Origin: Rhodobacter calidifons
Lineage (GTDB): Bacteria > Pseudomonadota > Alphaproteobacteria > Rhodobacterales > Rhodobacteraceae
Direction of reading: 5' to 3'
Assembly: GCF_011174775.1 (NCBI RefSeq)
Contig: NZ_JAANHS010000001.1
Coordinates: forward strand, 186,001-250,000
Length of the DNA stretch: 64,000 nt
Shown here: one piece after another, positions 1 to 64,000 of the stretch
How the letters are laid out: each line of letters begins with the position of its first letter
Position numbering within the stretch: the first letter of the stretch is position 1
The notes under the pieces: model-generated
What the model saw: the letters and a program-made list of their open reading frames with translations, nothing else
The model's database searches: none
What the model was told of the DNA's origin: nothing
Position numbers and translations under genes: made by a program

Positions 1-542
1 CCGAGGTGGAGGCCTCCATCCAGCGCCTCTTCACCTATGCCGCCTGGGCCGACAAATACGATGGCGCCGCCAAATCCGTCCCCATCCGCGGCATCGCGCT
101 GGCGATGAACGAACCCGTCGGCGTGATCGGCGCGCTCCTCCCGGACGAATGCCCCCTCCTCGGCCTCATCTCCGTCATGGCCCCCGCCATCGCCATGGGC
201 AACACGGTGGTCCTCGTCCCCGGCCAACACCCCCTCGCCGCCACCGATTTCTACCAGGTCCTCGACACCTCCGACGTGCCCGCAGGGGTCATCAACATCG
301 TCACCGGCCCCGCCCCCGACCTCGCCAAATCCCTCGCCGGCCACATGGACGTGGATGCGGTGTGGAGCTTCTCCTCCCACCCCCTCTCCGCCCTGATCGA
401 GCGCGAGGCCGCCGGCAACCTGAAACGCACCTGGGTCAACCACGGCAGGGCGCGCGACTGGCTTTCCCCCAGCTCCGAGGGCCGGACCTTCCTGGCCCAG
501 GCGACCGAGATCAAGACCGTCTGGGTTCCGTATGGGGAGTGA
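1..542 (+). CDS. Aldehyde dehydrogenase (ALDH16-like), C-terminal part, 5' truncated by window
   Basis: The frame is open from the first complete codon at position 3, so the gene begins before the window; about 179 residues are visible. The sequence is ALDH-superfamily: a coenzyme-binding-like stretch with NEPVGVIGALLPDECPLL, then MAPAIAMGNTVVLVPGQHP, then VPAGVINIVTGP. It ends shortly after the equivalent of the Rossmann half, and no catalytic-cysteine segment of the GQxC type follows. Known family: ALDH16 proteins, including one from Loktanella, carry a complete ALDH domain followed by a second, degenerate ALDH domain. A degenerate C-terminal domain explains the missing active site here without invoking truncation. 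This is inference, because the N-terminal domain is outside the window. Confidence 0.75.
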   Translation, partial: EVEASIQRLFTYAAWADKYDGAAKSVPIRGIALAMNEPVGVIGALLPDECPLLGLISVMAPAIAMGNTVVLVPGQHPLAATDFYQVLDTSDVPAGVINIVTGPAPDLAKSLAGHMDVDAVWSFSSHPLSALIEREAAGNLKRTWVNHGRARDWLSPSSEGRTFLAQATEIKTVWVPYGE

Positions 543-555
543 GGGCGGTCACCCC

Positions 556-598
556 GCGCTCCCCTCCCCCCTCGTGGGGGAGGGCTAGGATGGGGGGC
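556..598 (+). repeat. G-rich palindromic element (family C), copy 1
   Basis: Perfect 9-bp stem CCCTCCCCC (562-570) / GGGGGAGGG (576-584) with loop CTCGT, followed by a G-rich tail. The same order of blocks, GCGCCTCCCC-TCCCCC, a CGTG-containing loop, GGGGGAGGGATGGGG and a further G run, recurs inside rsmE (about 11761-11808, opposite strand) and at 31239-31283. This copy follows the ALDH stop codon directly and could serve as a terminator hairpin, but it lacks a T run. Confidence 0.75.
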
Positions 599-656
599 CG
601 CCCCAAACGTAGGTCGGGGTTCACCCCGACTCTTTCTCCCCAACTTCTCCTTCTTC

Positions 657-683
657 GTCAGATTTGCCCAAAGCAAATCTGAC
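657..683. repeat. 11-bp stem inverted repeat, terminator-like
   Basis: Perfect inverted repeat GTCAGATTTGC / GCAAATCTGAC with loop CCAAA. It lies about 115 bases after the ALDH stop codon. There is no T run on either side, so its role as a terminator is uncertain; it could also be a single-palindrome relative of the other dispersed repeats in the window. Confidence 0.55.
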
Positions 684-900
684 CGCGCCCGACCCGCCCC
701 CCGGGGGCGGGCGCGATATATCGCTCCCACCCCCGCGTGCCGGTCGCGGTCAGCCTTGCACCCTGGCCAGATCCGTTAGTCTCTCTAGACCTTTGACTTA
801 AGCGGGCCGACACAGTTCATTCCCCTTTCGTTCTGTCGCCTCTTGAAAAGTTGATCGTCCGTTACCTTATCGGACAGATGGCAACACCTCGGGGTAGAAA

Positions 901-1455
901 ATGAAACTTTCGGACGGCGAGAAAATCATCATCGCTTTGCTTGCAGACATCCACAAGGGTCTGAAGATTGAAGGCGAAATAGACGTGAAGGGGCTCATGG
1001 CTGCGATCTACGGCGGTCACCTTTGGAGCCTGAAGTGGGACTGGACCGGACTTCTGCACGACTATGAAGCAGACCCGGCAGTGGTTTCCCAAACTACCGA
1101 CATTTTGGTCATGTGGTCATTTCTTGAACAGAGCTTTGCCAACTTGTCAGACGATGACAAAGCGAAGGTTTGCGCAGCAAACCACGGCGACGCTCCGAAG
1201 TTTCCGGGCTTCGACGGGAACAATGAAGATCACTACGGCGTCGCCAAGCACCTAATCAATGAAATGGGCCGGTTTCAGAACTTCAAGGACCATTACTTGA
1301 ATTCGCACTCGCAGCGGCTGGACAACTATCTTCTGATGTTCCGGGTCTTTGATCCGATCCGCGACACCGTGGGGCTGCGACCCAACGTCCAGATGACGGC
1401 GGATGAAATCATCTCCGTCCTGCAAGCTGCTTACCCCGCTCAGGCGGTCGCGTAG
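901..1455 (+). CDS. YfbU-family protein
   Basis: 184 residues. The pattern matches the YfbU family (E. coli YfbU, about 164 aa). Seen here are an N-terminal SDGEKIIIALLADIHKG segment, a central MWSFLEQSFANL helix, then FPGFDGNNEDH, INEMGRFQNFKDH and, near the C-terminus, GLRPNVQMTADEIISVL. No enzymatic activity is established for the family. By eye the gene is only about half G+C, clearly lower than its neighbours, and it is flanked by hairpin-rich spacers on both sides, which suggests acquisition by transfer. The ATG at 901 is used; an upstream GGGGTAGAAA offers only a weak ribosome binding site. Confidence 0.8.
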   Translation: MKLSDGEKIIIALLADIHKGLKIEGEIDVKGLMAAIYGGHLWSLKWDWTGLLHDYEADPAVVSQTTDILVMWSFLEQSFANLSDDDKAKVCAANHGDAPKFPGFDGNNEDHYGVAKHLINEMGRFQNFKDHYLNSHSQRLDNYLLMFRVFDPIRDTVGLRPNVQMTADEIISVLQAAYPAQAVA

Positions 1456-1672
1456 AGGCTTCGCGGAAAATCTCACTACAGTCTCACTAGGGGCGTTGGA
1501 GTCGATCTATCTGACGCCCCGATTCGCGCCCCAAGGTTAACGCCTCCCCCGCCCGCCGAGCGTCTGGACAGATTCCAGACGCATGCCAGACGGATTCCAT
1601 ACCGTTAACCTCCCGGAAATCCCCCGGATCAACCCAGCGTTCCCAACCCCTTACCCGGAGTCCCTTGCGGTC
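1456..1672. other. Spacer with nested inverted repeats between convergent genes
   Basis: No gene. An 8-bp outer inverted repeat GGTTAACG (1535-1542) / CGTTAACC (1603-1610) encloses a perfect 8-bp stem GCGTCTGG/CCAGACGC with a 7-nt loop (1560-1582). The inner hairpin may be a bidirectional terminator for the YfbU-family gene and the convergent yqgE gene. The outer pair is AT-rich relative to the surroundings and could instead mark the edge of inserted DNA. Confidence 0.55.
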
Positions 1673-2230
1673 TCAGGCCCGCCCCGCCGCCGCACTCAGG
1701 GTCAAGGGATCAATCCCCATCCCCCGCAGCGCCTCCGACCATTTCACCCGGTCATCCGAGCCGAACACCAACCCCTCCGGCGCATCAGAAGTCAGCCAGT
1801 CGTTCCGCGCGATCTCGGCCTCCAGCTGCCCCGGCCCCCAGCCGGAATATCCCAGCGCCAGCAAGGCCTTACCGGGGCCACCCCCGGAAGCCAAAGCCTC
1901 CAGCACGTTGATCGTCGCGGTCATCTCCAGGCCCCCCGGCACCTGCATCGTGCCCTCGCCCGCAGGCCGCCAGTCGGCCGAGTGCAGCACGAACCCCCGC
2001 CCCCGCTCCACCGGCCCGCCGAAATGCACCCGGATGTCGCGGCCCAGGGGGCCAAGGGGGATGCCAAGATGCTCCAGCAGCCCGGAAAAGCTAAGATCTT
2101 CCAAAGGCTTGTTGACGATCAACCCCATCGCGCCCTCCGCCGAATGGGCACAAAGCAGCACCACGCTGCGCTCGAACCGAGGGTCCGTCATCCCCGGCAT
2201 CGCGATCAGGATCTGTCCGGCAAGGTCCAT
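1673..2230 (-). CDS. yqgE: YqgE/AlgH family protein (UPF0301)
   Basis: 185 residues beginning MDLAGQILIAMPGM. The family signature is visible: MPGMTDPRFERSVVLLCAHSAEGAMG, then GLIVNKPL, then FGGPVERGRGFVLH, and GYSGWGPGQLEAEI near the C-terminus. The start is placed at the ATG whose upstream GGGGAGG lies about 8 bases away; a longer in-frame reading adds 23 residues unlike the family. YqgE/AlgH proteins are widespread and cytoplasmic; the early report of a role in alginate regulation does not define a biochemical function. The gene is divergent from the DsbD-N-like gene, with 138 bases between the two starts. Confidence 0.93.
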   Translation of the reverse strand: MDLAGQILIAMPGMTDPRFERSVVLLCAHSAEGAMGLIVNKPLEDLSFSGLLEHLGIPLGPLGRDIRVHFGGPVERGRGFVLHSADWRPAGEGTMQVPGGLEMTATINVLEALASGGGPGKALLALGYSGWGPGQLEAEIARNDWLTSDAPEGLVFGSDDRVKWSEALRGMGIDPLTLSAAAGRA

Positions 2231-2368
2231 CGTCACCGCCCTCCCCTGCCGGAAACATGGCCCCGGAGACCGCGGCGAGCAAGTCCGGATGATGGCCAAA
2301 CCGCCACGATCACGCAGCTTCGCCGCAAAGTGATTTCCTCTGACCCCGGGATTGCCTATCTTCGCCCC

Positions 2369-3160
2369 ATGCTGAAAGTCGCCGCCACCCTTGCCCTGAT
2401 CGCCTCCCCCGCCCTTGCCACCACGCAGGATGATGTCTTGCAGGCTCAGCTAAGGTCAGGATGGCAAACGGAAAATGGCAGCCACATGGCGGCCCTGGAC
2501 CTGACGCTCGCCCCGGGCTGGAAGACCTACTGGCGCAGTCCGGGCGACGCGGGCATCCCGCCCAGCTTCGACTGGTCGGGCTCGGACAACGTGCAGTCGG
2601 TGCGCATCCACTGGCCCGCGCCCGCCGTCTTCAACCTGAACGGCATGCAGACCATCGGCTACAGCGACCGCCTGGTCCTGCCGGTGGAAGTCACGCCCTC
2701 GGACCCGGCACGCCCGGTCCGGCTGCGGGTGCGGATGGACCTCGGCGTCTGCGACGAGATCTGTCTGCCGGCCTCGGTTGACCTTGGCGCCGACCTTGCC
2801 GCGCCCGGCGCCCCGGACGCGAACATCCGCACCGCCCTGTCGCAGCGCGCCGCGACGGCGCAGGAGGCGGGGGTGACCCGCGTCTCGTGCAGCATCGACC
2901 CGATCAGGGACGGCCTGCGCCTGACCGCCCGTCTGACCCTGCCCGACCCCGGCCTGCCCGAGGTCGTCGCCTTCGAAACCGCCAACCGCGAGATCTGGGT
3001 GGCCGAAGCCGTCACCGAACGGCGCGGCGGCGAACTGATCAGCATCACCGAACTCGTCCCCCCGCACGGCGCGCCCTTCGCGCTGGATCGTTCGGGGATC
3101 ACCATGACCATCCTCGCCGCCAATGGCGCGGTCGAGGTGAAGGGCTGCCCCGCCCCCTGA
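2369..3160 (+). CDS. Periplasmic DsbD-N-terminal-domain-like protein
   Basis: 263 residues with a signal peptide (MLKVAATLALIASPALA, cleavage after residue 17). The mature part resembles the N-terminal thiol-exchange domain of DsbD/ScsB: APGWKTYWRSPGDAGIPP at 48-65, then the GVCDEICLP motif with Cys128 and Cys132. Two further cysteines lie in the C-terminal half (RVSCSID and KGCPAP). There is no membrane domain or thioredoxin domain, so this is the isolated N-terminal module, expected to pass electrons or handle disulfides in the periplasm with an unknown partner. An in-frame extension upstream of the ATG overlaps yqgE on the other strand and is not used, because the signal peptide fixes the start. 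Confidence 0.85.
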   Translation: MLKVAATLALIASPALATTQDDVLQAQLRSGWQTENGSHMAALDLTLAPGWKTYWRSPGDAGIPPSFDWSGSDNVQSVRIHWPAPAVFNLNGMQTIGYSDRLVLPVEVTPSDPARPVRLRVRMDLGVCDEICLPASVDLGADLAAPGAPDANIRTALSQRAATAQEAGVTRVSCSIDPIRDGLRLTARLTLPDPGLPEVVAFETANREIWVAEAVTERRGGELISITELVPPHGAPFALDRSGITMTILAANGAVEVKGCPAP

Positions 3161-3264
3161 GCCCGCCCCCTGAGACAGTCGCCCGCACGCCCCGAGGCAG
3201 GGTTATGGGGGCAGGGTTGTGGGGCAGGGTTGTGGGGCAGGCCACCCCGGCCTAGTCTTTGCCC

Positions 3265-4062
3265 ATGGGAATCGCAGCCGAGACAGCCGAGGACTGGCAT
3301 GCCGCGCTGGCGGCGCTGGCCTGGCAACTGGACTGCGGCGCCGACGAGGCCATCGGCGACGCCCCCGTGAACCGCTACGAACTTGCGGCAGAACCCCGCA
3401 AGCCATTGGCCGCAAACGCTGTTCTACCCGAGACTCCAGCCCTGCCTGCCGACGATCCCGTTGCGGCCGCCCGGGGCGCGGCTGCGGCGGCGGGGTCGCT
3501 TGACGCCCTGCGCGCGGCCATTGCGGCCTATCCTTACTGCGAGCTGCGGAAGGGCGCGCGCAACACCGTCTTTGCCGATGGCAACCCGCAGGCCCGCGTC
3601 CTGATCCTGGGCGAGGCCCCAGGGGCCGAGGAGGATCGCGAGGGCCGCCCCTTCGTCGGGCGCGCGGGCCAGCTTCTGGACCGGATGTTCGCGGCAATCG
3701 GCCTTTCGCGCGGGTCGCCTGATGGCGAAGCCGCGCTTTACATCACCAATGTCCTGCCCTGGCGCCCCCCTGGCAACCGCGACCCGGAACCGGCGGAAAT
3801 CGCCATGATGCTGCCCTTCGTGGAACGCCATATCGCGCTGGTCGATCCGCAGGTCATCGTGGCGGTCGGCAACACGCCGCTGTTTGCGCTGACCGGGGCG
3901 CGCGGCATCCTGCGCGCGCGGGGCAACTGGACCGAGGCGCTGGGCCGGCCCCTGCTGCCCATGACCCATCCGGCCTACCTGCTGCGCAACCCCTCGGCCA
4001 AGCGCGAAGCCTGGGCCGACCTCCTGTCGTTGCAGGAGCGACTCCGCAGCCTGCGCGGTTGA
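3265..4062 (+). CDS. Uracil-DNA glycosylase, family 4-like, lacking most Fe-S cysteines
   Basis: 265 residues. Motif A is GEAPGAEED (116-124) followed by EGRPFVGRAGQLL; the second motif is HPAYLLRNP (235-243). These are family 4 UDG signatures, so removal of uracil from deaminated DNA is the likely role. Family 4 enzymes hold a 4Fe-4S cluster with four cysteines. Here only Cys92 remains: the partner position 89 is Tyr, and the two later positions are Trp166 (in NVLPWRPPGNRDP) and Met182. The cluster is therefore probably absent. The first 80 residues are an Ala/Pro-rich extension. An in-frame TTG lies two codons upstream of the chosen ATG. The next gene, moaB, starts 83 bases downstream. Confidence 0.88.
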   Translation: MGIAAETAEDWHAALAALAWQLDCGADEAIGDAPVNRYELAAEPRKPLAANAVLPETPALPADDPVAAARGAAAAAGSLDALRAAIAAYPYCELRKGARNTVFADGNPQARVLILGEAPGAEEDREGRPFVGRAGQLLDRMFAAIGLSRGSPDGEAALYITNVLPWRPPGNRDPEPAEIAMMLPFVERHIALVDPQVIVAVGNTPLFALTGARGILRARGNWTEALGRPLLPMTHPAYLLRNPSAKREAWADLLSLQERLRSLRG

Positions 4063-4145
4063 TGCCGACCGGAATCAGAGGGCCCTTCCGTCCTTCGGCC
4101 TTTCGGTGAAGGATGCGGGCAGACGCAGCTGCCATACGGGATGAC

Positions 4146-4688
4146 ATGTCACGCATCGACGAAACCCTGCCCTTCCACCCTGTCCGCATCGCGGTCCTGA
4201 CCGTCAGCGACAGCCGGACGCCCGAGACGGACAAGTCCGGCGACACGCTGGTCGATCGGCTGACCGCGGCCGGACATATCCTGGCCGATCGCGGCATCGT
4301 CCCCGACGACCGCTCTGCCATCGTGGGCCGCCTGCGGCACTGGATCGCCGATCCGGCCGTGGACGTGATCCTGACCACCGGCGGCACCGGCCTGACCGGC
4401 CGCGATGTCACCGTCGAGGCCCACCGCGAGGTCTATGAGAAGGAGATCGAGGCCTTCGGAACCGTCTTCACCCTTGTGAGCATGCAGAAGATCGGCACCT
4501 CGGCGGTGCAAAGCCGCGCGACGGGGGGCGTGGCGGGCGGCACCTACCTTTTCGCCCTGCCCGGCAGCCCCGGCGCCTGCCGCGATGCCTGGGACGAGAT
4601 CCTGAAGCTGCAACTGGACAGCCGCCACCGCCCCTGCAACTTCGTCGAGATCATGCCGCGGCTGGAAGAACACCTGAAGCGCAAATAG
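4146..4688 (+). CDS. moaB: Molybdenum cofactor biosynthesis protein MoaB
   Basis: 180 residues of the MogA/MoaB fold. The substrate-binding loop is [13 protein letters not shown], and the N-terminal strand is [20 protein letters not shown]. MoaB-type proteins bind molybdopterin and act in its adenylylation; in some bacteria MoaB and MogA overlap in role. The start is the ATG of [12 protein letters not shown]; an in-frame ATG 33 bases upstream gives a non-conserved extension. The gene follows the glycosylase gene on the same strand and may be cotranscribed with it. Confidence 0.92.
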
Positions 4689-4830
4689 CGCCTTCCCGTT
4701 CGACTTCGTGTCCTCGTCGGGATGCGACCGCGAGCACCCACGAAATCGACGACACGCCTTTCGCTTGCCGCGCCGCACGCCCTTTGCGATAGAGGGGGAA
4801 ACCGGACATCAGACCGGAGAGGGGACGACC

Positions 4831-5793
4831 ATGGCCTTCCGCGCCCGCCATCTGCTGGGGATCGAGCACCTTTCGCCGCTGGAGATCACCACCGTCCTCG
4901 ACCTGGCCGAGCGTTACGTCGACCTGAACCGCCGCACGGTCAAGCAGTCCGACGTGCTGGCGGGGATGACGCAGATCAACCTGTTCTTCGAGGCCTCGAC
5001 CCGCACGCAGTCGTCCTTCGAACTGGCCGGGAAACGGCTTGGGGCGGATGTGATGAACATGTCGGTGGCGAATTCCAGCGTGAAGAAGGGCGAGACGCTG
5101 ATCGACACCGCGATGACGCTGAACGCGATGCACCCGGACCTGCTGGTCGTGCGGCACGGGTCGTCCGGTGCCGTCAACCTTTTGGCGCAGAAGGTTGACT
5201 GCGCGGTCCTGAACGCCGGCGACGGGCGGCATGAGCATCCGACGCAGGCTTTGCTGGATGCCCTGACCATCCGCCGCGCCAAGGGCCGCATCCAGCGGCT
5301 GACCATCGCGATCTGCGGGGACATCGCGCACAGCCGCGTGGCGCGGTCGAACCTTATTCTCCTGGGAAAAATGGAAAACCGCCTGCGGCTGATCGCGCCG
5401 CCCACCCTGATGCCCTCGGGGGTGGAGGACTTCGGCTGCGAGCTTTTCGACGACATGCGCGAAGGACTGAAGGGCGCGGATGTGGTGATGATGCTGCGGC
5501 TCCAGAAGGAACGGATGGACGGCGGCTTCATCCCCTCGGAACGCGAATACTATCACCGCTACGGCCTGGACGCCGAGAAGCTGTCCCATGCCGCGCCCGA
5601 CGCCATCGTCATGCACCCCGGCCCGATGAACCGGGGGGTGGAGATCGACGGCGATCTGGCCGACGACATCAACCGCAGCGTGATCCAGGATCAGGTGGAG
5701 ATGGGCGTTGCGGTGCGGATGGCCTGCATGGACCTTCTGGCGCGGAACCTGCGGGCCGAGCGGGGGCGGAAGATCGTGGGGATGATGGCGTGA
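4831..5793 (+). CDS. pyrB: Aspartate carbamoyltransferase catalytic subunit
   Basis: 320 residues, full length for an ATCase catalytic chain. The carbamoyl-phosphate motif STRTQ is at 56-60. Other landmarks are [14 protein letters not shown] and [12 protein letters not shown]. The protein makes carbamoyl-aspartate in de novo pyrimidine synthesis. The start ATG has GGAGAGGGG about 7 bases upstream. No regulatory chain (pyrI) is present; instead four membrane-protein genes and a dihydroorotase-like pseudoenzyme follow in one coupled operon, reminiscent of the pyrB-pyrC' arrangement of Pseudomonas. The stop codon overlaps the next start (GTGA). Confidence 0.96.
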
Positions 5794-6350
5794 CCGGCGA
5801 GGCCTGGCAGGATTACCTTGCCCCCGGCGAACGGCTGCTGTGGCAGGGCGCCCCGGTGCCCGGCATCTTCGACCTTCCCAAGCGGCTGTTGCTGGCCGCT
5901 TTCGGCACACCCTTCCTGGTCGGCGGTGTGGCCTGCTTCGGGTTCGGTCTGTTCTTCATGGGCAAGGCTGACGGGATCGCGTCGCTGGGTCTGGGCATCT
6001 TTCTTGCCATCTTCGCGACCCCCTTTCTGGCAGTGGGCCTCTACCTGGTCGTTCTGCAATGGATCGAGGCGATGCAGGCCCATCGCCGGGTCCGCTATGC
6101 GCTGACGGATCGTGCGGCCTATATCGCCCGGCGCTACTGGAGACGCTCGCTGGAAGTGCTGCCGATCCGTCCGCAGACGGCGGTCGAACTGGTCGAGGGC
6201 AAAGGGGCCTCTACCGTGTGGCTGCACACCCGGCGGGAAGACGACGGTGACGGCGGAACGACGACCGAGAAGAAGGGCTTCGAGAACATCGCCGAGGGGC
6301 GTGACGTGTTTGCCCTGATCCGGGGCCTGCAAACAAGGGAAAGCCGATGA
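5790..6350 (+). CDS. Membrane protein of the pyrB-pyrC' insert, two TM segments
   Basis: 186 residues, GTG start overlapping the pyrB stop by 4 bases. It opens with [17 protein letters not shown], which looks like the start of bacterial PH-like membrane proteins. Two long hydrophobic segments follow (about residues 32-55 and 64-90). The rest is a soluble domain beginning [16 protein letters not shown], a pattern often seen in bacterial PH-type domains. No catalytic residues are recognisable. The C-terminal region is acidic and charged (REDDGDGG). Its position between pyrB and the pyrC-like gene is the only functional hint. It shares the pattern LTDRxxxxxxR with the 147-residue protein two genes downstream, so the two may be distantly related. 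Confidence 0.8.
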
Positions 6351-6466
6351 CCCCTGACCCCGACCGCAAGCCAACCCGCGAGGAGATGCGCCAGGGCGGC
6401 ATGGTGGCCGCCGCCGTCCTGGTCTTCATCGCCATCTTCACCATCGTCATCGTCTGGATCGCCTGA
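6347..6466 (+). CDS. 39-residue single-pass membrane microprotein
   Basis: A short gene whose ATG overlaps the preceding stop (ATGA) and whose TGA overlaps the next start (TGATG). The product begins [19 protein letters not shown], a charged cytoplasmic-type segment, followed by about 20 hydrophobic residues ending in VIVWIA. Coding potential is supported by the tight coupling on both sides, the high third-position G/C and the clean amphipathic/hydrophobic split. No known family was recognised. It is probably a small membrane subunit of whatever the flanking PH-like membrane proteins form. Confidence 0.8.
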   Translation: MTPDPDRKPTREEMRQGGMVAAAVLVFIAIFTIVIVWIA

Positions 6467-6909
6467 TGGCCCGGATCGAACCCGACCCGATCCTCGGCAC
6501 CGTCACCCCCTTGCAAGAGGGCGAGACCGTGCTGGCCGAGTTTCGCGCCGACCGTCTGGCCTACTGGCGCGGGCATCTGATCATGGCCGTGGTCCTGGGC
6601 ACGGCGGCGGGGCTGTTCCTGATCTGGCAGGGCAACCCCTATCCGGTTGCCGGTCCCCTTGGCGCGGTTCTGGCCATCGGGGTGCGGGCCGCCTACCTTG
6701 CCTCCGAGGCGCTGGCCGAGGTCTGGCGGCTGACCGACCGCCGCCTGCTGGGCCCCGGCGGGCGGGCGATCCCGCAGGGTCAGATCGTCTCGGCCCGGGC
6801 CTTCCTGGGCGCGGTGCAGGTCACCACCGCCTCGGGCGACCGGCATCTCATCAAGTATCAGGCCGACCCCGCCGCCACCGCCGCCCGCATCATGGGGGGG
6901 CGGGCGTGA
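6466..6909 (+). CDS. PH-like membrane protein of the pyrB-pyrC' insert
   Basis: 147 residues. It starts MARIEPDPILGTVTPLQEGE, with hydrophobic segments at about 35-54 and 60-80, followed by a soluble part with VWRLTDRRLLGPGGRAIP and HLIKYQADPAATAARI. The layout (two helices, then a short beta-rich domain with LTDRR) resembles bacterial PH-domain membrane proteins. It is coupled to the microprotein upstream (TGATG) and to the 175-residue protein downstream (GTGA). No catalytic residues are visible; function unknown. Confidence 0.8.
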   Translation: MARIEPDPILGTVTPLQEGETVLAEFRADRLAYWRGHLIMAVVLGTAAGLFLIWQGNPYPVAGPLGAVLAIGVRAAYLASEALAEVWRLTDRRLLGPGGRAIPQGQIVSARAFLGAVQVTTASGDRHLIKYQADPAATAARIMGGRA

Positions 6910-7433
6910 CCACGCTGACCGTTCCGGCGCAGGACCGGCTGGGCGTCCGCGTCTTTCAGGCGGCGCTGAGCGCGGACGAGATGCAGCGCGACAAGGCGCG
7001 GCTGCTGCCGGTGCTGCTGGGCGACCCCGACATCGACCCGGCCCATGTCGAGCTGTTCGATGTGGCCGATCTTTCCGACCTCGGCCTTGCGGGCTATCTG
7101 GCCGAGGGGCTGGGGATACCCGAGGCCGCGCTTCAGGCGGACCGGCCCCGGCTGGACGCGCTGAAGGGTCCGGTGGTGATCCTTCTGTCCAGGGCGCTGC
7201 ACGGGCGCGAGGTGACGCTGAGCCTCGATCCGCGCCTGACGCTGGTCGGCACCTACCGGGAGGACCGCCCGCCGGTGCATTTCGAACCCCTGCCCACCGC
7301 CGCCGCGACGGGCGTCCTTGCCCCGTCCCCCCAGCCCGCCCCGCCAGCGCAACGCCCCACGGCGGCCTTCGTTCTCATGGCTTTGGCGCTGGTCCTGATG
7401 GCCGTGGTGGCGCTCTGGCTGGCCCTGGGATGA
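6906..7433 (+). CDS. C-terminally anchored membrane protein of the pyrB-pyrC' insert
   Basis: 175 residues, GTG start overlapping the previous stop. About 140 soluble residues come first, including an internally acidic part DPDIDPAHVELFDVADLSDLG, then a Pro/Ala-rich linker (PSPQPAPPAQRP), and finally one hydrophobic helix (about 151-174) ending at the C-terminus. This is the layout of a tail-anchored protein with its main domain in the cytoplasm. No family was recognised. Its stop codon overlaps an in-frame ATG at 7430 that could also start the following pyrC-like gene. Confidence 0.75.
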   Translation: MTTLTVPAQDRLGVRVFQAALSADEMQRDKARLLPVLLGDPDIDPAHVELFDVADLSDLGLAGYLAEGLGIPEAALQADRPRLDALKGPVVILLSRALHGREVTLSLDPRLTLVGTYREDRPPVHFEPLPTAAATGVLAPSPQPAPPAQRPTAAFVLMALALVLMAVVALWLALG

Positions 7434-7495
7434 GTTCCAGTGGACAAGCCGCCCGCGTCGTCGCATACCCTGCCCGAGCCTCGGACGGACCTCGC

Positions 7496-8770
7496 ATGAC
7501 CACGATCCATTTCGCCAATGCCCGCCTGATCGACCCCGAGGCCGGAACCGATGCCCCGGGCAGCCTGACGGTCAAGGACGGCGTGATCCTGGCCCGCGAC
7601 GAGAAGGCGCCGAAGGCTGCGGTCATCGACTGCGGCGGCAAGTGCCTTGCCCCCGGCATCGTCGATCTGGGCGTCAAGATCGGCGAGCCGGGCGAGAGGC
7701 ACCGCGAAAGTTTCGGCTCGGCCGGGGCGGCGGCGGCGGCGGGCGGGGTGACGACGATCATCGCCCGGCCCGACACGCATCCCGCCATCGACACGCCGGA
7801 GACGCTGGAGTTCGTGACCCGCCGCGCCGCCGAGGCCCCGGTCCGCATCCGCCACATGGCCGCGCTGACCAAGGGCCGCGAGGGGCGCGAGATGACCGAA
7901 ATCGGCTTTCTGCGCGATGCCGGGGCCGTTGCCTTCACCGATGTGTTCAGGGTCTCGACCGATCTGAAAGCGATCGCGCGGGCGATGACCTATGCCCGCA
8001 GCCTTGGCGCGCTGGTGGTGGGGCACCCGCAGGACCCCTCGCTTTCGGCCGGGGCTTCGGCCACCAGCGGCAAGTTCGCCTCGCTGCGCGGGATTCCCGC
8101 CGTCTCGCCCATCGCGGAACGGATGGGGCTGGAGCGCGACCTCGCGCTGGTCGAGATGACGGGGGTGCGCTATCATGCCGACCAGATCACCACCGCGCAC
8201 AGCTTGCCCGCGCTGGTGCGCGCGAAGGCGGCGGGGCTGGATGTGACGGCGGGAACGTCGATCCACCACCTGACGCTGAACGAATTCGACGTGGGCGACT
8301 ACCGGACCTTCTTCAAGTTCACCCCGCCCCTGCGGTCGGAACAGGACCGGCTGGCCATCGTGGCTGCGGTGGCTGACGGCACGATCGACGTGATCTCGTC
8401 GCTGCACACGCCGGCCGACGAGGAATCGAAGCGCCTGCCCTATGAAGAGGCCGCCGCGGGTGCCGTGGCGCTGGAAACCTTCCTGCCCGCGGCGATGCGG
8501 CTGTTTCATGCCGGCCACCTTGACCTGCCGGCGCTGTTCCGGGCCATGGCGCTGAACCCGGCGCGGCGGCTGGGCCTGCCGCAGGGCAGGCTGGCACCCG
8601 GGGCACCGGCCGATCTTGTCCTGTTCGACCCGGATGCCCCGTTCCTGATGGACCGCTTCCGCCTGCGCTCGAAGTCGAAGAACACGCCCTTTGACGGCGC
8701 CAGGATGGAAGGTAAGGTGCTGGGCACCTGGGTCGCGGGGACGCAGGTCTTTGCTGCTGCGGACGCCTGA
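7496..8770 (+). CDS. pyrC: Dihydroorotase-like protein (PyrC' type pseudoenzyme)
   Basis: 424 residues with the amidohydrolase fold of class I dihydroorotases (LAPGIVDLGV..GEPGERHRESFGSAGAAAAAGG). The metal-binding HxH that should follow the D at 57 is replaced by Gly59-Val60-Lys61. The usual DHAPH segment near the C-terminal catalytic Asp reads ISSLHTPADEE. Such changes abolish zinc binding in the PyrC' proteins of Pseudomonas, which are needed structurally for the ATCase complex rather than for catalysis. I infer the same role here with PyrB. A separate active dihydroorotase should be encoded elsewhere. The start is taken at the ATG of MTTIHFANARLIDPEAG; an alternative at 7430 overlaps the preceding stop. 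Confidence 0.88.
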   Translation: MTTIHFANARLIDPEAGTDAPGSLTVKDGVILARDEKAPKAAVIDCGGKCLAPGIVDLGVKIGEPGERHRESFGSAGAAAAAGGVTTIIARPDTHPAIDTPETLEFVTRRAAEAPVRIRHMAALTKGREGREMTEIGFLRDAGAVAFTDVFRVSTDLKAIARAMTYARSLGALVVGHPQDPSLSAGASATSGKFASLRGIPAVSPIAERMGLERDLALVEMTGVRYHADQITTAHSLPALVRAKAAGLDVTAGTSIHHLTLNEFDVGDYRTFFKFTPPLRSEQDRLAIVAAVADGTIDVISSLHTPADEESKRLPYEEAAAGAVALETFLPAAMRLFHAGHLDLPALFRAMALNPARRLGLPQGRLAPGAPADLVLFDPDAPFLMDRFRLRSKSKNTPFDGARMEGKVLGTWVAGTQVFAAADA

Positions 8771-8773
8771 GAC

Positions 8774-9385
8774 ATGCCTGACCTCGTGACATCTTCCGGG
8801 CTTCTGCTGCTGACGGCGGTGCTGGGCTATCTGCTGGGCTCCATCCCCTTTGGCGTCCTGGTCACGCGCGTCATGGGCCTGGGCGATCTGCGCCGGATCG
8901 GCTCGGGCAACATCGGCGCGACCAATGTCCTGCGGACCGGAAACAAGGGTGCGGCGCTGGCCACACTGCTGCTGGACGGCGGCAAGGGTGCGCTGGCGGT
9001 GCTTGTGGCGCGCTGGCTTCTGGCCGAGGATGCGGCACAGCTGGCGGGGCTTGCCGCCTTCCTGGGCCATCTGTTCCCGGTCTGGCTGGGCTTTCGCGGC
9101 GGCAAGGGCGTGGCAACGTTCCTCGGCGTCCTGCTGGCGCTGAACTGGATCGTCGGTGCCGCGGTCTGCGCGACCTGGCTGTTGACGGCGGTCGTCAGCC
9201 GCACCTCGTCGATTGCGGCCCTCATGGCTGCGGCCACTTCGGCGCTGTGGATCCTGGCCCTGACGGATGGCAGCCTGCTGCTGCTGGCGCTGATCCTGAC
9301 CATCCTGATCTATGTCCGCCATGCCGAGAACCTGAAGCGGATCAAGGCCGGGACCGAGCCTCGGATCGGCGCGAAGAAAGCCTGA
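8774..9385 (+). CDS. plsY: Glycerol-3-phosphate acyltransferase PlsY
   Basis: 203 residues, integral membrane protein with about five hydrophobic segments. The PlsY motifs are present: GSGNIGATNVLR (motif 1) and GGKGVATFLGVLL (motif 2), plus HAENLKRIKAGTEPRIG at the C-terminus. It transfers an acyl group from acyl-phosphate to sn-glycerol-3-phosphate, the first step of phospholipid synthesis, in partnership with PlsX. It begins 3 bases after the pyrC-like stop and is probably the last gene of the pyrB operon, which ends at the hairpin at 9431. Confidence 0.95.
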   Translation: MPDLVTSSGLLLLTAVLGYLLGSIPFGVLVTRVMGLGDLRRIGSGNIGATNVLRTGNKGAALATLLLDGGKGALAVLVARWLLAEDAAQLAGLAAFLGHLFPVWLGFRGGKGVATFLGVLLALNWIVGAAVCATWLLTAVVSRTSSIAALMAAATSALWILALTDGSLLLLALILTILIYVRHAENLKRIKAGTEPRIGAKKA

Positions 9386-9430
9386 GTCCGCAGGGCTGCG
9401 CCTCGGCCGCTGCACCCCTCTACGGGCAGG

Positions 9431-9472
9431 CTCTGACGAGGAGACGCCGCCGAACGAGGCGGCGCGTCAGAG
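9431..9472. terminator. Bidirectional hairpin between plsY and gshA
   Basis: Outer arms CTCTGACG (9431-9438) and CGTCAGAG (9465-9472), inner arms CGCCGCC (9445-9451) and GGCGGCG (9458-9464), with a 6-nt bulge on the left side. It separates two convergent genes and includes the gshA stop codon. No T run is present, so efficiency is uncertain. Confidence 0.6.
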
Positions 9473-10813
9473 CGAGGCGGCTTCGTAGATCGGGGTCAGG
9501 TCCCGGCCCCAGTCGCCTTCGTAAAGCGCCAGCCAGCGGTCGGCCTGCACCTGCCCGGTCTTCAGGCTTTCCACCAGCGGCGCCAGCTGCTCCGCCTCGC
9601 CCAGGCCCCGCGCGGCAAGGCCCGCATGCGACAGGCCCACCGCCGCCCGCGCCAGGTCGATCAGCCGCACGCCGCCGGCTTCTCCGCGCAGCGCCGAGAC
9701 CGAGGCGGCGACCCGCAGCCCTTCCCGAGTCTCGGCATCGAAGCCCTTCACCAGATCCCAGGCCGCGTCCAGGGCCGCATGATCGTACATCAGGCCCACC
9801 CAGAAGGCCGGCAGCGCCGCGATATGCGCCTGGTCGCCGCAATCGGCCCCGCGCATCTCGATGAACCTTTTCGCCCGCGCTTCGGGAAAGACCGTGGTCA
9901 TGTGGTCGGCCCAGTCCGAAAGCGTCGGCTTCTCGCCCGGCAGGGCCGGCAGCCGTCCGTTCAGGAAATCGCGGAAGGACTGGCCCAGCGCGTCGATATA
10001 GCGGCCGTCGCGGTAGACGAAATACATCGGCACGTCGAGAACCCAGTCCACATAGCGCTGGAAACCCATCCCCTCCTCAAAGGCGAAAGGCAGCATCCCC
10101 GTCCGGCTGTCGTCCAGCCCGCGCCAGATCCGGCTGCGCCAGGACCTGTGGCCGTTGGGCCTGCCCTCGAAGAAGGGGCTCGAGGCGAACAGCGCAGTGG
10201 CCACGGGTTGCAGGGCCAGCGCCACACGCAGTTTCTGCACGAAATCGGCCTCGGAGCCATAGTCGAGGTTCACCTGCACGGTGCAGGTCCGGTACATCAT
10301 CTGCGTGCCATGGGTGCCGACGCGGCCCATGTAGTCGGTCATCAGGCGATAGCGGCCCTTGGGCATGACCGGCATCTGGTCATGGGTCCAGACCGGCGCC
10401 GCGCCAATGCCCATGAAGCGCGCGCCCATCGGCTCGGCGATCTGGCGCAGCTCGTCCAGGTGGTTTTGCAGTTCGGCCCCGACCTCCAGCGTCGAGGCGA
10501 GGGGGGCGCCCGACAGCTCGAACTGGCCGCCGGGTTCCAGGCTGATGTTGGCGCCGTTGCGGGTCAGGCCGATGACGTGTTCGCCCTCGTGGACCGGGGT
10601 CCAGCCGAAGCGGGCCTGAAGCTGGGCGAAGATCGCCGAGATCGACCGATCGCCCGCATAGGGCAAGGGGGTCCGGCTGTCGGTCAGCCAGCCGAACTTC
10701 TCGTGCTCGGCCCCGATGCGCCAGTCGGCGGCGGGTTTGCAGCCGGCCTCCATATAGGCGGCAAGCTGGTCGAAGCTTTCGATGAGGCCGCCGCCGGACT
10801 GGGGAATGGACAT
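9467..10813 (-). CDS. gshA: Glutamate-cysteine ligase, class II (plant/alphaproteobacterial type)
   Basis: 448 residues. The nucleotide/substrate region starts IGAEHEKFGW, followed by ISLEPGGQFELSG and MTDYMGRVGTHGTQMMYRTCTVQVNLDY, all typical of the class shared by alphaproteobacteria and plants. It ligates glutamate and cysteine, the first step of glutathione synthesis. The start is the ATG of MSIPQSGGGLIESFDQL, as homologues begin with a similar short leader; 25 further in-frame residues upstream look non-coding. Two other glutathione-linked functions may be nearby (the YghU-type transferase at 17.6 kb). Confidence 0.93.
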   Translation of the reverse strand: MSIPQSGGGLIESFDQLAAYMEAGCKPAADWRIGAEHEKFGWLTDSRTPLPYAGDRSISAIFAQLQARFGWTPVHEGEHVIGLTRNGANISLEPGGQFELSGAPLASTLEVGAELQNHLDELRQIAEPMGARFMGIGAAPVWTHDQMPVMPKGRYRLMTDYMGRVGTHGTQMMYRTCTVQVNLDYGSEADFVQKLRVALALQPVATALFASSPFFEGRPNGHRSWRSRIWRGLDDSRTGMLPFAFEEGMGFQRYVDWVLDVPMYFVYRDGRYIDALGQSFRDFLNGRLPALPGEKPTLSDWADHMTTVFPEARAKRFIEMRGADCGDQAHIAALPAFWVGLMYDHAALDAAWDLVKGFDAETREGLRVAASVSALRGEAGGVRLIDLARAAVGLSHAGLAARGLGEAEQLAPLVESLKTGQVQADRWLALYEGDWGRDLTPIYEAASL

Positions 10814-11022
10814 GGATTTGGGACCTTCGCTGCCTCTGGCTTCGGCTTGCCGACCGGAGGCCAACAGGTGTCGCGCAGGCGCGGGCAAGTCAAGGGGGGT
10901 CGCCAGGTGCCCGCGCGTGGTCAGTTTTGCAGAGCTTTCGATTTCAAGGGCTTGGCTGTGGACGTCATACTTCTGTTGGCAATCGCACAGAGGAATTGCT
11001 CGCTTTGCAGAGGGCAGCGGAC
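10814..11022. other. Intergenic region upstream of gshA, no gene seen
   Basis: 209 bases between two genes on the minus strand. The half nearer the minus-strand membrane-protein gene (about 10918-11000) is richer in A/T and may hold the gshA promoter, but no confident -35/-10 pair was found. The string TTTGCAGAG occurs twice, at about 10925 and 11004. Confidence 0.4.
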
Positions 11023-11574
11023 CTAGCGCACCACGACGCCCGCCCCCTTGCGCGCCCAGATCAGGCGGTCGCGTGCGGCCAGTGCGATGACGCGGCTGTC
11101 GGAGGGGGGCGCCTCCGTCCCCAGCGCGGCGACCACGGCGGCCATGTCGATCCCCGGCAGGGTGGCGAAGGCATCGAACAGCGCCTCGGCCCCGTCGGCC
11201 TCGACCGGGATGTGCAGAAGCTGGCCGTCGCCCTGTTTCAGCTTCCAGATCCGGCGACCGCGCAGGGTAAGAAGCCGGATCTCGGACAGGTCCGGCAGGC
11301 CGACAAAGCCGCCGATGCGGGGGCCAAGGTAGGCGATCTGCGCCTCGGTCACGCGGACGATGCCGGGGGCCTCGCCGTCCTGCCGGAACCGGAGCCGGCG
11401 CCAGGCGGTCAGCGCCCAGGCCCCGCCAAGCACCGCAAGCGCAAGGCTGAAGGGCGTGAGGAGATAGCCGCCTCGCGTCGCCGTCCAGAGCCCCAGCGCG
11501 GCAAGGCCCACCCCCGCGATCACCTCGCGCCAGCGGTGGAGCGTGTCGGCAAGTTCGGGGCGGACGAAACTCAT
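11023..11574 (-). CDS. Two-TM membrane protein downstream of rsmE
   Basis: 183 residues. After a short cytoplasmic start (MSFVRPELADTLHRWREV) come two hydrophobic segments (about 19-36 and 40-58). A soluble domain follows with APGIVRVTEAQIAYLGPRIGG and IWKLKQGDGQLLHIP, which has the alternating strand pattern of bacterial PH-like domains. Family not recognised with confidence. Its ATG overlaps the rsmE stop (ATGA), so it is translationally coupled to rsmE. Confidence 0.75.
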   Translation of the reverse strand: MSFVRPELADTLHRWREVIAGVGLAALGLWTATRGGYLLTPFSLALAVLGGAWALTAWRRLRFRQDGEAPGIVRVTEAQIAYLGPRIGGFVGLPDLSEIRLLTLRGRRIWKLKQGDGQLLHIPVEADGAEALFDAFATLPGIDMAAVVAALGTEAPPSDSRVIALAARDRLIWARKGAGVVVR

Positions 11575-12323
11575 CGCCAGTCTCCGCAGGCGGCCTGCCA
11601 CAGCGTCAGGGCGGCCACGGCGGCAGTGTCGGCGCGCAGGATGCGGGGGCCCAGCGACAGCGCGGTGACATCGGGCCGGGCACGCAGGCGGGCGGATTCC
11701 TCGGCGGAGAAACCGCCCTCGGGGCCGATCAGGATGGCGGCGGGGGCGGGTGGCAGCGCAAGGCCCCCCCACCCCATCCCTCCCCCACGCCGGGGGGAGG
11801 GAGGCGCCTTGGCCGAGGCCTCGTCGCACCAGATGAGGGCTCGGCCCTCGGGCCAATTCGACAAGAGCCGGTCGAGGGGCTGAAGCGCGGCGACTTCGGG
11901 CACATGGGTAGCGCCGCATTGTTCAGCGGCCTCGACGGCATGGGCCTGGAGACGGTCCTGCCGGATGCGCTCGGCGTTGGTGTGGCGGGTCTGGACCGGC
12001 AGGATGCGGGCGGCGCCCAGTTCCACCGCCTTCTCCACGATGAAATCGGTGCGGGCCTTCTTGATCGGCGCGAACAGCAGCCAGAGGTCGGGGGGCAGGC
12101 GGAGAGGTTTCGTCTGCACCTCGCAGACCGCGATGGCGTTGCGTTTCACGGCCCGGGCAAGGGTCGCGCGCCATTCGCCGTCGCGGCCGTTGAACAGCAG
12201 GATCGCCGCGCCCTCGGTCAGCCGCATCACGCCGGTCAGATAGTGGGCCTGGTCCTGCGACAGGGCCACGGCTTGCCCCGCCCCAAGCGGCTGATCTACA
12301 AAGAGCCTGATCTTCGCATCCAT
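11571..12323 (-). CDS. rsmE: 16S rRNA (uracil(1498)-N(3))-methyltransferase RsmE with in-frame repeat insertion
   Basis: 250 residues. The N-terminal PUA-like part starts MDAKIRLFVDQPLGAGQ and contains AHYLTGVMRL and FNGRDGEW. The SPOUT domain has FAPIKKARTDFIVEKAVELG, the SAM-knot segment LIGPEGGFSAEE and SLGPRILRADTAA at the end. It methylates U1498 of 16S rRNA. Between EASAKA and PPAPAAILIGPEGG the protein carries an extra Pro/Arg/Gly/Trp-rich stretch (PPSPRRGGGMGWGG) encoded by a copy of the G-rich palindromic element. The insertion keeps the frame and all motifs, so the enzyme is probably functional. The start codon faces ubiA with only 12 bases between the two initiation codons. Confidence 0.92.
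   Translation of the reverse strand: MDAKIRLFVDQPLGAGQAVALSQDQAHYLTGVMRLTEGAAILLFNGRDGEWRATLARAVKRNAIAVCEVQTKPLRLPPDLWLLFAPIKKARTDFIVEKAVELGAARILPVQTRHTNAERIRQDRLQAHAVEAAEQCGATHVPEVAALQPLDRLLSNWPEGRALIWCDEASAKAPPSPRRGGGMGWGGLALPPAPAAILIGPEGGFSAEESARLRARPDVTALSLGPRILRADTAAVAALTLWQAACGDWR
11761..11808 (-). repeat. G-rich palindromic element (family C), copy 2, inside rsmE
   Basis: On the minus strand this reads GCGCCTCCCTCCCCC, a short CGGCGT loop, GGGGGAGGGATGGGG and a further G run, matching the intergenic copies at 556-598 and 31239-31283 block by block. Here it lies inside the rsmE coding sequence, in frame, and encodes about 16 residues not expected in RsmE. This resembles the way Rickettsia palindromic elements are found within protein genes. 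Confidence 0.75.
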
Positions 12324-12335
12324 GAGCCAGAGCCT

Positions 12336-13310
12336 ATGACCCAAGCGCCGGAAATGCCAGAGGCTGCCCCAGCGGGCCGGGTCGCCGACGCCCCGCAGGC
12401 GAACTGGGTGGACCTTTACGCCCCCGCCGCCGCGCGGCCCTATCTGCGCCTGTCGCGCGCCGACCGGCCGATCGGAACCTGGCTTCTGCTGGTGCCCTGC
12501 CTCTGGGCGCTGGCGCTGGCGGGTGGGGCGGGCGGCTTTCGGCCCTGGGACCTCTGGCTGGCGGTCTCCTGCGCGGTGGGGGCGTTCCTGATGCGCGGGG
12601 CGGGCTGCACCTGGAACGACATCACCGACCGCGACATCGACGCAAAGGTGGCCAGAACCCGGTCGCGGCCCCTGCCCTCGGGCCAGGCGACGGTCCGCGG
12701 CGCGCTGGTCTGGATGGTGGTGCAGGCGCTGCTCGCGGCCTGCATCCTGTTCACCTACAACTGGCTGGCGGTGGGGCTGGGCGTGGCCAGCCTGGCCCTG
12801 GTCGCCATCTATCCCTTCGCCAAGCGCTTCACATGGTGGCCGCAGGTCTTTCTGGGGCTGGCGTTCAACTGGGGCGCGCTGCTGGCCTGGGCGGCCCATG
12901 CGGGCGAAGTGCCCCCGGCGGCGGTCGCGCTTTATGCCGCAGGGATCGCATGGACGCTGTATTACGACACGATCTATGCGCATCAGGACCGCGAGGACGA
13001 TGCGCTGATCGGGGTGAAGTCCACCGCGCGGCTGTTCGGCGAGAACAGCCGGACCTGGCTCTGGGGCTTCTTCGCGGCCACGCTGGTGCTGTTTGCCGCC
13101 GCCGTGGTCCTGGCCCATGCCGGGGCCGGGCGGCCGCTGGCCTTTGTCGTGGCGCTGGCCGGGGTCTGGGCGATGGGCCTGCACCTGGGCTGGCAGATGC
13201 GGCGGCTGGACCTGGACGATCCAGCCTCCTGCCTGATGATCTTCCGGGCAAACCGGGACGCGGGCCTGATCCCGGTGCCGTTTCTTGCCGCTTCGGCATG
13301 GCTTGGTTGA
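12336..13310 (+). CDS. ubiA: 4-hydroxybenzoate polyprenyltransferase
   Basis: 324 residues, polytopic membrane protein. The first Asp-rich motif is NDITDRDIDAKVARTRSRPLPSG and the second is YDTIYAHQDREDDALIGVKSTA, both characteristic of UbiA prenyltransferases and binding Mg-polyprenyl diphosphate. The YLRLSRADRPIGTWLLL segment before the first helix is typical for the alphaproteobacterial members. It attaches the isoprenoid tail in ubiquinone synthesis at the inner membrane. The ATG lacks a clear ribosome binding site and lies 12 bases from the rsmE start on the opposite strand. Confidence 0.95.
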   Translation: MTQAPEMPEAAPAGRVADAPQANWVDLYAPAAARPYLRLSRADRPIGTWLLLVPCLWALALAGGAGGFRPWDLWLAVSCAVGAFLMRGAGCTWNDITDRDIDAKVARTRSRPLPSGQATVRGALVWMVVQALLAACILFTYNWLAVGLGVASLALVAIYPFAKRFTWWPQVFLGLAFNWGALLAWAAHAGEVPPAAVALYAAGIAWTLYYDTIYAHQDREDDALIGVKSTARLFGENSRTWLWGFFAATLVLFAAAVVLAHAGAGRPLAFVVALAGVWAMGLHLGWQMRRLDLDDPASCLMIFRANRDAGLIPVPFLAASAWLG

Positions 13311-13376
13311 ACCCGGCGGCCTGAACCCCTAGGAAACAGGGGTGCGTCGTCGCACCTGAGTCTTCCGGAACCCGAT

Positions 13377-15440
13377 TTGCCGCCCTTCATCGCCAGACTG
13401 TCCTCGACCACGCTTGCGCTTCTTGCCTTTCTCCTGGCGGCGGCGCTGATGGTCTCGGTGGCGCTCGGGGCTGCGCGCGTGATCGAGGCGCGGACCGAGA
13501 AGGTGGTCAGCACCAAGCTGGCCGAGGCCGGGATCACCTGGATCACGGTCACGACCGACGGGTTGCAGGTGCGCCTAACCGGAACGGCGCCGAACGAGGC
13601 GGCGCGGTTCCGCGCGGTGAACAAGGTGGGCGAACTGGTCGATGCCTCGCGCATCCGCGACGGGCTGGACGTGACCCCCGCCTCGGCCATCGAGGCGCCC
13701 AGGTTCAGCGTCGAGATGCTGCGGACCGAGGACGAGGTGCAGTTGAGCGGCCTGATCCCGGAAACCCCCGACGAGGGCGGGATGAGCGAGGCCGATCTTG
13801 CGGCAGCGGCGGCGGCGCTGGCGCAGGGGACGGAACTGCCCGACATGCTGGAGACAGCGGACTACCCCGCGCCCGCGGGCTGGAACGAGGCGCTGGCCTT
13901 CGGCGTGAAGGCGCTTGAACGGCTGCGGCTGTCCAAGGTCTCGGTCACGGCCGAGCGGGTCGAGGTCAAGGCGATCACCGACAGCGCCGAGGAAAAGCGC
14001 AAGGCCGAGGCCGACCTGCGGGCGATGGTGCCGGCCAATGTCCAGCTGGTCATGGAGATTTCCGCCCCGCGTCCGGTCATCACGCCGTTCAGCCTGCGCT
14101 TTGTGGTCGATTCCGAGGGCGCGCGGTTCGACAGCTGTTCGGCCGACACCGACCGCGCCCGGACCCAGATCCTGCGGGCCGCGACGGCGGTGGGGGTCAC
14201 GGGGACCACGGTCTGCCAGGTCGGCCTTGGCACGCCGACCCCGCGCTGGGCGGATGCGGTCAGCCTGGGGATTCGGGCGGTGACCGAGCTTGGATCGGGG
14301 TCGATCACCTTCTCGGACGCGGATGTGACCCTGCTGGCGGGCAGCGACGTGCCGCAGGACGTCTTCGACAAGGTGGTGGGCGAGCTGGAAACCGGACTGC
14401 CGGATGTGTTCTCGCTGACCTCGACGCTGGAAAAGAAGGAGACCGCCGCCCAGGGTCCGGCCGAGTTCACCGCGGTCTTCACCGAAAAGGGCCGGGTCGA
14501 GCTGCGCGGACGGCTGACCGACGAGATGCAGCGCAACGCGGTGGATGCCTTTGCGCGCTCGGCCTTTGCCGGGGCCGAGATCCTGACCGCGACCCGGGTG
14601 GACCCGGGCCTGCCCGACGGCTGGGCGATCCGGGTCCTGGCCGGGCTGAAGGCGCTGTCGCAGGTGGACAGCGGCCGGCTGCTGGTCCGGGCCGATCTGG
14701 TCGAGGTGAACGGGGTCACCGGATCGACCGAGACGCGCGGGCGGATCACCCGGATCCTGTCCGAGGCGCTGGGCCAGGGGCAGACCTTCCGCGTCAACGT
14801 GCGCTATGACGAGGCGCTGGATCCGCTGGCCGCCCTGCCCACGCCCGAGCAATGTGCAGCCGATGTCAACGCCGTGATCGCCCGGACCAAGATCACCTTC
14901 ACGCCCGCCTCGGCCGAGATCGCCGCCACCGCGCGCCCGGTCCTGGACGAACTGGCGAAGATCCTCGTCAACTGCCCGGCCATGCAGATGGAGATCGCCG
15001 GCCATACCGACAGCCAGGGCTCCGAAGCCGGCAACAAGGCGCTCAGCCAGGCGCGGGCCGAGGCGGTGCTTCTGGCCTTGCAGGGCCGCAGGGTCGATGT
15101 CTCGGGCATGACCGCGGTCGGCTTCGGCGAGGCGCAGCCCATCGCCGACAACGCGACCGAAGAGGGCCGCGAGGCGAACCGGCGGATCGAATTCGTGCTG
15201 AAGACTGCGACAGACGCCGCTGCGGCAGCGCAAGAGGGCGTGGCCGGTTCGGCGGCCCCGGCCGCCCCGGCCGCGCCGGGCGGGACAGAGGCTGCCGCCG
15301 CGCCCGACTTCTCGCCCGACTTCTCGCCCGACTTCTCGAACGACTTCTCGAACGACACCAGCCCGTCGGTCGCCCCGACCGAAAAGACATTGGCTCCGAA
15401 GCGCCGGCCCGACGGCCTCAAGGCCCAGGACACCCCATGA
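13377..15440 (+). CDS. OmpA-family envelope protein with BON-like repeats
   Basis: 687 residues from a TTG start. An N-terminal hydrophobic anchor or signal (about 11-34) is followed by several similar modules of the BON type (for example VTTDGLQVRLTGTAPNE, VTAERVEVKAITDSAEE, VTEKGRVELRGRLTDE-like strings, and RADLVEVNGVTGSTE). The C-terminal third is an OmpA-like peptidoglycan-binding domain: ITFTPASAEIAATARPVLDE, then MEIAGHTDSQGSEAGNKALS, then GFGEAQPIADNATEEGREANR and RIEF. The tail contains tandem PDFS/NDFS units and is Ala/Pro-rich. It probably links membrane and cell wall. Its stop overlaps the start of the coiled-coil protein (ATGA). The TTG start lacks a strong ribosome binding site, so the true start is not certain. 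Confidence 0.83.
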   Translation: MPPFIARLSSTTLALLAFLLAAALMVSVALGAARVIEARTEKVVSTKLAEAGITWITVTTDGLQVRLTGTAPNEAARFRAVNKVGELVDASRIRDGLDVTPASAIEAPRFSVEMLRTEDEVQLSGLIPETPDEGGMSEADLAAAAAALAQGTELPDMLETADYPAPAGWNEALAFGVKALERLRLSKVSVTAERVEVKAITDSAEEKRKAEADLRAMVPANVQLVMEISAPRPVITPFSLRFVVDSEGARFDSCSADTDRARTQILRAATAVGVTGTTVCQVGLGTPTPRWADAVSLGIRAVTELGSGSITFSDADVTLLAGSDVPQDVFDKVVGELETGLPDVFSLTSTLEKKETAAQGPAEFTAVFTEKGRVELRGRLTDEMQRNAVDAFARSAFAGAEILTATRVDPGLPDGWAIRVLAGLKALSQVDSGRLLVRADLVEVNGVTGSTETRGRITRILSEALGQGQTFRVNVRYDEALDPLAALPTPEQCAADVNAVIARTKITFTPASAEIAATARPVLDELAKILVNCPAMQMEIAGHTDSQGSEAGNKALSQARAEAVLLALQGRRVDVSGMTAVGFGEAQPIADNATEEGREANRRIEFVLKTATDAAAAAQEGVAGSAAPAAPAAPGGTEAAAAPDFSPDFSPDFSNDFSNDTSPSVAPTEKTLAPKRRPDGLKAQDTP
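15303..15350 (+). repeat. 12-bp tandem repeat encoding PDFS/NDFS
   Basis: Four consecutive 12-base units in the OmpA-family gene, CCCGACTTCTCG three times and AACGACTTCTCG once, then a partial fifth unit AACGACACC. They encode PDFS-PDFS-PDFS-NDFS-NDTS. Being multiples of three, copy changes would alter tail length without a frameshift. Confidence 0.9.
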
Positions 15441-15766
15441 ACCGCACCGAATTCGTCGTCGCCACCGCCATCATCCTGTTCGTCGCCTTCGCGATGGGCT
15501 GGTTCACGCACTGGCTGCTGCACCGCTTCACCCGGGTCCAGGGCGGCGACATGGCGGAAATGGACAAGCTGGCGCAGTCCCTGCACGAGGCCGAAGAGCT
15601 GCGCGACCAGGCGCTGGCCTACATGGAAAGCCGCGAAGCGGAACTGATGAACCACATCAGTCAGACCGAGGCCGAACTGAAGGCCGCGATGGAAGGGCTG
15701 CGCGACGCCCGGCACGAGGCCGAGGAGATGCGCGCCTATATCGAGCGGATGCACGCGAACGGGTGA
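15437..15766 (+). CDS. Single-pass membrane coiled-coil protein
   Basis: 109 residues, ATG overlapping the OmpA-family stop. One transmembrane segment (about 6-26, VVATAIILFVAFAMGWFTHWL) is followed by a continuous charged helix rich in Glu, Ala and Leu (EEVLHEAEEL-like heptads from about residue 45 to the end), predicted as a coiled coil. The layout suggests an inner-membrane scaffold partner of the OmpA-family protein. No family recognised with confidence. Confidence 0.82.
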   Translation: MNRTEFVVATAIILFVAFAMGWFTHWLLHRFTRVQGGDMAEMDKLAQSLHEAEELRDQALAYMESREAELMNHISQTEAELKAAMEGLRDARHEAEEMRAYIERMHANG

Positions 15767-15775
15767 TCCTCGCAG

Positions 15776-15820
15776 CGATTTCCTGCGGAAATCGGTCCGG
15801 AAATCGTTCGATTTCCGGAC
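15776..15820. repeat. Double-palindrome repeat (family B), copy 1
   Basis: First stem CGATTTCC/GGAAATCG with loop TGC (15776-15794); second stem GTCCGGAAATCG/CGATTTCCGGAC with loop TT (15795-15820). A second copy occurs at 40329-40372 with the same order and spacing. The second stem differs between copies, but changes on one arm are matched on the other. It follows the stop codon of the coiled-coil gene by about 10 bases. Confidence 0.85.
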
Positions 15821-15944
15821 GGCTCCCGGCCACAAGTCCAGTCTGTCGGGGATTTGATCAAACCTTGGCCTGACGGCGGCCTTGCAACTGGACAGAACGC
15901 GCCCTGCGTGGCACCTGTCACACCAGCACAAGGAGGGCCCACCC

Positions 15945-17423
15945 ATGCTCGATTCCGTGACCGATCTCGCCTCGCTTCTGAAAGACCCCTCGCTTCTGGT
16001 GACTAAGGCCTATGTCGCCGGCGAATGGGTCATGGCCGACGATGGCTCGACCTTCCCCGTGACAAACCCCGCCCGCGGCGATGTGATCTGCGAACTCCCG
16101 AACCTCGGCCGGGCCGAAACCGCCCGCGCGATCACCGCCGCCCATGCCGCGCACCGCGAATGGGCGGGGCGGACCGCGAAGGAGCGCGCCCAGGTGCTGC
16201 GCCGCTGGTTCGACCTGTGCATGGCGAACCAGGACGATCTCGCCACCATCCTGACCGCCGAGATGGGCAAGCCTCTGGCCGAGGCCAGGGGCGAGATCGC
16301 CTATGGCGCCAGCTACATCGAGTTCTACGGCGAGGAAGCCAAGCGCACCTATGGCGAGATCATCCCCGGCCATCAGCGCGACAAGCGCATCCAGGTGCTG
16401 AAGCAGCCGATCGGGGTCGCCGCCTCGATCACGCCGTGGAACTTCCCCAACGCGATGATCGCGCGCAAGGTGGCCCCGGCGCTGGCCGCGGGCTGCGGGA
16501 TGGTGTCGCGGCCTGCCGCCGAGACGCCGCTGTCCGCGCTGGCGCTGGCGCTTCTGGCCGAACGCGCGGGCGTGCCGAAGGGGCTCTTTTCGGTCATCAC
16601 CTCGAAACGGTCCTCGGACATCGGCAAGGAGTTCTGCGAGAACCCGCTGATCCGCAAGCTGACCTTCACCGGGTCCACCGAAGTGGGCCGGATCCTGCTG
16701 CGCCAGGCCGCCGACCAGGTGCTGAAATGCAGCATGGAGCTGGGCGGCAACGCGCCCTTCATCGTCTTCGACGACGCCGATCTGGACGCGGCGGTCGAGG
16801 GCGCGATGATCTCGAAGTTCCGCAACAACGGCCAGACCTGCGTCTGCGCCAACCGGATCTATGTCCAGGCCGGGGTCTATGACGCCTTTGCCGCCAAACT
16901 GGCCGCGGCGGTCGAGAAGCTGGCCATCGGCGACGGGTTGAAGCCCGGCGTCACGACCGGCCCGCTGATCAACGAAGCGGCGGTCGAGAAGGTCGAGGAG
17001 CATATCCAGGACGTGCTGGCCGGCGGCGGCAAGGTCGTGACGGGCGGCAAGCGGCACGAGCTGGGCGGGACCTTCTTCCAGCCGACCGTCGTCACCGGCG
17101 TGAAGCCCGACATGAAGGTGGCGCAGGAAGAAACCTTCGGGCCGCTCGCGCCGCTGTTCCGGTTCGAGACCGAGGAAGAGGTGATCGCGATGGCGAACAA
17201 CACCATCTTCGGCCTCGCCTCCTACTTCTACGCCCGCGACATCGGGCGGATCACGCGGGTGCAGGAAGCGCTGGAATACGGGATGGTGGGCGTGAACACC
17301 GGCCTGATCTCGAACGAGATGGCGCCCTTCGGCGGGGTCAAGCAGTCGGGGCTGGGGCGCGAAGGCAGCCGCCACGGCATCGACGACTACATGGAGCTGA
17401 AATACGTCTGCCTGTCGGTCTGA
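15945..17423 (+). CDS. gabD: NAD(P)-dependent succinate-semialdehyde dehydrogenase
   Basis: 492 residues, standard ALDH length. [22 protein letters not shown], the glutamate motif LELGGNAP-type ([19 protein letters not shown]) and the catalytic cysteine in [15 protein letters not shown] are present. The whole matches the GabD/SSADH group, oxidising succinate semialdehyde to succinate in 4-aminobutyrate breakdown. A strong AAGGAGG lies 8 bases before the chosen ATG, which settles the start against an in-frame GTG/ATG 63 bases upstream. It appears monocistronic, preceded by a double-palindrome repeat. No gabT is nearby in the window unless the aminotransferase at 19.2 kb serves, for which there is no evidence. 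Confidence 0.9.
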
Positions 17424-17565
17424 CGGGGCGGATATCCAGGCAAGGGGCGGTCTTCGGATCGTCTCTTGTGCATTTCGGCAGGGCGGTCCCGCCGTTTCGG
17501 GCCTCTGGTGCACATGCGCCCGAAGCACTAGCTTTCCCTTCGATCCGCAATCGAAGGATAGCCCC

Positions 17566-18414
17566 ATGTCGAACGACTACACCCCGCCGAAGGTCTGGAA
17601 ATGGGAGCAGCCCTCGGGCGGCACCTTTGCCAACATCAATCGCCCCATCGCCGGGCCGACACATGACAAGGCGCTGCCGGTGGGAAGCCACCCCTTGCAG
17701 CTTTACTCGCTGGCCACGCCGAACGGGATCAAGGTGACGATCCTTCTGGAGGAGCTTCTGGAGGCGGGTCACGACGCCGAATACGACGCCTGGCTGATCG
17801 ACATCGGCAAGGGCGACCAGTTCGGCTCGGGCTTCGTCGAGATCAACCCGAATTCCAAGATCCCGGCGCTGAAGGATCATTCCAACGGCCAGCGGGTGTT
17901 CGAAAGCGCCTCGATCATGCTGTATCTTGCCGAGAAGTTCGGCGGGGCCTTCATCCCGAAGGACCCGTCGATGCGGACCGAGATGTTCAGCTGGCTCTTC
18001 TGGCAGATGGGCTCCGCGCCCTTCGTCGGCGGGGGCTTCGGGCATTTCTACGCCTATGCGCCGGTCAAGATCGAATATGCGATCAACCGCTATGCGATGG
18101 AGACGAAGCGCCAGCTTGACGTGCTGGACCGGCATCTGGCGACGCATGAGTGGATGGCCGGGGACTATTCGCTGGCCGACATGGCGATCTATGCCTGGTA
18201 TGGCAATCTGGTCCTCGGCCGCGCCTACAATGCGGCCGAGTTCCTGGATGTGGAGAGCTACCGGAATGTGGTGGCCTGGGCGAAGCGGATCGACGCGCGG
18301 CCCGCGGTGATCCGGGGGCGGAAGGTCAACCGCTCGTGGGGCGAACCGTGGGAGCAACTGCCCGAGCGGCATTCCTCGGCCGATTTCGACGCGCTGCCGA
18401 AGGCCCCGGCATGA
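17566..18414 (+). CDS. yghU: Glutathione-dependent disulfide-bond oxidoreductase (YghU type GST)
   Basis: 282 residues, close to E. coli YghU (288). The long N-terminal leader before the thioredoxin-fold domain (PKVWKWEQPSGGTFANINRPI and GPTHDKALPVGSHPLQLYSLATPNG) is specific to this subgroup. NPNSKIPALKD and ESASIMLYLAEKFG form the glutathione site. It reduces disulfides using two bound glutathiones. It overlaps the following SDR gene by ATGA, and the SDR and aminotransferase genes probably form one operon with it. Confidence 0.9.
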   Translation: MSNDYTPPKVWKWEQPSGGTFANINRPIAGPTHDKALPVGSHPLQLYSLATPNGIKVTILLEELLEAGHDAEYDAWLIDIGKGDQFGSGFVEINPNSKIPALKDHSNGQRVFESASIMLYLAEKFGGAFIPKDPSMRTEMFSWLFWQMGSAPFVGGGFGHFYAYAPVKIEYAINRYAMETKRQLDVLDRHLATHEWMAGDYSLADMAIYAWYGNLVLGRAYNAAEFLDVESYRNVVAWAKRIDARPAVIRGRKVNRSWGEPWEQLPERHSSADFDALPKAPA

Positions 18415-19139
18415 GCCGGGTTGCCGTCGTCACCGGTGCCGCCGGGGGCCTGGGTCGTGCCTTCGTTGACCGGCTGCTGGCCGATGGCCTGACGGTGGTG
18501 GGGGTGGACATCGACGGCGCGGCGCTGCTGGCGATGGCGGCGGACCGCGAGGGGTTCGTGGCCGATGCGGTGGACCTGACCGACGCCGAAGCGATTGCCG
18601 ACCTGTTCGACCGGCTGACCGCCCGCTTCGGCGGCGTGGATGCGCTGGTGAACAACGCCGGGACCTGCTTCATGTCGGACTTCCCCGACATTCCGGCGGC
18701 GGAACTCGACCGGCAGATGGCGGTCAATTTCTCCTCGGCCTTCCATTGCTGTCAGGGCGCGGTGAAGGCGATGGCCGGGCGGCCGGGGGTGCGCAAGATC
18801 GTCAACATCTCGTCCAATGGCGCCTACAATTTCGACGTCTTCGACCCGCCGCATTACCGGGCCTCGAAGGCGGCGATGGACACGCTGACCAAGGACCTCG
18901 CGCGGCGCTATGCGAAGGAGAAGATCGCAGTGAACTCCATCGCGCCGGCGATGACCGAGACGCCCCTGTTCAATGTGCTGACCGAGGAAGTGCTGGCGAA
19001 GGCGATTTCGGCGATGCCGCATGGCCGGGCGATGCAGCCGTCAGAGATTGCCGACTGGGTGGGGTTCCTGATCTCGCCCGCAGGGGATGTGTCGTCGGGG
19101 AACGTCATCATCCTGAACCAGGGGCGTGACGTCCGGTGA
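18411..19139 (+). CDS. Short-chain dehydrogenase/reductase
   Basis: 242 residues with the classical SDR layout: cofactor motif TGAAGGLGRAF near the N-terminus, NNAGT in the middle, the catalytic Ser in IVNISSNGAYN, then HYRASKAAMD with the Tyr-x-x-x-Lys pair, and PAMTETPLF after it. Asp at the end of beta-2 (VVGVDIDG) suggests a preference for NAD. Substrate unknown. Translation is coupled to the yghU-type gene upstream. Confidence 0.9.
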   Translation: MSRVAVVTGAAGGLGRAFVDRLLADGLTVVGVDIDGAALLAMAADREGFVADAVDLTDAEAIADLFDRLTARFGGVDALVNNAGTCFMSDFPDIPAAELDRQMAVNFSSAFHCCQGAVKAMAGRPGVRKIVNISSNGAYNFDVFDPPHYRASKAAMDTLTKDLARRYAKEKIAVNSIAPAMTETPLFNVLTEEVLAKAISAMPHGRAMQPSEIADWVGFLISPAGDVSSGNVIILNQGRDVR

Positions 19140-19145
19140 GGGAGC

Positions 19146-19189
19146 CAAAATCCTTCGAAGGATTTTGCAAAAGTTTTCGAAAACTTTTG
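19146..19189. repeat. Double-palindrome repeat (family A), copy 1
   Basis: Two adjacent perfect 22-bp palindromes. The first (19146-19167) has the core AAATCCTTCGAAGGATTT, the second (19168-19189) the core AAAGTTTTCGAAAACTTT. It begins 7 bases after the SDR stop codon and ends 15 bases before the aminotransferase start, so it would be transcribed within the operon. Copies at 41745-41788 and 48357-48400. Confidence 0.92.
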
Positions 19190-19204
19190 CGCGCGAGGGG
19201 GCGG

Positions 19205-20323
19205 ATGAAGGTCACCATTCACAAGCTGTTCGACTACCTCCTGGAGACCACCGCCTCCGACCCGCCGGAATGCTTCATCGGCTTTTCGCTCGCGCGCTCC
19301 CCGAAGCTGAAGGACTTCCTGCCCGACCTGGACCCCGAGCTTTCTCTGGACTGGAACGGCAAGAGCTTCCTCGGCCTGCCGGGCTTGCGGCAGCGGGTGC
19401 TGGATCAGGCGGTGCTTTCGCTGCCGTTGGACAGCGTCCTTGTCACGGCTGGGGCGGCGGAGGCGAACTATCTTCTGTTCCGGCAGCTGGTTCAGGCGGG
19501 GGACGAGATCGTCACCGAGGCCCCCGGCTGGCCGCAGGCGGGGGTGATGGCCAGGGCCATCGGCGCGCGACTGGTCGACGTGGCCCGCGACGAGGCGCGG
19601 GGCTGGTGGCTGGACCCCGAGGCGGTGGCGCGGGCCATCACGCCCCGGACGCGGATGATCTTCCTGACCAATCCGAACAACCCCACGGGGCGGCTGATCC
19701 CCGAGGCCGAGTTGCGCGCCCTTGCGGCACTGGCCGACCGGCACGGCCTCTGGCTGGTGGTGGACGAGGTCTATGCCGGCCTCGAATGGGGTCCTCCCCG
19801 GCCGCCCTCCGTCGCCGGGCTCACACCCTACGGGATCACCACCGGCTCGGTCTCGAAGGCCCTTGGCCTGCAAGGGCTGAGGACCGGCTGGATGATCTGC
19901 CGGAACCCGCAGGTCATCCGCGACGCGATGATCCTGCGCGAGAACGGGTCCGAGATCATGAACACGCTCGGCGAGCATATCGCCGAAGTCGCGCTGCGGC
20001 CCGAAAGGCTGGCCTCGGCGCTGGCGCAGGCGCGGGCCGAAGGGGCCGAGACGCTGGACCTCCTGGACCGCTTTGTCGCGGCAGAACCGCGCCTGTCCTG
20101 GCACCGGCCCGAGGCGGGGCTGATCGGCCTGGCTCGGGTCGCGGGGATCGACGGCGAATCGCTGGCCCGCGCGCTGCTGAAGCCGCCCTACCGGACGTTC
20201 CTGTTGCCCGGATCGGCCTATGGCCTGCCGCATCACATCCGCATCGGGGCCGGCGGCGGGCCGGAAGCGCGGATCAACGAAGGTTTAGAGCGGTTGTCGG
20301 CTGCGCTGCACACCATCGGCTGA
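19205..20323 (+). CDS. PLP-dependent aminotransferase, class I/II fold
   Basis: 372 residues. The fold-type I landmarks are FLTNPNNPTGRLIP (cofactor/substrate loop), VVDEVYAGLEW with the Asp that binds the pyridine nitrogen, and the Schiff-base lysine in TGSVSKALGLQGLRTGWM. Substrate not determinable from sequence. The start ATG has GAGGGGG about 5 bases upstream; a GTG at 19136 overlapping the SDR stop would read through the palindromic repeat and add 23 residues without family support. Likely the last gene of the yghU-SDR operon. Confidence 0.87.
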   Translation: MKVTIHKLFDYLLETTASDPPECFIGFSLARSPKLKDFLPDLDPELSLDWNGKSFLGLPGLRQRVLDQAVLSLPLDSVLVTAGAAEANYLLFRQLVQAGDEIVTEAPGWPQAGVMARAIGARLVDVARDEARGWWLDPEAVARAITPRTRMIFLTNPNNPTGRLIPEAELRALAALADRHGLWLVVDEVYAGLEWGPPRPPSVAGLTPYGITTGSVSKALGLQGLRTGWMICRNPQVIRDAMILRENGSEIMNTLGEHIAEVALRPERLASALAQARAEGAETLDLLDRFVAAEPRLSWHRPEAGLIGLARVAGIDGESLARALLKPPYRTFLLPGSAYGLPHHIRIGAGGGPEARINEGLERLSAALHTIG

Positions 20324-20349
20324 GCAGGCAACCGTCTGAAATCAAATGC

Positions 20350-20362
20350 GTTATCGGATAAC
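20350..20362. promoter_or_regulatory. Short palindrome upstream of the peptidoglycan-binding protein gene
   Basis: GTTATC-G-GATAAC, an AT-rich 13-bp palindrome in a G+C-rich setting, 111 bases before the start codon. Possibly an operator; no regulator can be named. Confidence 0.3.
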
Positions 20363-20473
20363 AACCGCCTGTTTCCCCCTAACGCCGGCCTGATTTTGCC
20401 TAGCGTGGCCCGGGTCCCCATAACCCATGGCATCGGCCCGGCTGCCTCGGGCCCCTCACGAAAGGAAATGCTC

Positions 20474-20980
20474 ATGCTGCTCTCGTTCGCTTCTGCCAGG
20501 ACCACGCTTGTCGCCGGTCTGACCGCGCTTTCCATCGCTGCCATCCCCGCCACCCCGGCGCTGGCCTGGGGCGACAAGGAACAGGGCTTCGTCGCCGGGG
20601 CCGCCACCGCGATCATCGTTGACGAGCTGTTGAAGAACAACCGCAAGGCCCGGCTTTACGACCGGGGCTATACGGCCGCTGGTCCGACCTATGTCGCGCC
20701 GCGCACCGTCTATGTCGAGCCGCGCCATGTCGAGCCGCGCGCCACGACCTCGATCTACGCCACCCCGGCCGCCCGCGCCTTCCAGAGCTATTCGCTGGCC
20801 GAGCGCAAGGCGATCCAGCGCAACCTGCGCGCCTGGGGCTATTATCGCGGCGGGATCGACGGGGCCTTCGGACCGGGCACCTACAATGCGGTCGTGGCCT
20901 ATGCCCGCGACGAGGGCGCCTCGGCCAACCTGCGCAGCACGGCGGGCGCCTTTGGCCTGTATGACGGCATGATCTACTGA
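20474..20980 (+). CDS. Secreted peptidoglycan-binding protein
   Basis: 168 residues. A signal peptide (about 1-25, ending IPATPALA) precedes a glycine/alanine segment (EQGFVAGAATAIIVDELL), a basic linker with repeated VEPRHVEPR, and a C-terminal peptidoglycan-binding type 1 domain: LAERKAIQRNLRAWGYYRGG followed by IDGAFGPGTYNAVVAYA. It is expected to be periplasmic or wall-associated. The second of two nearby ATGs is chosen because AAAGGA lies 7 bases before it. A palindrome GTTATC-G-GATAAC at 20350-20362 lies in its upstream region. A strong terminator follows at 21013. Confidence 0.85.
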   Translation: MLLSFASARTTLVAGLTALSIAAIPATPALAWGDKEQGFVAGAATAIIVDELLKNNRKARLYDRGYTAAGPTYVAPRTVYVEPRHVEPRATTSIYATPAARAFQSYSLAERKAIQRNLRAWGYYRGGIDGAFGPGTYNAVVAYARDEGASANLRSTAGAFGLYDGMIY

Positions 20981-21012
20981 TCCTGACAGTGTCAGTAACG
21001 AGTGACCCCCCG

Positions 21013-21050
21013 CCCCCCGGCCCGGAAGCTACCCGGACCGGGGGGCTTTT
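21013..21050 (+). terminator. Intrinsic terminator
   Basis: Stem CCCCCCGG-C-CCGG (21013-21025) / CCGG-A-CCGGGGGG (21033-21045) with loop AAGCTAC, followed by CTTTT. It ends transcription of the peptidoglycan-binding protein gene and separates it from the sigma factor gene, which shows that the in-frame extension of the sigma gene across this hairpin is not used. Confidence 0.85.
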
Positions 21051-21132
21051 CGTTCGGGGTAGGGATTTCCGGGCGCGGCCCTGTTCCGGCGCGCCCAAGG
21101 ATTGCCCCCCGGGGCGCGTCACAGCTAACGTG

Positions 21133-21675
21133 ATGCTGATGGACACGCCCGACGAGATGCTTGCGACCCATGCCGCCCAGGGCGACCGGGCGGCCTTTGC
21201 GACGCTGGTCGGGCGGCACTATGACCGCATCCACGGGCTGGCGTGGCGGCTGACCGGCTCGCAGGCCGAGGCGGAGGATCTGGCGCAGGACATCTGCGCC
21301 GCCCTTCCCTCCAAGCTGCGCAACTGGCGCGGCGAGGCGAAGTTCACCACCTGGCTTTACCGCGTGGTGGTGAACGCGGCGCATGATCTGCGGCGGCGGC
21401 AGGCGACGCGCGCGAAGGCCGCGCAGGGCTGGGGCGACTGGGAGATCGCGCGGCAGGACGAGATTGCCGCCCAGGCCGAGGCCGCCGACTGGCTGGCTCA
21501 GGCGATGACGCGGCTTTCACCCGAATTGCGCGACACCGTGGCGTTGGTGCTGGGGCAAGAGATGACCCAGGCCGAGGCCGGGGTTGTGCTGGGCGTCAGC
21601 GAGGGCACAATCGCCTGGCGGATGAGCGAAGTGAAGAAACGCCTGCGGGCCATGGCACGGGAGGGGGCGGAATGA
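21133..21675 (+). CDS. ECF-type RNA polymerase sigma factor
   Basis: 180 residues. Region 2 reads FATLVGRHYDRIHGLAWRLTG, then EAEDLAQDICAALPSKL and AKFTTWLYRVVVNAAHDLRRR. Region 4 has LSPELRDTVALVLGQEMTQAEAG followed by the helix-turn-helix VLGVSEGTIAWRMSEVKKRLR. There are no extra domains, as usual for ECF sigma factors. It is coupled by ATGA to a membrane VWA protein whose short N-terminal cytoplasmic part may act as the anti-sigma factor. Two ATGs (21133, 21139) are possible; the first is used. Confidence 0.92.
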   Translation: MLMDTPDEMLATHAAQGDRAAFATLVGRHYDRIHGLAWRLTGSQAEAEDLAQDICAALPSKLRNWRGEAKFTTWLYRVVVNAAHDLRRRQATRAKAAQGWGDWEIARQDEIAAQAEAADWLAQAMTRLSPELRDTVALVLGQEMTQAEAGVVLGVSEGTIAWRMSEVKKRLRAMAREGAE

Positions 21676-23687
21676 GCGACGATCTCGACGACCTCCGGTC
21701 TGCGTTGCAGGCGGCCCCGGCCCCGGATGGGCAGGCGAAGGCGCGGGCGATGGCGCTTGCGATGGAAAATTTCGACCGGCTCCAAGGAACCGCGCAGGCG
21801 CCGCGTTCCAGTGAGGACCGCCACCAGGCGGCCCCCCCGAACGGAGTACGTCGCATGTTCCACTATCTGACCTCGCGCCCTGCCCTTGCCCTGACCACTT
21901 CGGCCGCCGCCCTGCTGATCGGGGTGGCCGTGATCCTGCCGGTCGCCGATCTGCGGATCGGCAAGCCCACCGCTGTCGTGGCGCCGAAGGAAGCCCCCGT
22001 CGCCCGCAAGGCCGGGCCCGTCGCGCCGCAGGACGAGGCGGTCCCCGAACCGACCGCGACCGACGATCTGGCACTGACGGCGGAAGGCGATGCCTCCGCC
22101 TCGGTCGCGCTGGCCGAGCCTGTGCCCGAGCCGATGGCCGAACTGGACGCGGCCCCGCCCGCCGCGCCCGTCGTCGGGATGGCCGAGACCGAGATGCGCC
22201 TGCGCAGCGAAGCCCCGATGCCGGACGGCGCGATGGGCTATGTCGCGGCCCCGTCCGGCCTTGCGCCCGAGGCCGGGTCCGCCCCGGCAGAGAATACCGA
22301 AGCCTTCGCCAATGCCGCCCCTAACCCGGTGAAGGTGACGGCAGAAGAGCCCGTCTCGACCTTCTCGATCGACGTGGATACGGCCTCTTACGCCGTGGTG
22401 CGGTCCTCGCTGACCTCGGGCATCCTTCCCGCGCCCGAACAGGTGCGGGTGGAGGAGATGGTGAACTACTTCCCCTATGCCTATCCCGCGCCCGAAAACG
22501 GCGCGGCCTTCGCCTCGACCGTCGCCGTGATGCCCACCCCCTGGAACCCCGGCACGCGGCTTGTCACCATCGGCATCCAGGGAGCCCTCCCCGCGGTGGC
22601 CGACCGCCCGCCGCTGAACCTGGTGTTCCTGATCGACACCTCGGGGTCGATGGACGAACCGAACCGCCTGCCGCTGCTGAAGCAGTCGCTGATGCTGATG
22701 CTGCCGGAACTGCGGCCCGAGGATCAGGTGGCCATCGTCACCTATGCCGGGTCGGCGGGGCTTGTCCTGCCGCCGACGCAGGCCGCCGACCGCGCCGCCA
22801 TCGTGAGCGCGCTGGACATCCTTTCCGCCGGGGGCGCGACCGCCGGGGCCGAGGGGCTGGAACTGGCCTATCAGGTGGCCGAGGGGATGAAGGCCGAGGG
22901 CGAGGTCACACGCATTCTTCTGGCGACGGATGGGGACTTCAATGTCGGGGTCAGCGACCCGGAGGGGCTGGAGGCCTATGTCGCGAAGAAGCGCGCGACG
23001 GGGACTTACCTCTCGGTGCTGGGCTTCGGGCGCGGCAATCTGGACGATGCGGTGATGCAGGCGCTGGCGCAGAACGGGAACGGCCAGGCCGCCTATATCG
23101 ACACGCTGAGCGAGGCACGGAAGGTGCTGGTGGACCAGTTGACGGGCGCGCTGTTCCCCATCGCGGACGATGTGAAGATCCAGGTCGAATGGAACCCGGC
23201 CACGGTCGCGGAATACCGGCTGATCGGCTATGAGACCCGCGCGCTGCGGCGTGAGGATTTCAACAACGACCGGGTGGACGCTGGTGAAATCGGCGCGGGG
23301 ACCCAGGTCACGGCGATCTACGAGGTGACGGCGCCGGGGTCGGAGGCCCTGCTGAACGATCCCTTGCGCTATGGCGCGGCCCCGGCGACCGAAGCGGCGG
23401 AGGGCGAGCTTGGCTATCTGCGCCTGCGCTGGAAGGCGCCGGGAGCCACGGCCTCGACCCTGGTCGAGACGCCGATCACCGGGCGGGAACCGGCCACGAC
23501 CGAGACCCGCTTTGCCGCCGCCATAGCGGGTTTCGGGCAGCTGCTCAGGGGCTCGGTCTATCTGGGCGACTGGGGCTGGGACCAGGCCATCGACCTGGCG
23601 CTGGCGAACCGGGGCGAGGATCCGTTCGGCTACCGGATCGAGGCGGTGAACCTGATGCGGCTGGCGAAAGGCCTGTCGGCCAACTGA
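21672..23687 (+). CDS. Membrane-anchored von Willebrand factor A protein (YfbK type), putative sigma regulator
   Basis: 671 residues. About 65 cytoplasmic residues (DDLDDLRSALQAAPAPDGQ...) are followed by one transmembrane helix (about 70-92), a long Ala/Pro/Glu-rich linker to about residue 225, and a YfbK-like region beginning TFSIDVDTASYAVVRSSL. The VWA domain has a complete MIDAS motif, FLIDTSGSMDEP, with later LLATDGDFNVG. A C-terminal domain typical of YfbK relatives ends the protein. The position directly behind an ECF sigma gene, with overlapping start, suggests that the N-terminal segment holds the sigma factor and the periplasmic VWA part senses an envelope signal. This is inference; no zinc-binding anti-sigma motif is visible. 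Confidence 0.88.
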   Translation: MSDDLDDLRSALQAAPAPDGQAKARAMALAMENFDRLQGTAQAPRSSEDRHQAAPPNGVRRMFHYLTSRPALALTTSAAALLIGVAVILPVADLRIGKPTAVVAPKEAPVARKAGPVAPQDEAVPEPTATDDLALTAEGDASASVALAEPVPEPMAELDAAPPAAPVVGMAETEMRLRSEAPMPDGAMGYVAAPSGLAPEAGSAPAENTEAFANAAPNPVKVTAEEPVSTFSIDVDTASYAVVRSSLTSGILPAPEQVRVEEMVNYFPYAYPAPENGAAFASTVAVMPTPWNPGTRLVTIGIQGALPAVADRPPLNLVFLIDTSGSMDEPNRLPLLKQSLMLMLPELRPEDQVAIVTYAGSAGLVLPPTQAADRAAIVSALDILSAGGATAGAEGLELAYQVAEGMKAEGEVTRILLATDGDFNVGVSDPEGLEAYVAKKRATGTYLSVLGFGRGNLDDAVMQALAQNGNGQAAYIDTLSEARKVLVDQLTGALFPIADDVKIQVEWNPATVAEYRLIGYETRALRREDFNNDRVDAGEIGAGTQVTAIYEVTAPGSEALLNDPLRYGAAPATEAAEGELGYLRLRWKAPGATASTLVETPITGREPATTETRFAAAIAGFGQLLRGSVYLGDWGWDQAIDLALANRGEDPFGYRIEAVNLMRLAKGLSAN

Positions 23688-23775
23688 TACCCGGATCGCC
23701 GTGTTCGCCAGTTCGGCGCGGGTGCCATGATCATCCGCGCCGGAGCTGTTTCCGGCCTGTCCGTTCTAGCCGCTC

Positions 23776-24198
23776 ATGCCCGGACCTGCCGTTGCGCCTG
23801 CCGTTGCCCTCTTCGCCTTTCCCGCGCTGGCCGAAAGCTGGGCCGTCACCTGCCCTGCCAGCACCCCCGGCCCCTGGCCCGGCTCGCAGATCTGTTCCGA
23901 GGGCAAGATGCTGGCCATCACGCCAGCCAGCCCCACGACCGGGATGGTGCTGAAGATCCGCGCGCCCCGGACGCATTGCTCGCAGGTCACCTACCTCATC
24001 CACCTGTTCCCCGGCTCCAGCGAGCCCACCGCCACGCTGGAGATGCTGAAGCCCGGCGAAGCCAGGACCATGCGGCTGGGCAACCGTTGGCGCGATGGCG
24101 AGAATTTCCTGACCGTCACCGGCGTCGGCCATGTCGGCGGCTGCAACCCGGGCACGCTGCATTCCTTCGGCGCCAAGACGGAAATCCTTCCCCGCTAA
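23776..24198 (+). CDS. Secreted cysteine-containing protein, paralogue 1
   Basis: 140 residues. The mature part matches the next gene closely: ESWAVTCPASTPGPW, ICSEGKMLAIT, IRAPRTHCSQVTYLIHLFPGSS, GHVGGCNPGTLHSFG. Four cysteines line up in both, suggesting two disulfides in the periplasm. Family not recognised. The visible N-terminus (MPGPAVAPAVALFAFPALA) is hydrophobic but lacks the basic residues expected of a signal peptide, and an in-frame TAG lies two codons before it. In the +1-shifted frame a more typical leader (MIIRAGAVSGLSVLAA, from 23727) lies just upstream, so a frameshift near 23765-23780 is possible. Confidence 0.7.
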   Translation: MPGPAVAPAVALFAFPALAESWAVTCPASTPGPWPGSQICSEGKMLAITPASPTTGMVLKIRAPRTHCSQVTYLIHLFPGSSEPTATLEMLKPGEARTMRLGNRWRDGENFLTVTGVGHVGGCNPGTLHSFGAKTEILPR

Positions 24199-24205
24199 CC
24201 CCTGA

Positions 24206-24240
24206 TAACGGGCGCGTCATCTGATATCACGCGCCTGTTA
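24206..24240. terminator. Hairpin between the two paralogous genes
   Basis: Arms TAAC-G-GGCGCGT (24206-24217) and ACGCGCC-T-GTTA (24229-24240) with an 11-nt loop. It starts 8 bases after the first stop codon. No strong T run follows, so termination may be partial. Confidence 0.5.
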
Positions 24241-24339
24241 CCCGGTGACAGCCCGACGCTTTTCCAAAGCCGCGAACCCCGTGCCAGCGTCATCGGCACA
24301 GAGACACGGTAACCCGCATTCACCCGAAGGAATTGACCG

Positions 24340-24795
24340 ATGCTCACCCCCTTCACCCCCCGCAGCCTGCTTGCCCTGACCACCCTCGCGGTCGCCCCCC
24401 TCGCCGCCGTCCCGGCCCTGGCCGACCCCGAAAGCTGGGAAGTCACCTGCACCTCCTCCACCCCCGTCTCCGATGGCGGGATGATCTGCAACGAAGGCAA
24501 GATGCTGAAAGTCAGCGCCCCCAATCCCGGCCAGAAGATGCTGCTGCGCATCGGCGCGCCGACGACGCATTGCTCGGACATCACCTATGTCATCAACCGC
24601 TTCCCCGGCTCCAGCACGCCCATCGCCACGACCCGCCGCCTCGCCCCCGGCGAGGATCAGATCATCGAACTCGCCGAGGGCTGGGCCGAGGAAGGCACCT
24701 ACATCACCATCTCGGCCATAGGCCATGTCGGCGGCTGCAATGTCGGCCACAGCCACGGCTGGGCGGTCGAGGTCAGCGCAGCGCCCGTGCCGTGA
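24340..24795 (+). CDS. Secreted cysteine-containing protein, paralogue 2
   Basis: 151 residues with a good signal peptide (MLTPFTPRSLLALTTLAVA to VPALA, about 28 residues). The mature domain of about 120 residues shares cysteine spacing and the strings ESWEVTCTSSTP, ICNEGKML, THCSDITYVINRFPGSS and GHVGGCNVGHSHG with the preceding gene. A tandem duplication is the simplest origin. Four conserved cysteines and conserved His in GHVGGCN are candidates for structure or metal binding. No known family was recognised. A strong hairpin (24812-24842) follows. Confidence 0.8.
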   Translation: MLTPFTPRSLLALTTLAVAPLAAVPALADPESWEVTCTSSTPVSDGGMICNEGKMLKVSAPNPGQKMLLRIGAPTTHCSDITYVINRFPGSSTPIATTRRLAPGEDQIIELAEGWAEEGTYITISAIGHVGGCNVGHSHGWAVEVSAAPVP

Positions 24796-24811
24796 CCCCG
24801 CGACACTGAAA

Positions 24812-24842
24812 GGGGGCGCGACGCAGCCCGCGTCGCGCCCCC
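24812..24842. terminator. Bidirectional terminator hairpin between paralogue 2 and hsp20
   Basis: Perfect 13-bp stem GGGGGCGCGACGC / GCGTCGCGCCCCC with loop AGCCC. It lies between convergent genes, 16 bases after one stop codon and 21 bases before the other. Confidence 0.75.
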
Positions 24843-24863
24843 CTCCTCCGGGTCAGGCCAGGA

Positions 24864-25334
24864 TCAGTTCACCGTTTCCGGCCTGGCCTCGATTGCCGGG
24901 CTTGCGGCGTTGGCGCGCTGGATCTCGATCCGGCGGGGCTTCATCGCCTCGGGCACTTCGCGGACGAGGTCGATGTGCAGCATCCCGTGCTCATGCACCG
25001 CACCCGTCACGCGGACATGGTCGGCCAGGGCAAAGCGGCGCTCGAAGGCACGGGTCGCGATGCCGCGGTGCAGAAAGGTGCGCTGGGTTTCCTCGGGCGT
25101 CTTGCGGGCGGTGACGAACAGCGAGCCGTCCTTCACCTCGACGCTGAGTTCATCGGGCGTGAACCCGGCAACGGCGATCGAGATGCGATAGGCATCCTCG
25201 GCGGTCTTTTCGATGTTGTAGGGCGGATAGGTCGGCTGGGCGACGTCGGCGGACAGCACCCGGTCCATCAGATCGGCGATCCGGTCAAAGCCGACGGTGG
25301 CGCGGTAAAGGGGCGCGAAATCAAGGTTGCGCAT
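24864..25334 (-). CDS. Small heat shock protein, Hsp20/IbpA family
   Basis: 156 residues. The start MRNLDFAPLYRATVGFDRIADLMD and YPPYNIEKTAEDAYRISIAVAGF are typical of IbpA-type chaperones. The alpha-crystallin domain ends with GAVHEHGMLHIDLVREVPEAMKPRRIEI, containing the conserved G-x-L strand. It binds unfolding proteins as an oligomer in the cytoplasm. AGGAGG lies 6 bases before the chosen ATG; an ATG two codons earlier directly abuts the AGGAGG and is unlikely to be used. A CTTGAAA element upstream fits heat-shock sigma control. Confidence 0.93.
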   Translation of the reverse strand: MRNLDFAPLYRATVGFDRIADLMDRVLSADVAQPTYPPYNIEKTAEDAYRISIAVAGFTPDELSVEVKDGSLFVTARKTPEETQRTFLHRGIATRAFERRFALADHVRVTGAVHEHGMLHIDLVREVPEAMKPRRIEIQRANAASPAIEARPETVN

Positions 25335-25423
25335 TGTCATCCTCCTGGAAGCGATGTCATGGACCCTCCCCCTCAAGGGGGCAAGGCAGGTCGTCCGGGC
25401 CCGGCACGGCACCCGGATGAGCG

Positions 25424-25454
25424 TCAGGTAGGCAACGGCCGATCGGCTTTCAAG
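25424..25454 (-). promoter_or_regulatory. Possible heat-shock type promoter for hsp20
   Basis: On the minus strand CTTGAAA (25454-25448) is followed after about 16-17 bases by CCTACCTGA (25432-25424). CTTGAAA matches the -35 element of RpoH-dependent promoters; the -10 match is weak. A CCCCCTTGAGGGGG hairpin would fall in the 5' untranslated region at about 25371-25384. Confidence 0.4.
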
Positions 25455-25467
25455 GCCCGTCCGGGCA

Positions 25468-26340
25468 TCACGGCGCAACGTTCCGCTGGCCGAAGCCGGC
25501 GCCGGTCCCGATCCGCCTTTCGCCCTGCAACTCAAGCCGCCGCACCGGCTTGCCGGGCATCGTCGGCGCGGCAGGTCCGACCGAAGCGGCCGCCGGCGGG
25601 TTGGCGACACTGGTTGCCTCGCCCCGTCGCAGCGCCGCCTTCAACCGATCGACCAGCCCCGGCAGTTCCATGCCGATCGAGACCGGCCTGCCGCCGTCAT
25701 TGCTGCCCGCCGAGATCATCGAGACGATCCTTGCCCGATAGCCCGACCGGTCCAGCACCGGCGCGCCCGAGGCGCCGAAGGTGACGTCGCAATCCATCAC
25801 GATCAGGACCCCCTCGCGCCCGATCACACGGCAGACGCGCTGCCAGGACAGCACCTCTTCCCGCCCCATGGCATAGGACACCACGCTGACCTCGTCGCCT
25901 TTGCCGGGCCGGGCCACGGTCAGCGGCGGGATCAGCGCGGTCGGAAGCGGTGCGGCCAGCTGCAACAGCGCCACGTCGCGGGCGATCATCTCGGGCGGGG
26001 CCGGGTCCAGGCTGCGGAAGCCGGGATCGACGATGGTGCGGGCGACCGCCGCCTCGGCCAGCGCCGCGCCGTTGGCCAGACCGGCCCGGAACCGGATGCG
26101 TTCGGCCGGAACCGGGCGGCCGTCGCCGGCAATCACGCAATGCCCCGCGGTCAGCACCAGATCGGGCGCGATCAGCGCCCCGGTGCAGAAACCGCCGCCC
26201 TCGACATCGACCCGGCCCACGGGCTCGAACCCGCGCAGCGCCTCGCGCGTGGTCAGGGCTTCCAGGCCGGAATTCTGCGCCAGACTGCCTTGCGGTATGG
26301 CGCAAAGGCAGACCGCAAACAGCATGAAAAGCCATTTCAT
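25468..26340 (-). CDS. Secreted trypsin-like serine protease, paralogue 1
   Basis: 290 residues with a signal peptide (MKWLFMLFAVCLCAIPQGSLA). The S1 triad is complete: His67 in TAGHC, Asp122 in RDVALLQL, Ser191 in FGASGAP. Cysteine pairs near His67 (FCTG..GHC) and before Ser191 (VMDCDVTF) resemble trypsin disulfides. The last 60 residues are a Pro/Ala/Arg-rich tail without homology. Substrate unknown; likely periplasmic. Its ATG overlaps the stop of the paralogous protease gene (ATGA), so both are made from one message. Confidence 0.87.
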   Translation of the reverse strand: MKWLFMLFAVCLCAIPQGSLAQNSGLEALTTREALRGFEPVGRVDVEGGGFCTGALIAPDLVLTAGHCVIAGDGRPVPAERIRFRAGLANGAALAEAAVARTIVDPGFRSLDPAPPEMIARDVALLQLAAPLPTALIPPLTVARPGKGDEVSVVSYAMGREEVLSWQRVCRVIGREGVLIVMDCDVTFGASGAPVLDRSGYRARIVSMISAGSNDGGRPVSIGMELPGLVDRLKAALRRGEATSVANPPAAASVGPAAPTMPGKPVRRLELQGERRIGTGAGFGQRNVAP

Positions 26341-27206
26341 GGCTTGACGAACTTCGCGCCCGATCCGTTGCCCCCCGACAGGATGCTGACCGGTTTGCCC
26401 CCTGACTGGACCCCGCGCGCCAAGCCGGCCTTGCTTTGCTCCAGCGCGCCGCGCAGCGCGGCCAGCGGCTCGGCGACGGGCACGGCAAGGGCGACCTTGC
26501 GGCCATCGACCTCGGCCTTGGCCGAGATCACCGAGACCACCCGGACCACGCCATCGCGGACGGTGAACACCGGCGCGCCAGAGGAGCCGAAATCGACATT
26601 GCAGGTCAGGATCAGCGCGTTCCGCTGACCGGCCAGCACTTCGCAGGCCTCCTGGATCGACGGCGCCTCCTCGCGATACTGCGCGTAAGAGACCACATCG
26701 ACGGCATCGCCCTCGACCGGGGCAGCCCCGGTCTCGAACGGGAAAAGCGAGGGCAGCCGGATCGGCTGGCTCAGCTCCAGAAGCGCCAGATCGTCGGTCA
26801 CCCGGTCCAGCTTGTCGGCCGCGCCAAAGCGGTAACCGGGATGGGCCACCGCCCGGCTGACCCGGCGATAGGCCACCGCGCGACCATTGCGAAAACCGGC
26901 CTGGAACTCGATGTCCTCGGGGCGCAGCTGCACGCCGGTGGTCTTGTCGTACAGGCAATGCGCGGCGGTCAGCACCAGCTGCGGCCCGATCAGCGCCCCG
27001 GTGCAGAAGCCCCGGTCGCCAAGGATCAGCTTGCCCACCGCATCCCAGCCGCGCGCGTCGTCGGCGGTCTGAAGCCGGACCATGTCGGCCTCTTGCGCGC
27101 GGACCGGGCCGAAGGCGGCGAAGGCGACGACCAGAGCAAGCGCCAGCGACGGGGCCAGCGACGGGGCCAGCCCCAAAGCCCGAAGCCTGGCAACGAGGTG
27201 ACGCAT
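26337..27206 (-). CDS. Secreted trypsin-like serine protease, paralogue 2
   Basis: 289 residues. The signal peptide (about 1-38) includes a small duplication, LAPSLAPSL, caused by a 12-base direct repeat in the DNA. The triad is His83 in TAAHC, Asp139 in DDLALLEL and Ser209 in FGSSGAP. Cysteines are placed as in the downstream paralogue. The pair probably arose by tandem duplication and has diverged considerably. The ATG is preceded by GGAAAGGGAAGGG. The first gene of a two-gene operon; function unknown, likely envelope protein processing or quality control. Confidence 0.87.
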   Translation of the reverse strand: MRHLVARLRALGLAPSLAPSLALALVVAFAAFGPVRAQEADMVRLQTADDARGWDAVGKLILGDRGFCTGALIGPQLVLTAAHCLYDKTTGVQLRPEDIEFQAGFRNGRAVAYRRVSRAVAHPGYRFGAADKLDRVTDDLALLELSQPIRLPSLFPFETGAAPVEGDAVDVVSYAQYREEAPSIQEACEVLAGQRNALILTCNVDFGSSGAPVFTVRDGVVRVVSVISAKAEVDGRKVALAVPVAEPLAALRGALEQSKAGLARGVQSGGKPVSILSGGNGSGAKFVKP

Positions 27207-27291
27207 GCAACCCTTCCCTTTCCCCGCGACGGTCAGCATTGCGCGGAAGTCTGGCGGATTCGTGGCCGGTCACGCAAGCGCGGTGTTGGGC

Positions 27292-28581
27292 TCAGCCCAG
27301 CAAGGCGCGCGGCTGTGGCCCGCCGGTCGCCCAGTCCAGAAGCTCGACCGTGTGCACGACCGGGATGCCGGTGCCGGACCCGATCTGCATCATGCAGCCG
27401 ATGTTGCCCGCCGCGATGACCTGCGGCGCCTTCGCCTCCAGCGTTGCCACCTTGCGGCGCTTGAGTTCGGCGCTGATTTCGGGCTGAAGCAGGTTGTAGG
27501 TCCCGGCACTGCCGCAGCAGAGATGGCTGTCGGCGGGCTCCACCACCTCGAACCCGGCGCGCTTCAGAAGGTCCTTCGGCGCCGACTTTATCTGCTGGCC
27601 ATGCTGAAGGCTGCACGCGACATGATAGGCCACCCGCAGACCCTTGGGCGCGCCCTGCGGCAGGCCGATCTTCACCAGCACTTCGCTGATGTCCTTCGCC
27701 AGCCCGGCCACCGTGGCCGCGTCCTCGGCCAGGGCGGGATCGGTGCGGAACATGTGGCCGTAATCCTTCACCGTCGTCCCGCAGCCGGAAGTGTTGATGA
27801 CGATGGCATCCAACCCCCCCGCGCGATGCTCGGCCATCCAGGCGCGGATATTGGCGGCGGCGCTGGCATGGGCCAGGTCCTCCTTGCCCATGTGATGCGT
27901 CAGCGCCCCGCAACAGCCCTGACCCTTTGCCACCACGACCTCGCAGCCCAGACGGCGCAGCAGGCGGATCGTCGCATCGTTGATGTCGGTGTTCAGCGCC
28001 TTCTGCGCGCAGCCGGTCATCAGCGCGACCCGCATCCGCCGTTCGCCCTGCGCGGGGAAGACCTGCGGATCGTCGTTGCGGCTGACGGGGGGAATGGACT
28101 TCGGCGCCATCGCCAGCATCGCGCGCAACCGCGCGTCGGGGATCGCCCAGGCGAAGGGCTTTCCGACCTTCGCCGCCAGCAGCGCCAGCCGGAACCGCCC
28201 CGGATAGGGGATCACCCGCGCCAGCACCGCGCGCAGCACCCGGTCCATGAAGGGCCGCTTGTAGGTCTTTTCGATATGCGCCCGGGCGTGATCGACAAGA
28301 TGCATGTAGTGGACGCCCGAGGGGCAGGTCGTCATGCAGGCGAGGCACGAGAGGCAGCGGTCGATATGCTTGACGGTCTTTTCATCCGCCGGCCGCCCGG
28401 CCTCCAGCATGTCCTTGATGAGGTAGATGCGCCCGCGCGGGCTGTCGAGTTCGTCGCCCAGCACCTGATAGGTCGGGCAGGTCGCGGTGCAGAACCCGCA
28501 ATGCACGCAAGACCGCAGGATCTCGTTCGCGCGGGCGATGCCGGGGTCCTTCAGCTGTTCGGGTGAGAAATGCGTCTGCAT
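27292..28581 (-). CDS. glcF: Glycolate oxidase iron-sulfur subunit
   Basis: 429 residues. Two 4Fe-4S motifs are present near the N-terminus, CVHCGFCTATCP and CLSCLACMTTCP. Two cysteine-rich CCG-type segments follow, KGQGCCGALTHHMG and HLCCGSAGTYNLLQP. This is the electron-transfer subunit of the membrane-associated glycolate dehydrogenase GlcDEF, which turns glycolate into glyoxylate and feeds electrons to the respiratory chain. Its start overlaps the glcE stop by one base (TGATG). Confidence 0.95.
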   Translation of the reverse strand: MQTHFSPEQLKDPGIARANEILRSCVHCGFCTATCPTYQVLGDELDSPRGRIYLIKDMLEAGRPADEKTVKHIDRCLSCLACMTTCPSGVHYMHLVDHARAHIEKTYKRPFMDRVLRAVLARVIPYPGRFRLALLAAKVGKPFAWAIPDARLRAMLAMAPKSIPPVSRNDDPQVFPAQGERRMRVALMTGCAQKALNTDINDATIRLLRRLGCEVVVAKGQGCCGALTHHMGKEDLAHASAAANIRAWMAEHRAGGLDAIVINTSGCGTTVKDYGHMFRTDPALAEDAATVAGLAKDISEVLVKIGLPQGAPKGLRVAYHVACSLQHGQQIKSAPKDLLKRAGFEVVEPADSHLCCGSAGTYNLLQPEISAELKRRKVATLEAKAPQVIAAGNIGCMMQIGSGTGIPVVHTVELLDWATGGPQPRALLG

Positions 28582-29663
28582 CAGCCCATCATCCCCCGAT
28601 TGAGAATCCCCCGGGGGTCGAATTTCGCCTTCAGCCCCGCAACCAGAGCCGCCACCTCGGGCGCCTCGGGCGGAAAGACCGGCCCGCCCTGCCCTTTCAC
28701 CAGCGTCGCATGGCCCCGCCCCGCGACGGCAGCCGCGAGGTCGGCGCCCTTGCCATGCGGCAGAACCAGCCAGATGAGACCGCCGCCCCAGTCCCACAGC
28801 GCCTCGCCCTCCAGCTGCGCGACGATCTCGGCCGCCGCGGTCGGCAGGGTCACGATCCGCCAGATCTCGCCCGGCTTGTCCCGCATGGGCACCACGTCCC
28901 GCACCTCGCGCCAGAGCGCAGCACTTTCCGCCCCTTCGGCCACCGTCACATCGCCGCCCAGGCGCGCGCGCAGCTGCGTCACGCGATAGGCGACCGAGCC
29001 CGCCATCCCCTCGACCCGCACCAGCGACCGCCCCGAATGCCGCGCCGCGCCCGAGACGTCGAAGGGCGACCCCAGCGCCGCGCGCAAGGCCGCCAGCCCC
29101 GCCGCATCCCCCAGCCCCTCGATGACCAGCGTCGCCTCGGCCTCGGGGATCGCCTGCACCTTGAAGCTGACCTCCGTCAGAACGCCCAGCGTGCCCCGAC
29201 TTCCGGCCATGAGCTTCACCAGGTCATAGCCGGTGACGTTCTTCATCACCCGCCCGCCGTTCTTGACCACCATCCCGGCCCCATCCACGAACCGCGCCCC
29301 CAGACAGGCGTCACGGGCCGCGCCCACCTGCACCCGGCGCGGGCCGCTGGCATTGGCGGCCACCACGCCACCGATGGTCGAGACCCCCTCGCGCCCCAGA
29401 AGCCCGCGCAGGTCCGGCACCTCGAAGGCCAGCCGCTGCCGTTCGCCCGCCAGCACCGCCTCGACCTCGGCCACCGGCGTTCCCGCCCGGACCACCAGCG
29501 TCAGCGCACCGGGCTCGTAAAGCTCCACCCCCGACAGGCCCCCGGTCTCCAGCACCTCGCCCACGGCATGGCCCAGCGTCCGCGTCCCCCCGCCCCGCAC
29601 GAGCAAAGGCCCCGAGGCCCCAGCCACGGCCTCCGCCAGTTCCGCCTCAGTCACAGGCCGCAT
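28581..29663 (-). CDS. glcE: Glycolate oxidase FAD-binding subunit GlcE
   Basis: 360 residues. The FAD-binding PCMH-type domain has VRGGGTRTLGHAV near the start, then GREGVSTIGGVVAANASGPRR and MKNVTGYDLVKLMAGSRGTLG. The C-terminal half is the substrate-domain-like part ending AGLKAKFDPRGILNRGMMG. The ATG chosen gives MRPVTEAELAEAV, the usual GlcE start; a GTG/ATG further upstream adds nine non-conserved residues. A hairpin (29697-29717) separates it from glcD. Confidence 0.94.
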   Translation of the reverse strand: MRPVTEAELAEAVAGASGPLLVRGGGTRTLGHAVGEVLETGGLSGVELYEPGALTLVVRAGTPVAEVEAVLAGERQRLAFEVPDLRGLLGREGVSTIGGVVAANASGPRRVQVGAARDACLGARFVDGAGMVVKNGGRVMKNVTGYDLVKLMAGSRGTLGVLTEVSFKVQAIPEAEATLVIEGLGDAAGLAALRAALGSPFDVSGAARHSGRSLVRVEGMAGSVAYRVTQLRARLGGDVTVAEGAESAALWREVRDVVPMRDKPGEIWRIVTLPTAAAEIVAQLEGEALWDWGGGLIWLVLPHGKGADLAAAVAGRGHATLVKGQGGPVFPPEAPEVAALVAGLKAKFDPRGILNRGMMG

Positions 29664-29670
29664 GTCTTGC

Positions 29671-29717
29671 TCATGTCCCAAATACTCCACGGGGGTGCGG
29701 GGGTGTGAAACCCCCGC
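29671..29717. repeat. Partial copy of the GGGGATATTT-type intergenic repeat (family D)
   Basis: TCATGTCCCAAATACTCC-CGGGGGT followed by a hairpin GCGGGGG (29697-29703) / CCCCCGC (29711-29717). The order matches the right half of the longer element at 46461-46541. It lies in the 63-base gap between glcD and glcE and would form a stem in the glcDEF message. Confidence 0.65.
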
Positions 29718-29726
29718 TCTGCCCTG

Positions 29727-31160
29727 TCAGCCCGCGCGCCGCCCGGCACTTGCGCCCAGCGGAAACACCTTGGCCGGGTTCAGCAGCCATTTCGGGTCGA
29801 ACACATCCTTCACCCGCATCTGCGCCTCCATGTCGGCGGCCGAGAACTGCACCGCCATCAGGTCGCGCTTCTCGATCCCCACGCCATGTTCGCCCGTCAG
29901 ACAGCCGCCGACCTCGACGCAAAGCTTCAGGATCTCCGCCCCGAAGGCCTCGCATTTCTCCAGATCGCCGGGGGTGTTGGCGTTGAACAGGATCAGGGGA
30001 TGCATGTTGCCGTCGCCCGCGTGAAAGACGTTGCCGACGTCGAGGCCGAACTCCCGGCTCAGCTCGCCGATCCGCTTCAGCACATGCGGCAGGCTGGACA
30101 CCGGGATCGTCCCGTCCAGACACATGTAGTCGTTGATCTGCCCCATCGCCCCGAAGGCCGACTTCCGCCCCAGCCAGATGCGTTTGGCCTGGTCCTCGTC
30201 CTCCGCCTCGCGGAACTCCACCGGGTCATGCGCCAGCGCGATCTGGCGGATACGGGCAAGCTGCTCGCTGATCTCGGCCTCCGACCCCTCGACCTCGATG
30301 ATGAGCAGCGCCTCGCAGTCCGGGTAGCCCGCCTTGGCGAAGGCCTCGGTCGCGCGGATGCAGGGGCGATCCATGAACTCGATCGCCACCGGCAGGATGC
30401 CCGCCTTGATGATGTCGCTGACGCAGGCCCCCGCCACCTCGTTGCTGTCGAACCCCACCAGCACCGGCCGCGCGCCCTCGGGCTTGGGCAGGATCCGCAG
30501 CCAGGCCTCGGTCACAACGCCCAGCTGCCCTTCCGACCCGCAGACCACGCCCAAGAGGTCCAGCCCCGCCGGCTCCCCCCAGGGCCCGCCCAGCGTGACC
30601 ACCGTCCCGTCCATCGTGACCAGCCGCACGCCCAGCAGGTTGTTCGTCGTCACCCCATACTTCAGGCAATGCGCCCCGCCCGAGTTCATCGCGATGTTCC
30701 CGGCAATGGCGCAGGCCAGCTGGCTGGAGGGGTCGGGGGCGTAGAAGAACCCCTCCGCCTCGACCGCGCCGGTCACCGACAGGTTGGTGCGCCCCGCCTC
30801 GACATGCACAAAGCGGTTGTCGTAGTCGGCGGCCAGCACCCGGTTCATCCGCGCCACGCCCAGGATCACCGAATCCGCCGTCGGCATCGCCCCCCCGGCA
30901 AGGCTGGTCCCCGACCCGCGCGGCACCACGGGCACGCCTTCCTCCCAGCACAGCCGCAACACCGCCGAGACCTCTTCGGTCGTCCGTGGCAGCACGGCGG
31001 CCAATGGCGGGCAGCGGTAGGCAGTCAGCGCGTCGCATTCATAGACGCGCAACTCCTCGGGCGCGTCGATCACCGCATCGGCGGGCAGGACGGCCCGCAG
31101 GCGACCCACGATCCGCGCCTTGCGGGCAAGGACGCCCGCGTCCGGTTCCGGCATCTGCAT
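29727..31160 (-). CDS. glcD: Glycolate oxidase catalytic subunit GlcD
   Basis: 477 residues, FAD-linked oxidase of the VAO family. FAD motif: VVPRGSGTSLAGGAMP; then CAIAGNIAMNSGGAHCLKYG and LGVVCGSEGQLGVVTE. The C-terminal substrate and metal region has NVFHAGDGNMHPLI and CLTGEHGVGIEKRD. First gene of glcDEF. GGGAGG lies 7 bases before the ATG. Upstream is an AT-rich palindrome (31178-31200) that looks like an operator, so expression is probably regulated by a GntR-type protein such as GlcC; no glcC gene lies in this window. Confidence 0.96.
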   Translation of the reverse strand: MQMPEPDAGVLARKARIVGRLRAVLPADAVIDAPEELRVYECDALTAYRCPPLAAVLPRTTEEVSAVLRLCWEEGVPVVPRGSGTSLAGGAMPTADSVILGVARMNRVLAADYDNRFVHVEAGRTNLSVTGAVEAEGFFYAPDPSSQLACAIAGNIAMNSGGAHCLKYGVTTNNLLGVRLVTMDGTVVTLGGPWGEPAGLDLLGVVCGSEGQLGVVTEAWLRILPKPEGARPVLVGFDSNEVAGACVSDIIKAGILPVAIEFMDRPCIRATEAFAKAGYPDCEALLIIEVEGSEAEISEQLARIRQIALAHDPVEFREAEDEDQAKRIWLGRKSAFGAMGQINDYMCLDGTIPVSSLPHVLKRIGELSREFGLDVGNVFHAGDGNMHPLILFNANTPGDLEKCEAFGAEILKLCVEVGGCLTGEHGVGIEKRDLMAVQFSAADMEAQMRVKDVFDPKWLLNPAKVFPLGASAGRRAG

Positions 31161-31177
31161 CGGCGCCTCCCTGCGTG

Positions 31178-31200
31178 ATTGGTAAGATAATATAACCAAT
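31178..31200 (-). promoter_or_regulatory. Palindromic operator overlapping the glcD promoter
   Basis: Inverted repeat ATTGGT-N11-ACCAAT, 17 bases upstream of the glcD start codon, in a markedly AT-rich patch (TAAGATAATATAA in the centre) that also offers -10-like hexamers. ATTGGT/ACCAAT half-sites are those of GntR-family (FadR subfamily) regulators such as PdhR/GlcC/LldR, although the classic spacing is shorter. Inferred glycolate-responsive site. Confidence 0.6.
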
Positions 31201-31238
31201 CCGGCAGATCGCAAGCAAAATCCCTGCCCCTGCGCCAG

Positions 31239-31283
31239 GCGCCTCCCCTCCCCCTCCGTGGGGAGGGGATGGGGGTGGGGGGC
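31239..31283 (+). repeat. G-rich palindromic element (family C), copy 3
   Basis: GCGCCTCCCCTCCCC, loop, GGGGAGGGGATGGGGG and a final GTGGGGGGC, collinear with copies at 556-598 and (reverse) 11761-11808. It lies between the divergent glcD and DUF599 genes. Confidence 0.8.
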
Positions 31284-31345
31284 AACCGACGGTGCAGGGA
31301 ACCCGGCCCCTTCCGCTCGGCACCACTCCGCCCTAGTCTGCCGCC

Positions 31346-32035
31346 ATGACCTTGCCCCTCGGCCCCCTGACACCGCTCGACGCCACGGCCCTTCTCGCGC
31401 TGGGCCTGGCCTGGACGCTGTCGGGCTGGCTGATCGAGACCCCGCCGCGCGCCCGCCCTTCGGTCAGCCTCCTGATGCAGGATTACCGGCGCGACTGGAT
31501 GCGCACCTTCGTCACCCGCCAGCCGCGCATCTTCGACGCGCAACTGATCGACTCCCTGCGCCAGGGCACCGCCTTCTTCGCCAGCGCCTGCCTGATCGCC
31601 ATCGGCGGCGGCGTGGCGCTGATCGGCAATGCGGCGGCCGTCCAGCGCCTGGCCGACGACCTGCCGCTGGCAGCCTCGGGCCCGGACGTGGCGCTGAAGA
31701 TGCTGCCGGTGATCCTGCTGCTGGCCAATGCCCTGCTGAAATTCGTCTGGGCGCATCGGCTGTTCGGTTACTGCTCGATCCTGATGGCCGCGGTCCCGAA
31801 CGACCCTGCGGACCCCATCGCCTTCCACCGCGCCGGCCAGGCGGCCGAGATCAACATCACCGCGGCGAAAAGCTTCAACCGCGGGCTGAGGTCGATCTAT
31901 TTCGCCCTCGCCGCGCTCGGCTGGCTGCTGGGCGCCTGGGGCCTTCTGATCGGCACGGCCCTGTCCACCGCGGTCCTGCTGCGCCGCGAATTCGCCAGCC
32001 GGTCGCGCCAGATCATCCTGTCACGCGAGCCTTAG
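31346..32035 (+). CDS. DUF599 family membrane protein
   Basis: 229 residues with four hydrophobic segments (about 12-32, 72-96, 115-138, 185-210). The DUF599 pattern is seen in LLMQDYRRDWMRTFVTRQPRIFDAQL, FFASACLIAIGG and FKFVWAHRLFGY-type sequence followed by EINITAAKSFNRGLRSIYFALA. Function of the family is unknown. The ATG follows 19 bases after the last G-rich tract; no clear ribosome binding site. Monocistronic and divergent from glcD. Confidence 0.85.
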   Translation: MTLPLGPLTPLDATALLALGLAWTLSGWLIETPPRARPSVSLLMQDYRRDWMRTFVTRQPRIFDAQLIDSLRQGTAFFASACLIAIGGGVALIGNAAAVQRLADDLPLAASGPDVALKMLPVILLLANALLKFVWAHRLFGYCSILMAAVPNDPADPIAFHRAGQAAEINITAAKSFNRGLRSIYFALAALGWLLGAWGLLIGTALSTAVLLRREFASRSRQIILSREP

Positions 32036-32293
32036 GGCCCCCTGCCCTGCCAACGCCTCGTCCGACCCCCGCGCGCCGGCGTTTCGCCACCGCCGGACCG
32101 GCGCAGCCGGCACCGCGCACCACCATATCGACATCCGTCATCCCGAAATCCGCCGCGCTCACCTGCGGACAGGATGGCCGGTCGGGCGTTCCGGCCAGGG
32201 CCGGACCCGTCACGAAAGGCTCATCGCTCGCTTTCGGTCGCGCTTCGCCCGGCCCCGGCGAGGACCGACCGCAAGGGAGGGACGAGCCCCCGC
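32036..32293. other. Intergenic region between convergent genes, nothing recognised
   Basis: 258 bases between the DUF599 gene and the minus-strand 689-residue gene. Pro/Ser/Arg codon-like composition on the plus strand is accidental; no start with a ribosome binding site and no conserved product. No strong terminator hairpin was found. Confidence 0.4.
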
Positions 32294-34363
32294 TCAGGCC
32301 GCCCTTGCGCCCTTGCGGCCTTCGATCAGCCAGGCAACCACGGCCAGCCCGGCGGCGATCACAAGCCAGGCCCAGGCGGGCAGAACGGGCACCACGTTGA
32401 CCGAGGCGGTCAGATAGGCCGCGCGCGGGGTGATGCCGATCCAGCCGCGGCCGATCGCGACGCGCCCCTCGGCCACGCTGCGGATGTCGGGATTGCCCGG
32501 CTCAAGCCGCGTCACCCCGCCGCGCGTCGCCTCGGCCAGGGGTTGCAGCGCCGCGCCCGAGGCGATGGTCTCGGCAAACTCGCGCGGGGCGGCGGGGCCG
32601 ACGGCGATGACCCGGGTCAGCTCGCCCTGTTCCAGCCGGTACAGCCCCAGCGCCGGCGCCTGCCAGACGGTCTCATAGCGCCCCGGCGCGGCCATGGGCA
32701 TCGGCAGATCGACCGTGGCCCCGTCCGGCCCGGTGATCGTGACCGGCCCGGGGTCCGCCTCGTCCAGGGTCCGGCGGGTGATGGTCAGCACCTCGCCCCG
32801 GACCTCGGCCGTCAGGGTCTCTTCCTCCAGTTCCGGCTCCTTCAGCATCCAGTGCGCCAGCCGGCGCAACAGTTCCAGTTGCGGCCCGCCGCCCTCGTAG
32901 CCCCGGCCCCAGAGCCAGGCCTGGTCCGAGGCCAGCACCGCGACCCGGCCCTGACCGACCCGGTTCAGCACCAGAAGCGGCAGGTCGCGCGGGCCCGACA
33001 TCAGCACCTGACCGGCCAGCTGGCGCACCTCGATCTGCCGGAACCAGCGGCCCCAGCCGCCCGCGGGGGCCTCCTTCTCCAGCCCTTCGGTGACCGGATG
33101 GCGCCGTCCCAGATCGGTCAGCGCCGGGCGGAAACCGCCCTCGATCACCTGGGCCGTGGGCGCGACCGGCAGGATTTCCGCCAGGGGCGAGCGGTAGAGG
33201 CTGTCCACCGCGCCGAACTCGGGCCCGGCCGCGACCAGCACCGTGCCGCCGCCCCGGACATAGGACACGATGTTGTCGATGTAGGACATCGGCAGGATGC
33301 CCCGCATCCGGTAGCGGTCGAAGATGATGAGGTCGAACTCCTCGATCTTCTCGACGAACAGCTCGCGCGTGGGGAAGGCGATGAGGCTCAGCTCGTCCAC
33401 CGGCACCCCGTCCTGCTTTTCCGGCGGACGCAGGATGGTGAAATGCACCAGATCCACCGCCGCGTCGGATTTCAGCAGGTTGCGCCAGACCCTTTCGCCC
33501 GCATGCGGCTCGCCCGAGATCAGCAGCACCCGCAGCCGGTCGCGCACCCCGTTGATCTGCACGGCGGCGGCATTGTTGCGGTCGGTGATCTCGCCCGCGA
33601 CCGGGGCGACGCTGAATTGCAGCACATTGGCCCCGCCATGCGGCAGCGTCACCGGCAGTTCCAGATCGGTGTTCAGCGGCACCGTGTAGGTCGCAGGCGC
33701 CTCGGTGTCGATGGCGATGGTCAGATCCACCTCGCCGCCCGGCGCGGGCGGGGCGCCCACGTCCTCGACCTTCAGCTCCAGCTTGACCTCCTCGCCGATG
33801 ATGGCGAAGGCGGGGGCGTTCCTGATCACGATCCGGCGGTCCCAGTCGGCCGCGCGTCCCGTCAGCAGCACATGCAGCGGCGCGGGCAGGTTCGGCACCA
33901 CGCCTGCATCATGCACCCGCCCGTCGGTGATCAGGATCGCCCCGGCGACGCGGGCGCGGGGTTCCTCGGCCAGCGCCTCGGACAAGGCGGTCAGCACCAG
34001 ACTGCCGGCATCCTCGGCCCCGTCGCCGACCCGGCGGATGCGCAGCTCGGTGTTCGGCAGGGCCGCGACCTCGGCCTGGACGGCAGCCAGCGCGGCCTCG
34101 GTCTGGGCGCGGCGGTCGGACAGGCCCTGGCTTGCGCTTTCGTCCACGACCACGATCACGATGTCCGAAAGGCTCTGCCGCTCTTCCTCCTGAAGCGCGG
34201 GATTGGCCAGCGCGGCCACCAGCGCGCCAAGGGCAAGCCCCCGCAGCCACCAGCCCGACAGGCCCCGCCACAGCGCGAAGGCGACCAGCGCCAGGGCCAG
34301 CCCCGCCAGCACATACAGCAGCGCCCAGGGCACCAGCGGCGCGAAGACCAGGCTCGCGCTCAT
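32294..34363 (-). CDS. Large membrane protein of the MoxR operon (VWA/GATase-like)
   Basis: 689 residues. Two hydrophobic helices at the N-terminus (about 8-58), a VWA-like segment without a full MIDAS (SDIVIVVVDESASQG), a beta-rich middle, then a domain like type 1 glutamine amidotransferases as found in such operons: RVLLISGEPHAGERVWRN, FDLIIFDRYRMRGI, VRGGGTVLVAAGPEF. A single helix ends the protein (PAWAWLVIAAGLAVVAWLIEG). It is the last gene of the MoxR-DUF58-DUF4159 cluster and overlaps the DUF4159 stop (ATGA). Probably part of a membrane complex built with the MoxR ATPase. Confidence 0.82.
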   Translation of the reverse strand: MSASLVFAPLVPWALLYVLAGLALALVAFALWRGLSGWWLRGLALGALVAALANPALQEEERQSLSDIVIVVVDESASQGLSDRRAQTEAALAAVQAEVAALPNTELRIRRVGDGAEDAGSLVLTALSEALAEEPRARVAGAILITDGRVHDAGVVPNLPAPLHVLLTGRAADWDRRIVIRNAPAFAIIGEEVKLELKVEDVGAPPAPGGEVDLTIAIDTEAPATYTVPLNTDLELPVTLPHGGANVLQFSVAPVAGEITDRNNAAAVQINGVRDRLRVLLISGEPHAGERVWRNLLKSDAAVDLVHFTILRPPEKQDGVPVDELSLIAFPTRELFVEKIEEFDLIIFDRYRMRGILPMSYIDNIVSYVRGGGTVLVAAGPEFGAVDSLYRSPLAEILPVAPTAQVIEGGFRPALTDLGRRHPVTEGLEKEAPAGGWGRWFRQIEVRQLAGQVLMSGPRDLPLLVLNRVGQGRVAVLASDQAWLWGRGYEGGGPQLELLRRLAHWMLKEPELEEETLTAEVRGEVLTITRRTLDEADPGPVTITGPDGATVDLPMPMAAPGRYETVWQAPALGLYRLEQGELTRVIAVGPAAPREFAETIASGAALQPLAEATRGGVTRLEPGNPDIRSVAEGRVAIGRGWIGITPRAAYLTASVNVVPVLPAWAWLVIAAGLAVVAWLIEGRKGARAA

Positions 34364-37164
34364 TGCCCCAGCCTTTCCAGCAGCGCCGGCACATGCACCT
34401 GGTCGGATTTGTAGTTGCCGGTCAGCACATGCATGATGAGGTTGATCCCGAAACGGTAGGAAATCTCGCGCTGCTGTTCGCCCGCGAAGCCGCGGCCGAT
34501 CTGCACCAGCGGCATGCCGATGTCATCGGTGGCCCAGGCCGAGGCCCAGTCCGCCCCGCCGATCACCACCGGCGTCACCCCGTCGTTGAGGTTGCGGAAC
34601 GGCATCCCCTCGGCCGCCTGAGCCGCCGCGTCCGGAGAAGCCTCGACCCAGACCTGCCCCCCCTGATGCCGGCCGGGAAAGTCCTGCAACAGGTAGAAGG
34701 TGCGCGTCAGCACATGGTCGGGCGGCATCGGCTCCAGCGGCGGGATGTCCAGGCCCGCGGCGATCACCTGCAAGGCCTGGCCCTCGGGCGTGGTGCCGCC
34801 GCCGAAGCCGGCCAGATCGGCATCGCGGGTGTCGAACAGGATCATGCCGCCGGTGCGCAGATACTGGTTCAGCTTGGCATAGGCCGCCTCCGAAGGCTGC
34901 GCCGCCCCGGCCACCACCGGCCAGTAGAGGAAGGGGAAGAAGGCCAGTTCGTCGGTTTCGATGTTCACCCCCATCGGCATCGTCGGCTCGATCGAGGTGC
35001 GCTGCCACAGCTTGTCGGACAGGCCCAGAAGCCCCGCCCGCGACATCTCGTCCACCTTGCGGTCCCCGGTCAGCACATAGGCCAGCACGACCGCGCCGGT
35101 CGCCTTCAGCGCGAATTCCTCGGCCCCCGGATCGGCGGCGGGCGCCCCGGCTGCCTCCTGCGCCCGCAGGCCCTGCGGGGCGCCTGCGACCAGCGCCAGC
35201 GCCAGGACCGCCGTCGCCCCGCGCGACAGCCCGCGCAGTCGCCCGGCCAGCCACAGCGCGGCAAGCACGTCCAGCAGCAGCAAGACCGTCGCCAGGGTCA
35301 GAAGCTCTCCCTTCAGCGGGCGGGCCGCGCGGGCCTCCAGCCGGTCCACCGGCACGCCGGCAGGCCAGACGGCGGGTTCCAGAACCGTCCCGGCCCCGAT
35401 CACGTTCAGCGCCACCCGCCGGTCGGCCCCGGCATAAAGCCCGGGCGGCGTGGCGGGGGTCGGCCCCTCGGCGATCGCCCGGGCCAGAACCTCGCCCTCC
35501 ACCCCCGGCAGCTCTCCGGCTTCCGCCGTCTGGCCCCAGGCATCCAGCACCACCTCGGGCGCCCAGATCTGGCCGGCAAGATCGCCCGCCTCGGGTGCTG
35601 CGGGCCGGGTCGAGACCGCAAGCCGCTCCAGCATCTGCACGAACAGGCCCGACAGGGGCAGCGAGGACCATTCGGCATTCGCGGTCACATGGACCAGCAC
35701 CACCTGCCCCGCCCCCATGACCTTGCGGGTCATCAGGGGCGTCCCGTCCTCCAGCGCGGCAATGGTGCGTTCGGCCAGGTCCGGGTCGGGCTGGGCCAGC
35801 ACCTGCTGACGCACCACCACATCGGCCGGAGGCACCAGCCCGAAGAACGGAGAGCCCTCCGGGAACGGCGCCAGCGCCTTGGGCTCCCCCCAGCTCATCG
35901 CGCCCCCGACCGTGCGGCCACCCTGGCGCAGGCGGACGGGCAAGAGCGGGTCCTCCTCGATGCGGCTGACATCGCTGGCCGCCAGGACCGGCCCGGCAAA
36001 GCGCAAGAGAAGCCCCCCCTTCTGCACCCATTCGGTCAGCGCCGTCCGCTCCTGCCCGGAAATCTCGGCCACATCGGCCAGGATCACCACATCCGGGCTG
36101 GCCAGCAGCGAATCGGCAAGGCTTGCCTCGATCAGGTCGGCAGTCGGGGCCAGCGCCTGGCGCAGGTAGTGCATCGGCGACAGAAGCTGCAAGGTCTCCT
36201 GATCCGCGCCGCTGCGCACCAGGGCCACCTTGCGCCGCTTCAGGCTGTCATCGGCCAGGCTGACCGATCCGGCGGTCCGGGCGCCTTCCAGCACGAAGCG
36301 GGTGATCCGGTTGCGCAGTTCCGGCGGCAGGTCGATGGCCGCCTCGGCCCGGTTCGCACCCGCCGCGAAGGCCAGCGTCACCCGCCCCAGGTCGCGTTCG
36401 ACGCCCGAGGGGTCCGGCCCCTGCGCCAGCACATCGACCGTGACCGGCGCCCCCGCCGGCACGCGCGAGGCCGCGACCGACACCTGTCCCTCGGCATGGA
36501 TCGCCGGATGCAGCGCGATGACCGGCCGGGCGGTCTCGATCACCCGCAGATCGCCCCGCGCCCGCAGGGCCTCGACCAGGGCCGCGCGGCCGGGATGCGC
36601 CAGGCCGTCGGACAGCCAGACCGTCTCGAACCGGCCTTCGGGCAGCGCGGCCGCCCAGGCTGAGAAATCGCCCGGCGCCCAGGCCTGCGGGCGCAGCCCC
36701 GCCGCGCGGCCGGCCCAGGCCTCGGCGGTCTGGAAGGCCACCTGTTCCGGCCTGTCGCTCAGCCGGACCAGCGCCACGGGGCGGCCCCGCGCGCCGGCTT
36801 CCTCGACCAGCGCCTCGATGCGCGCCTGCCGTTCGGGCCAGTCGCGGGCATCGGCCCAGCCGCCATCGACCGCGATCAGCAAGGGGCCAGAGCCCGCCCC
36901 GCGCTCCTCGGGGTTCAGGACCGGCCCGGCAAAGCCAAGGATCAGCGCGCCGATGGCCAGCGTCCGCAACAGAAGCAGCCACCAGGGCGTCTTGTCCGTC
37001 TCGGCCTCTTCGTCCTTCAGGCCCAGAAGCAGCGCCACGCCGGGAAACCGTCGCCGGATCGGCGCGGGCGGCACGGCGCGCAGAAGCAGCCACAGGATCG
37101 GCAGCGCCACCAGCGCCACCAGAAGCCAGGGGGCGGCAAAGCCGAGAGGGCCGAGCGTGAACAT
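34360..37164 (-). CDS. DUF4159 membrane protein with BatA-like N-terminus
   Basis: 934 residues. The first 85 residues are BatA-like (LGFAAPWLLVALVALPILWLLLR, then a second helix LLLLRTLAIGALILGFAGPVL). A beta-rich region and two more helices (around 640-680) follow. The C-terminal 230 residues are the DUF4159 domain: VDEMSRAGLLGLSDKLWQRTS, FFPFLYWPV, YLRTGGMILFDTRDA, PDHVLTRTFYLL and SYRFGINLIMHVLTGNYKSDQ. Function unknown; the domain is regularly encoded beside MoxR and DUF58. Its ATG follows the DUF58 stop directly. Confidence 0.88.
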   Translation of the reverse strand: MFTLGPLGFAAPWLLVALVALPILWLLLRAVPPAPIRRRFPGVALLLGLKDEEAETDKTPWWLLLLRTLAIGALILGFAGPVLNPEERGAGSGPLLIAVDGGWADARDWPERQARIEALVEEAGARGRPVALVRLSDRPEQVAFQTAEAWAGRAAGLRPQAWAPGDFSAWAAALPEGRFETVWLSDGLAHPGRAALVEALRARGDLRVIETARPVIALHPAIHAEGQVSVAASRVPAGAPVTVDVLAQGPDPSGVERDLGRVTLAFAAGANRAEAAIDLPPELRNRITRFVLEGARTAGSVSLADDSLKRRKVALVRSGADQETLQLLSPMHYLRQALAPTADLIEASLADSLLASPDVVILADVAEISGQERTALTEWVQKGGLLLRFAGPVLAASDVSRIEEDPLLPVRLRQGGRTVGGAMSWGEPKALAPFPEGSPFFGLVPPADVVVRQQVLAQPDPDLAERTIAALEDGTPLMTRKVMGAGQVVLVHVTANAEWSSLPLSGLFVQMLERLAVSTRPAAPEAGDLAGQIWAPEVVLDAWGQTAEAGELPGVEGEVLARAIAEGPTPATPPGLYAGADRRVALNVIGAGTVLEPAVWPAGVPVDRLEARAARPLKGELLTLATVLLLLDVLAALWLAGRLRGLSRGATAVLALALVAGAPQGLRAQEAAGAPAADPGAEEFALKATGAVVLAYVLTGDRKVDEMSRAGLLGLSDKLWQRTSIEPTMPMGVNIETDELAFFPFLYWPVVAGAAQPSEAAYAKLNQYLRTGGMILFDTRDADLAGFGGGTTPEGQALQVIAAGLDIPPLEPMPPDHVLTRTFYLLQDFPGRHQGGQVWVEASPDAAAQAAEGMPFRNLNDGVTPVVIGGADWASAWATDDIGMPLVQIGRGFAGEQQREISYRFGINLIMHVLTGNYKSDQVHVPALLERLGQ

Positions 37165-38033
37165 CTACCGCCCCCCCTTCAGCGCCAGATAGGCCCAAAG
37201 CAGCGCCGACTGCGCCGGTGCCCCCGTGTGATGCGTGGTGAAATGCCAGCCCACCGCGCGGGCCAACTGCGCCAGCCGGTCCTTCCGTTCCGCCAGCCTT
37301 GCCAGATACCGCGCGCGCAACTCGCCCGCCTGCTGGGTTTCATGCCGCATCGTGCCGCCCATGGATTCAAAGATCGTGCGGCCGTCGAAGGGAAACTCCT
37401 CCTCGGCCGGGTCCAGCACCTGGATCAGCACGCCCTTCACCCCCCGGTCGGCGGCCCGCGCGAGCCCCGCCTCGATGCCGCCGAGATCGCCCAGGAAATC
37501 CGACAGGAACACCGCCCGGCCATGGCTGACCATGCCTTCGGTTTCCGGCGCGCCGTAATCCTGATCCGCCGCGCCGTCGGCCAACCGCGCCGCCAGCCTG
37601 AGCAGTTGCGCCCGCCCCACGCGAGGGGAGGCCAGGCCTGCCAGCCCCACCCGTTCCCCGCCGCGCAGCAGCAGGACCGCCAGCGCCAGCCCCAGAAGCC
37701 GCGCCCGGTCCGCCTTCGGCACGCGGGACCTTTCGCCGGAGAAGCTCATCGACTTCGCCGGGTCCACCCAGATCGTCACCGATTGCGCCGCCTGCCATTC
37801 CCGTTCGCGCACGAAATGCGCATCCGACCGGGCCGACCGCCGCCAGTCGATCATCCGCGCCGAATCGCCCTCATGCGCAGGCCGGTACTGCCAGAACTCA
37901 TCCCCCAGCCCCGCCCGGCGGCGGCCATGCTCGCCCATCATCACCGTCGAGGCCAGCATCTCTGCCTCGGCCAGCAAGGGCGGCAGGGTCTGCCCCAGCG
38001 CCTCGGCGCGGGACCGCAGGTCGGGGGCTATGG

Positions 38034-38037
<4 letters not shown>
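37165..38037 (-). CDS. DUF58 domain protein
   Basis: 290 residues from a GTG that overlaps the moxR stop. The DUF58 signature is GRRRAGLGDEFWQYRPAHEGDS followed by MIDWRRSARSDAHFVREREWQ. A VWA-like fold is suggested by IWVDPAKSMSFSG, in which the Asp-x-Ser-x-Ser metal site is partly kept (D-P-A-K-S-M-S). DUF58 proteins accompany MoxR ATPases and are thought to be client or adaptor proteins. Confidence 0.92.
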
Positions 38038-39038
<1,001 letters not shown>

Positions 39039-39218
39039 GCCTCATGCTCCCTTCGGGGTGACGTCCCCACCAGTAAAGCGAACTATCCCGCCGGGCACAA
39101 ATGGCAAAAGCCAACTCGGCACAAATGATCGTGAGAGGCCCGTGCGGCCCGGCACTGTCGCCCGCCGCTGGCCAATCCTGCACCGGCTGAGTAGGCTTCC
39201 CCGAAACGGAGACCCGCC

Positions 39219-40322
39219 ATGACCACCGCCTTCTTTTCCGACGAACTGTGCTTCTGGCACGGCGGCGGCAATTACGCCTTCACCCTGCCGGTCGCGGGCC
39301 TTGTGCAGCCGATGCCGGGCGGCCTGCCCGAAAACCCGGAAACCAAACGGCGCCTGCGCAACCTGATCGAGGTGACGGGACTGACCCGCCACCTGTCGAT
39401 GCATAGCGCCGCAGCGGCGACGCGCGAGGACCTTCTGCGCGTTCACCCCCACAGCTACCTTGCCGCCTTCAAGGCCGCCTCGGACGCGGGCGGGGGCGAG
39501 TTGGGCCTGCGCACCCCCTTCGGCGCGGGCGGCTACGAGATCGCGGCGCTGTCCGCCGGTCTGGCCAAAGCGGCCCTGCGGGCGGTGCTGACGGGTGCGG
39601 TCCGCAACGCCTACGCACTGTCGCGCCCGCCGGGCCACCATTGCACCGCCGATTTCCCGAACGGCTTCTGCCTCTTGAACAACATCGCCGTGGCGATCCG
39701 CGCGGCCCGGGCCGAGGGTCTGCTGCGCAGCGTGGCGGTGGTGGACTGGGACGTGCACCACGGCAACGGGACCGAGGCGATCTTCTGGAACGATCCCGAT
39801 GTGCTGACGATCAGCCTGCATCAGGACCGCAACTATCCGCTGGACACCGGCGGGGTCGAGGCGACGGGCGGGCCGGAGGCTCCCGGCTCGAACCTCAACC
39901 TGCCCCTGCCCCCCGGCTGCGGCCATGCGACCTATCTGCACGCGATGGAAAGGGTGGTGCTGCCCGCGCTTCACAGCTTCAAGCCCGAGGCGATTGTGGT
40001 CGCTTGCGGCTTCGACGCCGCCGCCGTCGATCCCCTGGGCCGGATGCTCTGCACTGCCGAAACCTTCCGCGCGATGACCCGCCAGATGATGCAGGCCGCC
40101 GATGCCTTGTGCGACGGCCGCCTGACGCTGGTGCACGAGGGCGGCTATTCCGAGGTCTATGTCCCCTTCTGCGGCCATGCCGTGCTGGAGGAACTGTCCG
40201 CCGCCCCGGTCTCGGCCCCCGACCCTCTGGCCGCGACGCTTGCCTGCCGCCAGCCCGACGCCCGGTTCGACGCCTTCGTGGCCGGCTGGATCGAGGAGAT
40301 GGCACAGGGCCACGGCCTGTGA
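39219..40322 (+). CDS. Histone deacetylase-like amidohydrolase (class II type)
   Basis: 367 residues. The arginase/deacetylase motifs are complete: SRPPGHHCTADFPNGFCLLNN with the His pair, VVDWDVHHGNGTEAIF with the zinc-binding Asp and His, and VACGFDAAAVDPLGRM with the second Asp, plus LVHEGGYSE with the Tyr near the end. Bacterial members act on acetylpolyamines or other acyl-lysine-like substrates. It faces away from moxR; a double-palindrome repeat (family B) follows its stop codon by 6 bases. Confidence 0.92.
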   Translation: MTTAFFSDELCFWHGGGNYAFTLPVAGLVQPMPGGLPENPETKRRLRNLIEVTGLTRHLSMHSAAAATREDLLRVHPHSYLAAFKAASDAGGGELGLRTPFGAGGYEIAALSAGLAKAALRAVLTGAVRNAYALSRPPGHHCTADFPNGFCLLNNIAVAIRAARAEGLLRSVAVVDWDVHHGNGTEAIFWNDPDVLTISLHQDRNYPLDTGGVEATGGPEAPGSNLNLPLPPGCGHATYLHAMERVVLPALHSFKPEAIVVACGFDAAAVDPLGRMLCTAETFRAMTRQMMQAADALCDGRLTLVHEGGYSEVYVPFCGHAVLEELSAAPVSAPDPLAATLACRQPDARFDAFVAGWIEEMAQGHGL

Positions 40323-40328
40323 TCGCCC

Positions 40329-40372
40329 CGATTTCCCGACGGAAATCGGTCCGGAGTTCGTGCGAACTCCGG
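40329..40372. repeat. Double-palindrome repeat (family B), copy 2
   Basis: First stem CGATTTCC/GGAAATCG with loop CGAC (40329-40348); second stem CCGGAGTTCG/CGAACTCCGG with loop TG (40351-40372). The first stem is identical to copy 1 (15776-15820); the second stem has two changes, both matched on the opposite arm. Confidence 0.85.
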
Positions 40373-40464
40373 TGCCCGGCCCACCCGCCCGCACTGGCGC
40401 CCGCACTGGCGGTTGCCGCTCAGCGGCCCTAGACTGCCCACCGACCACGACCCGAAGGACCCCC

Positions 40465-41043
40465 ATGCCCGCCCGCAACGATGCCGCCCTCGCCTTCCTG
40501 AAAACCCGCCGCTCGCGCCCGGCCAAGCTCTTCTCCTTTCCTGTCCCCACCCGGCCGGAACTGGAGGAAATCCTCACCGCCGCGACCCGCGTGCCGGACC
40601 ACGGCAAGCTGGAGCCCTGGCGGCTGATCGTGGTGCAGGGCGCGGCCTTCGCCCGGCTGGCCGATCTGGCCGAGGCGCGGGCGCGGGAACTGGGCGGGGA
40701 TGCCGAGATGATCGCCAAGGGGCGCGGGCAGTATGATCTGGGCAAGCTTGCCGTGGTGGTGATCGCCTCGCCCAGACCCTCGCCCAAGATCCCGGTTGCC
40801 GAACAGCAGGCCTCGGCGGCCGCCCTCTGCTTCGGCATCGTGAACGCCGCCGAGGCCGCAGGCTGGGGCGCCTGCTGGCTGACCGGCTGGCCCGCGCATG
40901 ACGTAAGCTTCGCCGCCCGCGCCTTCGGCTGCTCTGCTGAGGAAACGGTGGCCGGGATCGTCCACATCGCCACCCCGCCCGAGGACGGCCCCGACCGCCC
41001 CCGCCCCGACCTCGCCCGCATCGTGACCTGGGTCGAGGCGTGA
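40465..41043 (+). CDS. Nitroreductase family protein (YdjA-like)
   Basis: 192 residues. The FMN-binding opening LKTRRSRPAKLFSFPVPTRPELEEIL and the segment ATRVPDHGKLEPWRLIVVQG are typical of the short YdjA-like nitroreductases, as is GWGACWLTGWPAHD. It probably uses FMN and NAD(P)H; natural substrate unknown. AAGGA lies 6 bases before the ATG. Its stop overlaps the GTG start of the EI24 gene (GTGA). Confidence 0.9.
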   Translation: MPARNDAALAFLKTRRSRPAKLFSFPVPTRPELEEILTAATRVPDHGKLEPWRLIVVQGAAFARLADLAEARARELGGDAEMIAKGRGQYDLGKLAVVVIASPRPSPKIPVAEQQASAAALCFGIVNAAEAAGWGACWLTGWPAHDVSFAARAFGCSAEETVAGIVHIATPPEDGPDRPRPDLARIVTWVEA

Positions 41044-41735
41044 TCTTCACCGCCTTCTTCGCCGCCCTCGGCCAGCTGGGCGACCGCCGCTTCCGCCGCG
41101 TGGTGGGTCTGGGTGTGCTGCTGGCCCTGGCGCTGCTGTTCGCCGCCTACATCCTGTTCCTGCAACTGATCTGGTGGCTGTCACCCGATCAGGTGGACCT
41201 GCCGGTGATCGGCCCCATCTCGGGGATCGAGACCTTCCTCGGCTGGGCTTCGCTGTTGCTGATGCTGGGGCTCTCGGTCTTCCTGATGGTGCCCGTCGCT
41301 GCGGCCTTCACCGGGTTCTTCCTGGAAGACGTGGCCGATGCGGTCGAGGACCGGCACTATCCCGGCCTGCCCCCGGCAACGCCGCTTACGCTGGCCGAGG
41401 GCCTGCGCCAGTCGGTCAACTTCCTCGGCCTCGTCATCGCGGTGAACGTCGGTGCGCTGTTCCTTTATCCCTTCGTCGGGCCGGGCATCCCCCTGGTCTT
41501 CTGGGCGATCAACGGTTTCCTACTGGGCCGGGAATATTTCAGCCTGGTCGCGCTGCGACGGCTCCCGCCGGGAGAAGCGAGGCTCATGCGCCGCCGCAAC
41601 CGCTGGACGCTCTGGGCCGCCGGAACGCTGATGGCCGCGCCGCTGTCGATCCCGCTGGTGAACCTGGTGATCCCGGTGCTGGGCGTGGCGACCTTCACCC
41701 ATCTCTACCACCAGCTGGCCAGCGCCGGACGCTAG
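41040..41735 (+). CDS. EI24 domain membrane protein (CysZ-like)
   Basis: 231 residues, GTG start. About four long hydrophobic stretches (22-45, 60-92, 130-165, 193-222). The EI24 family pattern is visible in FTGFFLEDVADAVEDRHYPG, and later GIPLVFWAINGFLLGREYFSLVALR. Related CysZ proteins import sulfate, but sulfate transport is not shown for this subgroup. Coupled to the nitroreductase gene upstream. A family A repeat lies 9 bases after its stop codon. Confidence 0.88.
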   Translation: MIFTAFFAALGQLGDRRFRRVVGLGVLLALALLFAAYILFLQLIWWLSPDQVDLPVIGPISGIETFLGWASLLLMLGLSVFLMVPVAAAFTGFFLEDVADAVEDRHYPGLPPATPLTLAEGLRQSVNFLGLVIAVNVGALFLYPFVGPGIPLVFWAINGFLLGREYFSLVALRRLPPGEARLMRRRNRWTLWAAGTLMAAPLSIPLVNLVIPVLGVATFTHLYHQLASAGR

Positions 41736-41744
41736 GACCGGGCG

Positions 41745-41788
41745 CAAGACTTTTCGAAAAGTCTTGCAAAATCCTTCGAAGGATTTTG
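41745..41788. repeat. Double-palindrome repeat (family A), copy 2
   Basis: Variable palindrome first (41745-41766, core AAGACTTTTCGAAAAGTCTT), then the constant one (41767-41788, core AAATCCTTCGAAGGATTT). The order is reversed relative to copy 1, so the element is inserted in the opposite orientation. It separates two convergent genes and could act as a bidirectional terminator here. Confidence 0.92.
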
Positions 41789-41802
41789 CCCCGGCCGCAC
41801 CG

Positions 41803-42072
41803 TCAGGGCTTCATCCGACCGAACCAGTCCAGGTCCTCGACCGTGATCCAGCCCGACAGGATGATCCCCGCGATCAGCGCCCAGATCGGGGTTGCAATCA
41901 GCGTCGTCACCCAGGCCTTGCGCTGCATCACCTCGTCCGCCGGCGCCCCGGGAGGCGTGCCGGGCACGATGTGATCGGCCTCGTCCTGCGACCGGGTGCG
42001 GTAGGGCAGCACGCAGAACAGCGTCATGAACCAGGTCACGGCGTAAAGGACGATGGCGCCCGTGATGCTCAT
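41803..42072 (-). CDS. DUF1467 family protein
   Basis: 89 residues, two transmembrane helices (about 5-23 and 55-75). The opening SITGAIVLYAVTWFMTLFCVLPYRTRSQ and the strings GTPPGAPA and WGITVEDLDWF-like end are typical of DUF1467, a short family common in alphaproteobacteria and often encoded next to methylmalonyl-CoA epimerase, as here. Its start overlaps the epimerase stop (ATGA). Function unknown. Confidence 0.9.
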   Translation of the reverse strand: MSITGAIVLYAVTWFMTLFCVLPYRTRSQDEADHIVPGTPPGAPADEVMQRKAWVTTLIATPIWALIAGIILSGWITVEDLDWFGRMKP

Positions 42073-42473
42073 GCCTGTTCCAGCTCGACCAGACAGCCGT
42101 TGAAATCCTTGGGATGCAGGAACAGCACCGGCTTGCCATGCGCGCCGATCTTCGGCTCTCCCGACCCCAGCACCCGCGCGCCCGAGGCTTTCAGGTGATC
42201 CCGCGCGGCAAGGATGTCGTCGACCTCATAGCAGATGTGGTGGATGCCCCCGGACGGGTTCTTCTCCAGGAACCCCGCGATGGGGGATGCCTCGCCCAGC
42301 GGATGCAGCAGCTCGATCTTGGTGTTCGGCAGGTCGATGAAGACCACCGTCACGCCGTGGTCGGGCTCGTCCTGCGGGGGCCCGACCTTCGCGCCCAGCG
42401 TTGACCGGTATTGCTCGGCCGCAGCCTGAAGGTCGGGAACGGCGATGGCGACGTGGTTCAGGCGTCCGATCAT
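42069..42473 (-). CDS. mce: Methylmalonyl-CoA epimerase
   Basis: 134 residues, vicinal-oxygen-chelate fold. It starts MIGRLNHVAIAVPDLQAA with the first metal His, then PSGGIHHICYEVDDI with the second, and VLFLHPKDFNGCLVELEQ with the metal Glu. It interconverts the two methylmalonyl-CoA epimers in propionyl-CoA use. The ATG follows GCGAGGACCCC. The mutase and carboxylase genes are not in this window. Confidence 0.93.
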   Translation of the reverse strand: MIGRLNHVAIAVPDLQAAAEQYRSTLGAKVGPPQDEPDHGVTVVFIDLPNTKIELLHPLGEASPIAGFLEKNPSGGIHHICYEVDDILAARDHLKASGARVLGSGEPKIGAHGKPVLFLHPKDFNGCLVELEQA

Positions 42474-42609
42474 GGGGTCCTCGCTTGGCTCTCGACCCGG
42501 GTTATGCGGCGCCGGGCCCGGACCTGCAAGCAGCGCGATGGTCGCAGGGGCGTTAACCGCCGCTTTACCGGCGCTGACGACACTCGCCCCGGAAGTCTGG
42601 AGGTACACC

Positions 42610-43287
42610 ATGCCGTTTCGCCCCGATCCGTCCCTGCCTGTCCCGCCCGCCGGGGCCGATCCGCTGCCCTTGCAGGGCCTGACGCTGCTGCTGGTCGATG
42701 ACAGCCGCTTCACCTGCGATGCCCTGCGGCTGATCCTGCACCGCGCCGGGGCCAGGCTGCGACGGGCGGAAAGCCTTGAAATCGCCCGCCTTCATCTGAA
42801 CTGCTACCGGCCCGACCTGGCGATCATCGACCTTGGGCTTCCCGATGGCCGGGGTGAGGATCTGATCGCCGAACTGTCGCAGATGGGCTTTGCCGTGCTC
42901 GGGATCTCGGGCGATCCGGCGGGCCGGGATCCGGCGCTTGATGCCGGGGCGGCAGCCTTCCTGGAAAAGCCATTGGGTTCGGTCGCCGGTCTGGTGCGGC
43001 TGATTCGGCAGCTGACCACCGGCATCGGCCCGGTGGCGAAGGGAGAGGAGGTGCCCGTTCCCGCCGGCGATCCGATGGCGCTGCGCGACGATCTGGCCCG
43101 GGCCGCCAGGCTGATCCTTGCCCCCGGCGATCCCGCCTATGCGCGCGGCTTCGTGCAAAGCCTGGCGCGCGCCTCGGGCGATGCTTCGCTCGAGGCTGCG
43201 GTCCGCGACAGCGGCACCCCCTTCGACCGCGCCCGCGTCGCCCGGATGATCGAGGACCGGCTGAACCGGCTCCGCGCGCTGGCCTGA
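42610..43287 (+). CDS. Response-regulator receiver protein
   Basis: 225 residues. The receiver domain spans about 20-140: acidic pair in LLVDDSRFTCDALRLIL, phosphorylation Asp in LAIIDLGLPDGRG, and the conserved Lys in AAFLEKPLGS. No DNA-binding domain follows; the remaining 85 residues are helical, without recognised family. A TGGAGG ribosome binding site precedes the ATG by 8 bases. No histidine kinase gene is adjacent. The 3' end lies in a three-fold 12-base direct repeat (GCGCTGGCCTGA) that contains the stop codon. Confidence 0.88.
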   Translation: MPFRPDPSLPVPPAGADPLPLQGLTLLLVDDSRFTCDALRLILHRAGARLRRAESLEIARLHLNCYRPDLAIIDLGLPDGRGEDLIAELSQMGFAVLGISGDPAGRDPALDAGAAAFLEKPLGSVAGLVRLIRQLTTGIGPVAKGEEVPVPAGDPMALRDDLARAARLILAPGDPAYARGFVQSLARASGDASLEAAVRDSGTPFDRARVARMIEDRLNRLRALA

Positions 43288-43310
43288 GCGCTGGCCTGAG
43301 CGCTGGCCTT
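43278..43310 (+). repeat. 12-bp tandem repeat over the response-regulator stop codon
   Basis: GCGCTGGCCTGA occurs twice in full and then as GCGCTGGCCT. Because the unit is 12 bases and includes TGA, two in-frame stops follow each other. Probably replication slippage; no function inferred. Confidence 0.8.
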
Positions 43311-43314
43311 CGCT

Positions 43315-44034
43315 TCAGCCCTCAAGCGCCGGATCGGACCCGCTCCGCACCAGCCGGGTCAGGTCCGACAGGCGCTCGCGCTGGCGGCCCTGCGCGTCGA
43401 AATTGGCCGGCGACAGCCAGAAGGTGAAGGCCTCGGCCAAGGCCGGCCATTCGCTGTCGATCACGCTGAACCAGGCGGTGTCGCGGTTGCGGCCCTTGAC
43501 GATCATGTGCTGGCGGAACACCCCTTCGAAGCTGAACCCCAGCCGCTGCGCCGCCCGGCGCGAGGCCAGGTTCAGCGCATTGCATTTCCATTCATAGCGC
43601 CGGTAGCCCGCCTCGAAGGCCCAGCGCATCATCAGGAACATCGCCTCGGTCGCCGCCGCCCCGCGCTGCATCGACGGCGAGATGCAGATATGCCCGACCT
43701 CGATCGACCCGACTTCGGGCGCGATGCGCAGGTAGCTGGCGATGCCGCCGCATGTCCCGCTGCCCAGGTCGCGCATCACGAAGAACCGGGGGTCCTCGCC
43801 GCCCTCGCGTTCGCGCGCCCAGCGGTGATAGGCCGAGCCCGAGGCGAAGGGGCCATAGGGCATGTAGTCCCAAAGCGCGTCGTGCCCCTGAAAGGCGTCG
43901 TGCAATTCAAAGGCATGCCGGTCGGCCTCCAGCGGCTCCAGCCGGACGAAGCGCCCCGTCATCGCCGCGCGGTCCGGGCGCGGTGGCGGGGTCCAGCCGG
44001 CAACCACCTCTCCCAGCCTTGCCTCCCCCATCAT
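43315..44034 (-). CDS. GNAT family N-acetyltransferase (RimJ-like)
   Basis: 239 residues. It contains GRFVRLEPLEADRHAFEL, FFVMRDLGSGTCGGIASYLRI, VGHICISPSMQRGAAATEAMFLMM (acetyl-CoA loop) and KCNALNLASRRAAQRLGFSFEGVFRQH. This is the large RimJ/YjdJ-like group acting on protein or small-molecule amines. An acyl-CoA loop of R-G-A-A-A is compatible with binding. Substrate unknown. Confidence 0.9.
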   Translation of the reverse strand: MMGEARLGEVVAGWTPPPRPDRAAMTGRFVRLEPLEADRHAFELHDAFQGHDALWDYMPYGPFASGSAYHRWAREREGGEDPRFFVMRDLGSGTCGGIASYLRIAPEVGSIEVGHICISPSMQRGAAATEAMFLMMRWAFEAGYRRYEWKCNALNLASRRAAQRLGFSFEGVFRQHMIVKGRNRDTAWFSVIDSEWPALAEAFTFWLSPANFDAQGRQRERLSDLTRLVRSGSDPALEG

Positions 44035-44091
44035 GCCCTCCCCTGCCCTTAGGTCAGGCTAGGCCCCCGGTCCTTCGGGCGCAAGGCGGGG

Positions 44092-44559
44092 TCAGAACCG
44101 GAAATCGGCGGGATAGGCGTGGAAGCCGTCGAAATCCGCCTTGCCCAGCGGCACTCCGGCGGCGCGCAGGGCGGCATAGCGCATGGTCAGGTGAAAGAAG
44201 AAATTCGGCAGGCCGAAGAGATAGAGGAACTTGCTGCCCGACTGCTCCAGATCGGCAAGGCCCGCGCGGTGGCGGATCACCCGGGTCTCGGCGCCTTCGA
44301 AGTCGGCGGGCGTCATCGACCCCAGAAGAGCCCGGGCAACGGCCAGGCGCGGCCCGAGGCCCTGCGGCAGGTCCGGCACCTCGCGCCCGGCCAGGGGGCA
44401 GGCGATGCGCAAGGCAAAACCCGCCGCAGTGGCGAACTGCTGGCGGGCGGGGAAGGCATCGGCGATCCGGGCGTCCAGCGCATCCGGCCCCGCGACCGCC
44501 ACGATGTCGCTGACGCGCGACAGGTAGTGGCGGAAGACGGGGACGGAGGCCTGATACAT
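44092..44559 (-). CDS. DUF1993 family protein
   Basis: 155 residues. It matches DUF1993, a helical-bundle family: [41 protein letters not shown], and FFFHLTMRYAALRAAGVPLGKADFDGF near the end. Some members resemble DinB-type four-helix bundles; activity is unknown. Its ATG overlaps the aspS stop (TGATG), so it is coupled to aspS. Confidence 0.87.
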   Translation of the reverse strand: MYQASVPVFRHYLSRVSDIVAVAGPDALDARIADAFPARQQFATAAGFALRIACPLAGREVPDLPQGLGPRLAVARALLGSMTPADFEGAETRVIRHRAGLADLEQSGSKFLYLFGLPNFFFHLTMRYAALRAAGVPLGKADFDGFHAYPADFRF

Positions 44560-46355
44560 CAGCTGTCCTTCGGCACCACGCGCAGGTGCAATTCGCGCAA
44601 CTGCTGCAAGGTCGGCTCGCTGGGCGCGCCCATCAGAAGATCCTCGGCGCGCTGGTTCATCGGGAACATGATGACCTCGCGGATGTTCTGGGTATCGGCC
44701 AGCAGCATCACCAGCCGGTCGATCCCCGCCGCGCAGCCCCCGTGCGGCGGCGCGCCGTATTTGAACGCCTTGACCATGCCGCCGAACCGCTTGTCCACCT
44801 CCGACGCCGGATAGCCCGCCAGTTCGAAGGCCTTGTACATGATCTCCGGCTTGTGGTTGCGGATGCCGCCCGAGATCACCTCATAGCCGTTGCAGGCCAG
44901 GTCATACTGATAGGCCAGCACCTTCAGCGGGTCGCCGTTCAGCGCCTCAAGCCCCCCCTGCGGCATCGAGAACGGGTTGTGGGAGAAGTCGATCTTGCCC
45001 TCGTCGGTCCTTTCGTACATCGGGAAATCGACGATCCAGGCAAAGCGGAAGCAGTCCTTCTCGGTCAGCCCCAGCTCCTCGCCGATCACGTTCCGCGCCT
45101 TGCCCGCGATGCCCTCGAAGGCCTCCGGCTTGCCGCCCAGGAAGAAGGCGGCGTCGCCCTTTTCCAGGCCCAGTTGCAGCCGGATCGCCTCGGTCCGCTC
45201 CGGCCCGATGTTCTTGGCCAAGGGCCCCGCGGCCTCCATCCCCGAGCCGTCCTCGACCTCGCGCCAGAAGATGTAGCCCATGCCGGGAAGCCCCTGCTGT
45301 TGCGCAAAGGCATTCATCCGGTCGCAGAACTTGCGGCCCACCGGCTCGCCCGACGGCCCCTTGGGCGCCGGAATGGCGCGGACCTCGTTGCCCTCCTGCT
45401 CCAGCAGTTTGGCGAAGATCGCGAAGCCCGAACCCCGGAAATGCTCGCTCACGTCCTGCATCCTGATCGGGTTGCGCAGGTCGGGCTTGTCGCTGCCATA
45501 CCATTTCAGCGCGTCCCGGTAGGCGATGCGCGGCCAGTCCGAATACACCTTCCGACCCTTGCCGAAGATCTCGAACAGCCCCTGCAACACCGGCTGGACG
45601 GCGGCGAACACGTCCTCCTGCGTGACAAAGGACATCTCGATGTCCAGCTGGTAGAAGTCGGTCGGGGAACGGTCCGCCCGCGGGTCCTCGTCGCGGAAAC
45701 AGGGGGCGATCTGGAAATAGCGGTCGAAGCCCGCGACCTGGATCAGCTGCTTGAACTGCTGCGGCGCCTGCGGCAGGGCGTAGAACTTGCCCGGATGCAG
45801 GCGCGACGGCACCAGGAAGTCCCGCGCGCCTTCGGGGCTGGACGCCGTGATGATCGGCGTCTGGAACTCGGTGAACCCCTGATCCCACATCGCGTTGCGC
45901 AGCCAGCGCACCACGTTCGAACGCAGCATCATGTTCTGGTGCATCGTCTCGCGGCGCAGGTCGAGGAAACGGTAGGTCAGCCGCGTCTCCTCGGGGTATT
46001 CGGTGTCACCGAAGACCGGCAGCGGCAGCTCCTCCGCCGCGCCCAGCACCTCGACCTCTGTCGCGTAAACCTCGATCTCGCCCGTGGGGATCTTCGGATT
46101 GACCAGTGCGGCATCCCGCGCCTTCACCCGGCCATCGACCCGGATCACCCATTCGGCGCGCACCTTCTCTAGCGCGTCAAAGGCCGGGCTGTCGCCGTCG
46201 CAAAGGATCTGGGTGATCCCGTAATGGTCGCGCAGGTCGATGAACAGCACCCCGCCATGGTCCCGCACGCGGTGCACCCAGCCCGACAGGCGGACCGTTT
46301 CGCCCACATGGGCCTTGTTCAGCGCGGCACAGGTATGGCTGCGATAGGCGTGCAT
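44559..46355 (-). CDS. aspS: Aspartate-tRNA ligase (AspRS, bacterial type)
   Basis: 598 residues, usual for bacterial-type AspRS with its insertion domain. N-terminal anticodon-binding domain ([26 protein letters not shown]), class II motifs [43 protein letters not shown]-type (motif 2) and [18 protein letters not shown] (motif 3). Proteobacteria that also make Asn-tRNA by transamidation often use a nondiscriminating form; which applies here cannot be told. AAGGGA precedes the second of two ATGs by 6 bases, so the second is used. Confidence 0.96.
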
Positions 46356-46460
46356 CGTCATTCCCTTCCAGGGGGCCTGAAATTCCATCGCGCCGATACA
46401 CCCCGCGCGCCCGCCCAAGTCAAGCCCTCGCGCCCCCGACCGCGGTCGGATGCCTCCGGC

Positions 46461-46541
46461 GGGGATATTTCCAGACAGATGAAATCCCTGCCCTTTCATC
46501 TGTCCCGAAAATATCCCGGGGGTCCGGGGGCTGGCCCCCGG
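46461..46541. repeat. GGGGATATTT-type intergenic repeat (family D)
   Basis: Outer arms GGGATATTT (46462-46470) and AAATATCCC (46509-46517), inner arms ACAGATGAAA (46475-46484) and TTTCATCTGT (46494-46503), then a hairpin CCGGGGG (46524-46530) / CCCCCGG (46535-46541). Lies between aspS and pabC. Repeats of this shape are common between genes in this bacterial group; a partial copy is at 29671-29717. Confidence 0.8.
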
Positions 46542-46544
46542 CGC

Positions 46545-47153
46545 TCAGCCCACCCAGAGCGCCGGGATCAGCCCGCGCAGCGCATTGCCCACCCAAAGCC
46601 GCACCCCGGGCAGGTCCTCGGCCATCAGCACCTCTTCCGGGCAGCCGATCTCCGCCCGCAGCACGCCCGGCAACAGCCCGCAGGACAAAGGCGGCGTGCG
46701 CATGCCCTCGCCCCGGTCGAAGAAGACCGTGGTGATCGACCCGTCGCAGACCTCGCCGCGCTCGTTCACGAACAGAACCTCGTCCAGCTCCGGCGCCAGG
46801 GCGGCGCGCGCCCGGTCGTAGGCCGCCCGCCGGGTGGATTTCACCCGCAGCCAGGGGTCCGCGCTGTCGAGCCTGTCCCCGGCCAGCGCGACCCGCCATG
46901 TTGCCTTTGCCGGCGGCAAAGGCGACACGGTCCACTCCACGCCGCCCGCGCGGTCCAGCGTCAGCCGCAGCCGGGCCGGGTGGTCGGGGCCGGAGGGCGC
47001 AACCTCGGGACAGGCCCAGCCAAGCCACTCCGCCGACCGCCTGAGCCGGTCCAGATGCAACCGCCAGCGCGGAACCGCCGCCCCGTCCCAGAGCATCGTC
47101 TCGATCAGCCTCAGTCCCGGCTCTCGGCCGCCTTCACGAAGCGCGCCTTCCAC
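46545..47153 (-). CDS. pabC: Aminotransferase class IV, probable 4-amino-4-deoxychorismate lyase
   Basis: 202 residues, fold-type IV PLP enzyme. It shows [25 protein letters not shown] at the start, the PLP lysine in DPWLRVKSTRRAAYDRAR, the Glu-containing segment DEVLFVNERGEVCDGSITTVFF and CGLLPGVLR. With pabB directly upstream it most likely splits aminodeoxychorismate to p-aminobenzoate and pyruvate. Start: GTG at 47153, with GGGAGGAGG 4-7 bases upstream, overlapping pabB by 43 bases. No closer ATG fits. Confidence 0.87.
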   Translation of the reverse strand: MEGALREGGREPGLRLIETMLWDGAAVPRWRLHLDRLRRSAEWLGWACPEVAPSGPDHPARLRLTLDRAGGVEWTVSPLPPAKATWRVALAGDRLDSADPWLRVKSTRRAAYDRARAALAPELDEVLFVNERGEVCDGSITTVFFDRGEGMRTPPLSCGLLPGVLRAEIGCPEEVLMAEDLPGVRLWVGNALRGLIPALWVG

Positions 47154-48259
47154 AGCGCCTCCTCCCATTCGCCCGCAACGGTGGACCCATGCGTCAGCCC
47201 CCCGCCCACGTTCATCACGATCCGGTCGCCCGACACCGACAGCGTCCGGATCGCCACGCTGAAATCGGCGTCTCCCTCGGGCGACATCCACCCCACCGCG
47301 CCGCAGTAGACCCCGCGCGCATGGGGCTCCACTTCGCGGATGATCTCCATCGCGCGGATCTTCGGCGCCCCCGTCACCGATCCGCAGGGAAACAGCGCCG
47401 CCATCAGCCCCGGCAGGCTCGGCGCGCCCTCCAGCACGCCCTCGACCGTCGAGGTCATCTGATGCACCGTGGAATAGCTCTCGATCGCAAACAGAGCCGG
47501 CACCTTCACCGTCCCCACCCGCGACAGCCGCGAGATGTCGTTGCGCAGAAGGTCCACGATCATCAGGTTCTCGGCCCGGTCCTTTTCGGCCCCCTGCAAC
47601 TCGGCGACGATCGCCGCATCCTCGGTCGCGTCCCTGCCCCTTGGCCGCGTGCCCTTCATCGGGCGGGTGACGATCTTCCCGCCCTCGACCCGAAAGAACA
47701 GCTCGGGCGAGCGTGACACCACCACCGGCCCAACCCCCAGATCGACATAGGCGCCATGCCCCACCGGCCCGGTGCGGCGGAACGCGCCGTACAGCCCCAG
47801 CGCAGAGCCCGAGACCAGCCGCGCCCGCATCGGAAAGGTCAGGTTGATCTGATAGCAGTCGCCTGCCGCGATATAGTCGAACACCTTGCGCGCCGCAGTG
47901 CCATAGGCCCGGCGGCCGACCAGCGGCTCCGGCGCCGTCATCCGCGTCCCGGCCCCCGCAGCGGCGGCTTCTGCCAAGGCCGCCCCGGCCGGTCGAGGGG
48001 CGTCATGGACCCCGAAGGCGACCAGGGGGCCGGGCCGCCTGCGGGGCATCAGGTGCCGCAGGCGGGGCTCGAAGGCATAGCCCGCCTCATAGGCGACATA
48101 GCCCGCAAGCCAGGCCCCTGCCCGCCGCAGCGCCTCGGCCCGGGCCAGCGCGGGGACGACCTCCGCCGGGCGCATGGCGGCAATGACCGCGCGCGGCGCG
48201 TCGAACAGCGCCGGTGTCCCGCCTGGCCCGTGTTCAAGTAGGATCACCCGCGCCCCCAT
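47111..48259 (-). CDS. pabB: Aminodeoxychorismate synthase component I
   Basis: 382 residues, chorismate-utilising enzyme family. The catalytic core has [61 protein letters not shown] and [21 protein letters not shown]. It makes 4-amino-4-deoxychorismate, using ammonia from a PabA-type glutaminase, in folate synthesis. The GSVTGAPK box and the PIKGT-like MKGTRPRG motif are typical of PabB. It is followed by pabC, overlapping it. The repeat and the carB gene lie upstream in the divergent direction. Confidence 0.93.
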
Positions 48260-48356
48260 CGTCAGACGTCCGAGATAGGCCGATCGCGCGCTTCGCGCCA
48301 GTGGCTTTCCCGACGCACCCCACCGACTTTGCGACCCCGATCCCTGCGGCGCGCGG

Positions 48357-48400
48357 CAAATCTTTTCGAAAAGATTTGCAAAATCCTTCGAAGGATTTTG
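48357..48400. repeat. Double-palindrome repeat (family A), copy 3
   Basis: Variable palindrome (48357-48378, core AAATCTTTTCGAAAAGATTT) followed by the constant palindrome (48379-48400, core AAATCCTTCGAAGGATTT). Same order as copy 2. It lies between the divergent pabB and carB genes, upstream of both, so it cannot be a terminator for either. Confidence 0.92.
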
Positions 48401-48487
48401 TCCCGCCCGACTGCGCCGTTTGCCCCTTGCGCCCCTGTTGCTTCTGTCTATAACCCGCCCAATTTTGCGCCATGGATGGGGGCTGTC

Positions 48488-51839
<3,352 letters not shown>

Positions 51840-51859
<20 letters not shown>

Positions 51860-52310
51860 TGGCGCCAAACTCTGGCGGCACGTCCTCTAGCCCAAGTACG
51901 ACCACTCGTAGAGAGCCAAGCTTCACTTCAAGGTCATCAAGATAAGCGCGGCTTCTTATGAAACCGTCACCTTCGATCATGAATGGAGCAAACCTGAAAG
52001 GAACATCAACCGAAAAAATCTGACCAGGATCAGTAATCTTGACCTGTGCGGGATCCAAAGGCATTTCCGCCTTCGCGACTTCCTTTGGTCCGTCCTTAAA
52101 GTCAGCGATTATTACAATCTTAAGATTATTGAACTTGATTGATTGAGGCACTCGAACACTGACGTATGCGCAAAACGAGGAAAGCATAACGGGAGCCTCA
52201 CCAAAGGCTCTTAGCTCCGCGCCGAAACATCCCATAAGGGACAGTTTGCTGCCAATCTCATGTCGAATGTCGTCGCAGAAGATTGTGTTTCCATATGCAA
52301 AGTCTGTCAT
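51840..52310 (-). CDS. DUF6941-like protein of the low-G+C islet
   Basis: 156 residues. It opens [29 protein letters not shown], the pattern I associate with DUF6941, and continues with alternating strand-like stretches ([32 protein letters not shown]). No enzymatic motif. The gene is visibly lower in G+C than the flanks and its last 20 bases overlap the 3' end of carB on the other strand. Its ATG overlaps the stop of the XRE gene (ATGA), so it belongs to the same three-gene operon. Confidence 0.65.
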
Positions 52311-52687
52311 GCCTCGGCGCTTTCAATTCCAGCTGGCGTAGCCCCGACAATGTTTACATGTCGATTGTGTGGTGCCTCCAATGCTAGCGGCCCATTTGCA
52401 CCTGCAGTAACTATCCAGTTCGTGCCCTTAGGTGCAGCAGGGTCAATAAAATTGATCTCTACCTCCTTTCCAAGCACATAGGCAAAATCGGAAATTGAGC
52501 GAGCTGTCAGATTCGCGCTTCCCTTGAGCCTACGATTCACTACTGACCGATCTACGCCAAGCTCATGAGCAACCTGTTGCTGGGTCTTACCGGATTCGAT
52601 CAGCGCCTTCTGAATTGTAGAGTGCAGCCGCGAAATGAATCGGGCTGACTTGAGTGACCTACGACTCAACTTAAGTTGATATGACAT
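52307..52687 (-). CDS. XRE-family helix-turn-helix protein, putative antitoxin
   Basis: 126 residues. The HTH is LIESGKTQQQVAHELGVDRSVVNRRLKG, followed by ANLTARSISDFAYVLGKEVEINF, which is the arrangement of phage-type and HigA-like regulators. A C-terminal 45 residues have no recognised fold. The start (MSYQLKLSRRSLK) overlaps the end of the upstream gene by 17 bases. Together with the RelE/Gp49-like protein before it, it has the order toxin-then-antitoxin of HigBA modules. Confidence 0.8.
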   Translation of the reverse strand: MSYQLKLSRRSLKSARFISRLHSTIQKALIESGKTQQQVAHELGVDRSVVNRRLKGSANLTARSISDFAYVLGKEVEINFIDPAAPKGTNWIVTAGANGPLALEAPHNRHVNIVGATPAGIESAEA

Positions 52688-53165
52688 TCTCGAACTCCCG
52701 GCTTTCAACACACTTAGGTTCATCCAAATCAAGATTGTCTCGCACGTACTTTGTTCGCGCAATGTACAAACCGGCTCTGCTAAACGTAACCACATCATTC
52801 TTAAGGTCACCAAAACAACATATGAAGCAATCCTTGGCCGGAACCCAACCAAAGATCCTCACATCTGGAGTCTTCAATTCCCATACATGATGCTGAGGAG
52901 TAGAGTTGAGCTTCTTGAACCGGCGGTCTGTTGAGAACGCCTCTCCGAGCAGATACTCAGAGAACAGGGCGGCTACTTGTTCCATGGGGCTTAAGTCGTC
53001 ACTTAGTGGGTCGTCCTCAACAACCAGGTCTGGCAGCACATCATTCAACCACGCCACAAATTCGACAGTTCCATAGAGCCGCCGTGTCGGCAGATCTCCA
53101 GGATCGAGACCGGGATCGAGCTCTACGAGCGCTCCCAGGTCACACAACGTAGCGATCGTTGCCAT
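52671..53165 (-). CDS. RelE/Gp49-like protein, putative toxin
   Basis: 164 residues. The C-terminal half resembles phage-derived Gp49/HigB-type proteins: FKKLNSTPQHHVWELKTPDVRIFGWVP, then KDCFICCFGDLKND, and YIARTKYVRDNLDLDEPK near the end. The N-terminal 65 residues are acidic (PDLVVEDDPLSDDLSPME) and have no match known to me. In RelE-like toxins scattered basic residues form the active site; here Lys86, Arg in DVRIF and Arg in KYVRD are candidates. It is the first gene of the low-G+C operon. Toxic activity is inferred from context only. Confidence 0.62.
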   Translation of the reverse strand: MATIATLCDLGALVELDPGLDPGDLPTRRLYGTVEFVAWLNDVLPDLVVEDDPLSDDLSPMEQVAALFSEYLLGEAFSTDRRFKKLNSTPQHHVWELKTPDVRIFGWVPAKDCFICCFGDLKNDVVTFSRAGLYIARTKYVRDNLDLDEPKCVESREFENVIST

Positions 53166-53457
53166 TTATATCAACAGGTCTTTCGAAATAGTGAATGGAC
53201 TGGGCGATATCTGGTACAGTGTTCTTCAGTGTCATGGAGGTCCGAATCTGTGTCAAGGAGAGAGCCGACTCGACACAGCTGGAGGGTTCAGACCCTTAAC
53301 CACCCCCTAACGCCCACACCCAACCCATTGGAATCCCTTGCGGCCCCCACCGCGCCGCGCGCGGCGCACCGCAAGGTCGCTTTCCGCCCCCACCCCGCCG
53401 CCTGCGACTTCCCCCCGCCCCCGGCCCCCGCTACCATGCCGGGAAACGGAGGCCCCC
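53166..53457. other. Upstream region of the islet operon and spacer, no gene
   Basis: 292 bases. The first 60-70 bases are AT-rich and should hold the promoter of the minus-strand operon. Near 53251-53279 there is an inverted repeat CTGTGTC/GACACAG with a 15-nt loop, and at about 53286-53297 GGGT/ACCC. From about 53330 the G+C content returns to that of the chromosome. No repeat of the carB-side junction was found. Confidence 0.4.
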
Positions 53458-53868
53458 ATGACCCGCGAGACCACCCTCTCCCTGATCCGCCGCTACTACG
53501 ACGCCTTCAATGCCGCCGACCCCGAGGGGATGCTCGCCTGCCTGACCGAGGACGTCGAGCACCGGGTGAACGAGGGCGGGCACCGAATCGGCAAGGCCAG
53601 GTTCCGCGAGTTCTGCGCCCACATGGGGGTCAGCTACCGGGAGCAGCTTCACGACCTCACCATCTTCGCCACCGACGACGGCACCCGGGCGGCCGCCGAG
53701 TTCGTGGTCCATGGGGAGTATCTGAAGACCGACCCTGGCCTGCCCGAAGCGCGGGGGCAGACATACATCCTCCCCGCCGGGGGGTTCTTCGAGGTCCGGG
53801 GCGGCCTCATCTCCCGCATCACCACCTTCTACAACCTCAACGACTGGATCCGGCAGGTCAGCCAATGA
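53458..53868 (+). CDS. SnoaL-like / nuclear transport factor 2 family protein
   Basis: 136 residues of the NTF2-like fold. It has TLSLIRRYYDAFNAADPEGMLACLTEDVEHRVNEGG, a typical SnoaL-like start, and GGFFEVRGGLISRITTFYNLNDWIR at the end. Such proteins bind small hydrophobic molecules; isomerase or hydrolase activity is known for some. CGGAGG precedes the ATG by about 6 bases. Coupled by ATGA to the following acetyltransferase gene. Confidence 0.87.
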   Translation: MTRETTLSLIRRYYDAFNAADPEGMLACLTEDVEHRVNEGGHRIGKARFREFCAHMGVSYREQLHDLTIFATDDGTRAAAEFVVHGEYLKTDPGLPEARGQTYILPAGGFFEVRGGLISRITTFYNLNDWIRQVSQ

Positions 53869-54461
53869 ACCTGGAAGACATCGACGTCCGGGTCCTGCGC
53901 GGCCCCGAGCTGGAGGCCGCTCTCGACGGCGTCGCGCAGCTGCGGATCACCGTGTTCCGGGACTGGCCCTACCTTTACGACGGCTCGCTGGAATACGAAC
54001 GCGAATACCTCGCCACCTACCGCGACAACCCCGGGGCGCTCTTGGTGGGGGCGTTCCACGACGGCCAGCTGATCGGCGCCTCGACCTCGACCCCGATGGA
54101 GGACCACGCGCCGGAGTTCAGCGCCCCCTTCCGCGACCTTGGCCTGCGGCCGGAGACCATCCTCTACGGGGCGGAGTCGGTCCTTCTGCGGCCCTACCGC
54201 GGCATCGGCCTCGGCCACCGATTCATCGATCTGCGCGAGGACCACGCCCGCGCGCTGGGACGGACCCATGTCGCCTTCTGTTCGGTGATCCGGCCCGACG
54301 ACCACCCTGCGCGGCCCGCCCAGGCCCGCACCAACGACGCCTTCTGGCGCGGGCGGGGCTATGCGCCGCTTCCGGGGGTCGTCGCGCGGTTCAGCTGGAA
54401 GGACCTCGGCGACACGGCCGAGACCGAGAAGCCCCTGCAATTCTGGATGCGCGCGCTGTGA
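53865..54461 (+). CDS. GNAT family N-acetyltransferase
   Basis: 198 residues. Core elements: EYLATYRDNPGALLVGAFHDGQLIGAS, then ESVLLRPYRGIGLGHRFIDLREDHARALG, with the acetyl-CoA loop R-G-I-G-L-G, and FWRGRGYAPLPGVVARFSWKD at the end. Substrate unknown. It is co-translated with the SnoaL-like gene. Confidence 0.9.
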   Translation: MNLEDIDVRVLRGPELEAALDGVAQLRITVFRDWPYLYDGSLEYEREYLATYRDNPGALLVGAFHDGQLIGASTSTPMEDHAPEFSAPFRDLGLRPETILYGAESVLLRPYRGIGLGHRFIDLREDHARALGRTHVAFCSVIRPDDHPARPAQARTNDAFWRGRGYAPLPGVVARFSWKDLGDTAETEKPLQFWMRAL

Positions 54462-54640
54462 CCCTGACCTTCTGCCCACGCTTGGGCAGACCGCCGAATT
54501 GAGCCAAATCAACGCGTTGCCCGTGGGCATTCATATACGGTTAAGCTTCGAGGCGATCCGACCCGCCGGACCGCTGCGAGAGCCCACGCCAGACGCAAGC
54601 CCTTTCTCGATCCGTCCGGACAGACCCAAGGAGGCCAGAA

Positions 54641-57265
54641 ATGACCGATCCCGTCCCGTTCCACGCGCTTTCGACCGACGAGGCCCTGACGCGGCTGAAC
54701 GCCCGGCCCACCGGACTGACCCGGGACGAGGCGGCGCGGCGGCTGGCCGAGCACGGGCCGAACCGCCTGCCCGAAGCCAGGTCGCGGGGGCCGGTCCTCC
54801 GCTTCCTGGCGCAGTTCGACAATGTGCTGATCTACGTGCTTCTGGCCGCCGCGGTCGTCACGGCCGTCTTGCAGCACTGGGTCGATACCGGGGCGATCCT
54901 GGCGGTCGTGCTGACCAATGCGGTGATCGGCTTCATCCAGGAGGGCAAGGCCGAGGCGGCGATGGGGGCGATCCGGTCGCTGCTGGCGCCGAAGGCGGCC
55001 GTCCTGCGCGACGGGCAGCGGGTGAGCCTGCCGGGGGCCGATCTTGTGCCGGGCGACATCGTGCTGCTGGAGGCGGGCGACAAGGTGCCGGCCGACCTGC
55101 GGGTGATCGAGGCGCGGGGGCTGGCGGCGCAAGAGGCGATCCTGACCGGCGAATCCGTGCCGGTGGAGAAGGACACGCGCCCGGTCGCGGCGGATGCGGC
55201 CCTGGGGGACCGGCGGTCGATGCTGTGGTCGGGGACGCTGGTCACGCAGGGCACCGCGCGCGGGCTGGTGGTGGCGACGGGCCAGGGCACCGAGATCGGC
55301 CGGATCGGCGGGCTTCTGGCCGGGGTCGAACAGCTGACCACGCCGCTGGTGCAGCAGATGGACCATTTCGCGCGCTGGCTGTCGCTGCTGATCCTGCTGA
55401 TCTCGGCGCTGCTGCTCGCCTACGGCTATTTCGTCGGCCATCAGGACTTCGGCGCGCTTTTCATGGCGGTGATCGGCGTCGCCGTGGCCGCGATCCCCGA
55501 AGGCCTGCCTGCGGTGATGACGATCACGCTGGCTATCGGCGTGCAGGCCATGGCGCGGCGCAATGCCATCGTGCGCCGCCTGCCCGCGATCGAGGCGATC
55601 GGCTCGGTCTCGGTCATCTGCACCGACAAGACCGGCACGCTGACCCGCAACGAGATGGTCGTGGCCGCCGCCGAGACGGCGGAGGGTGCCTTCACCGTCT
55701 CGGGCGACGGCTATGAGCCCCGGGGCAAGATCACCCCGGCGGGCGATCTGGCGCGGCTGGCGCGGGCGGCGGCGCTGTGCAACGACGCGGCCCTGCATGA
55801 ACGGGACGGGCAATGGTTCGTCGAGGGCGACCCGATGGAGGGGGCGCTGCTGGCCTTTGCCGGCAAGGTGGGCGAGGTGCCGCCCGCCACGCGGCTGGAC
55901 GCGGTGCCCTTCGACAGCCGCCACCGCTATATGGCGGTGCTGACGGGCGACGGGCTGACCCTGGTCAAGGGCGCGCCGGAACGGGTGCTGCGCATGTGCG
56001 GCGACATCGACCATGCGCACTGGCACGACCGGGCCGAGGCGCTGGCCCGTCAGGGCCTGCGCGTACTGGCCTTCGCCGAGCGGCAACAGGCGGGCGACCG
56101 CATCGACGCGAAGGCGCTGGAGGGCGGGCTGAGGTTCATCGGCCTTCTGGGCCTGATCGACCCGCCGCGCGCCGAGGCCATCGAAGCGGTGGCCGAATGT
56201 CGCCGCGCCGGGATCCGGGTCAAGATGATCACCGGCGACCATGCCGGAACCGCCGCCGCCATCGCCGCGCAGATCGGGCTGGCGCAGCCGGGCCGCGTGC
56301 TGACCGGGGCCGACCTCGACAAGCTGGACGATGCGCAGCTGGCGCTGGAGGTGATGGACGTCGATGTCTTTGCCCGCACCAGCCCCGAACACAAGCTGCG
56401 GCTGGTCACGGCCTTGCAGGCCAACGGTCTGTCGGTGGCGATGACCGGCGACGGGGTGAACGATGCGCCCGCGCTGAAACGCGCCGATGCGGGCATCGCC
56501 ATGGGGCTGAAGGGATCGGAAGCGGCGAAGGAAGCCGCCGATCTGGTGCTTGCCGACGACAATTTCGCCAGCATCGCGGCGGCCGTGCGCGAGGGGCGGA
56601 CGGTCTGGGACAACCTGCGGAAGGTGATCAGCTGGACGCTGCCCACCAATGCGGGCGAAGCCTCGGTCGTGGTGCTGGCGCTGCTTCTGGGGCTGGCCTT
56701 GCCGGTGACGCCCGTGCAGATCCTGTGGATCAACCTGATCACGGCTGTCACCCTGGGCCTGGCGCTGGCCTTCGAGCCGACCGAGGCCGGCACCATGTCG
56801 CGCCCGCCCCGCCCGCGCAACGCGCCGATCCTGACCGGCGGGCTGGTCTGGCAGGTGATCCTGATCGCGGGCCTCTTCGTCGCGGCGACCTTCGGCCTCT
56901 TCAACTATGCCATCGATCAGGGCTATTCGCTTGCCATGGCCCAGACGATGGCGATGAACATGATCGTCGTGCTGGAGATCTTCAACCTGTTCTTCATCCG
57001 CAACATGCACGGCACCTCGCTGACCTGGGAGGCGGTCCGGGGCACGAAGGTCGTCTGGACGGTGGTGATCCTGGTGACGGCGGCGCAGTTCGCCGTGACC
57101 TACCTGCCGCCCCTCCAGGCGATCCTGGGCACCGAGGCCGTGCCGTTCGGCTATGGCCTGCTGATCGTCGGGATCGGCGTGGTGTTCTTCGCGGTCGTCG
57201 AGATCGAGAAGCAGATCCGCCTCGGCCTGCGCGACCGTCCGGGGGGCACGGAAGAATCCGCTTGA
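54641..57265 (+). CDS. P-type cation-transporting ATPase (type II, calcium-ATPase-like)
   Basis: 874 residues. N-terminal cation-ATPase domain ([30 protein letters not shown]), dephosphorylation motif [11 protein letters not shown], ion-binding M4 motif [12 protein letters not shown], phosphorylation site [14 protein letters not shown] with Asp329, and the hinge [22 protein letters not shown]. About ten hydrophobic segments. The PEGLP motif and the M5/M6 part ([18 protein letters not shown]) place it in type II, mostly calcium- or other cation-exporting pumps; ion not certain. AAGGAGG lies 8 bases before the ATG. A possible promoter region lies in 54462-54640. Confidence 0.92.
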
Positions 57266-57345
57266 AAACCGGCCCTTTCGGGGGCATATCGCGCACCGGA
57301 CGCCTGCGGGACATCCCCCGCGGGCCCATCTGCAATGGAGAGACC

Positions 57346-57564
57346 ATGGCCAAGGAAGACATTCTCGAATTCCCCGGTGTCGTGAAGGAACTCCTGCCGA
57401 ACGCGACATTCAGGGTCGAACTCGAGAACGGCCATGAGCTGATCGCGGTGATGGCAGGCAAGATGCGCAAGAACCGCATCCGGGTTCTGGCCGGCGACAA
57501 GGTGCAGGTCGAGATGACCCCCTACGACCTGTCGAAGGGCCGCATCAACTATCGCTTCAAGTAA
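57346..57564 (+). CDS. infA: Translation initiation factor IF-1
   Basis: 72 residues, S1-type OB fold. [19 protein letters not shown], then [27 protein letters not shown] and [14 protein letters not shown] are invariant IF-1 strings. It binds the ribosomal A site in initiation. GGAGAGACC precedes the ATG. First gene of the infA-maf-RNase-yacG-tRNA-Phe run. Confidence 0.98.
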
Positions 57565-57565
57565 A

Positions 57566-58141
57566 TTGCGCCTCATCCTCGGATCAGGCAGCCCGCGCCG
57601 CAAGGACTTGCTGGCGCAGATGGGGATCGTGCCCGATCTGATCCTGCCCCCCGACATCGACGAGGACCCGAGGAAGGGCGAACTGCCCCGCCCCTATTGC
57701 CTGCGGCTGGCAGAGGAAAAGGCGCGTGCCGTTCCCGCCGGGCCGGAGGATGTGGTCCTCTGCGCCGATACCACCGTGGCGCTTGGCCGCCGCATCCTGG
57801 GCAAGCCTGCGGATGCGGGAGAGGCGGCGGCCTTCCTGACCGCTCTTGGCGGGCGGCGGCATCAGGTCATCACCGGGGTCGCGGTGCGGCGCGGGGACCG
57901 GGTGCTGGTGCGCGACAGCGTCAGCGTGGTGAAGATGAAGCGGCTGTCGGACGCGGAACTGAACGCCTATCTCGCCAGCGGCGAATGGCAGGGCAAGGCG
58001 GGCGGCTACGGCATCCAGGGGCTGGCGGGGGCGCTGATCCCGTGGATTTCGGGCAGCTACACCGGCATCATGGGCCTGCCGGTGGCCGAGACGGCGGCGC
58101 TGCTGACCGCCGTCGGCTATCCGGTCTGGAGGCAGGCATGA
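57566..58141 (+). CDS. maf: Maf-like nucleotide pyrophosphatase
   Basis: 191 residues beginning at a TTG one base after the infA stop. The Maf signature [18 protein letters not shown] is at the start, followed by [24 protein letters not shown] and [15 protein letters not shown]. It hydrolyses canonical or modified nucleoside triphosphates (dTTP/UTP type by the RxDLL and DTTV-like motifs). The TTG is the only start in reach of the conserved N-terminus. Its stop overlaps the next start (ATGA). Confidence 0.93.
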
Positions 58142-59187
58142 AGGGACGGCTTCTGGTTCTGGACGAGATCGCGGGCCGTCAGGCCGCCGCGCTGCTGGTG
58201 GACGGACGGCTGGAGGAGCTGGCCATCGACCCCGAAGGCGACGTGATCCTGCCCGGCGCGATCTGCCGCGCGGTGGCCGACCGTCCGGTCAAGGGCCAGG
58301 GCGGCATCTTCGTCAGGCTGCCGGGCGGCTCGGGCTTCCTGCGGCAGATTTCCGGCGTGGCCCCCGGCCAGCGGCTTCTGGTGCAGGTCACGGGGCCGGC
58401 CGAACCCGGCAAGGCGGTTCCCGTGACGACCCGGCTGCTGTTCAAGTCGCGCTTTGCCATCATCACCCCCGACGCGCCCGGCCTGAACATCAGCCGCCGC
58501 ATCCGCGACGAGGACCGCCGCGCCGACCTCTCGGCGCTGGCCGAGGCCGGCATGTCTGGCGCGTCCGAAAGGCTGGGCCTGATCCTGCGGTCAGGCTGCG
58601 AGGAAGCCGAGGATCAGGCGATCACCGAGGACATCGCCGCGATGCGCAGCCTGGCCGAGGCGGTGCTGGCCGATCTGTCCGGGGACCCGGAACTGCTGGT
58701 CGATGGCCCCTCGGCGCATGATCTGGCCTTCCGCGACTGGCTGGACCCGGCGGTGGACGATGCCGACACCGATCCCGGAAGTCTCGAACGCCACGGCGTG
58801 ATCGAGGCGGTCGAGGCCCTGCTTTCCCCCCGCGTCGCGCTGGAGGCGGGCGCGCACATGATGATCGAACCGACCCGCGCGCTGGTGGCGGTGGATGTGA
58901 ACACCGGCCCCGACACCTCGCCCGCCGCGGCGCTGAAGGTGAACATCGCCGCCGCCCGCGACCTGCCGCGCCAGCTGCGCCTGCGGGGCCTCGGCGGGCA
59001 GGTGGTGGTGGACTTCGCGCCCATGCCGAAACGCGACCGGCATATCCTGGATCAGGTGCTGAAGGCCGCCTTCAAGACCGATGGCGAGACGAACCTTGCC
59101 GGCTGGACCACGCTTGGCCTTTACGAGCTGACGCGCAAGCGCGACCGCCTGCCCCTGGCCGAGCTTCTGCCGAAGGGCCTGCCATGA
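58138..59187 (+). CDS. Ribonuclease E/G family protein, short form
   Basis: 349 residues, well short of RNase G (about 490). The S1 domain is replaced by a shortened N-terminus ([19 protein letters not shown]). The catalytic DNase I-like part is present: [39 protein letters not shown]-type with the metal Asp, and [25 protein letters not shown] with the second Asp. The C-terminal zinc-link and RNase H-like extensions are lacking. Such short forms are common next to infA and maf in alphaproteobacteria. Activity on RNA is expected but not certain. Coupled to yacG (ATGA). Confidence 0.87.
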
Positions 59188-59360
59188 GCTGCCCGATCTG
59201 CGGCAAGCCCGCCGTGCCCGCCTACCGCCCCTTCTGCTCGCGCCGCTGCGCCGACATCGACCTTGGCCGCTGGCTGACCGAAAGCTACCGCATCCCGGCC
59301 GAAAGCGCGGACGAGGCCGAGGACCGGTCCACCGACGAGACCCCGCCAAAGGCGCATTGA
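59184..59360 (+). CDS. yacG: DNA gyrase inhibitor YacG
   Basis: 58 residues. The four zinc-binding cysteines are Cys3 and Cys6 (CPIC) and Cys18 and Cys22 (CSRRC), followed by DIDLGRWLTESYRIP, the YacG signature. In E. coli it binds GyrB and inhibits gyrase. The acidic C-terminal tail (DEAEDRSTDE) is usual. ATG overlaps the RNase stop. Confidence 0.95.
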   Translation: MSCPICGKPAVPAYRPFCSRRCADIDLGRWLTESYRIPAESADEAEDRSTDETPPKAH

Positions 59361-59420
59361 GGGGCGTTTTCCCTCTGGACAGCCCCCCGGTGCTTGAGTA
59401 TCACCCGCCCACCAAACGGT

Positions 59421-59496
59421 GCCCAGATAGCTCAGTTGGTAGAGCAGCGGATTGAAAATCCGCGTGTCGCTGGTTCGATTCCGGCTCTGGGCACCA
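59421..59496 (+). tRNA. tRNA-Phe (GAA)
   Basis: 76 bases including an encoded CCA. Acceptor stem GCCCAGA/TCTGGGC, D-arm AGCTCAGTTGGTAGAGC, anticodon loop within GGATTGAAAATCC (anticodon GAA), T-arm GTTCGATTC. All conserved positions are present. It lies 60 bases after yacG and may be cotranscribed with it. Confidence 0.98.
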
Positions 59497-59782
59497 CTTG
59501 AATCAGCAGGAACAGCGTACACGTCTTCGCAGGGTTCAGGTCCTGCGTGGTCCTGTCGCACAGATCGGCTGCCGGCCAGGTTTCCCGTTCCCCTGACGGA
59601 CTTGTGCCTTGGCTTCCGTGACGGCTGTGCCAGGCGCCGTGCAGCCGGTCCAGACGGCAACGCGCCCCCGGGCATGGCCTGCGTGCAGGTGAGGCAGGTC
59701 GTTCATGCCCGGACCATCCGACACCCGCAGGCGACGACCGCCGCTGCCGGGTCCGCCCTCGGCCCGGCGCGCGCGCACGAGC
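59497..59782. other. Intergenic region after tRNA-Phe, nothing recognised
   Basis: 286 bases between tRNA-Phe and the convergent AraC-type gene. No gene with a plausible start and no repeat of the tRNA 3' end, integrase or attachment-like sequence was seen. The last 70 bases are very G+C-rich. Confidence 0.4.
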
Positions 59783-60709
59783 CTAGCGCAGGTCCATCTG
59801 GACATAGTGCTGCCGCAGCGCGGCCGGCGAAATGCCGTAGCCGGCGCGGAACTGGGCGTAGAACTGGGTGATCGAGCTGAAGCCGCATTGCTCGGCCACC
59901 TCGGAAATCGCGGTCGAGCTTTCCACCAGAAGCGCCCGCGCCCGCATCAGCCGCATCCGGTTGATGAACTGCTTCAAGGGCACCTGCATGGTCCGCGAAA
60001 ACAGCGACACCGCGTAGTTTTCATGCAGGCCCGTCACCGCCGTCACCTGTGCGTTCAGCAGCGGCTTGTCCAGATTTTCCAGCACATGGCGCACCATCGC
60101 GATGACGTGGCGGACATGGGCCGAGCTCAGCGTCCGGTCGGTGCCGATCTCGTTCTGCGGCGGGCGCAGATAGTCGAAGCCTGACACCAGCGCGCGGCGG
60201 AACAGCGCGTTCAGCTCCATCTTCACGATCTCGGCCCGTTCGAAATCGCCCGAGCGATAGTCCTGATACCATTGCTGCACGAGGTTGCTGTCGCAGAGCA
60301 GTTCCGGCAGCGCCACCATCCCACGCCCGATCAGCGCGGTCTGCAAGCCCATGATGTGGCGCATCTGAAGGAAGCTGTCCAAGGGCAGGTAGATGTTGGC
60401 CAGCCGCGGCGGGGCCTCGCCCAGGGGCTGAAGCCCGGTCAGCTGGTGCGGCACCCCGGCCCAGAACAGCACCAGCCGCCGGTCCGGCACCTCCAGCTTC
60501 GTGCCGTCGAAGTCATAGGCCATGCGGACATGCGTCGCGAAGTTCAGCTCGACATGGCCGTGCCAGTGCGGCTGCGGCATCAGCTGCGGCTGGAAGATGC
60601 GGATGCCGAACCGCCCGAAGGCGCGGTTGCGCGAATAGAAATGCCGGTCGTGGTTCGGCACCGGCATCGGATTGCGCCGCCTCTGCGCCATGCTGCGGGT
60701 GCCGTCCAT
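59783..60709 (-). CDS. AraC-family transcriptional regulator (MelR-like)
   Basis: 308 residues. The N-terminal cupin-like sensor has QPHWHGHVELNFATHVRMAYDFDG, and the C-terminal AraC domain has two HTH units: NAQVTAVTGLHENYAVSLFSR and SSTAISEVAEQCGFSSITQFYAQFRAGYGISPAALR. The layout and the neighbouring alpha-galactosidase gene point to MelR-type control of alpha-galactoside use. The ATG has GGGGAGGGCAGGC upstream. Divergent from the melA-like gene with about 420 bases between. Confidence 0.9.
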   Translation of the reverse strand: MDGTRSMAQRRRNPMPVPNHDRHFYSRNRAFGRFGIRIFQPQLMPQPHWHGHVELNFATHVRMAYDFDGTKLEVPDRRLVLFWAGVPHQLTGLQPLGEAPPRLANIYLPLDSFLQMRHIMGLQTALIGRGMVALPELLCDSNLVQQWYQDYRSGDFERAEIVKMELNALFRRALVSGFDYLRPPQNEIGTDRTLSSAHVRHVIAMVRHVLENLDKPLLNAQVTAVTGLHENYAVSLFSRTMQVPLKQFINRMRLMRARALLVESSTAISEVAEQCGFSSITQFYAQFRAGYGISPAALRQHYVQMDLR

Positions 60710-60884
60710 GCCTGCCCTCCCCTGCCGATCTTAGAAAACCGGAAAAAAATCTGACAAAGTGATATTGTTGGAAGCCCCTGACTTCCGCAAGGTTTGCTGG
60801 CCGGACGGGGAAGGAGGGAGTCCGCGACCGGCGGCCCTGTCAACGTCGATCGGCCTGGCGCAAGCACAGATCAAGGGAAGCAAG
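60710..60884. promoter_or_regulatory. Divergent upstream region between the AraC gene and the galactosidase operon
   Basis: AT-rich segment at about 60730-60775 (AAAAAATCTGACAAAGTGATATTGTTGG), in contrast to the surroundings, holding at least one half of the divergent promoters. An inverted repeat GGAAG-N7-CTTCC lies at 60770-60786. Regulator binding here is expected but not demonstrable from one copy. Confidence 0.45.
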
Positions 60885-61118
60885 ATGACGATCCGTATCC
60901 AGCGCGTCGCCCCTGCGGCGCTGCTTCCGGGGGTGTCTGCCGGGGCGGCGGTGTCCGCGCCGACCACCCCGCCGGACCGCCGCATGCCGGTCCGCCGGAG
61001 CATCGCGCCCTTGCGCAAACTCCAGCGCGAACAGGGCCCGGTTGACGCCGTGCCGGAGAACCCCTCAACCGTCCACACCCGCCGCCCGGTCAAGGCGGCC
61101 TTCGAGATTGCAGCCTGA
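60885..61118 (+). CDS. Possible 77-residue protein, unrecognised
   Basis: Starts MTIRIQRVAPAALLPGVSAG after AAGGGAAGCAAG, with high third-position G/C. It ends just before the ribosome binding site of the galactosidase gene. The rest is Pro/Arg-rich (RRSIAPLRKLQREQGPVDAVP) without a recognised family. It may be a real short gene or the remnant of a transporter gene deleted from an alpha-galactoside operon. Weakly supported. Confidence 0.35.
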   Translation: MTIRIQRVAPAALLPGVSAGAAVSAPTTPPDRRMPVRRSIAPLRKLQREQGPVDAVPENPSTVHTRRPVKAAFEIAA

Positions 61119-61127
61119 AGGAGCATC

Positions 61128-62495
61128 ATGCCCAAACCCGTCATCACATTCATCGGCGCCGGTTCCACCGTGTTCACCAAGAACATCGCCGGTGACATTC
61201 TGTCCCGCCCCGCGCTGGCCGAAGCCGAGATCCGGCTCATGGACATCAACCCCGAACGGCTGGAGGAATCCGAGATCATCGTCGGCAAGCTGGCCCAGAC
61301 CCTTGGCGGCAAGGCGCAGGTCAAGACCTACACCGACCAGAAGCGCGCGCTGACCGGGGCGGATTTCGTCGTCGTCTGCTTCCAGATCGGCGGCTATGAC
61401 CCCTGCACCATCACCGACTTCGAGGTGCCGAAGAAGTTCGGCCTGCGCCAGACCATCGCCGACACGCTGGGCATCGGCGGTATCATGCGGGGACTGCGCA
61501 CCGTCCCGCATCTCTGGTCGATCTGCGACGACCTCCTCGAAGTCGCGCCGAATGCCATAATGTTGCAATATGTCAACCCGATGGCCATCAACACCTGGGC
61601 CATCGCGGCGAAATATCCGAAAATCAAACAAGTGGGCCTCTGCCATTCGGTCCAGGGCACCGCGTGGGAACTGGCCCGCGACCTCGACATCCCCGTCGAG
61701 GAGATCCGCTACCGCGCGGGCGGCATCAATCACATGGCCTTCTACCTGACCTTCGAACACCGCCAGCCGGACGGGACCTACCGCAACCTCTACCCCGACC
61801 TCATCCAGGGCTACCGCGAGGGCCGCTTCCCCAAGCCGTCGCACTGGAACCCGCGCTGCCCGAACAAGGTGCGGTATGAAATGCTGACGCGGCTGGGCTA
61901 TTTCGTGACCGAGTCCTCTGAACACTTCGCCGAATACACGCCTTGGTTCATCAAGCGGGACCGCCCGGACCTGATCGAGAAATTCGGCATCCCGCTGGAC
62001 GAATACCCCAAACGCTGCGTCGAACAGATCGCCCGCTGGAAGAAGGAAGCCGAGGCGCTGAAGAACGCCAACACCGTCGAGGTGAAGGAATCCCACGAAT
62101 ACGCCTCCGAGATCGTGAACTCGGTCGTCACCGGCGAGCCTTCGGTGATCTACGGCAACATCGGCAACCGCGGCTATATCCCGCAACTGCCCGAGGGCTG
62201 CGCGGTGGAAGTGCCGGTGCTGGTGGATGCCTCGGGCCTGCAACCGACCGTGGTGCATGACATCCCGCCGCAACTGATCGCGCTGATGCGCACGAACATC
62301 AACGTGCAGGACCTGACGGTGCAGGCGCTGCTGACGGAAAACCCCGAGCATATCTACCACGCCGCCATGCTCGACCCGCATACCGGGGCGGAACTGGACC
62401 TCGACCAGATCTGGGCGATGACCCATGACCTTCTGGCCGCGCATGGCGACTGGCTGCCGGAATGGGCGCGGGTGCCCCTGCGCAAGGCGGGCTAA
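61128..62495 (+). CDS. melA: Alpha-galactosidase, glycoside hydrolase family 4
   Basis: 455 residues. The NAD-binding GAGSTVFTKNIAGDILSRP at the N-terminus, then GIGGIMRGLRTVPHLWSICDDLLE, VNPMAINTWAI, GLCHSVQGTAWEL with the metal-binding Cys and His, and the GGINHMAFYL segment are GH4 features. The group requires NAD and a divalent metal and cleaves by oxidation and elimination. Sequence is nearest to alpha-galactosidases (MelA, AgaL). GAAGGAG lies 6 bases before the ATG. No sugar transporter gene is nearby. Confidence 0.92.
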   Translation: MPKPVITFIGAGSTVFTKNIAGDILSRPALAEAEIRLMDINPERLEESEIIVGKLAQTLGGKAQVKTYTDQKRALTGADFVVVCFQIGGYDPCTITDFEVPKKFGLRQTIADTLGIGGIMRGLRTVPHLWSICDDLLEVAPNAIMLQYVNPMAINTWAIAAKYPKIKQVGLCHSVQGTAWELARDLDIPVEEIRYRAGGINHMAFYLTFEHRQPDGTYRNLYPDLIQGYREGRFPKPSHWNPRCPNKVRYEMLTRLGYFVTESSEHFAEYTPWFIKRDRPDLIEKFGIPLDEYPKRCVEQIARWKKEAEALKNANTVEVKESHEYASEIVNSVVTGEPSVIYGNIGNRGYIPQLPEGCAVEVPVLVDASGLQPTVVHDIPPQLIALMRTNINVQDLTVQALLTENPEHIYHAAMLDPHTGAELDLDQIWAMTHDLLAAHGDWLPEWARVPLRKAG

Positions 62496-62499
62496 ACCC

Positions 62500-62652
62500 A
62501 TGTGGCCCCGGCGCATCTGCGTAGTGGGGGGCGGGACCGCGGGGTGCCTTGTCGCCAGGGCGCCGGGCAATCGCGCCCGGCGCGGGGGGCAAGATGGCAA
62601 GAGCCCGCGCCGCAAGGCCGGGCGCGCGCCGCCATGCAAAGGTCAGGCGTAG
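62500..62652 (+). pseudogene. Fragment of an FAD-binding oxidoreductase gene (halogenase-like N-terminus)
   Basis: An open frame starting at an ATG 5 bases after the galactosidase stop begins WPRRICVVGGGTAGCLVAR, which has the dinucleotide-binding GxGxxG-type motif in the form VVGGGTAG seen in tryptophan-halogenase-like flavoproteins. After about 20 residues the similarity ends at a strong hairpin (62560-62583), and the rest is Arg/Gly-rich without structure. Most simply a gene whose body was deleted. Short, so a chance match cannot be excluded. Confidence 0.5.
62560..62583. terminator. Hairpin after the galactosidase gene
   Basis: Perfect 9-bp stem GCGCCGGGC / GCCCGGCGC with loop AATCGC. 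No T run. It lies between the galactosidase gene and the convergent dacB gene and may terminate both. Confidence 0.6.
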
Positions 62653-64000
62653 GCCCCGGCCCAGCGGTTGATGAGCTGCCCCTGCAACCGCCGCGCGCGG
62701 GCGGTCCAGGCCTTGCCGCCCTCGGGCTCCTCGCGCAGCGCGACCGGCACGGCATCGCGCCGCCCGGGATCGCCCGTGAAGATCGCAAACACCAGTTCCC
62801 GCCCCGGCGCGGGCGGCACCACATGGCCGGCCAGCCCCGAGACGAAGTTCAGCGTCCCCGACTTGGCCAGCACCTTCACCTTGCTGCCCTTGATCGCCTC
62901 GCCCTTGTCGTCCTTCATCCCCATGTCGCGCAGGATCGGCTTCAAGCCGCGCCGCCCTGCCTCGGCCTTCTGCAACAGCGTGGCCATGGCCCGCGCCGTC
63001 ACGCGCGAGCGCCCGCCAAGCCCCGAATGGTCATGCAGGTCCACCTGCACCCCGAAGGTCGCCGCGACCCAGTCCGACATCGCCCGCGCCGAGGCCTTCA
63101 GCGTCGTCAGCCGCGAGGCCGCCAGCCCCACACATTCCGCCGTCAGGTTGGTGGAAAACCGCAGCATGTCGCGCAGGACGACCGTCAGCGGCTCGCTTTC
63201 CAGCCGCCCGAGTTCGGACCCCGCAGGCAGCGCCGCCACCCGCTCGCCCGGCTCCAGCCGGATGCCCTGGGCGCGCGCCAGCGTCCGGAAGACCTCGGCC
63301 ACATAGGCGCCGGGGTCGCGCACCGGCAACCAGCGGCTGCCGCCCTTGCCCAGCGCGCCGGCGGCCACCGTCCATTCCTCGACCTGTCCCGGCGCATAGG
63401 TGAACAGCGGCGCCTCGCGCTGGGCGATGGCCACCCGCACGCGGCCGACCGGCGGCAGGAACCTTTCGCCGCGCGCGTCCACCGCCACGCGCCAGTCGCT
63501 CCCCTCGCGCTTCCACTCGAAATGCACGCGGTTGAAGTTCAGGCACAGGCCGGAAATCGCGGCGTTATAGCCGACATGGTCGGGCTGGTCCTCGGCGATG
63601 CCGCGCAGGCCGGGAAGCGCGCCGTCCCAGTAGAGGAACCGACCCGTGGCCCCCTTCAGGCCCGATTGCGCCAGCCGCGCCACCAGATCGCCCAGCTGGT
63701 CGGTCTGCAAGGTCGGATCGCCGCCGCCCGCCAGCACGATGTCGCCCTGCACCATCCCGCCCTGCACCGGGCCGGTGGCCAGGACCCGCGTGACAAAGCG
63801 ATGCGTGGGCCCCAGCCGGTCCAGCGCGTAAAGCGCGGTCACCGCCTTGGCCACGCTGGCCGGCGGCAGAGGCAGGTCCGGCTCGCGCGATTGCAGCACC
63901 GCGCCGCTTGCGCCGTCCATCACCACAAAGGCCACCGATCCGCCAAGCCTGGCCGCCTGGATCAGCGCCTCGGCATCGACCGGCTTCCGCGTCGCCTGCC
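62643..64000 (-). CDS. dacB: D-alanyl-D-alanine carboxypeptidase/endopeptidase (PBP4 type), 5' part outside window
   Basis: The frame stays open to the window edge, so the N-terminus with its signal peptide is missing; about 452 residues are visible. The three penicillin-binding motifs are present: SxxK in PPASVAKAVTALYALD, SxN in LRFSTNLTAECVGLA and KTG-type in VLAKSGTLNFVSG. The peptidase S13 family cleaves D-Ala-D-Ala bonds or cross-links in peptidoglycan and is periplasmic. The stop codon is at 62643. Confidence 0.93.
   Translation of the reverse strand, partial: QATRKPVDAEALIQAARLGGSVAFVVMDGASGAVLQSREPDLPLPPASVAKAVTALYALDRLGPTHRFVTRVLATGPVQGGMVQGDIVLAGGGDPTLQTDQLGDLVARLAQSGLKGATGRFLYWDGALPGLRGIAEDQPDHVGYNAAISGLCLNFNRVHFEWKREGSDWRVAVDARGERFLPPVGRVRVAIAQREAPLFTYAPGQVEEWTVAAGALGKGGSRWLPVRDPGAYVAEVFRTLARAQGIRLEPGERVAALPAGSELGRLESEPLTVVLRDMLRFSTNLTAECVGLAASRLTTLKASARAMSDWVAATFGVQVDLHDHSGLGGRSRVTARAMATLLQKAEAGRRGLKPILRDMGMKDDKGEAIKGSKVKVLAKSGTLNFVSGLAGHVVPPAPGRELVFAIFTGDPGRRDAVPVALREEPEGGKAWTARARRLQGQLINRWAGAYA

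What the first reader, a model, noticed from the sequence alone, without database searches (positions are those of the whole stretch)
19146..48400. Family A: 44-bp double-palindrome repeat with compensating changes (three copies)
Copies at 19146-19189, 41745-41788 and 48357-48400 each consist of two abutting perfect 22-bp palindromes. One palindrome (core AAATCCTTCGAAGGATTT) is identical in all three. The other differs at arm positions 4-6, and every change is mirrored on the opposite arm, so the symmetry is preserved although the sequence is not. That argues for selection on a structure or on a two-fold binding site rather than recent copying. Contexts differ: inside a same-strand operon, between convergent genes, and upstream of two divergent genes, so a simple terminator role does not explain all copies. 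One copy is inverted relative to the others.
Basis: seen in the sequence. Interest (0 to 1): 0.7.

Follow-up and report, generated by a model that had tools for sequence, protein, structure and literature searches.

The report
Swappable double hairpins at gene ends
A bacterium and its relatives carry dozens of tiny double-hairpin elements just after their genes, whose fold is kept although the letters change and whole elements are exchanged for other kinds at the same spot; they probably mark or protect the ends of messenger RNAs.

Summary
In 146 elements from it and relatives, 1436 of 1460 variable arm positions are mirrored (52% with shuffled arms). They sit at a median 9 nt after stop codons; 48 of 140 lie between convergent genes, 4 between divergent ones. 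Between two close species 17 elements differ at 5 of 704 bases, adjacent spacer at 71 of 674. Partner hairpins are never identical (0 of 129, about 11 expected), and pairs that would merge into one long hairpin are rare. Two separate hairpins look selected.

At two sites with flank trees the element is replaced by other tandem- or long-hairpin families at least ten times each. REP/RAYT hallmarks tested were not met. Best reading: a transcript-3'-end hairpin element, a tandem ("V-shaped") terminator and/or exonuclease barrier. A bias in hairpin order on same-strand loci fits an RNA role. But no U-run follows, and 49 of 88 same-strand copies lie within 50 nt of the next predicted start; no RNA data.

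The parts
19146..19189 (+). Copy 1, family A: two abutting 22-bp palindromes, words AATCC / AAGTT; 6 nt after the stop of an SDR gene, 15 nt before a predicted aminotransferase start
   Evidence: orthologous slot holds A, B or C in 25 of the 26 genomes read across both flanks
41745..41788 (.). Copy 2, family A: words GACTT / AATCC; between convergent genes (EI24/CysZ-like and DUF1467)
   Evidence: orthologous sites: 6 A, 8 B, 1 other, 9 without an element, of 24 with both flanks (typed by eye)
48357..48400 (.). Copy 3, family A: words ATCTT / AATCC; between a chorismate-binding-enzyme gene (minus strand) and carB (plus strand)
   Evidence: in L232, L235 and L245 a family-A element at this place follows a permease gene and a U-run terminator (Pfam for L232 only)
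15776..15820 (+). Related tandem hairpins with CG clamps (CGATTTCC-TGC-GGAAATCG, then GTCCGGAAATCG-TT-CGATTTCCGGAC), 9 nt after a predicted stop codon; resembles family C
   Evidence: membership by resemblance only
40328..40372 (+). Related tandem hairpins with CG clamps (CCGATTTCC-CGAC-GGAAATCGG, then CCGGAGTTCG-TG-CGAACTCCGG), 5 nt after the stop of a Hist_deacetyl-family gene; resembles family C
   Evidence: membership by resemblance only

Best explanation
A class of 3'-end elements that work from either side. Two (in family C three) short hairpins stand back to back just after a stop codon. When transcribed they fold as separate hairpins in the mRNA 3' region, where they help to end transcription (a tandem, 'V-shaped' hairpin terminator without its own U-run) and/or block 3'-to-5' exonucleases; inside operons the second role would dominate. 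Selection keeps the arms matched and the partners different enough not to merge into one long hairpin. The exact letters matter less, so words change by mirrored substitutions and whole elements can be replaced by another hairpin family in the same slot. Shown: location, matching of arms, low divergence, partner avoidance, different families at one site. Inferred: that the acting strand is RNA, and the termination or stabilising role.
For: Mirrored arms: 1436 of 1460 positions. 3' location: 88 same-strand, 48 convergent and 4 divergent of 140 elements with both neighbours called (6 more had none), against 172, 24 and 77 of 273 other gaps of 60 bp or more; on same-strand loci median 9 nt after the stop against 40 nt to the next start. 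Low divergence: 5 of 704 element bases against 71 of 674 adjacent and 580 of 8147 farther off; in the four sites found through their flanks 0 of 176 against 12 of 159. Partner rule, family A: 0 of 129 identical and 1 with at most one difference, 11.1 and 32.9 expected; family B: 0 identical of 53, 11.7 expected. Pairs whose junction hairpin would win by more than 6 kcal/mol: 1 seen, 19.3 expected (A); 0 seen, 12.0 expected (B). The slot is kept while the family changes: site 1 A 8, B 11, C 6, other 1 of 26. Direction: on 80 same-strand elements the order of words is not random (30 of 5000 random flips reach it; 161 of 5000 with one per upstream-gene cluster, n 62), ATTTC first 13 to 4 and AAGTT second 12 to 3, while 40 convergent elements show nothing (2202 of 5000); this test was made after I had seen the trend.
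Against: No U-run follows, although GC-hairpin-plus-U terminators exist nearby. Such terminators are not clearly rarer where an element is present: 4 of 83 against 23 of 267 same-strand gaps, 6 of 48 against 16 of 93 convergent gaps; some of the 10 flagged are the element itself or a neighbour hairpin, and five (L134, L005, L045, L055, L075) are elements lying beyond such a terminator. The hairpins are weak (-5.5 to -8.3 kcal/mol in the seven words folded). 49 of 88 same-strand copies lie within 50 nt of the next predicted start, which does not fit full termination. Mismatches in same-strand loci show no G-U preference on the coding strand (3 G-T, 3 A-C). DNA parameters explain the partner rule as well as RNA ones. 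14 of 129 observed A pairs favour the long hairpin or tie. At site 2, 9 of 24 genomes do without any element. No transcript data.
Confidence: 0.55

Rival explanations
1. REP/REPIN-like mobile repeat: a short palindromic pair copied around the genome by a single-strand transposase, landing preferentially at 3' gene ends; hairpins are kept because transposition needs them.
For: The same words recur at many loci and family counts differ by lineage (own genome: A 33, B 0, C-core 7; G016: A 1, B 0, C-core 30). Sites with and without an element exist. REP hetero-pairs are known (PMC3733652, passages read).
Against: No Y1 transposase above cut-off in 32 genus genomes, two weak matches below it (G017, G023). 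No excess of GTAG, CTAC, CGTC or GACG beside the elements: 0, 1, 3 and 7 against 0.3, 0.7, 4.0 and 5.3 expected. No exact pattern match in IMG/VR, no phage record, 3 partial plasmid matches. Low divergence of resident copies is not explained by spread alone. At site 1 I saw, by eye, no two families side by side in 26 loci; elsewhere extra hairpins do stand beside an element (L069, L130).
Confidence: 0.2
2. DNA-level element: the palindromes extrude as small cruciforms, or are bound by a protein or gyrase, between transcription units, and relieve supercoils or block RNA polymerase.
For: Dyad symmetry in both strands, no strand bias of mismatches, position beyond a canonical terminator in some loci, and folding with DNA parameters fits the partner rule.
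Against: Strong bias to stop codons, including tight intercistronic sites; a bias in hairpin order relative to transcription; 35 different perfectly mirrored words are hard to reconcile with one sequence-reading protein.
Confidence: 0.13
3. Symmetry is made by mutation, not selection: template switching in ssDNA hairpins corrects one arm to the other, and near-identical partners are lost by slippage.
For: It would give mirrored changes and remove tandem repeats; apparent collapsed single hairpins exist at site 4 (L302, L314, L325, by eye).
Against: Imperfect and decayed copies persist (L194, L197, L199, L224, L227); correction alone should not lower total divergence to 0.7% beside 10.5%; family B tolerates one-difference partners (12 seen, 17.0 expected) as the fold model predicts.
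Confidence: 0.1

Closest known systems
V-/U-/X-shaped tandem hairpin terminators (WebGeSTer classes, as described in PMC8355165, passages read)
   Same: Two adjacent hairpins without a separate U-run, downstream of stop codons; also between convergent genes
   Different: In the passages read they are a shape class (U/X/V 9%, 5% and 0.1% in a survey of 1060 genomes; U- and V-shaped 10-15% in two species), not repeated sequence families; here a limited vocabulary recurs genome-wide, partners must differ, and families differ at one site. Termination not tested.
REP / BIME / REPIN elements (PMC3733652 passages read; PMC3116915 and others seen only in the listing)
   Same: Short extragenic palindromes in pairs, several families, hetero-pairs, proposed roles in termination and mRNA stability
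   Different: No GTAG/CGTC tag excess, no RAYT above cut-off, partners directly abutting, almost perfect palindromes with mirrored variation
Intercistronic stabilising hairpins, such as in the puf operon of Rhodobacter (recalled; papers seen only in the listing)
   Same: Hairpins between genes of one operon in the same bacterial family
   Different: A single locus as I recall it; here a dispersed family on both strands

Membership tests
V-shaped tandem terminator | Two hairpins with no separation, after the stop codon | tested here: met
V-shaped tandem terminator | Ends transcription | not testable with these tools
   no RNA data; 49 of 88 same-strand copies within 50 nt of the next predicted start
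Canonical intrinsic terminator | GC-rich stem followed by a U-run | tested here: not met
   positions +1 to +9 hold 7-17% T in the same-strand set; stems of the seven words folded are AT-rich and weak. A simple scan did flag one strand of copy 3, counting the next hairpin's T's as tail, with 6 sites found in that region and 4.2 expected
REP/BIME/REPIN | GTAG or CGTC tag beside the palindrome | tested here: not met
   146 elements, 6 nt on each side
REP/BIME/REPIN | RAYT (Y1 transposase) in the genome | tested here: not met
   0 of 32 above the Pfam cut-off, 2 of 32 weak; remote homologues not excluded
REP/BIME/REPIN | Many extragenic palindromic copies | tested here: met
   33 pairs in the own genome; intergenic in nearly all loci examined
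Known Rfam RNA family | Match above gathering score | tested here: not met
   only a tRNA in the window

The most novel reading that the evidence does not exclude
The 3' ends of many genes in this genus are fixed 'slots' that hold a multi-hairpin cassette, and an unknown recombination or transposition process repeatedly replaces one cassette family by another precisely inside the kept flanks. That would be a modular, self-renewing 3'-end system with its own grammar (clamp, 5-letter word, TT-loop-AA, partners unlike).
Probability: 0.25. Interest if true: 0.85.

Novelty: new variant of a known kind. Interest (0 to 1): 0.62.

Why it matters
It offers a natural experiment in which fold is conserved while sequence, loop and even element family differ at the same address, with a measurable rule (partner hairpins must not merge). 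That makes it testable whether tandem hairpins without a U-run end or protect transcripts in a GC-rich alphaproteobacterium, and how such cassettes are replaced. None of the titles and abstract beginnings listed by ten searches of the open-access library describes it. Several of those listings were cut (15 of 19, 15 of 50, 8 of 9, 8 of 15), only two papers were read, in passages, and papers outside that library were not searched.

Tried and rejected
Outer closing stem making a three-way junction: flanks are G-rich left and C-rich right, but pairing between the two flanks of one element does not exceed shuffled flanks (WC, up to 4 nt offset: 2.77 against 2.81). Loop-loop kissing between the two hairpins: in 68 distinct family B elements (from 74 typed out of a truncated listing; the pattern fixed the middle loop bases) loop ends do not covary (29 against 30.2 and 28 against 24.4). 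RNA-strand test by G-U against A-C mismatches in same-strand loci: 3 against 3, uninformative. Mutual exclusion with canonical terminators: no clear effect. Rfam on the window: nothing but a tRNA. The Rhodopseudomonas blastica atp operon, recalled as a possible early report, gave no paper. Limits: gene calls come from a small codon-usage script of mine, so starts are approximate. One search covers 17 of 32 own elements, because only 24 stretches of G020 were held (20 fetched through their elements, four found through flanks), which favours conserved ones; the four flank-found sites are the less biased part. Types at sites 2, 3 and 4 were assigned by eye, at site 1 by a script pattern. At site 4, 29 loci were read across; L326 (a long insertion) was left out of the tree and L327 had one flank only. 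L316 comes from a genome with two hits at that site and 5% contamination. At site 1 four of 30 loci lacked one or both flanks, at site 2 six of 30. Related species count as separate elements, so counts are not independent.
Full report
What is there. The three copies are exactly as described. Each is CAA-N5-TTCGAA-N5'-TTG twice, abutting, with N5' the reverse complement of N5. The own genome (3.62 Mb, 59 contigs) has 76 places of the single-unit pattern on each strand and none of the reversed control, and 33 matches of the pair pattern. Pairs occur in 28 of 31 other genomes of the genus, in 4 of 41 of the family and in 0 of 48 of other families of the class; in a wider draw, in 13 of 295 genomes and 12 of 294 genera of the family. 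Named records with the element (scan stopped at its limit) include Tabrizicola, Rhodobacter, Salipiger, Alloyangia, Fuscovulum, Pseudogemmobacter and Tropicibacter.

Mirrored variation. 146 unique elements (36 from genome-search loci, 107 from named contigs, 3 in the window) hold 35 fully mirrored words. 270 of 292 units are perfect; 1436 of 1460 variable positions are mirrored, against 52% after shuffling arms. GC-rich words (GCGCG, GGCCC) occur in Tropicibacter (L123), so the symmetry outlives the letters.

Place. With simple gene calls, 140 elements have both neighbours: 88 same-strand, 48 convergent, 4 divergent; 273 other gaps of 60 bp or more in the same loci give 172, 24 and 77. The median distance after the stop codon is 9 nt in same-strand and 8 nt in convergent loci (58 of 88 and 76 of 96 distances are 15 nt or less), while the next start in same-strand loci is a median 40 nt away. 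The window's divergent copy has a likely history: in L232, L235 and L245 the same place upstream of carB follows an amino-acid permease gene (Pfam test in L232 only) and a GC hairpin with a U-run, then a family-A element with other words, in L245 with one loop change; in the six further loci printed that terminator is present without the element. In the divergent setting it is intact in G000 and G020, has one change in G003, is decayed in G021 and G018, and is absent or not recognisable in nine others with both flanks close together. That a permease gene was lost there is an inference.

Low divergence. Between the window's genome and G020, 17 matched elements differ at 5 of 704 bases, the adjacent 20 bp on either side at 71 of 674, and sequence 60-300 bp away at 580 of 8147. 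Four of the five differences are one word exchanged with mirrored changes (ATCTT/AAGTT); the fifth breaks one pair in the own copy. The four sites found through their flanks give 0 of 176 against 12 of 159.

The partner rule. The two hairpins of a pair are never the same: 0 of 129 fully palindromic family A pairs, 11.1 expected; one-difference pairs 1 against 21.6; two differences 35 against 32.9. In 53 family B pairs with perfect arms: none identical (11.7 expected), one difference 12 (17.0 expected). Folding explains the different thresholds: A pairs with one difference would fold as one junction-spanning hairpin in 48 of 50 hypothetical cases, while observed B pairs with one difference are balanced (mean gap -0.3 kcal/mol). 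Two hairpins are favoured in 115 of 129 observed A pairs, 283 of 387 random non-identical pairs and 0 of 35 identical ones. Binned by energy gap, the most long-hairpin-prone bin has 1 seen of 19.3 expected (A) and 0 of 12.0 (B). DNA parameters give the same picture, so this does not decide between RNA and DNA. Slippage loss of near-identical repeats could contribute.

Direction. On 80 same-strand elements with perfect arms the order of words relative to transcription is biased: ATTTC first 13 and second 4, ATCTT 12 and 5, AAGTT 3 and 12, GAGTT 0 and 6; 30 of 5000 random flips reach the statistic, 161 of 5000 with one element per upstream-gene cluster (n 62). 40 convergent elements, read on an arbitrary strand, show none (2202 of 5000). 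The test was made after the trend was seen, so it is suggestive only. It favours a transcription-coupled role.

Interchangeable families. At the site of copy 1, 26 genomes could be read across: 8 have family A, 11 family B (CAA-N5-TT[NAGN]AA-N5'-TTG, 0-1 nt, then the inverted version), 6 family C (three hairpins with CG clamps), 1 something reduced. The flanking bases next to the element are kept across types in several rows, so the exchange looks precise (by eye). On a tree of the flanking genes the types need at least 10 changes among A, B and C, and one clade is rejected for each (AU p 3e-40, 1e-6, 3e-5); the labels are hardly more clustered than shuffled ones (11 changes for all four labels, shuffled mean 12.6). 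At a second, convergent site (C10:17328) A 9, B 6, D (a long hairpin) 6 and reduced forms 7 of 28 need at least 10 changes among A, B and D, with one clade rejected for each; that tree is weakly resolved (3 of 25 inner branches starred). At copy 2: A 6, B 8, other 1, none 9 of 24. A and B share stem words, so A to B could be concerted loop changes; A to C or D cannot be so simple. Local recombination between species can also move an element with little flank, so 'exchange' is a description, not a mechanism. Counts differ by lineage: own genome A 33, B 0, C-core 7; G008 A 2, B 21, C-core 12; G016 A 1, B 0, C-core 30. The window itself has two CG-clamped tandem hairpins 9 and 5 nt after stop codons (15776, 40328).

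How it most likely works. Matched arms, place at transcript ends on both strands, low divergence, the partner rule and the order bias together point to two separate hairpins acting at RNA 3' ends. Whether they end transcription or shield the end is open: no U-run follows, canonical terminators exist in the same genomes and sometimes precede the element, and many copies are so close to the next start that full termination is unlikely there. I therefore put the common part (a 3'-end RNA hairpin element) at 0.55 and keep REP-like spread, a DNA-level role and mutational symmetry as rivals.

Known relatives. Structurally it fits V-shaped tandem terminators (PMC8355165, passages read), whose defining function I could not test. 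It resembles REP dimers (PMC3733652, passages read), but tags and RAYT were tested and not met. Rfam gives no match in the window other than a tRNA; the exact pair pattern is in no IMG/VR contig, and copy 1 as a query finds no phage record and 3 partial plasmid records.

Noticed in passing
window 15776-15820 and 40328-40372: Two further tandem hairpins with CG clamps, 9 and 5 nt after predicted stop codons, resembling family C; they probably belong to the same functional class.
   Followed up: partly
L311, L312, L315, L317, L320, L323 (slot of site 4): A long imperfect hairpin, in most of them built on GACTTCGTC / GACGAAGTC (called family D here), occupies the same convergent slot in six genomes; its copy number genome-wide was not counted.
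   Followed up: no
L145:6019-6130 (Rhodobacter amnigenus): Four hairpins in a row whose loops are repeated in pairs (TGC, TGC, GCCA, GCCA), unlike the inverted loops of family B.
   Followed up: no
CP059262.1 (L099, L109, L111, L131, L136, L156, L159): A chromosome titled Exiguobacterium profundum carries at least seven of these elements, otherwise seen almost only in Rhodobacterales records; the record is probably mislabelled.
   Followed up: no
L302, L314, L325: Single hairpins that look like a collapse of two units into one by a deletion between them.
   Followed up: no
L130:5121 onward: Two GC-richer element pairs about 100 bp apart in one intergenic region of Rhodobacteraceae bacterium CCMM004.
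   Followed up: no
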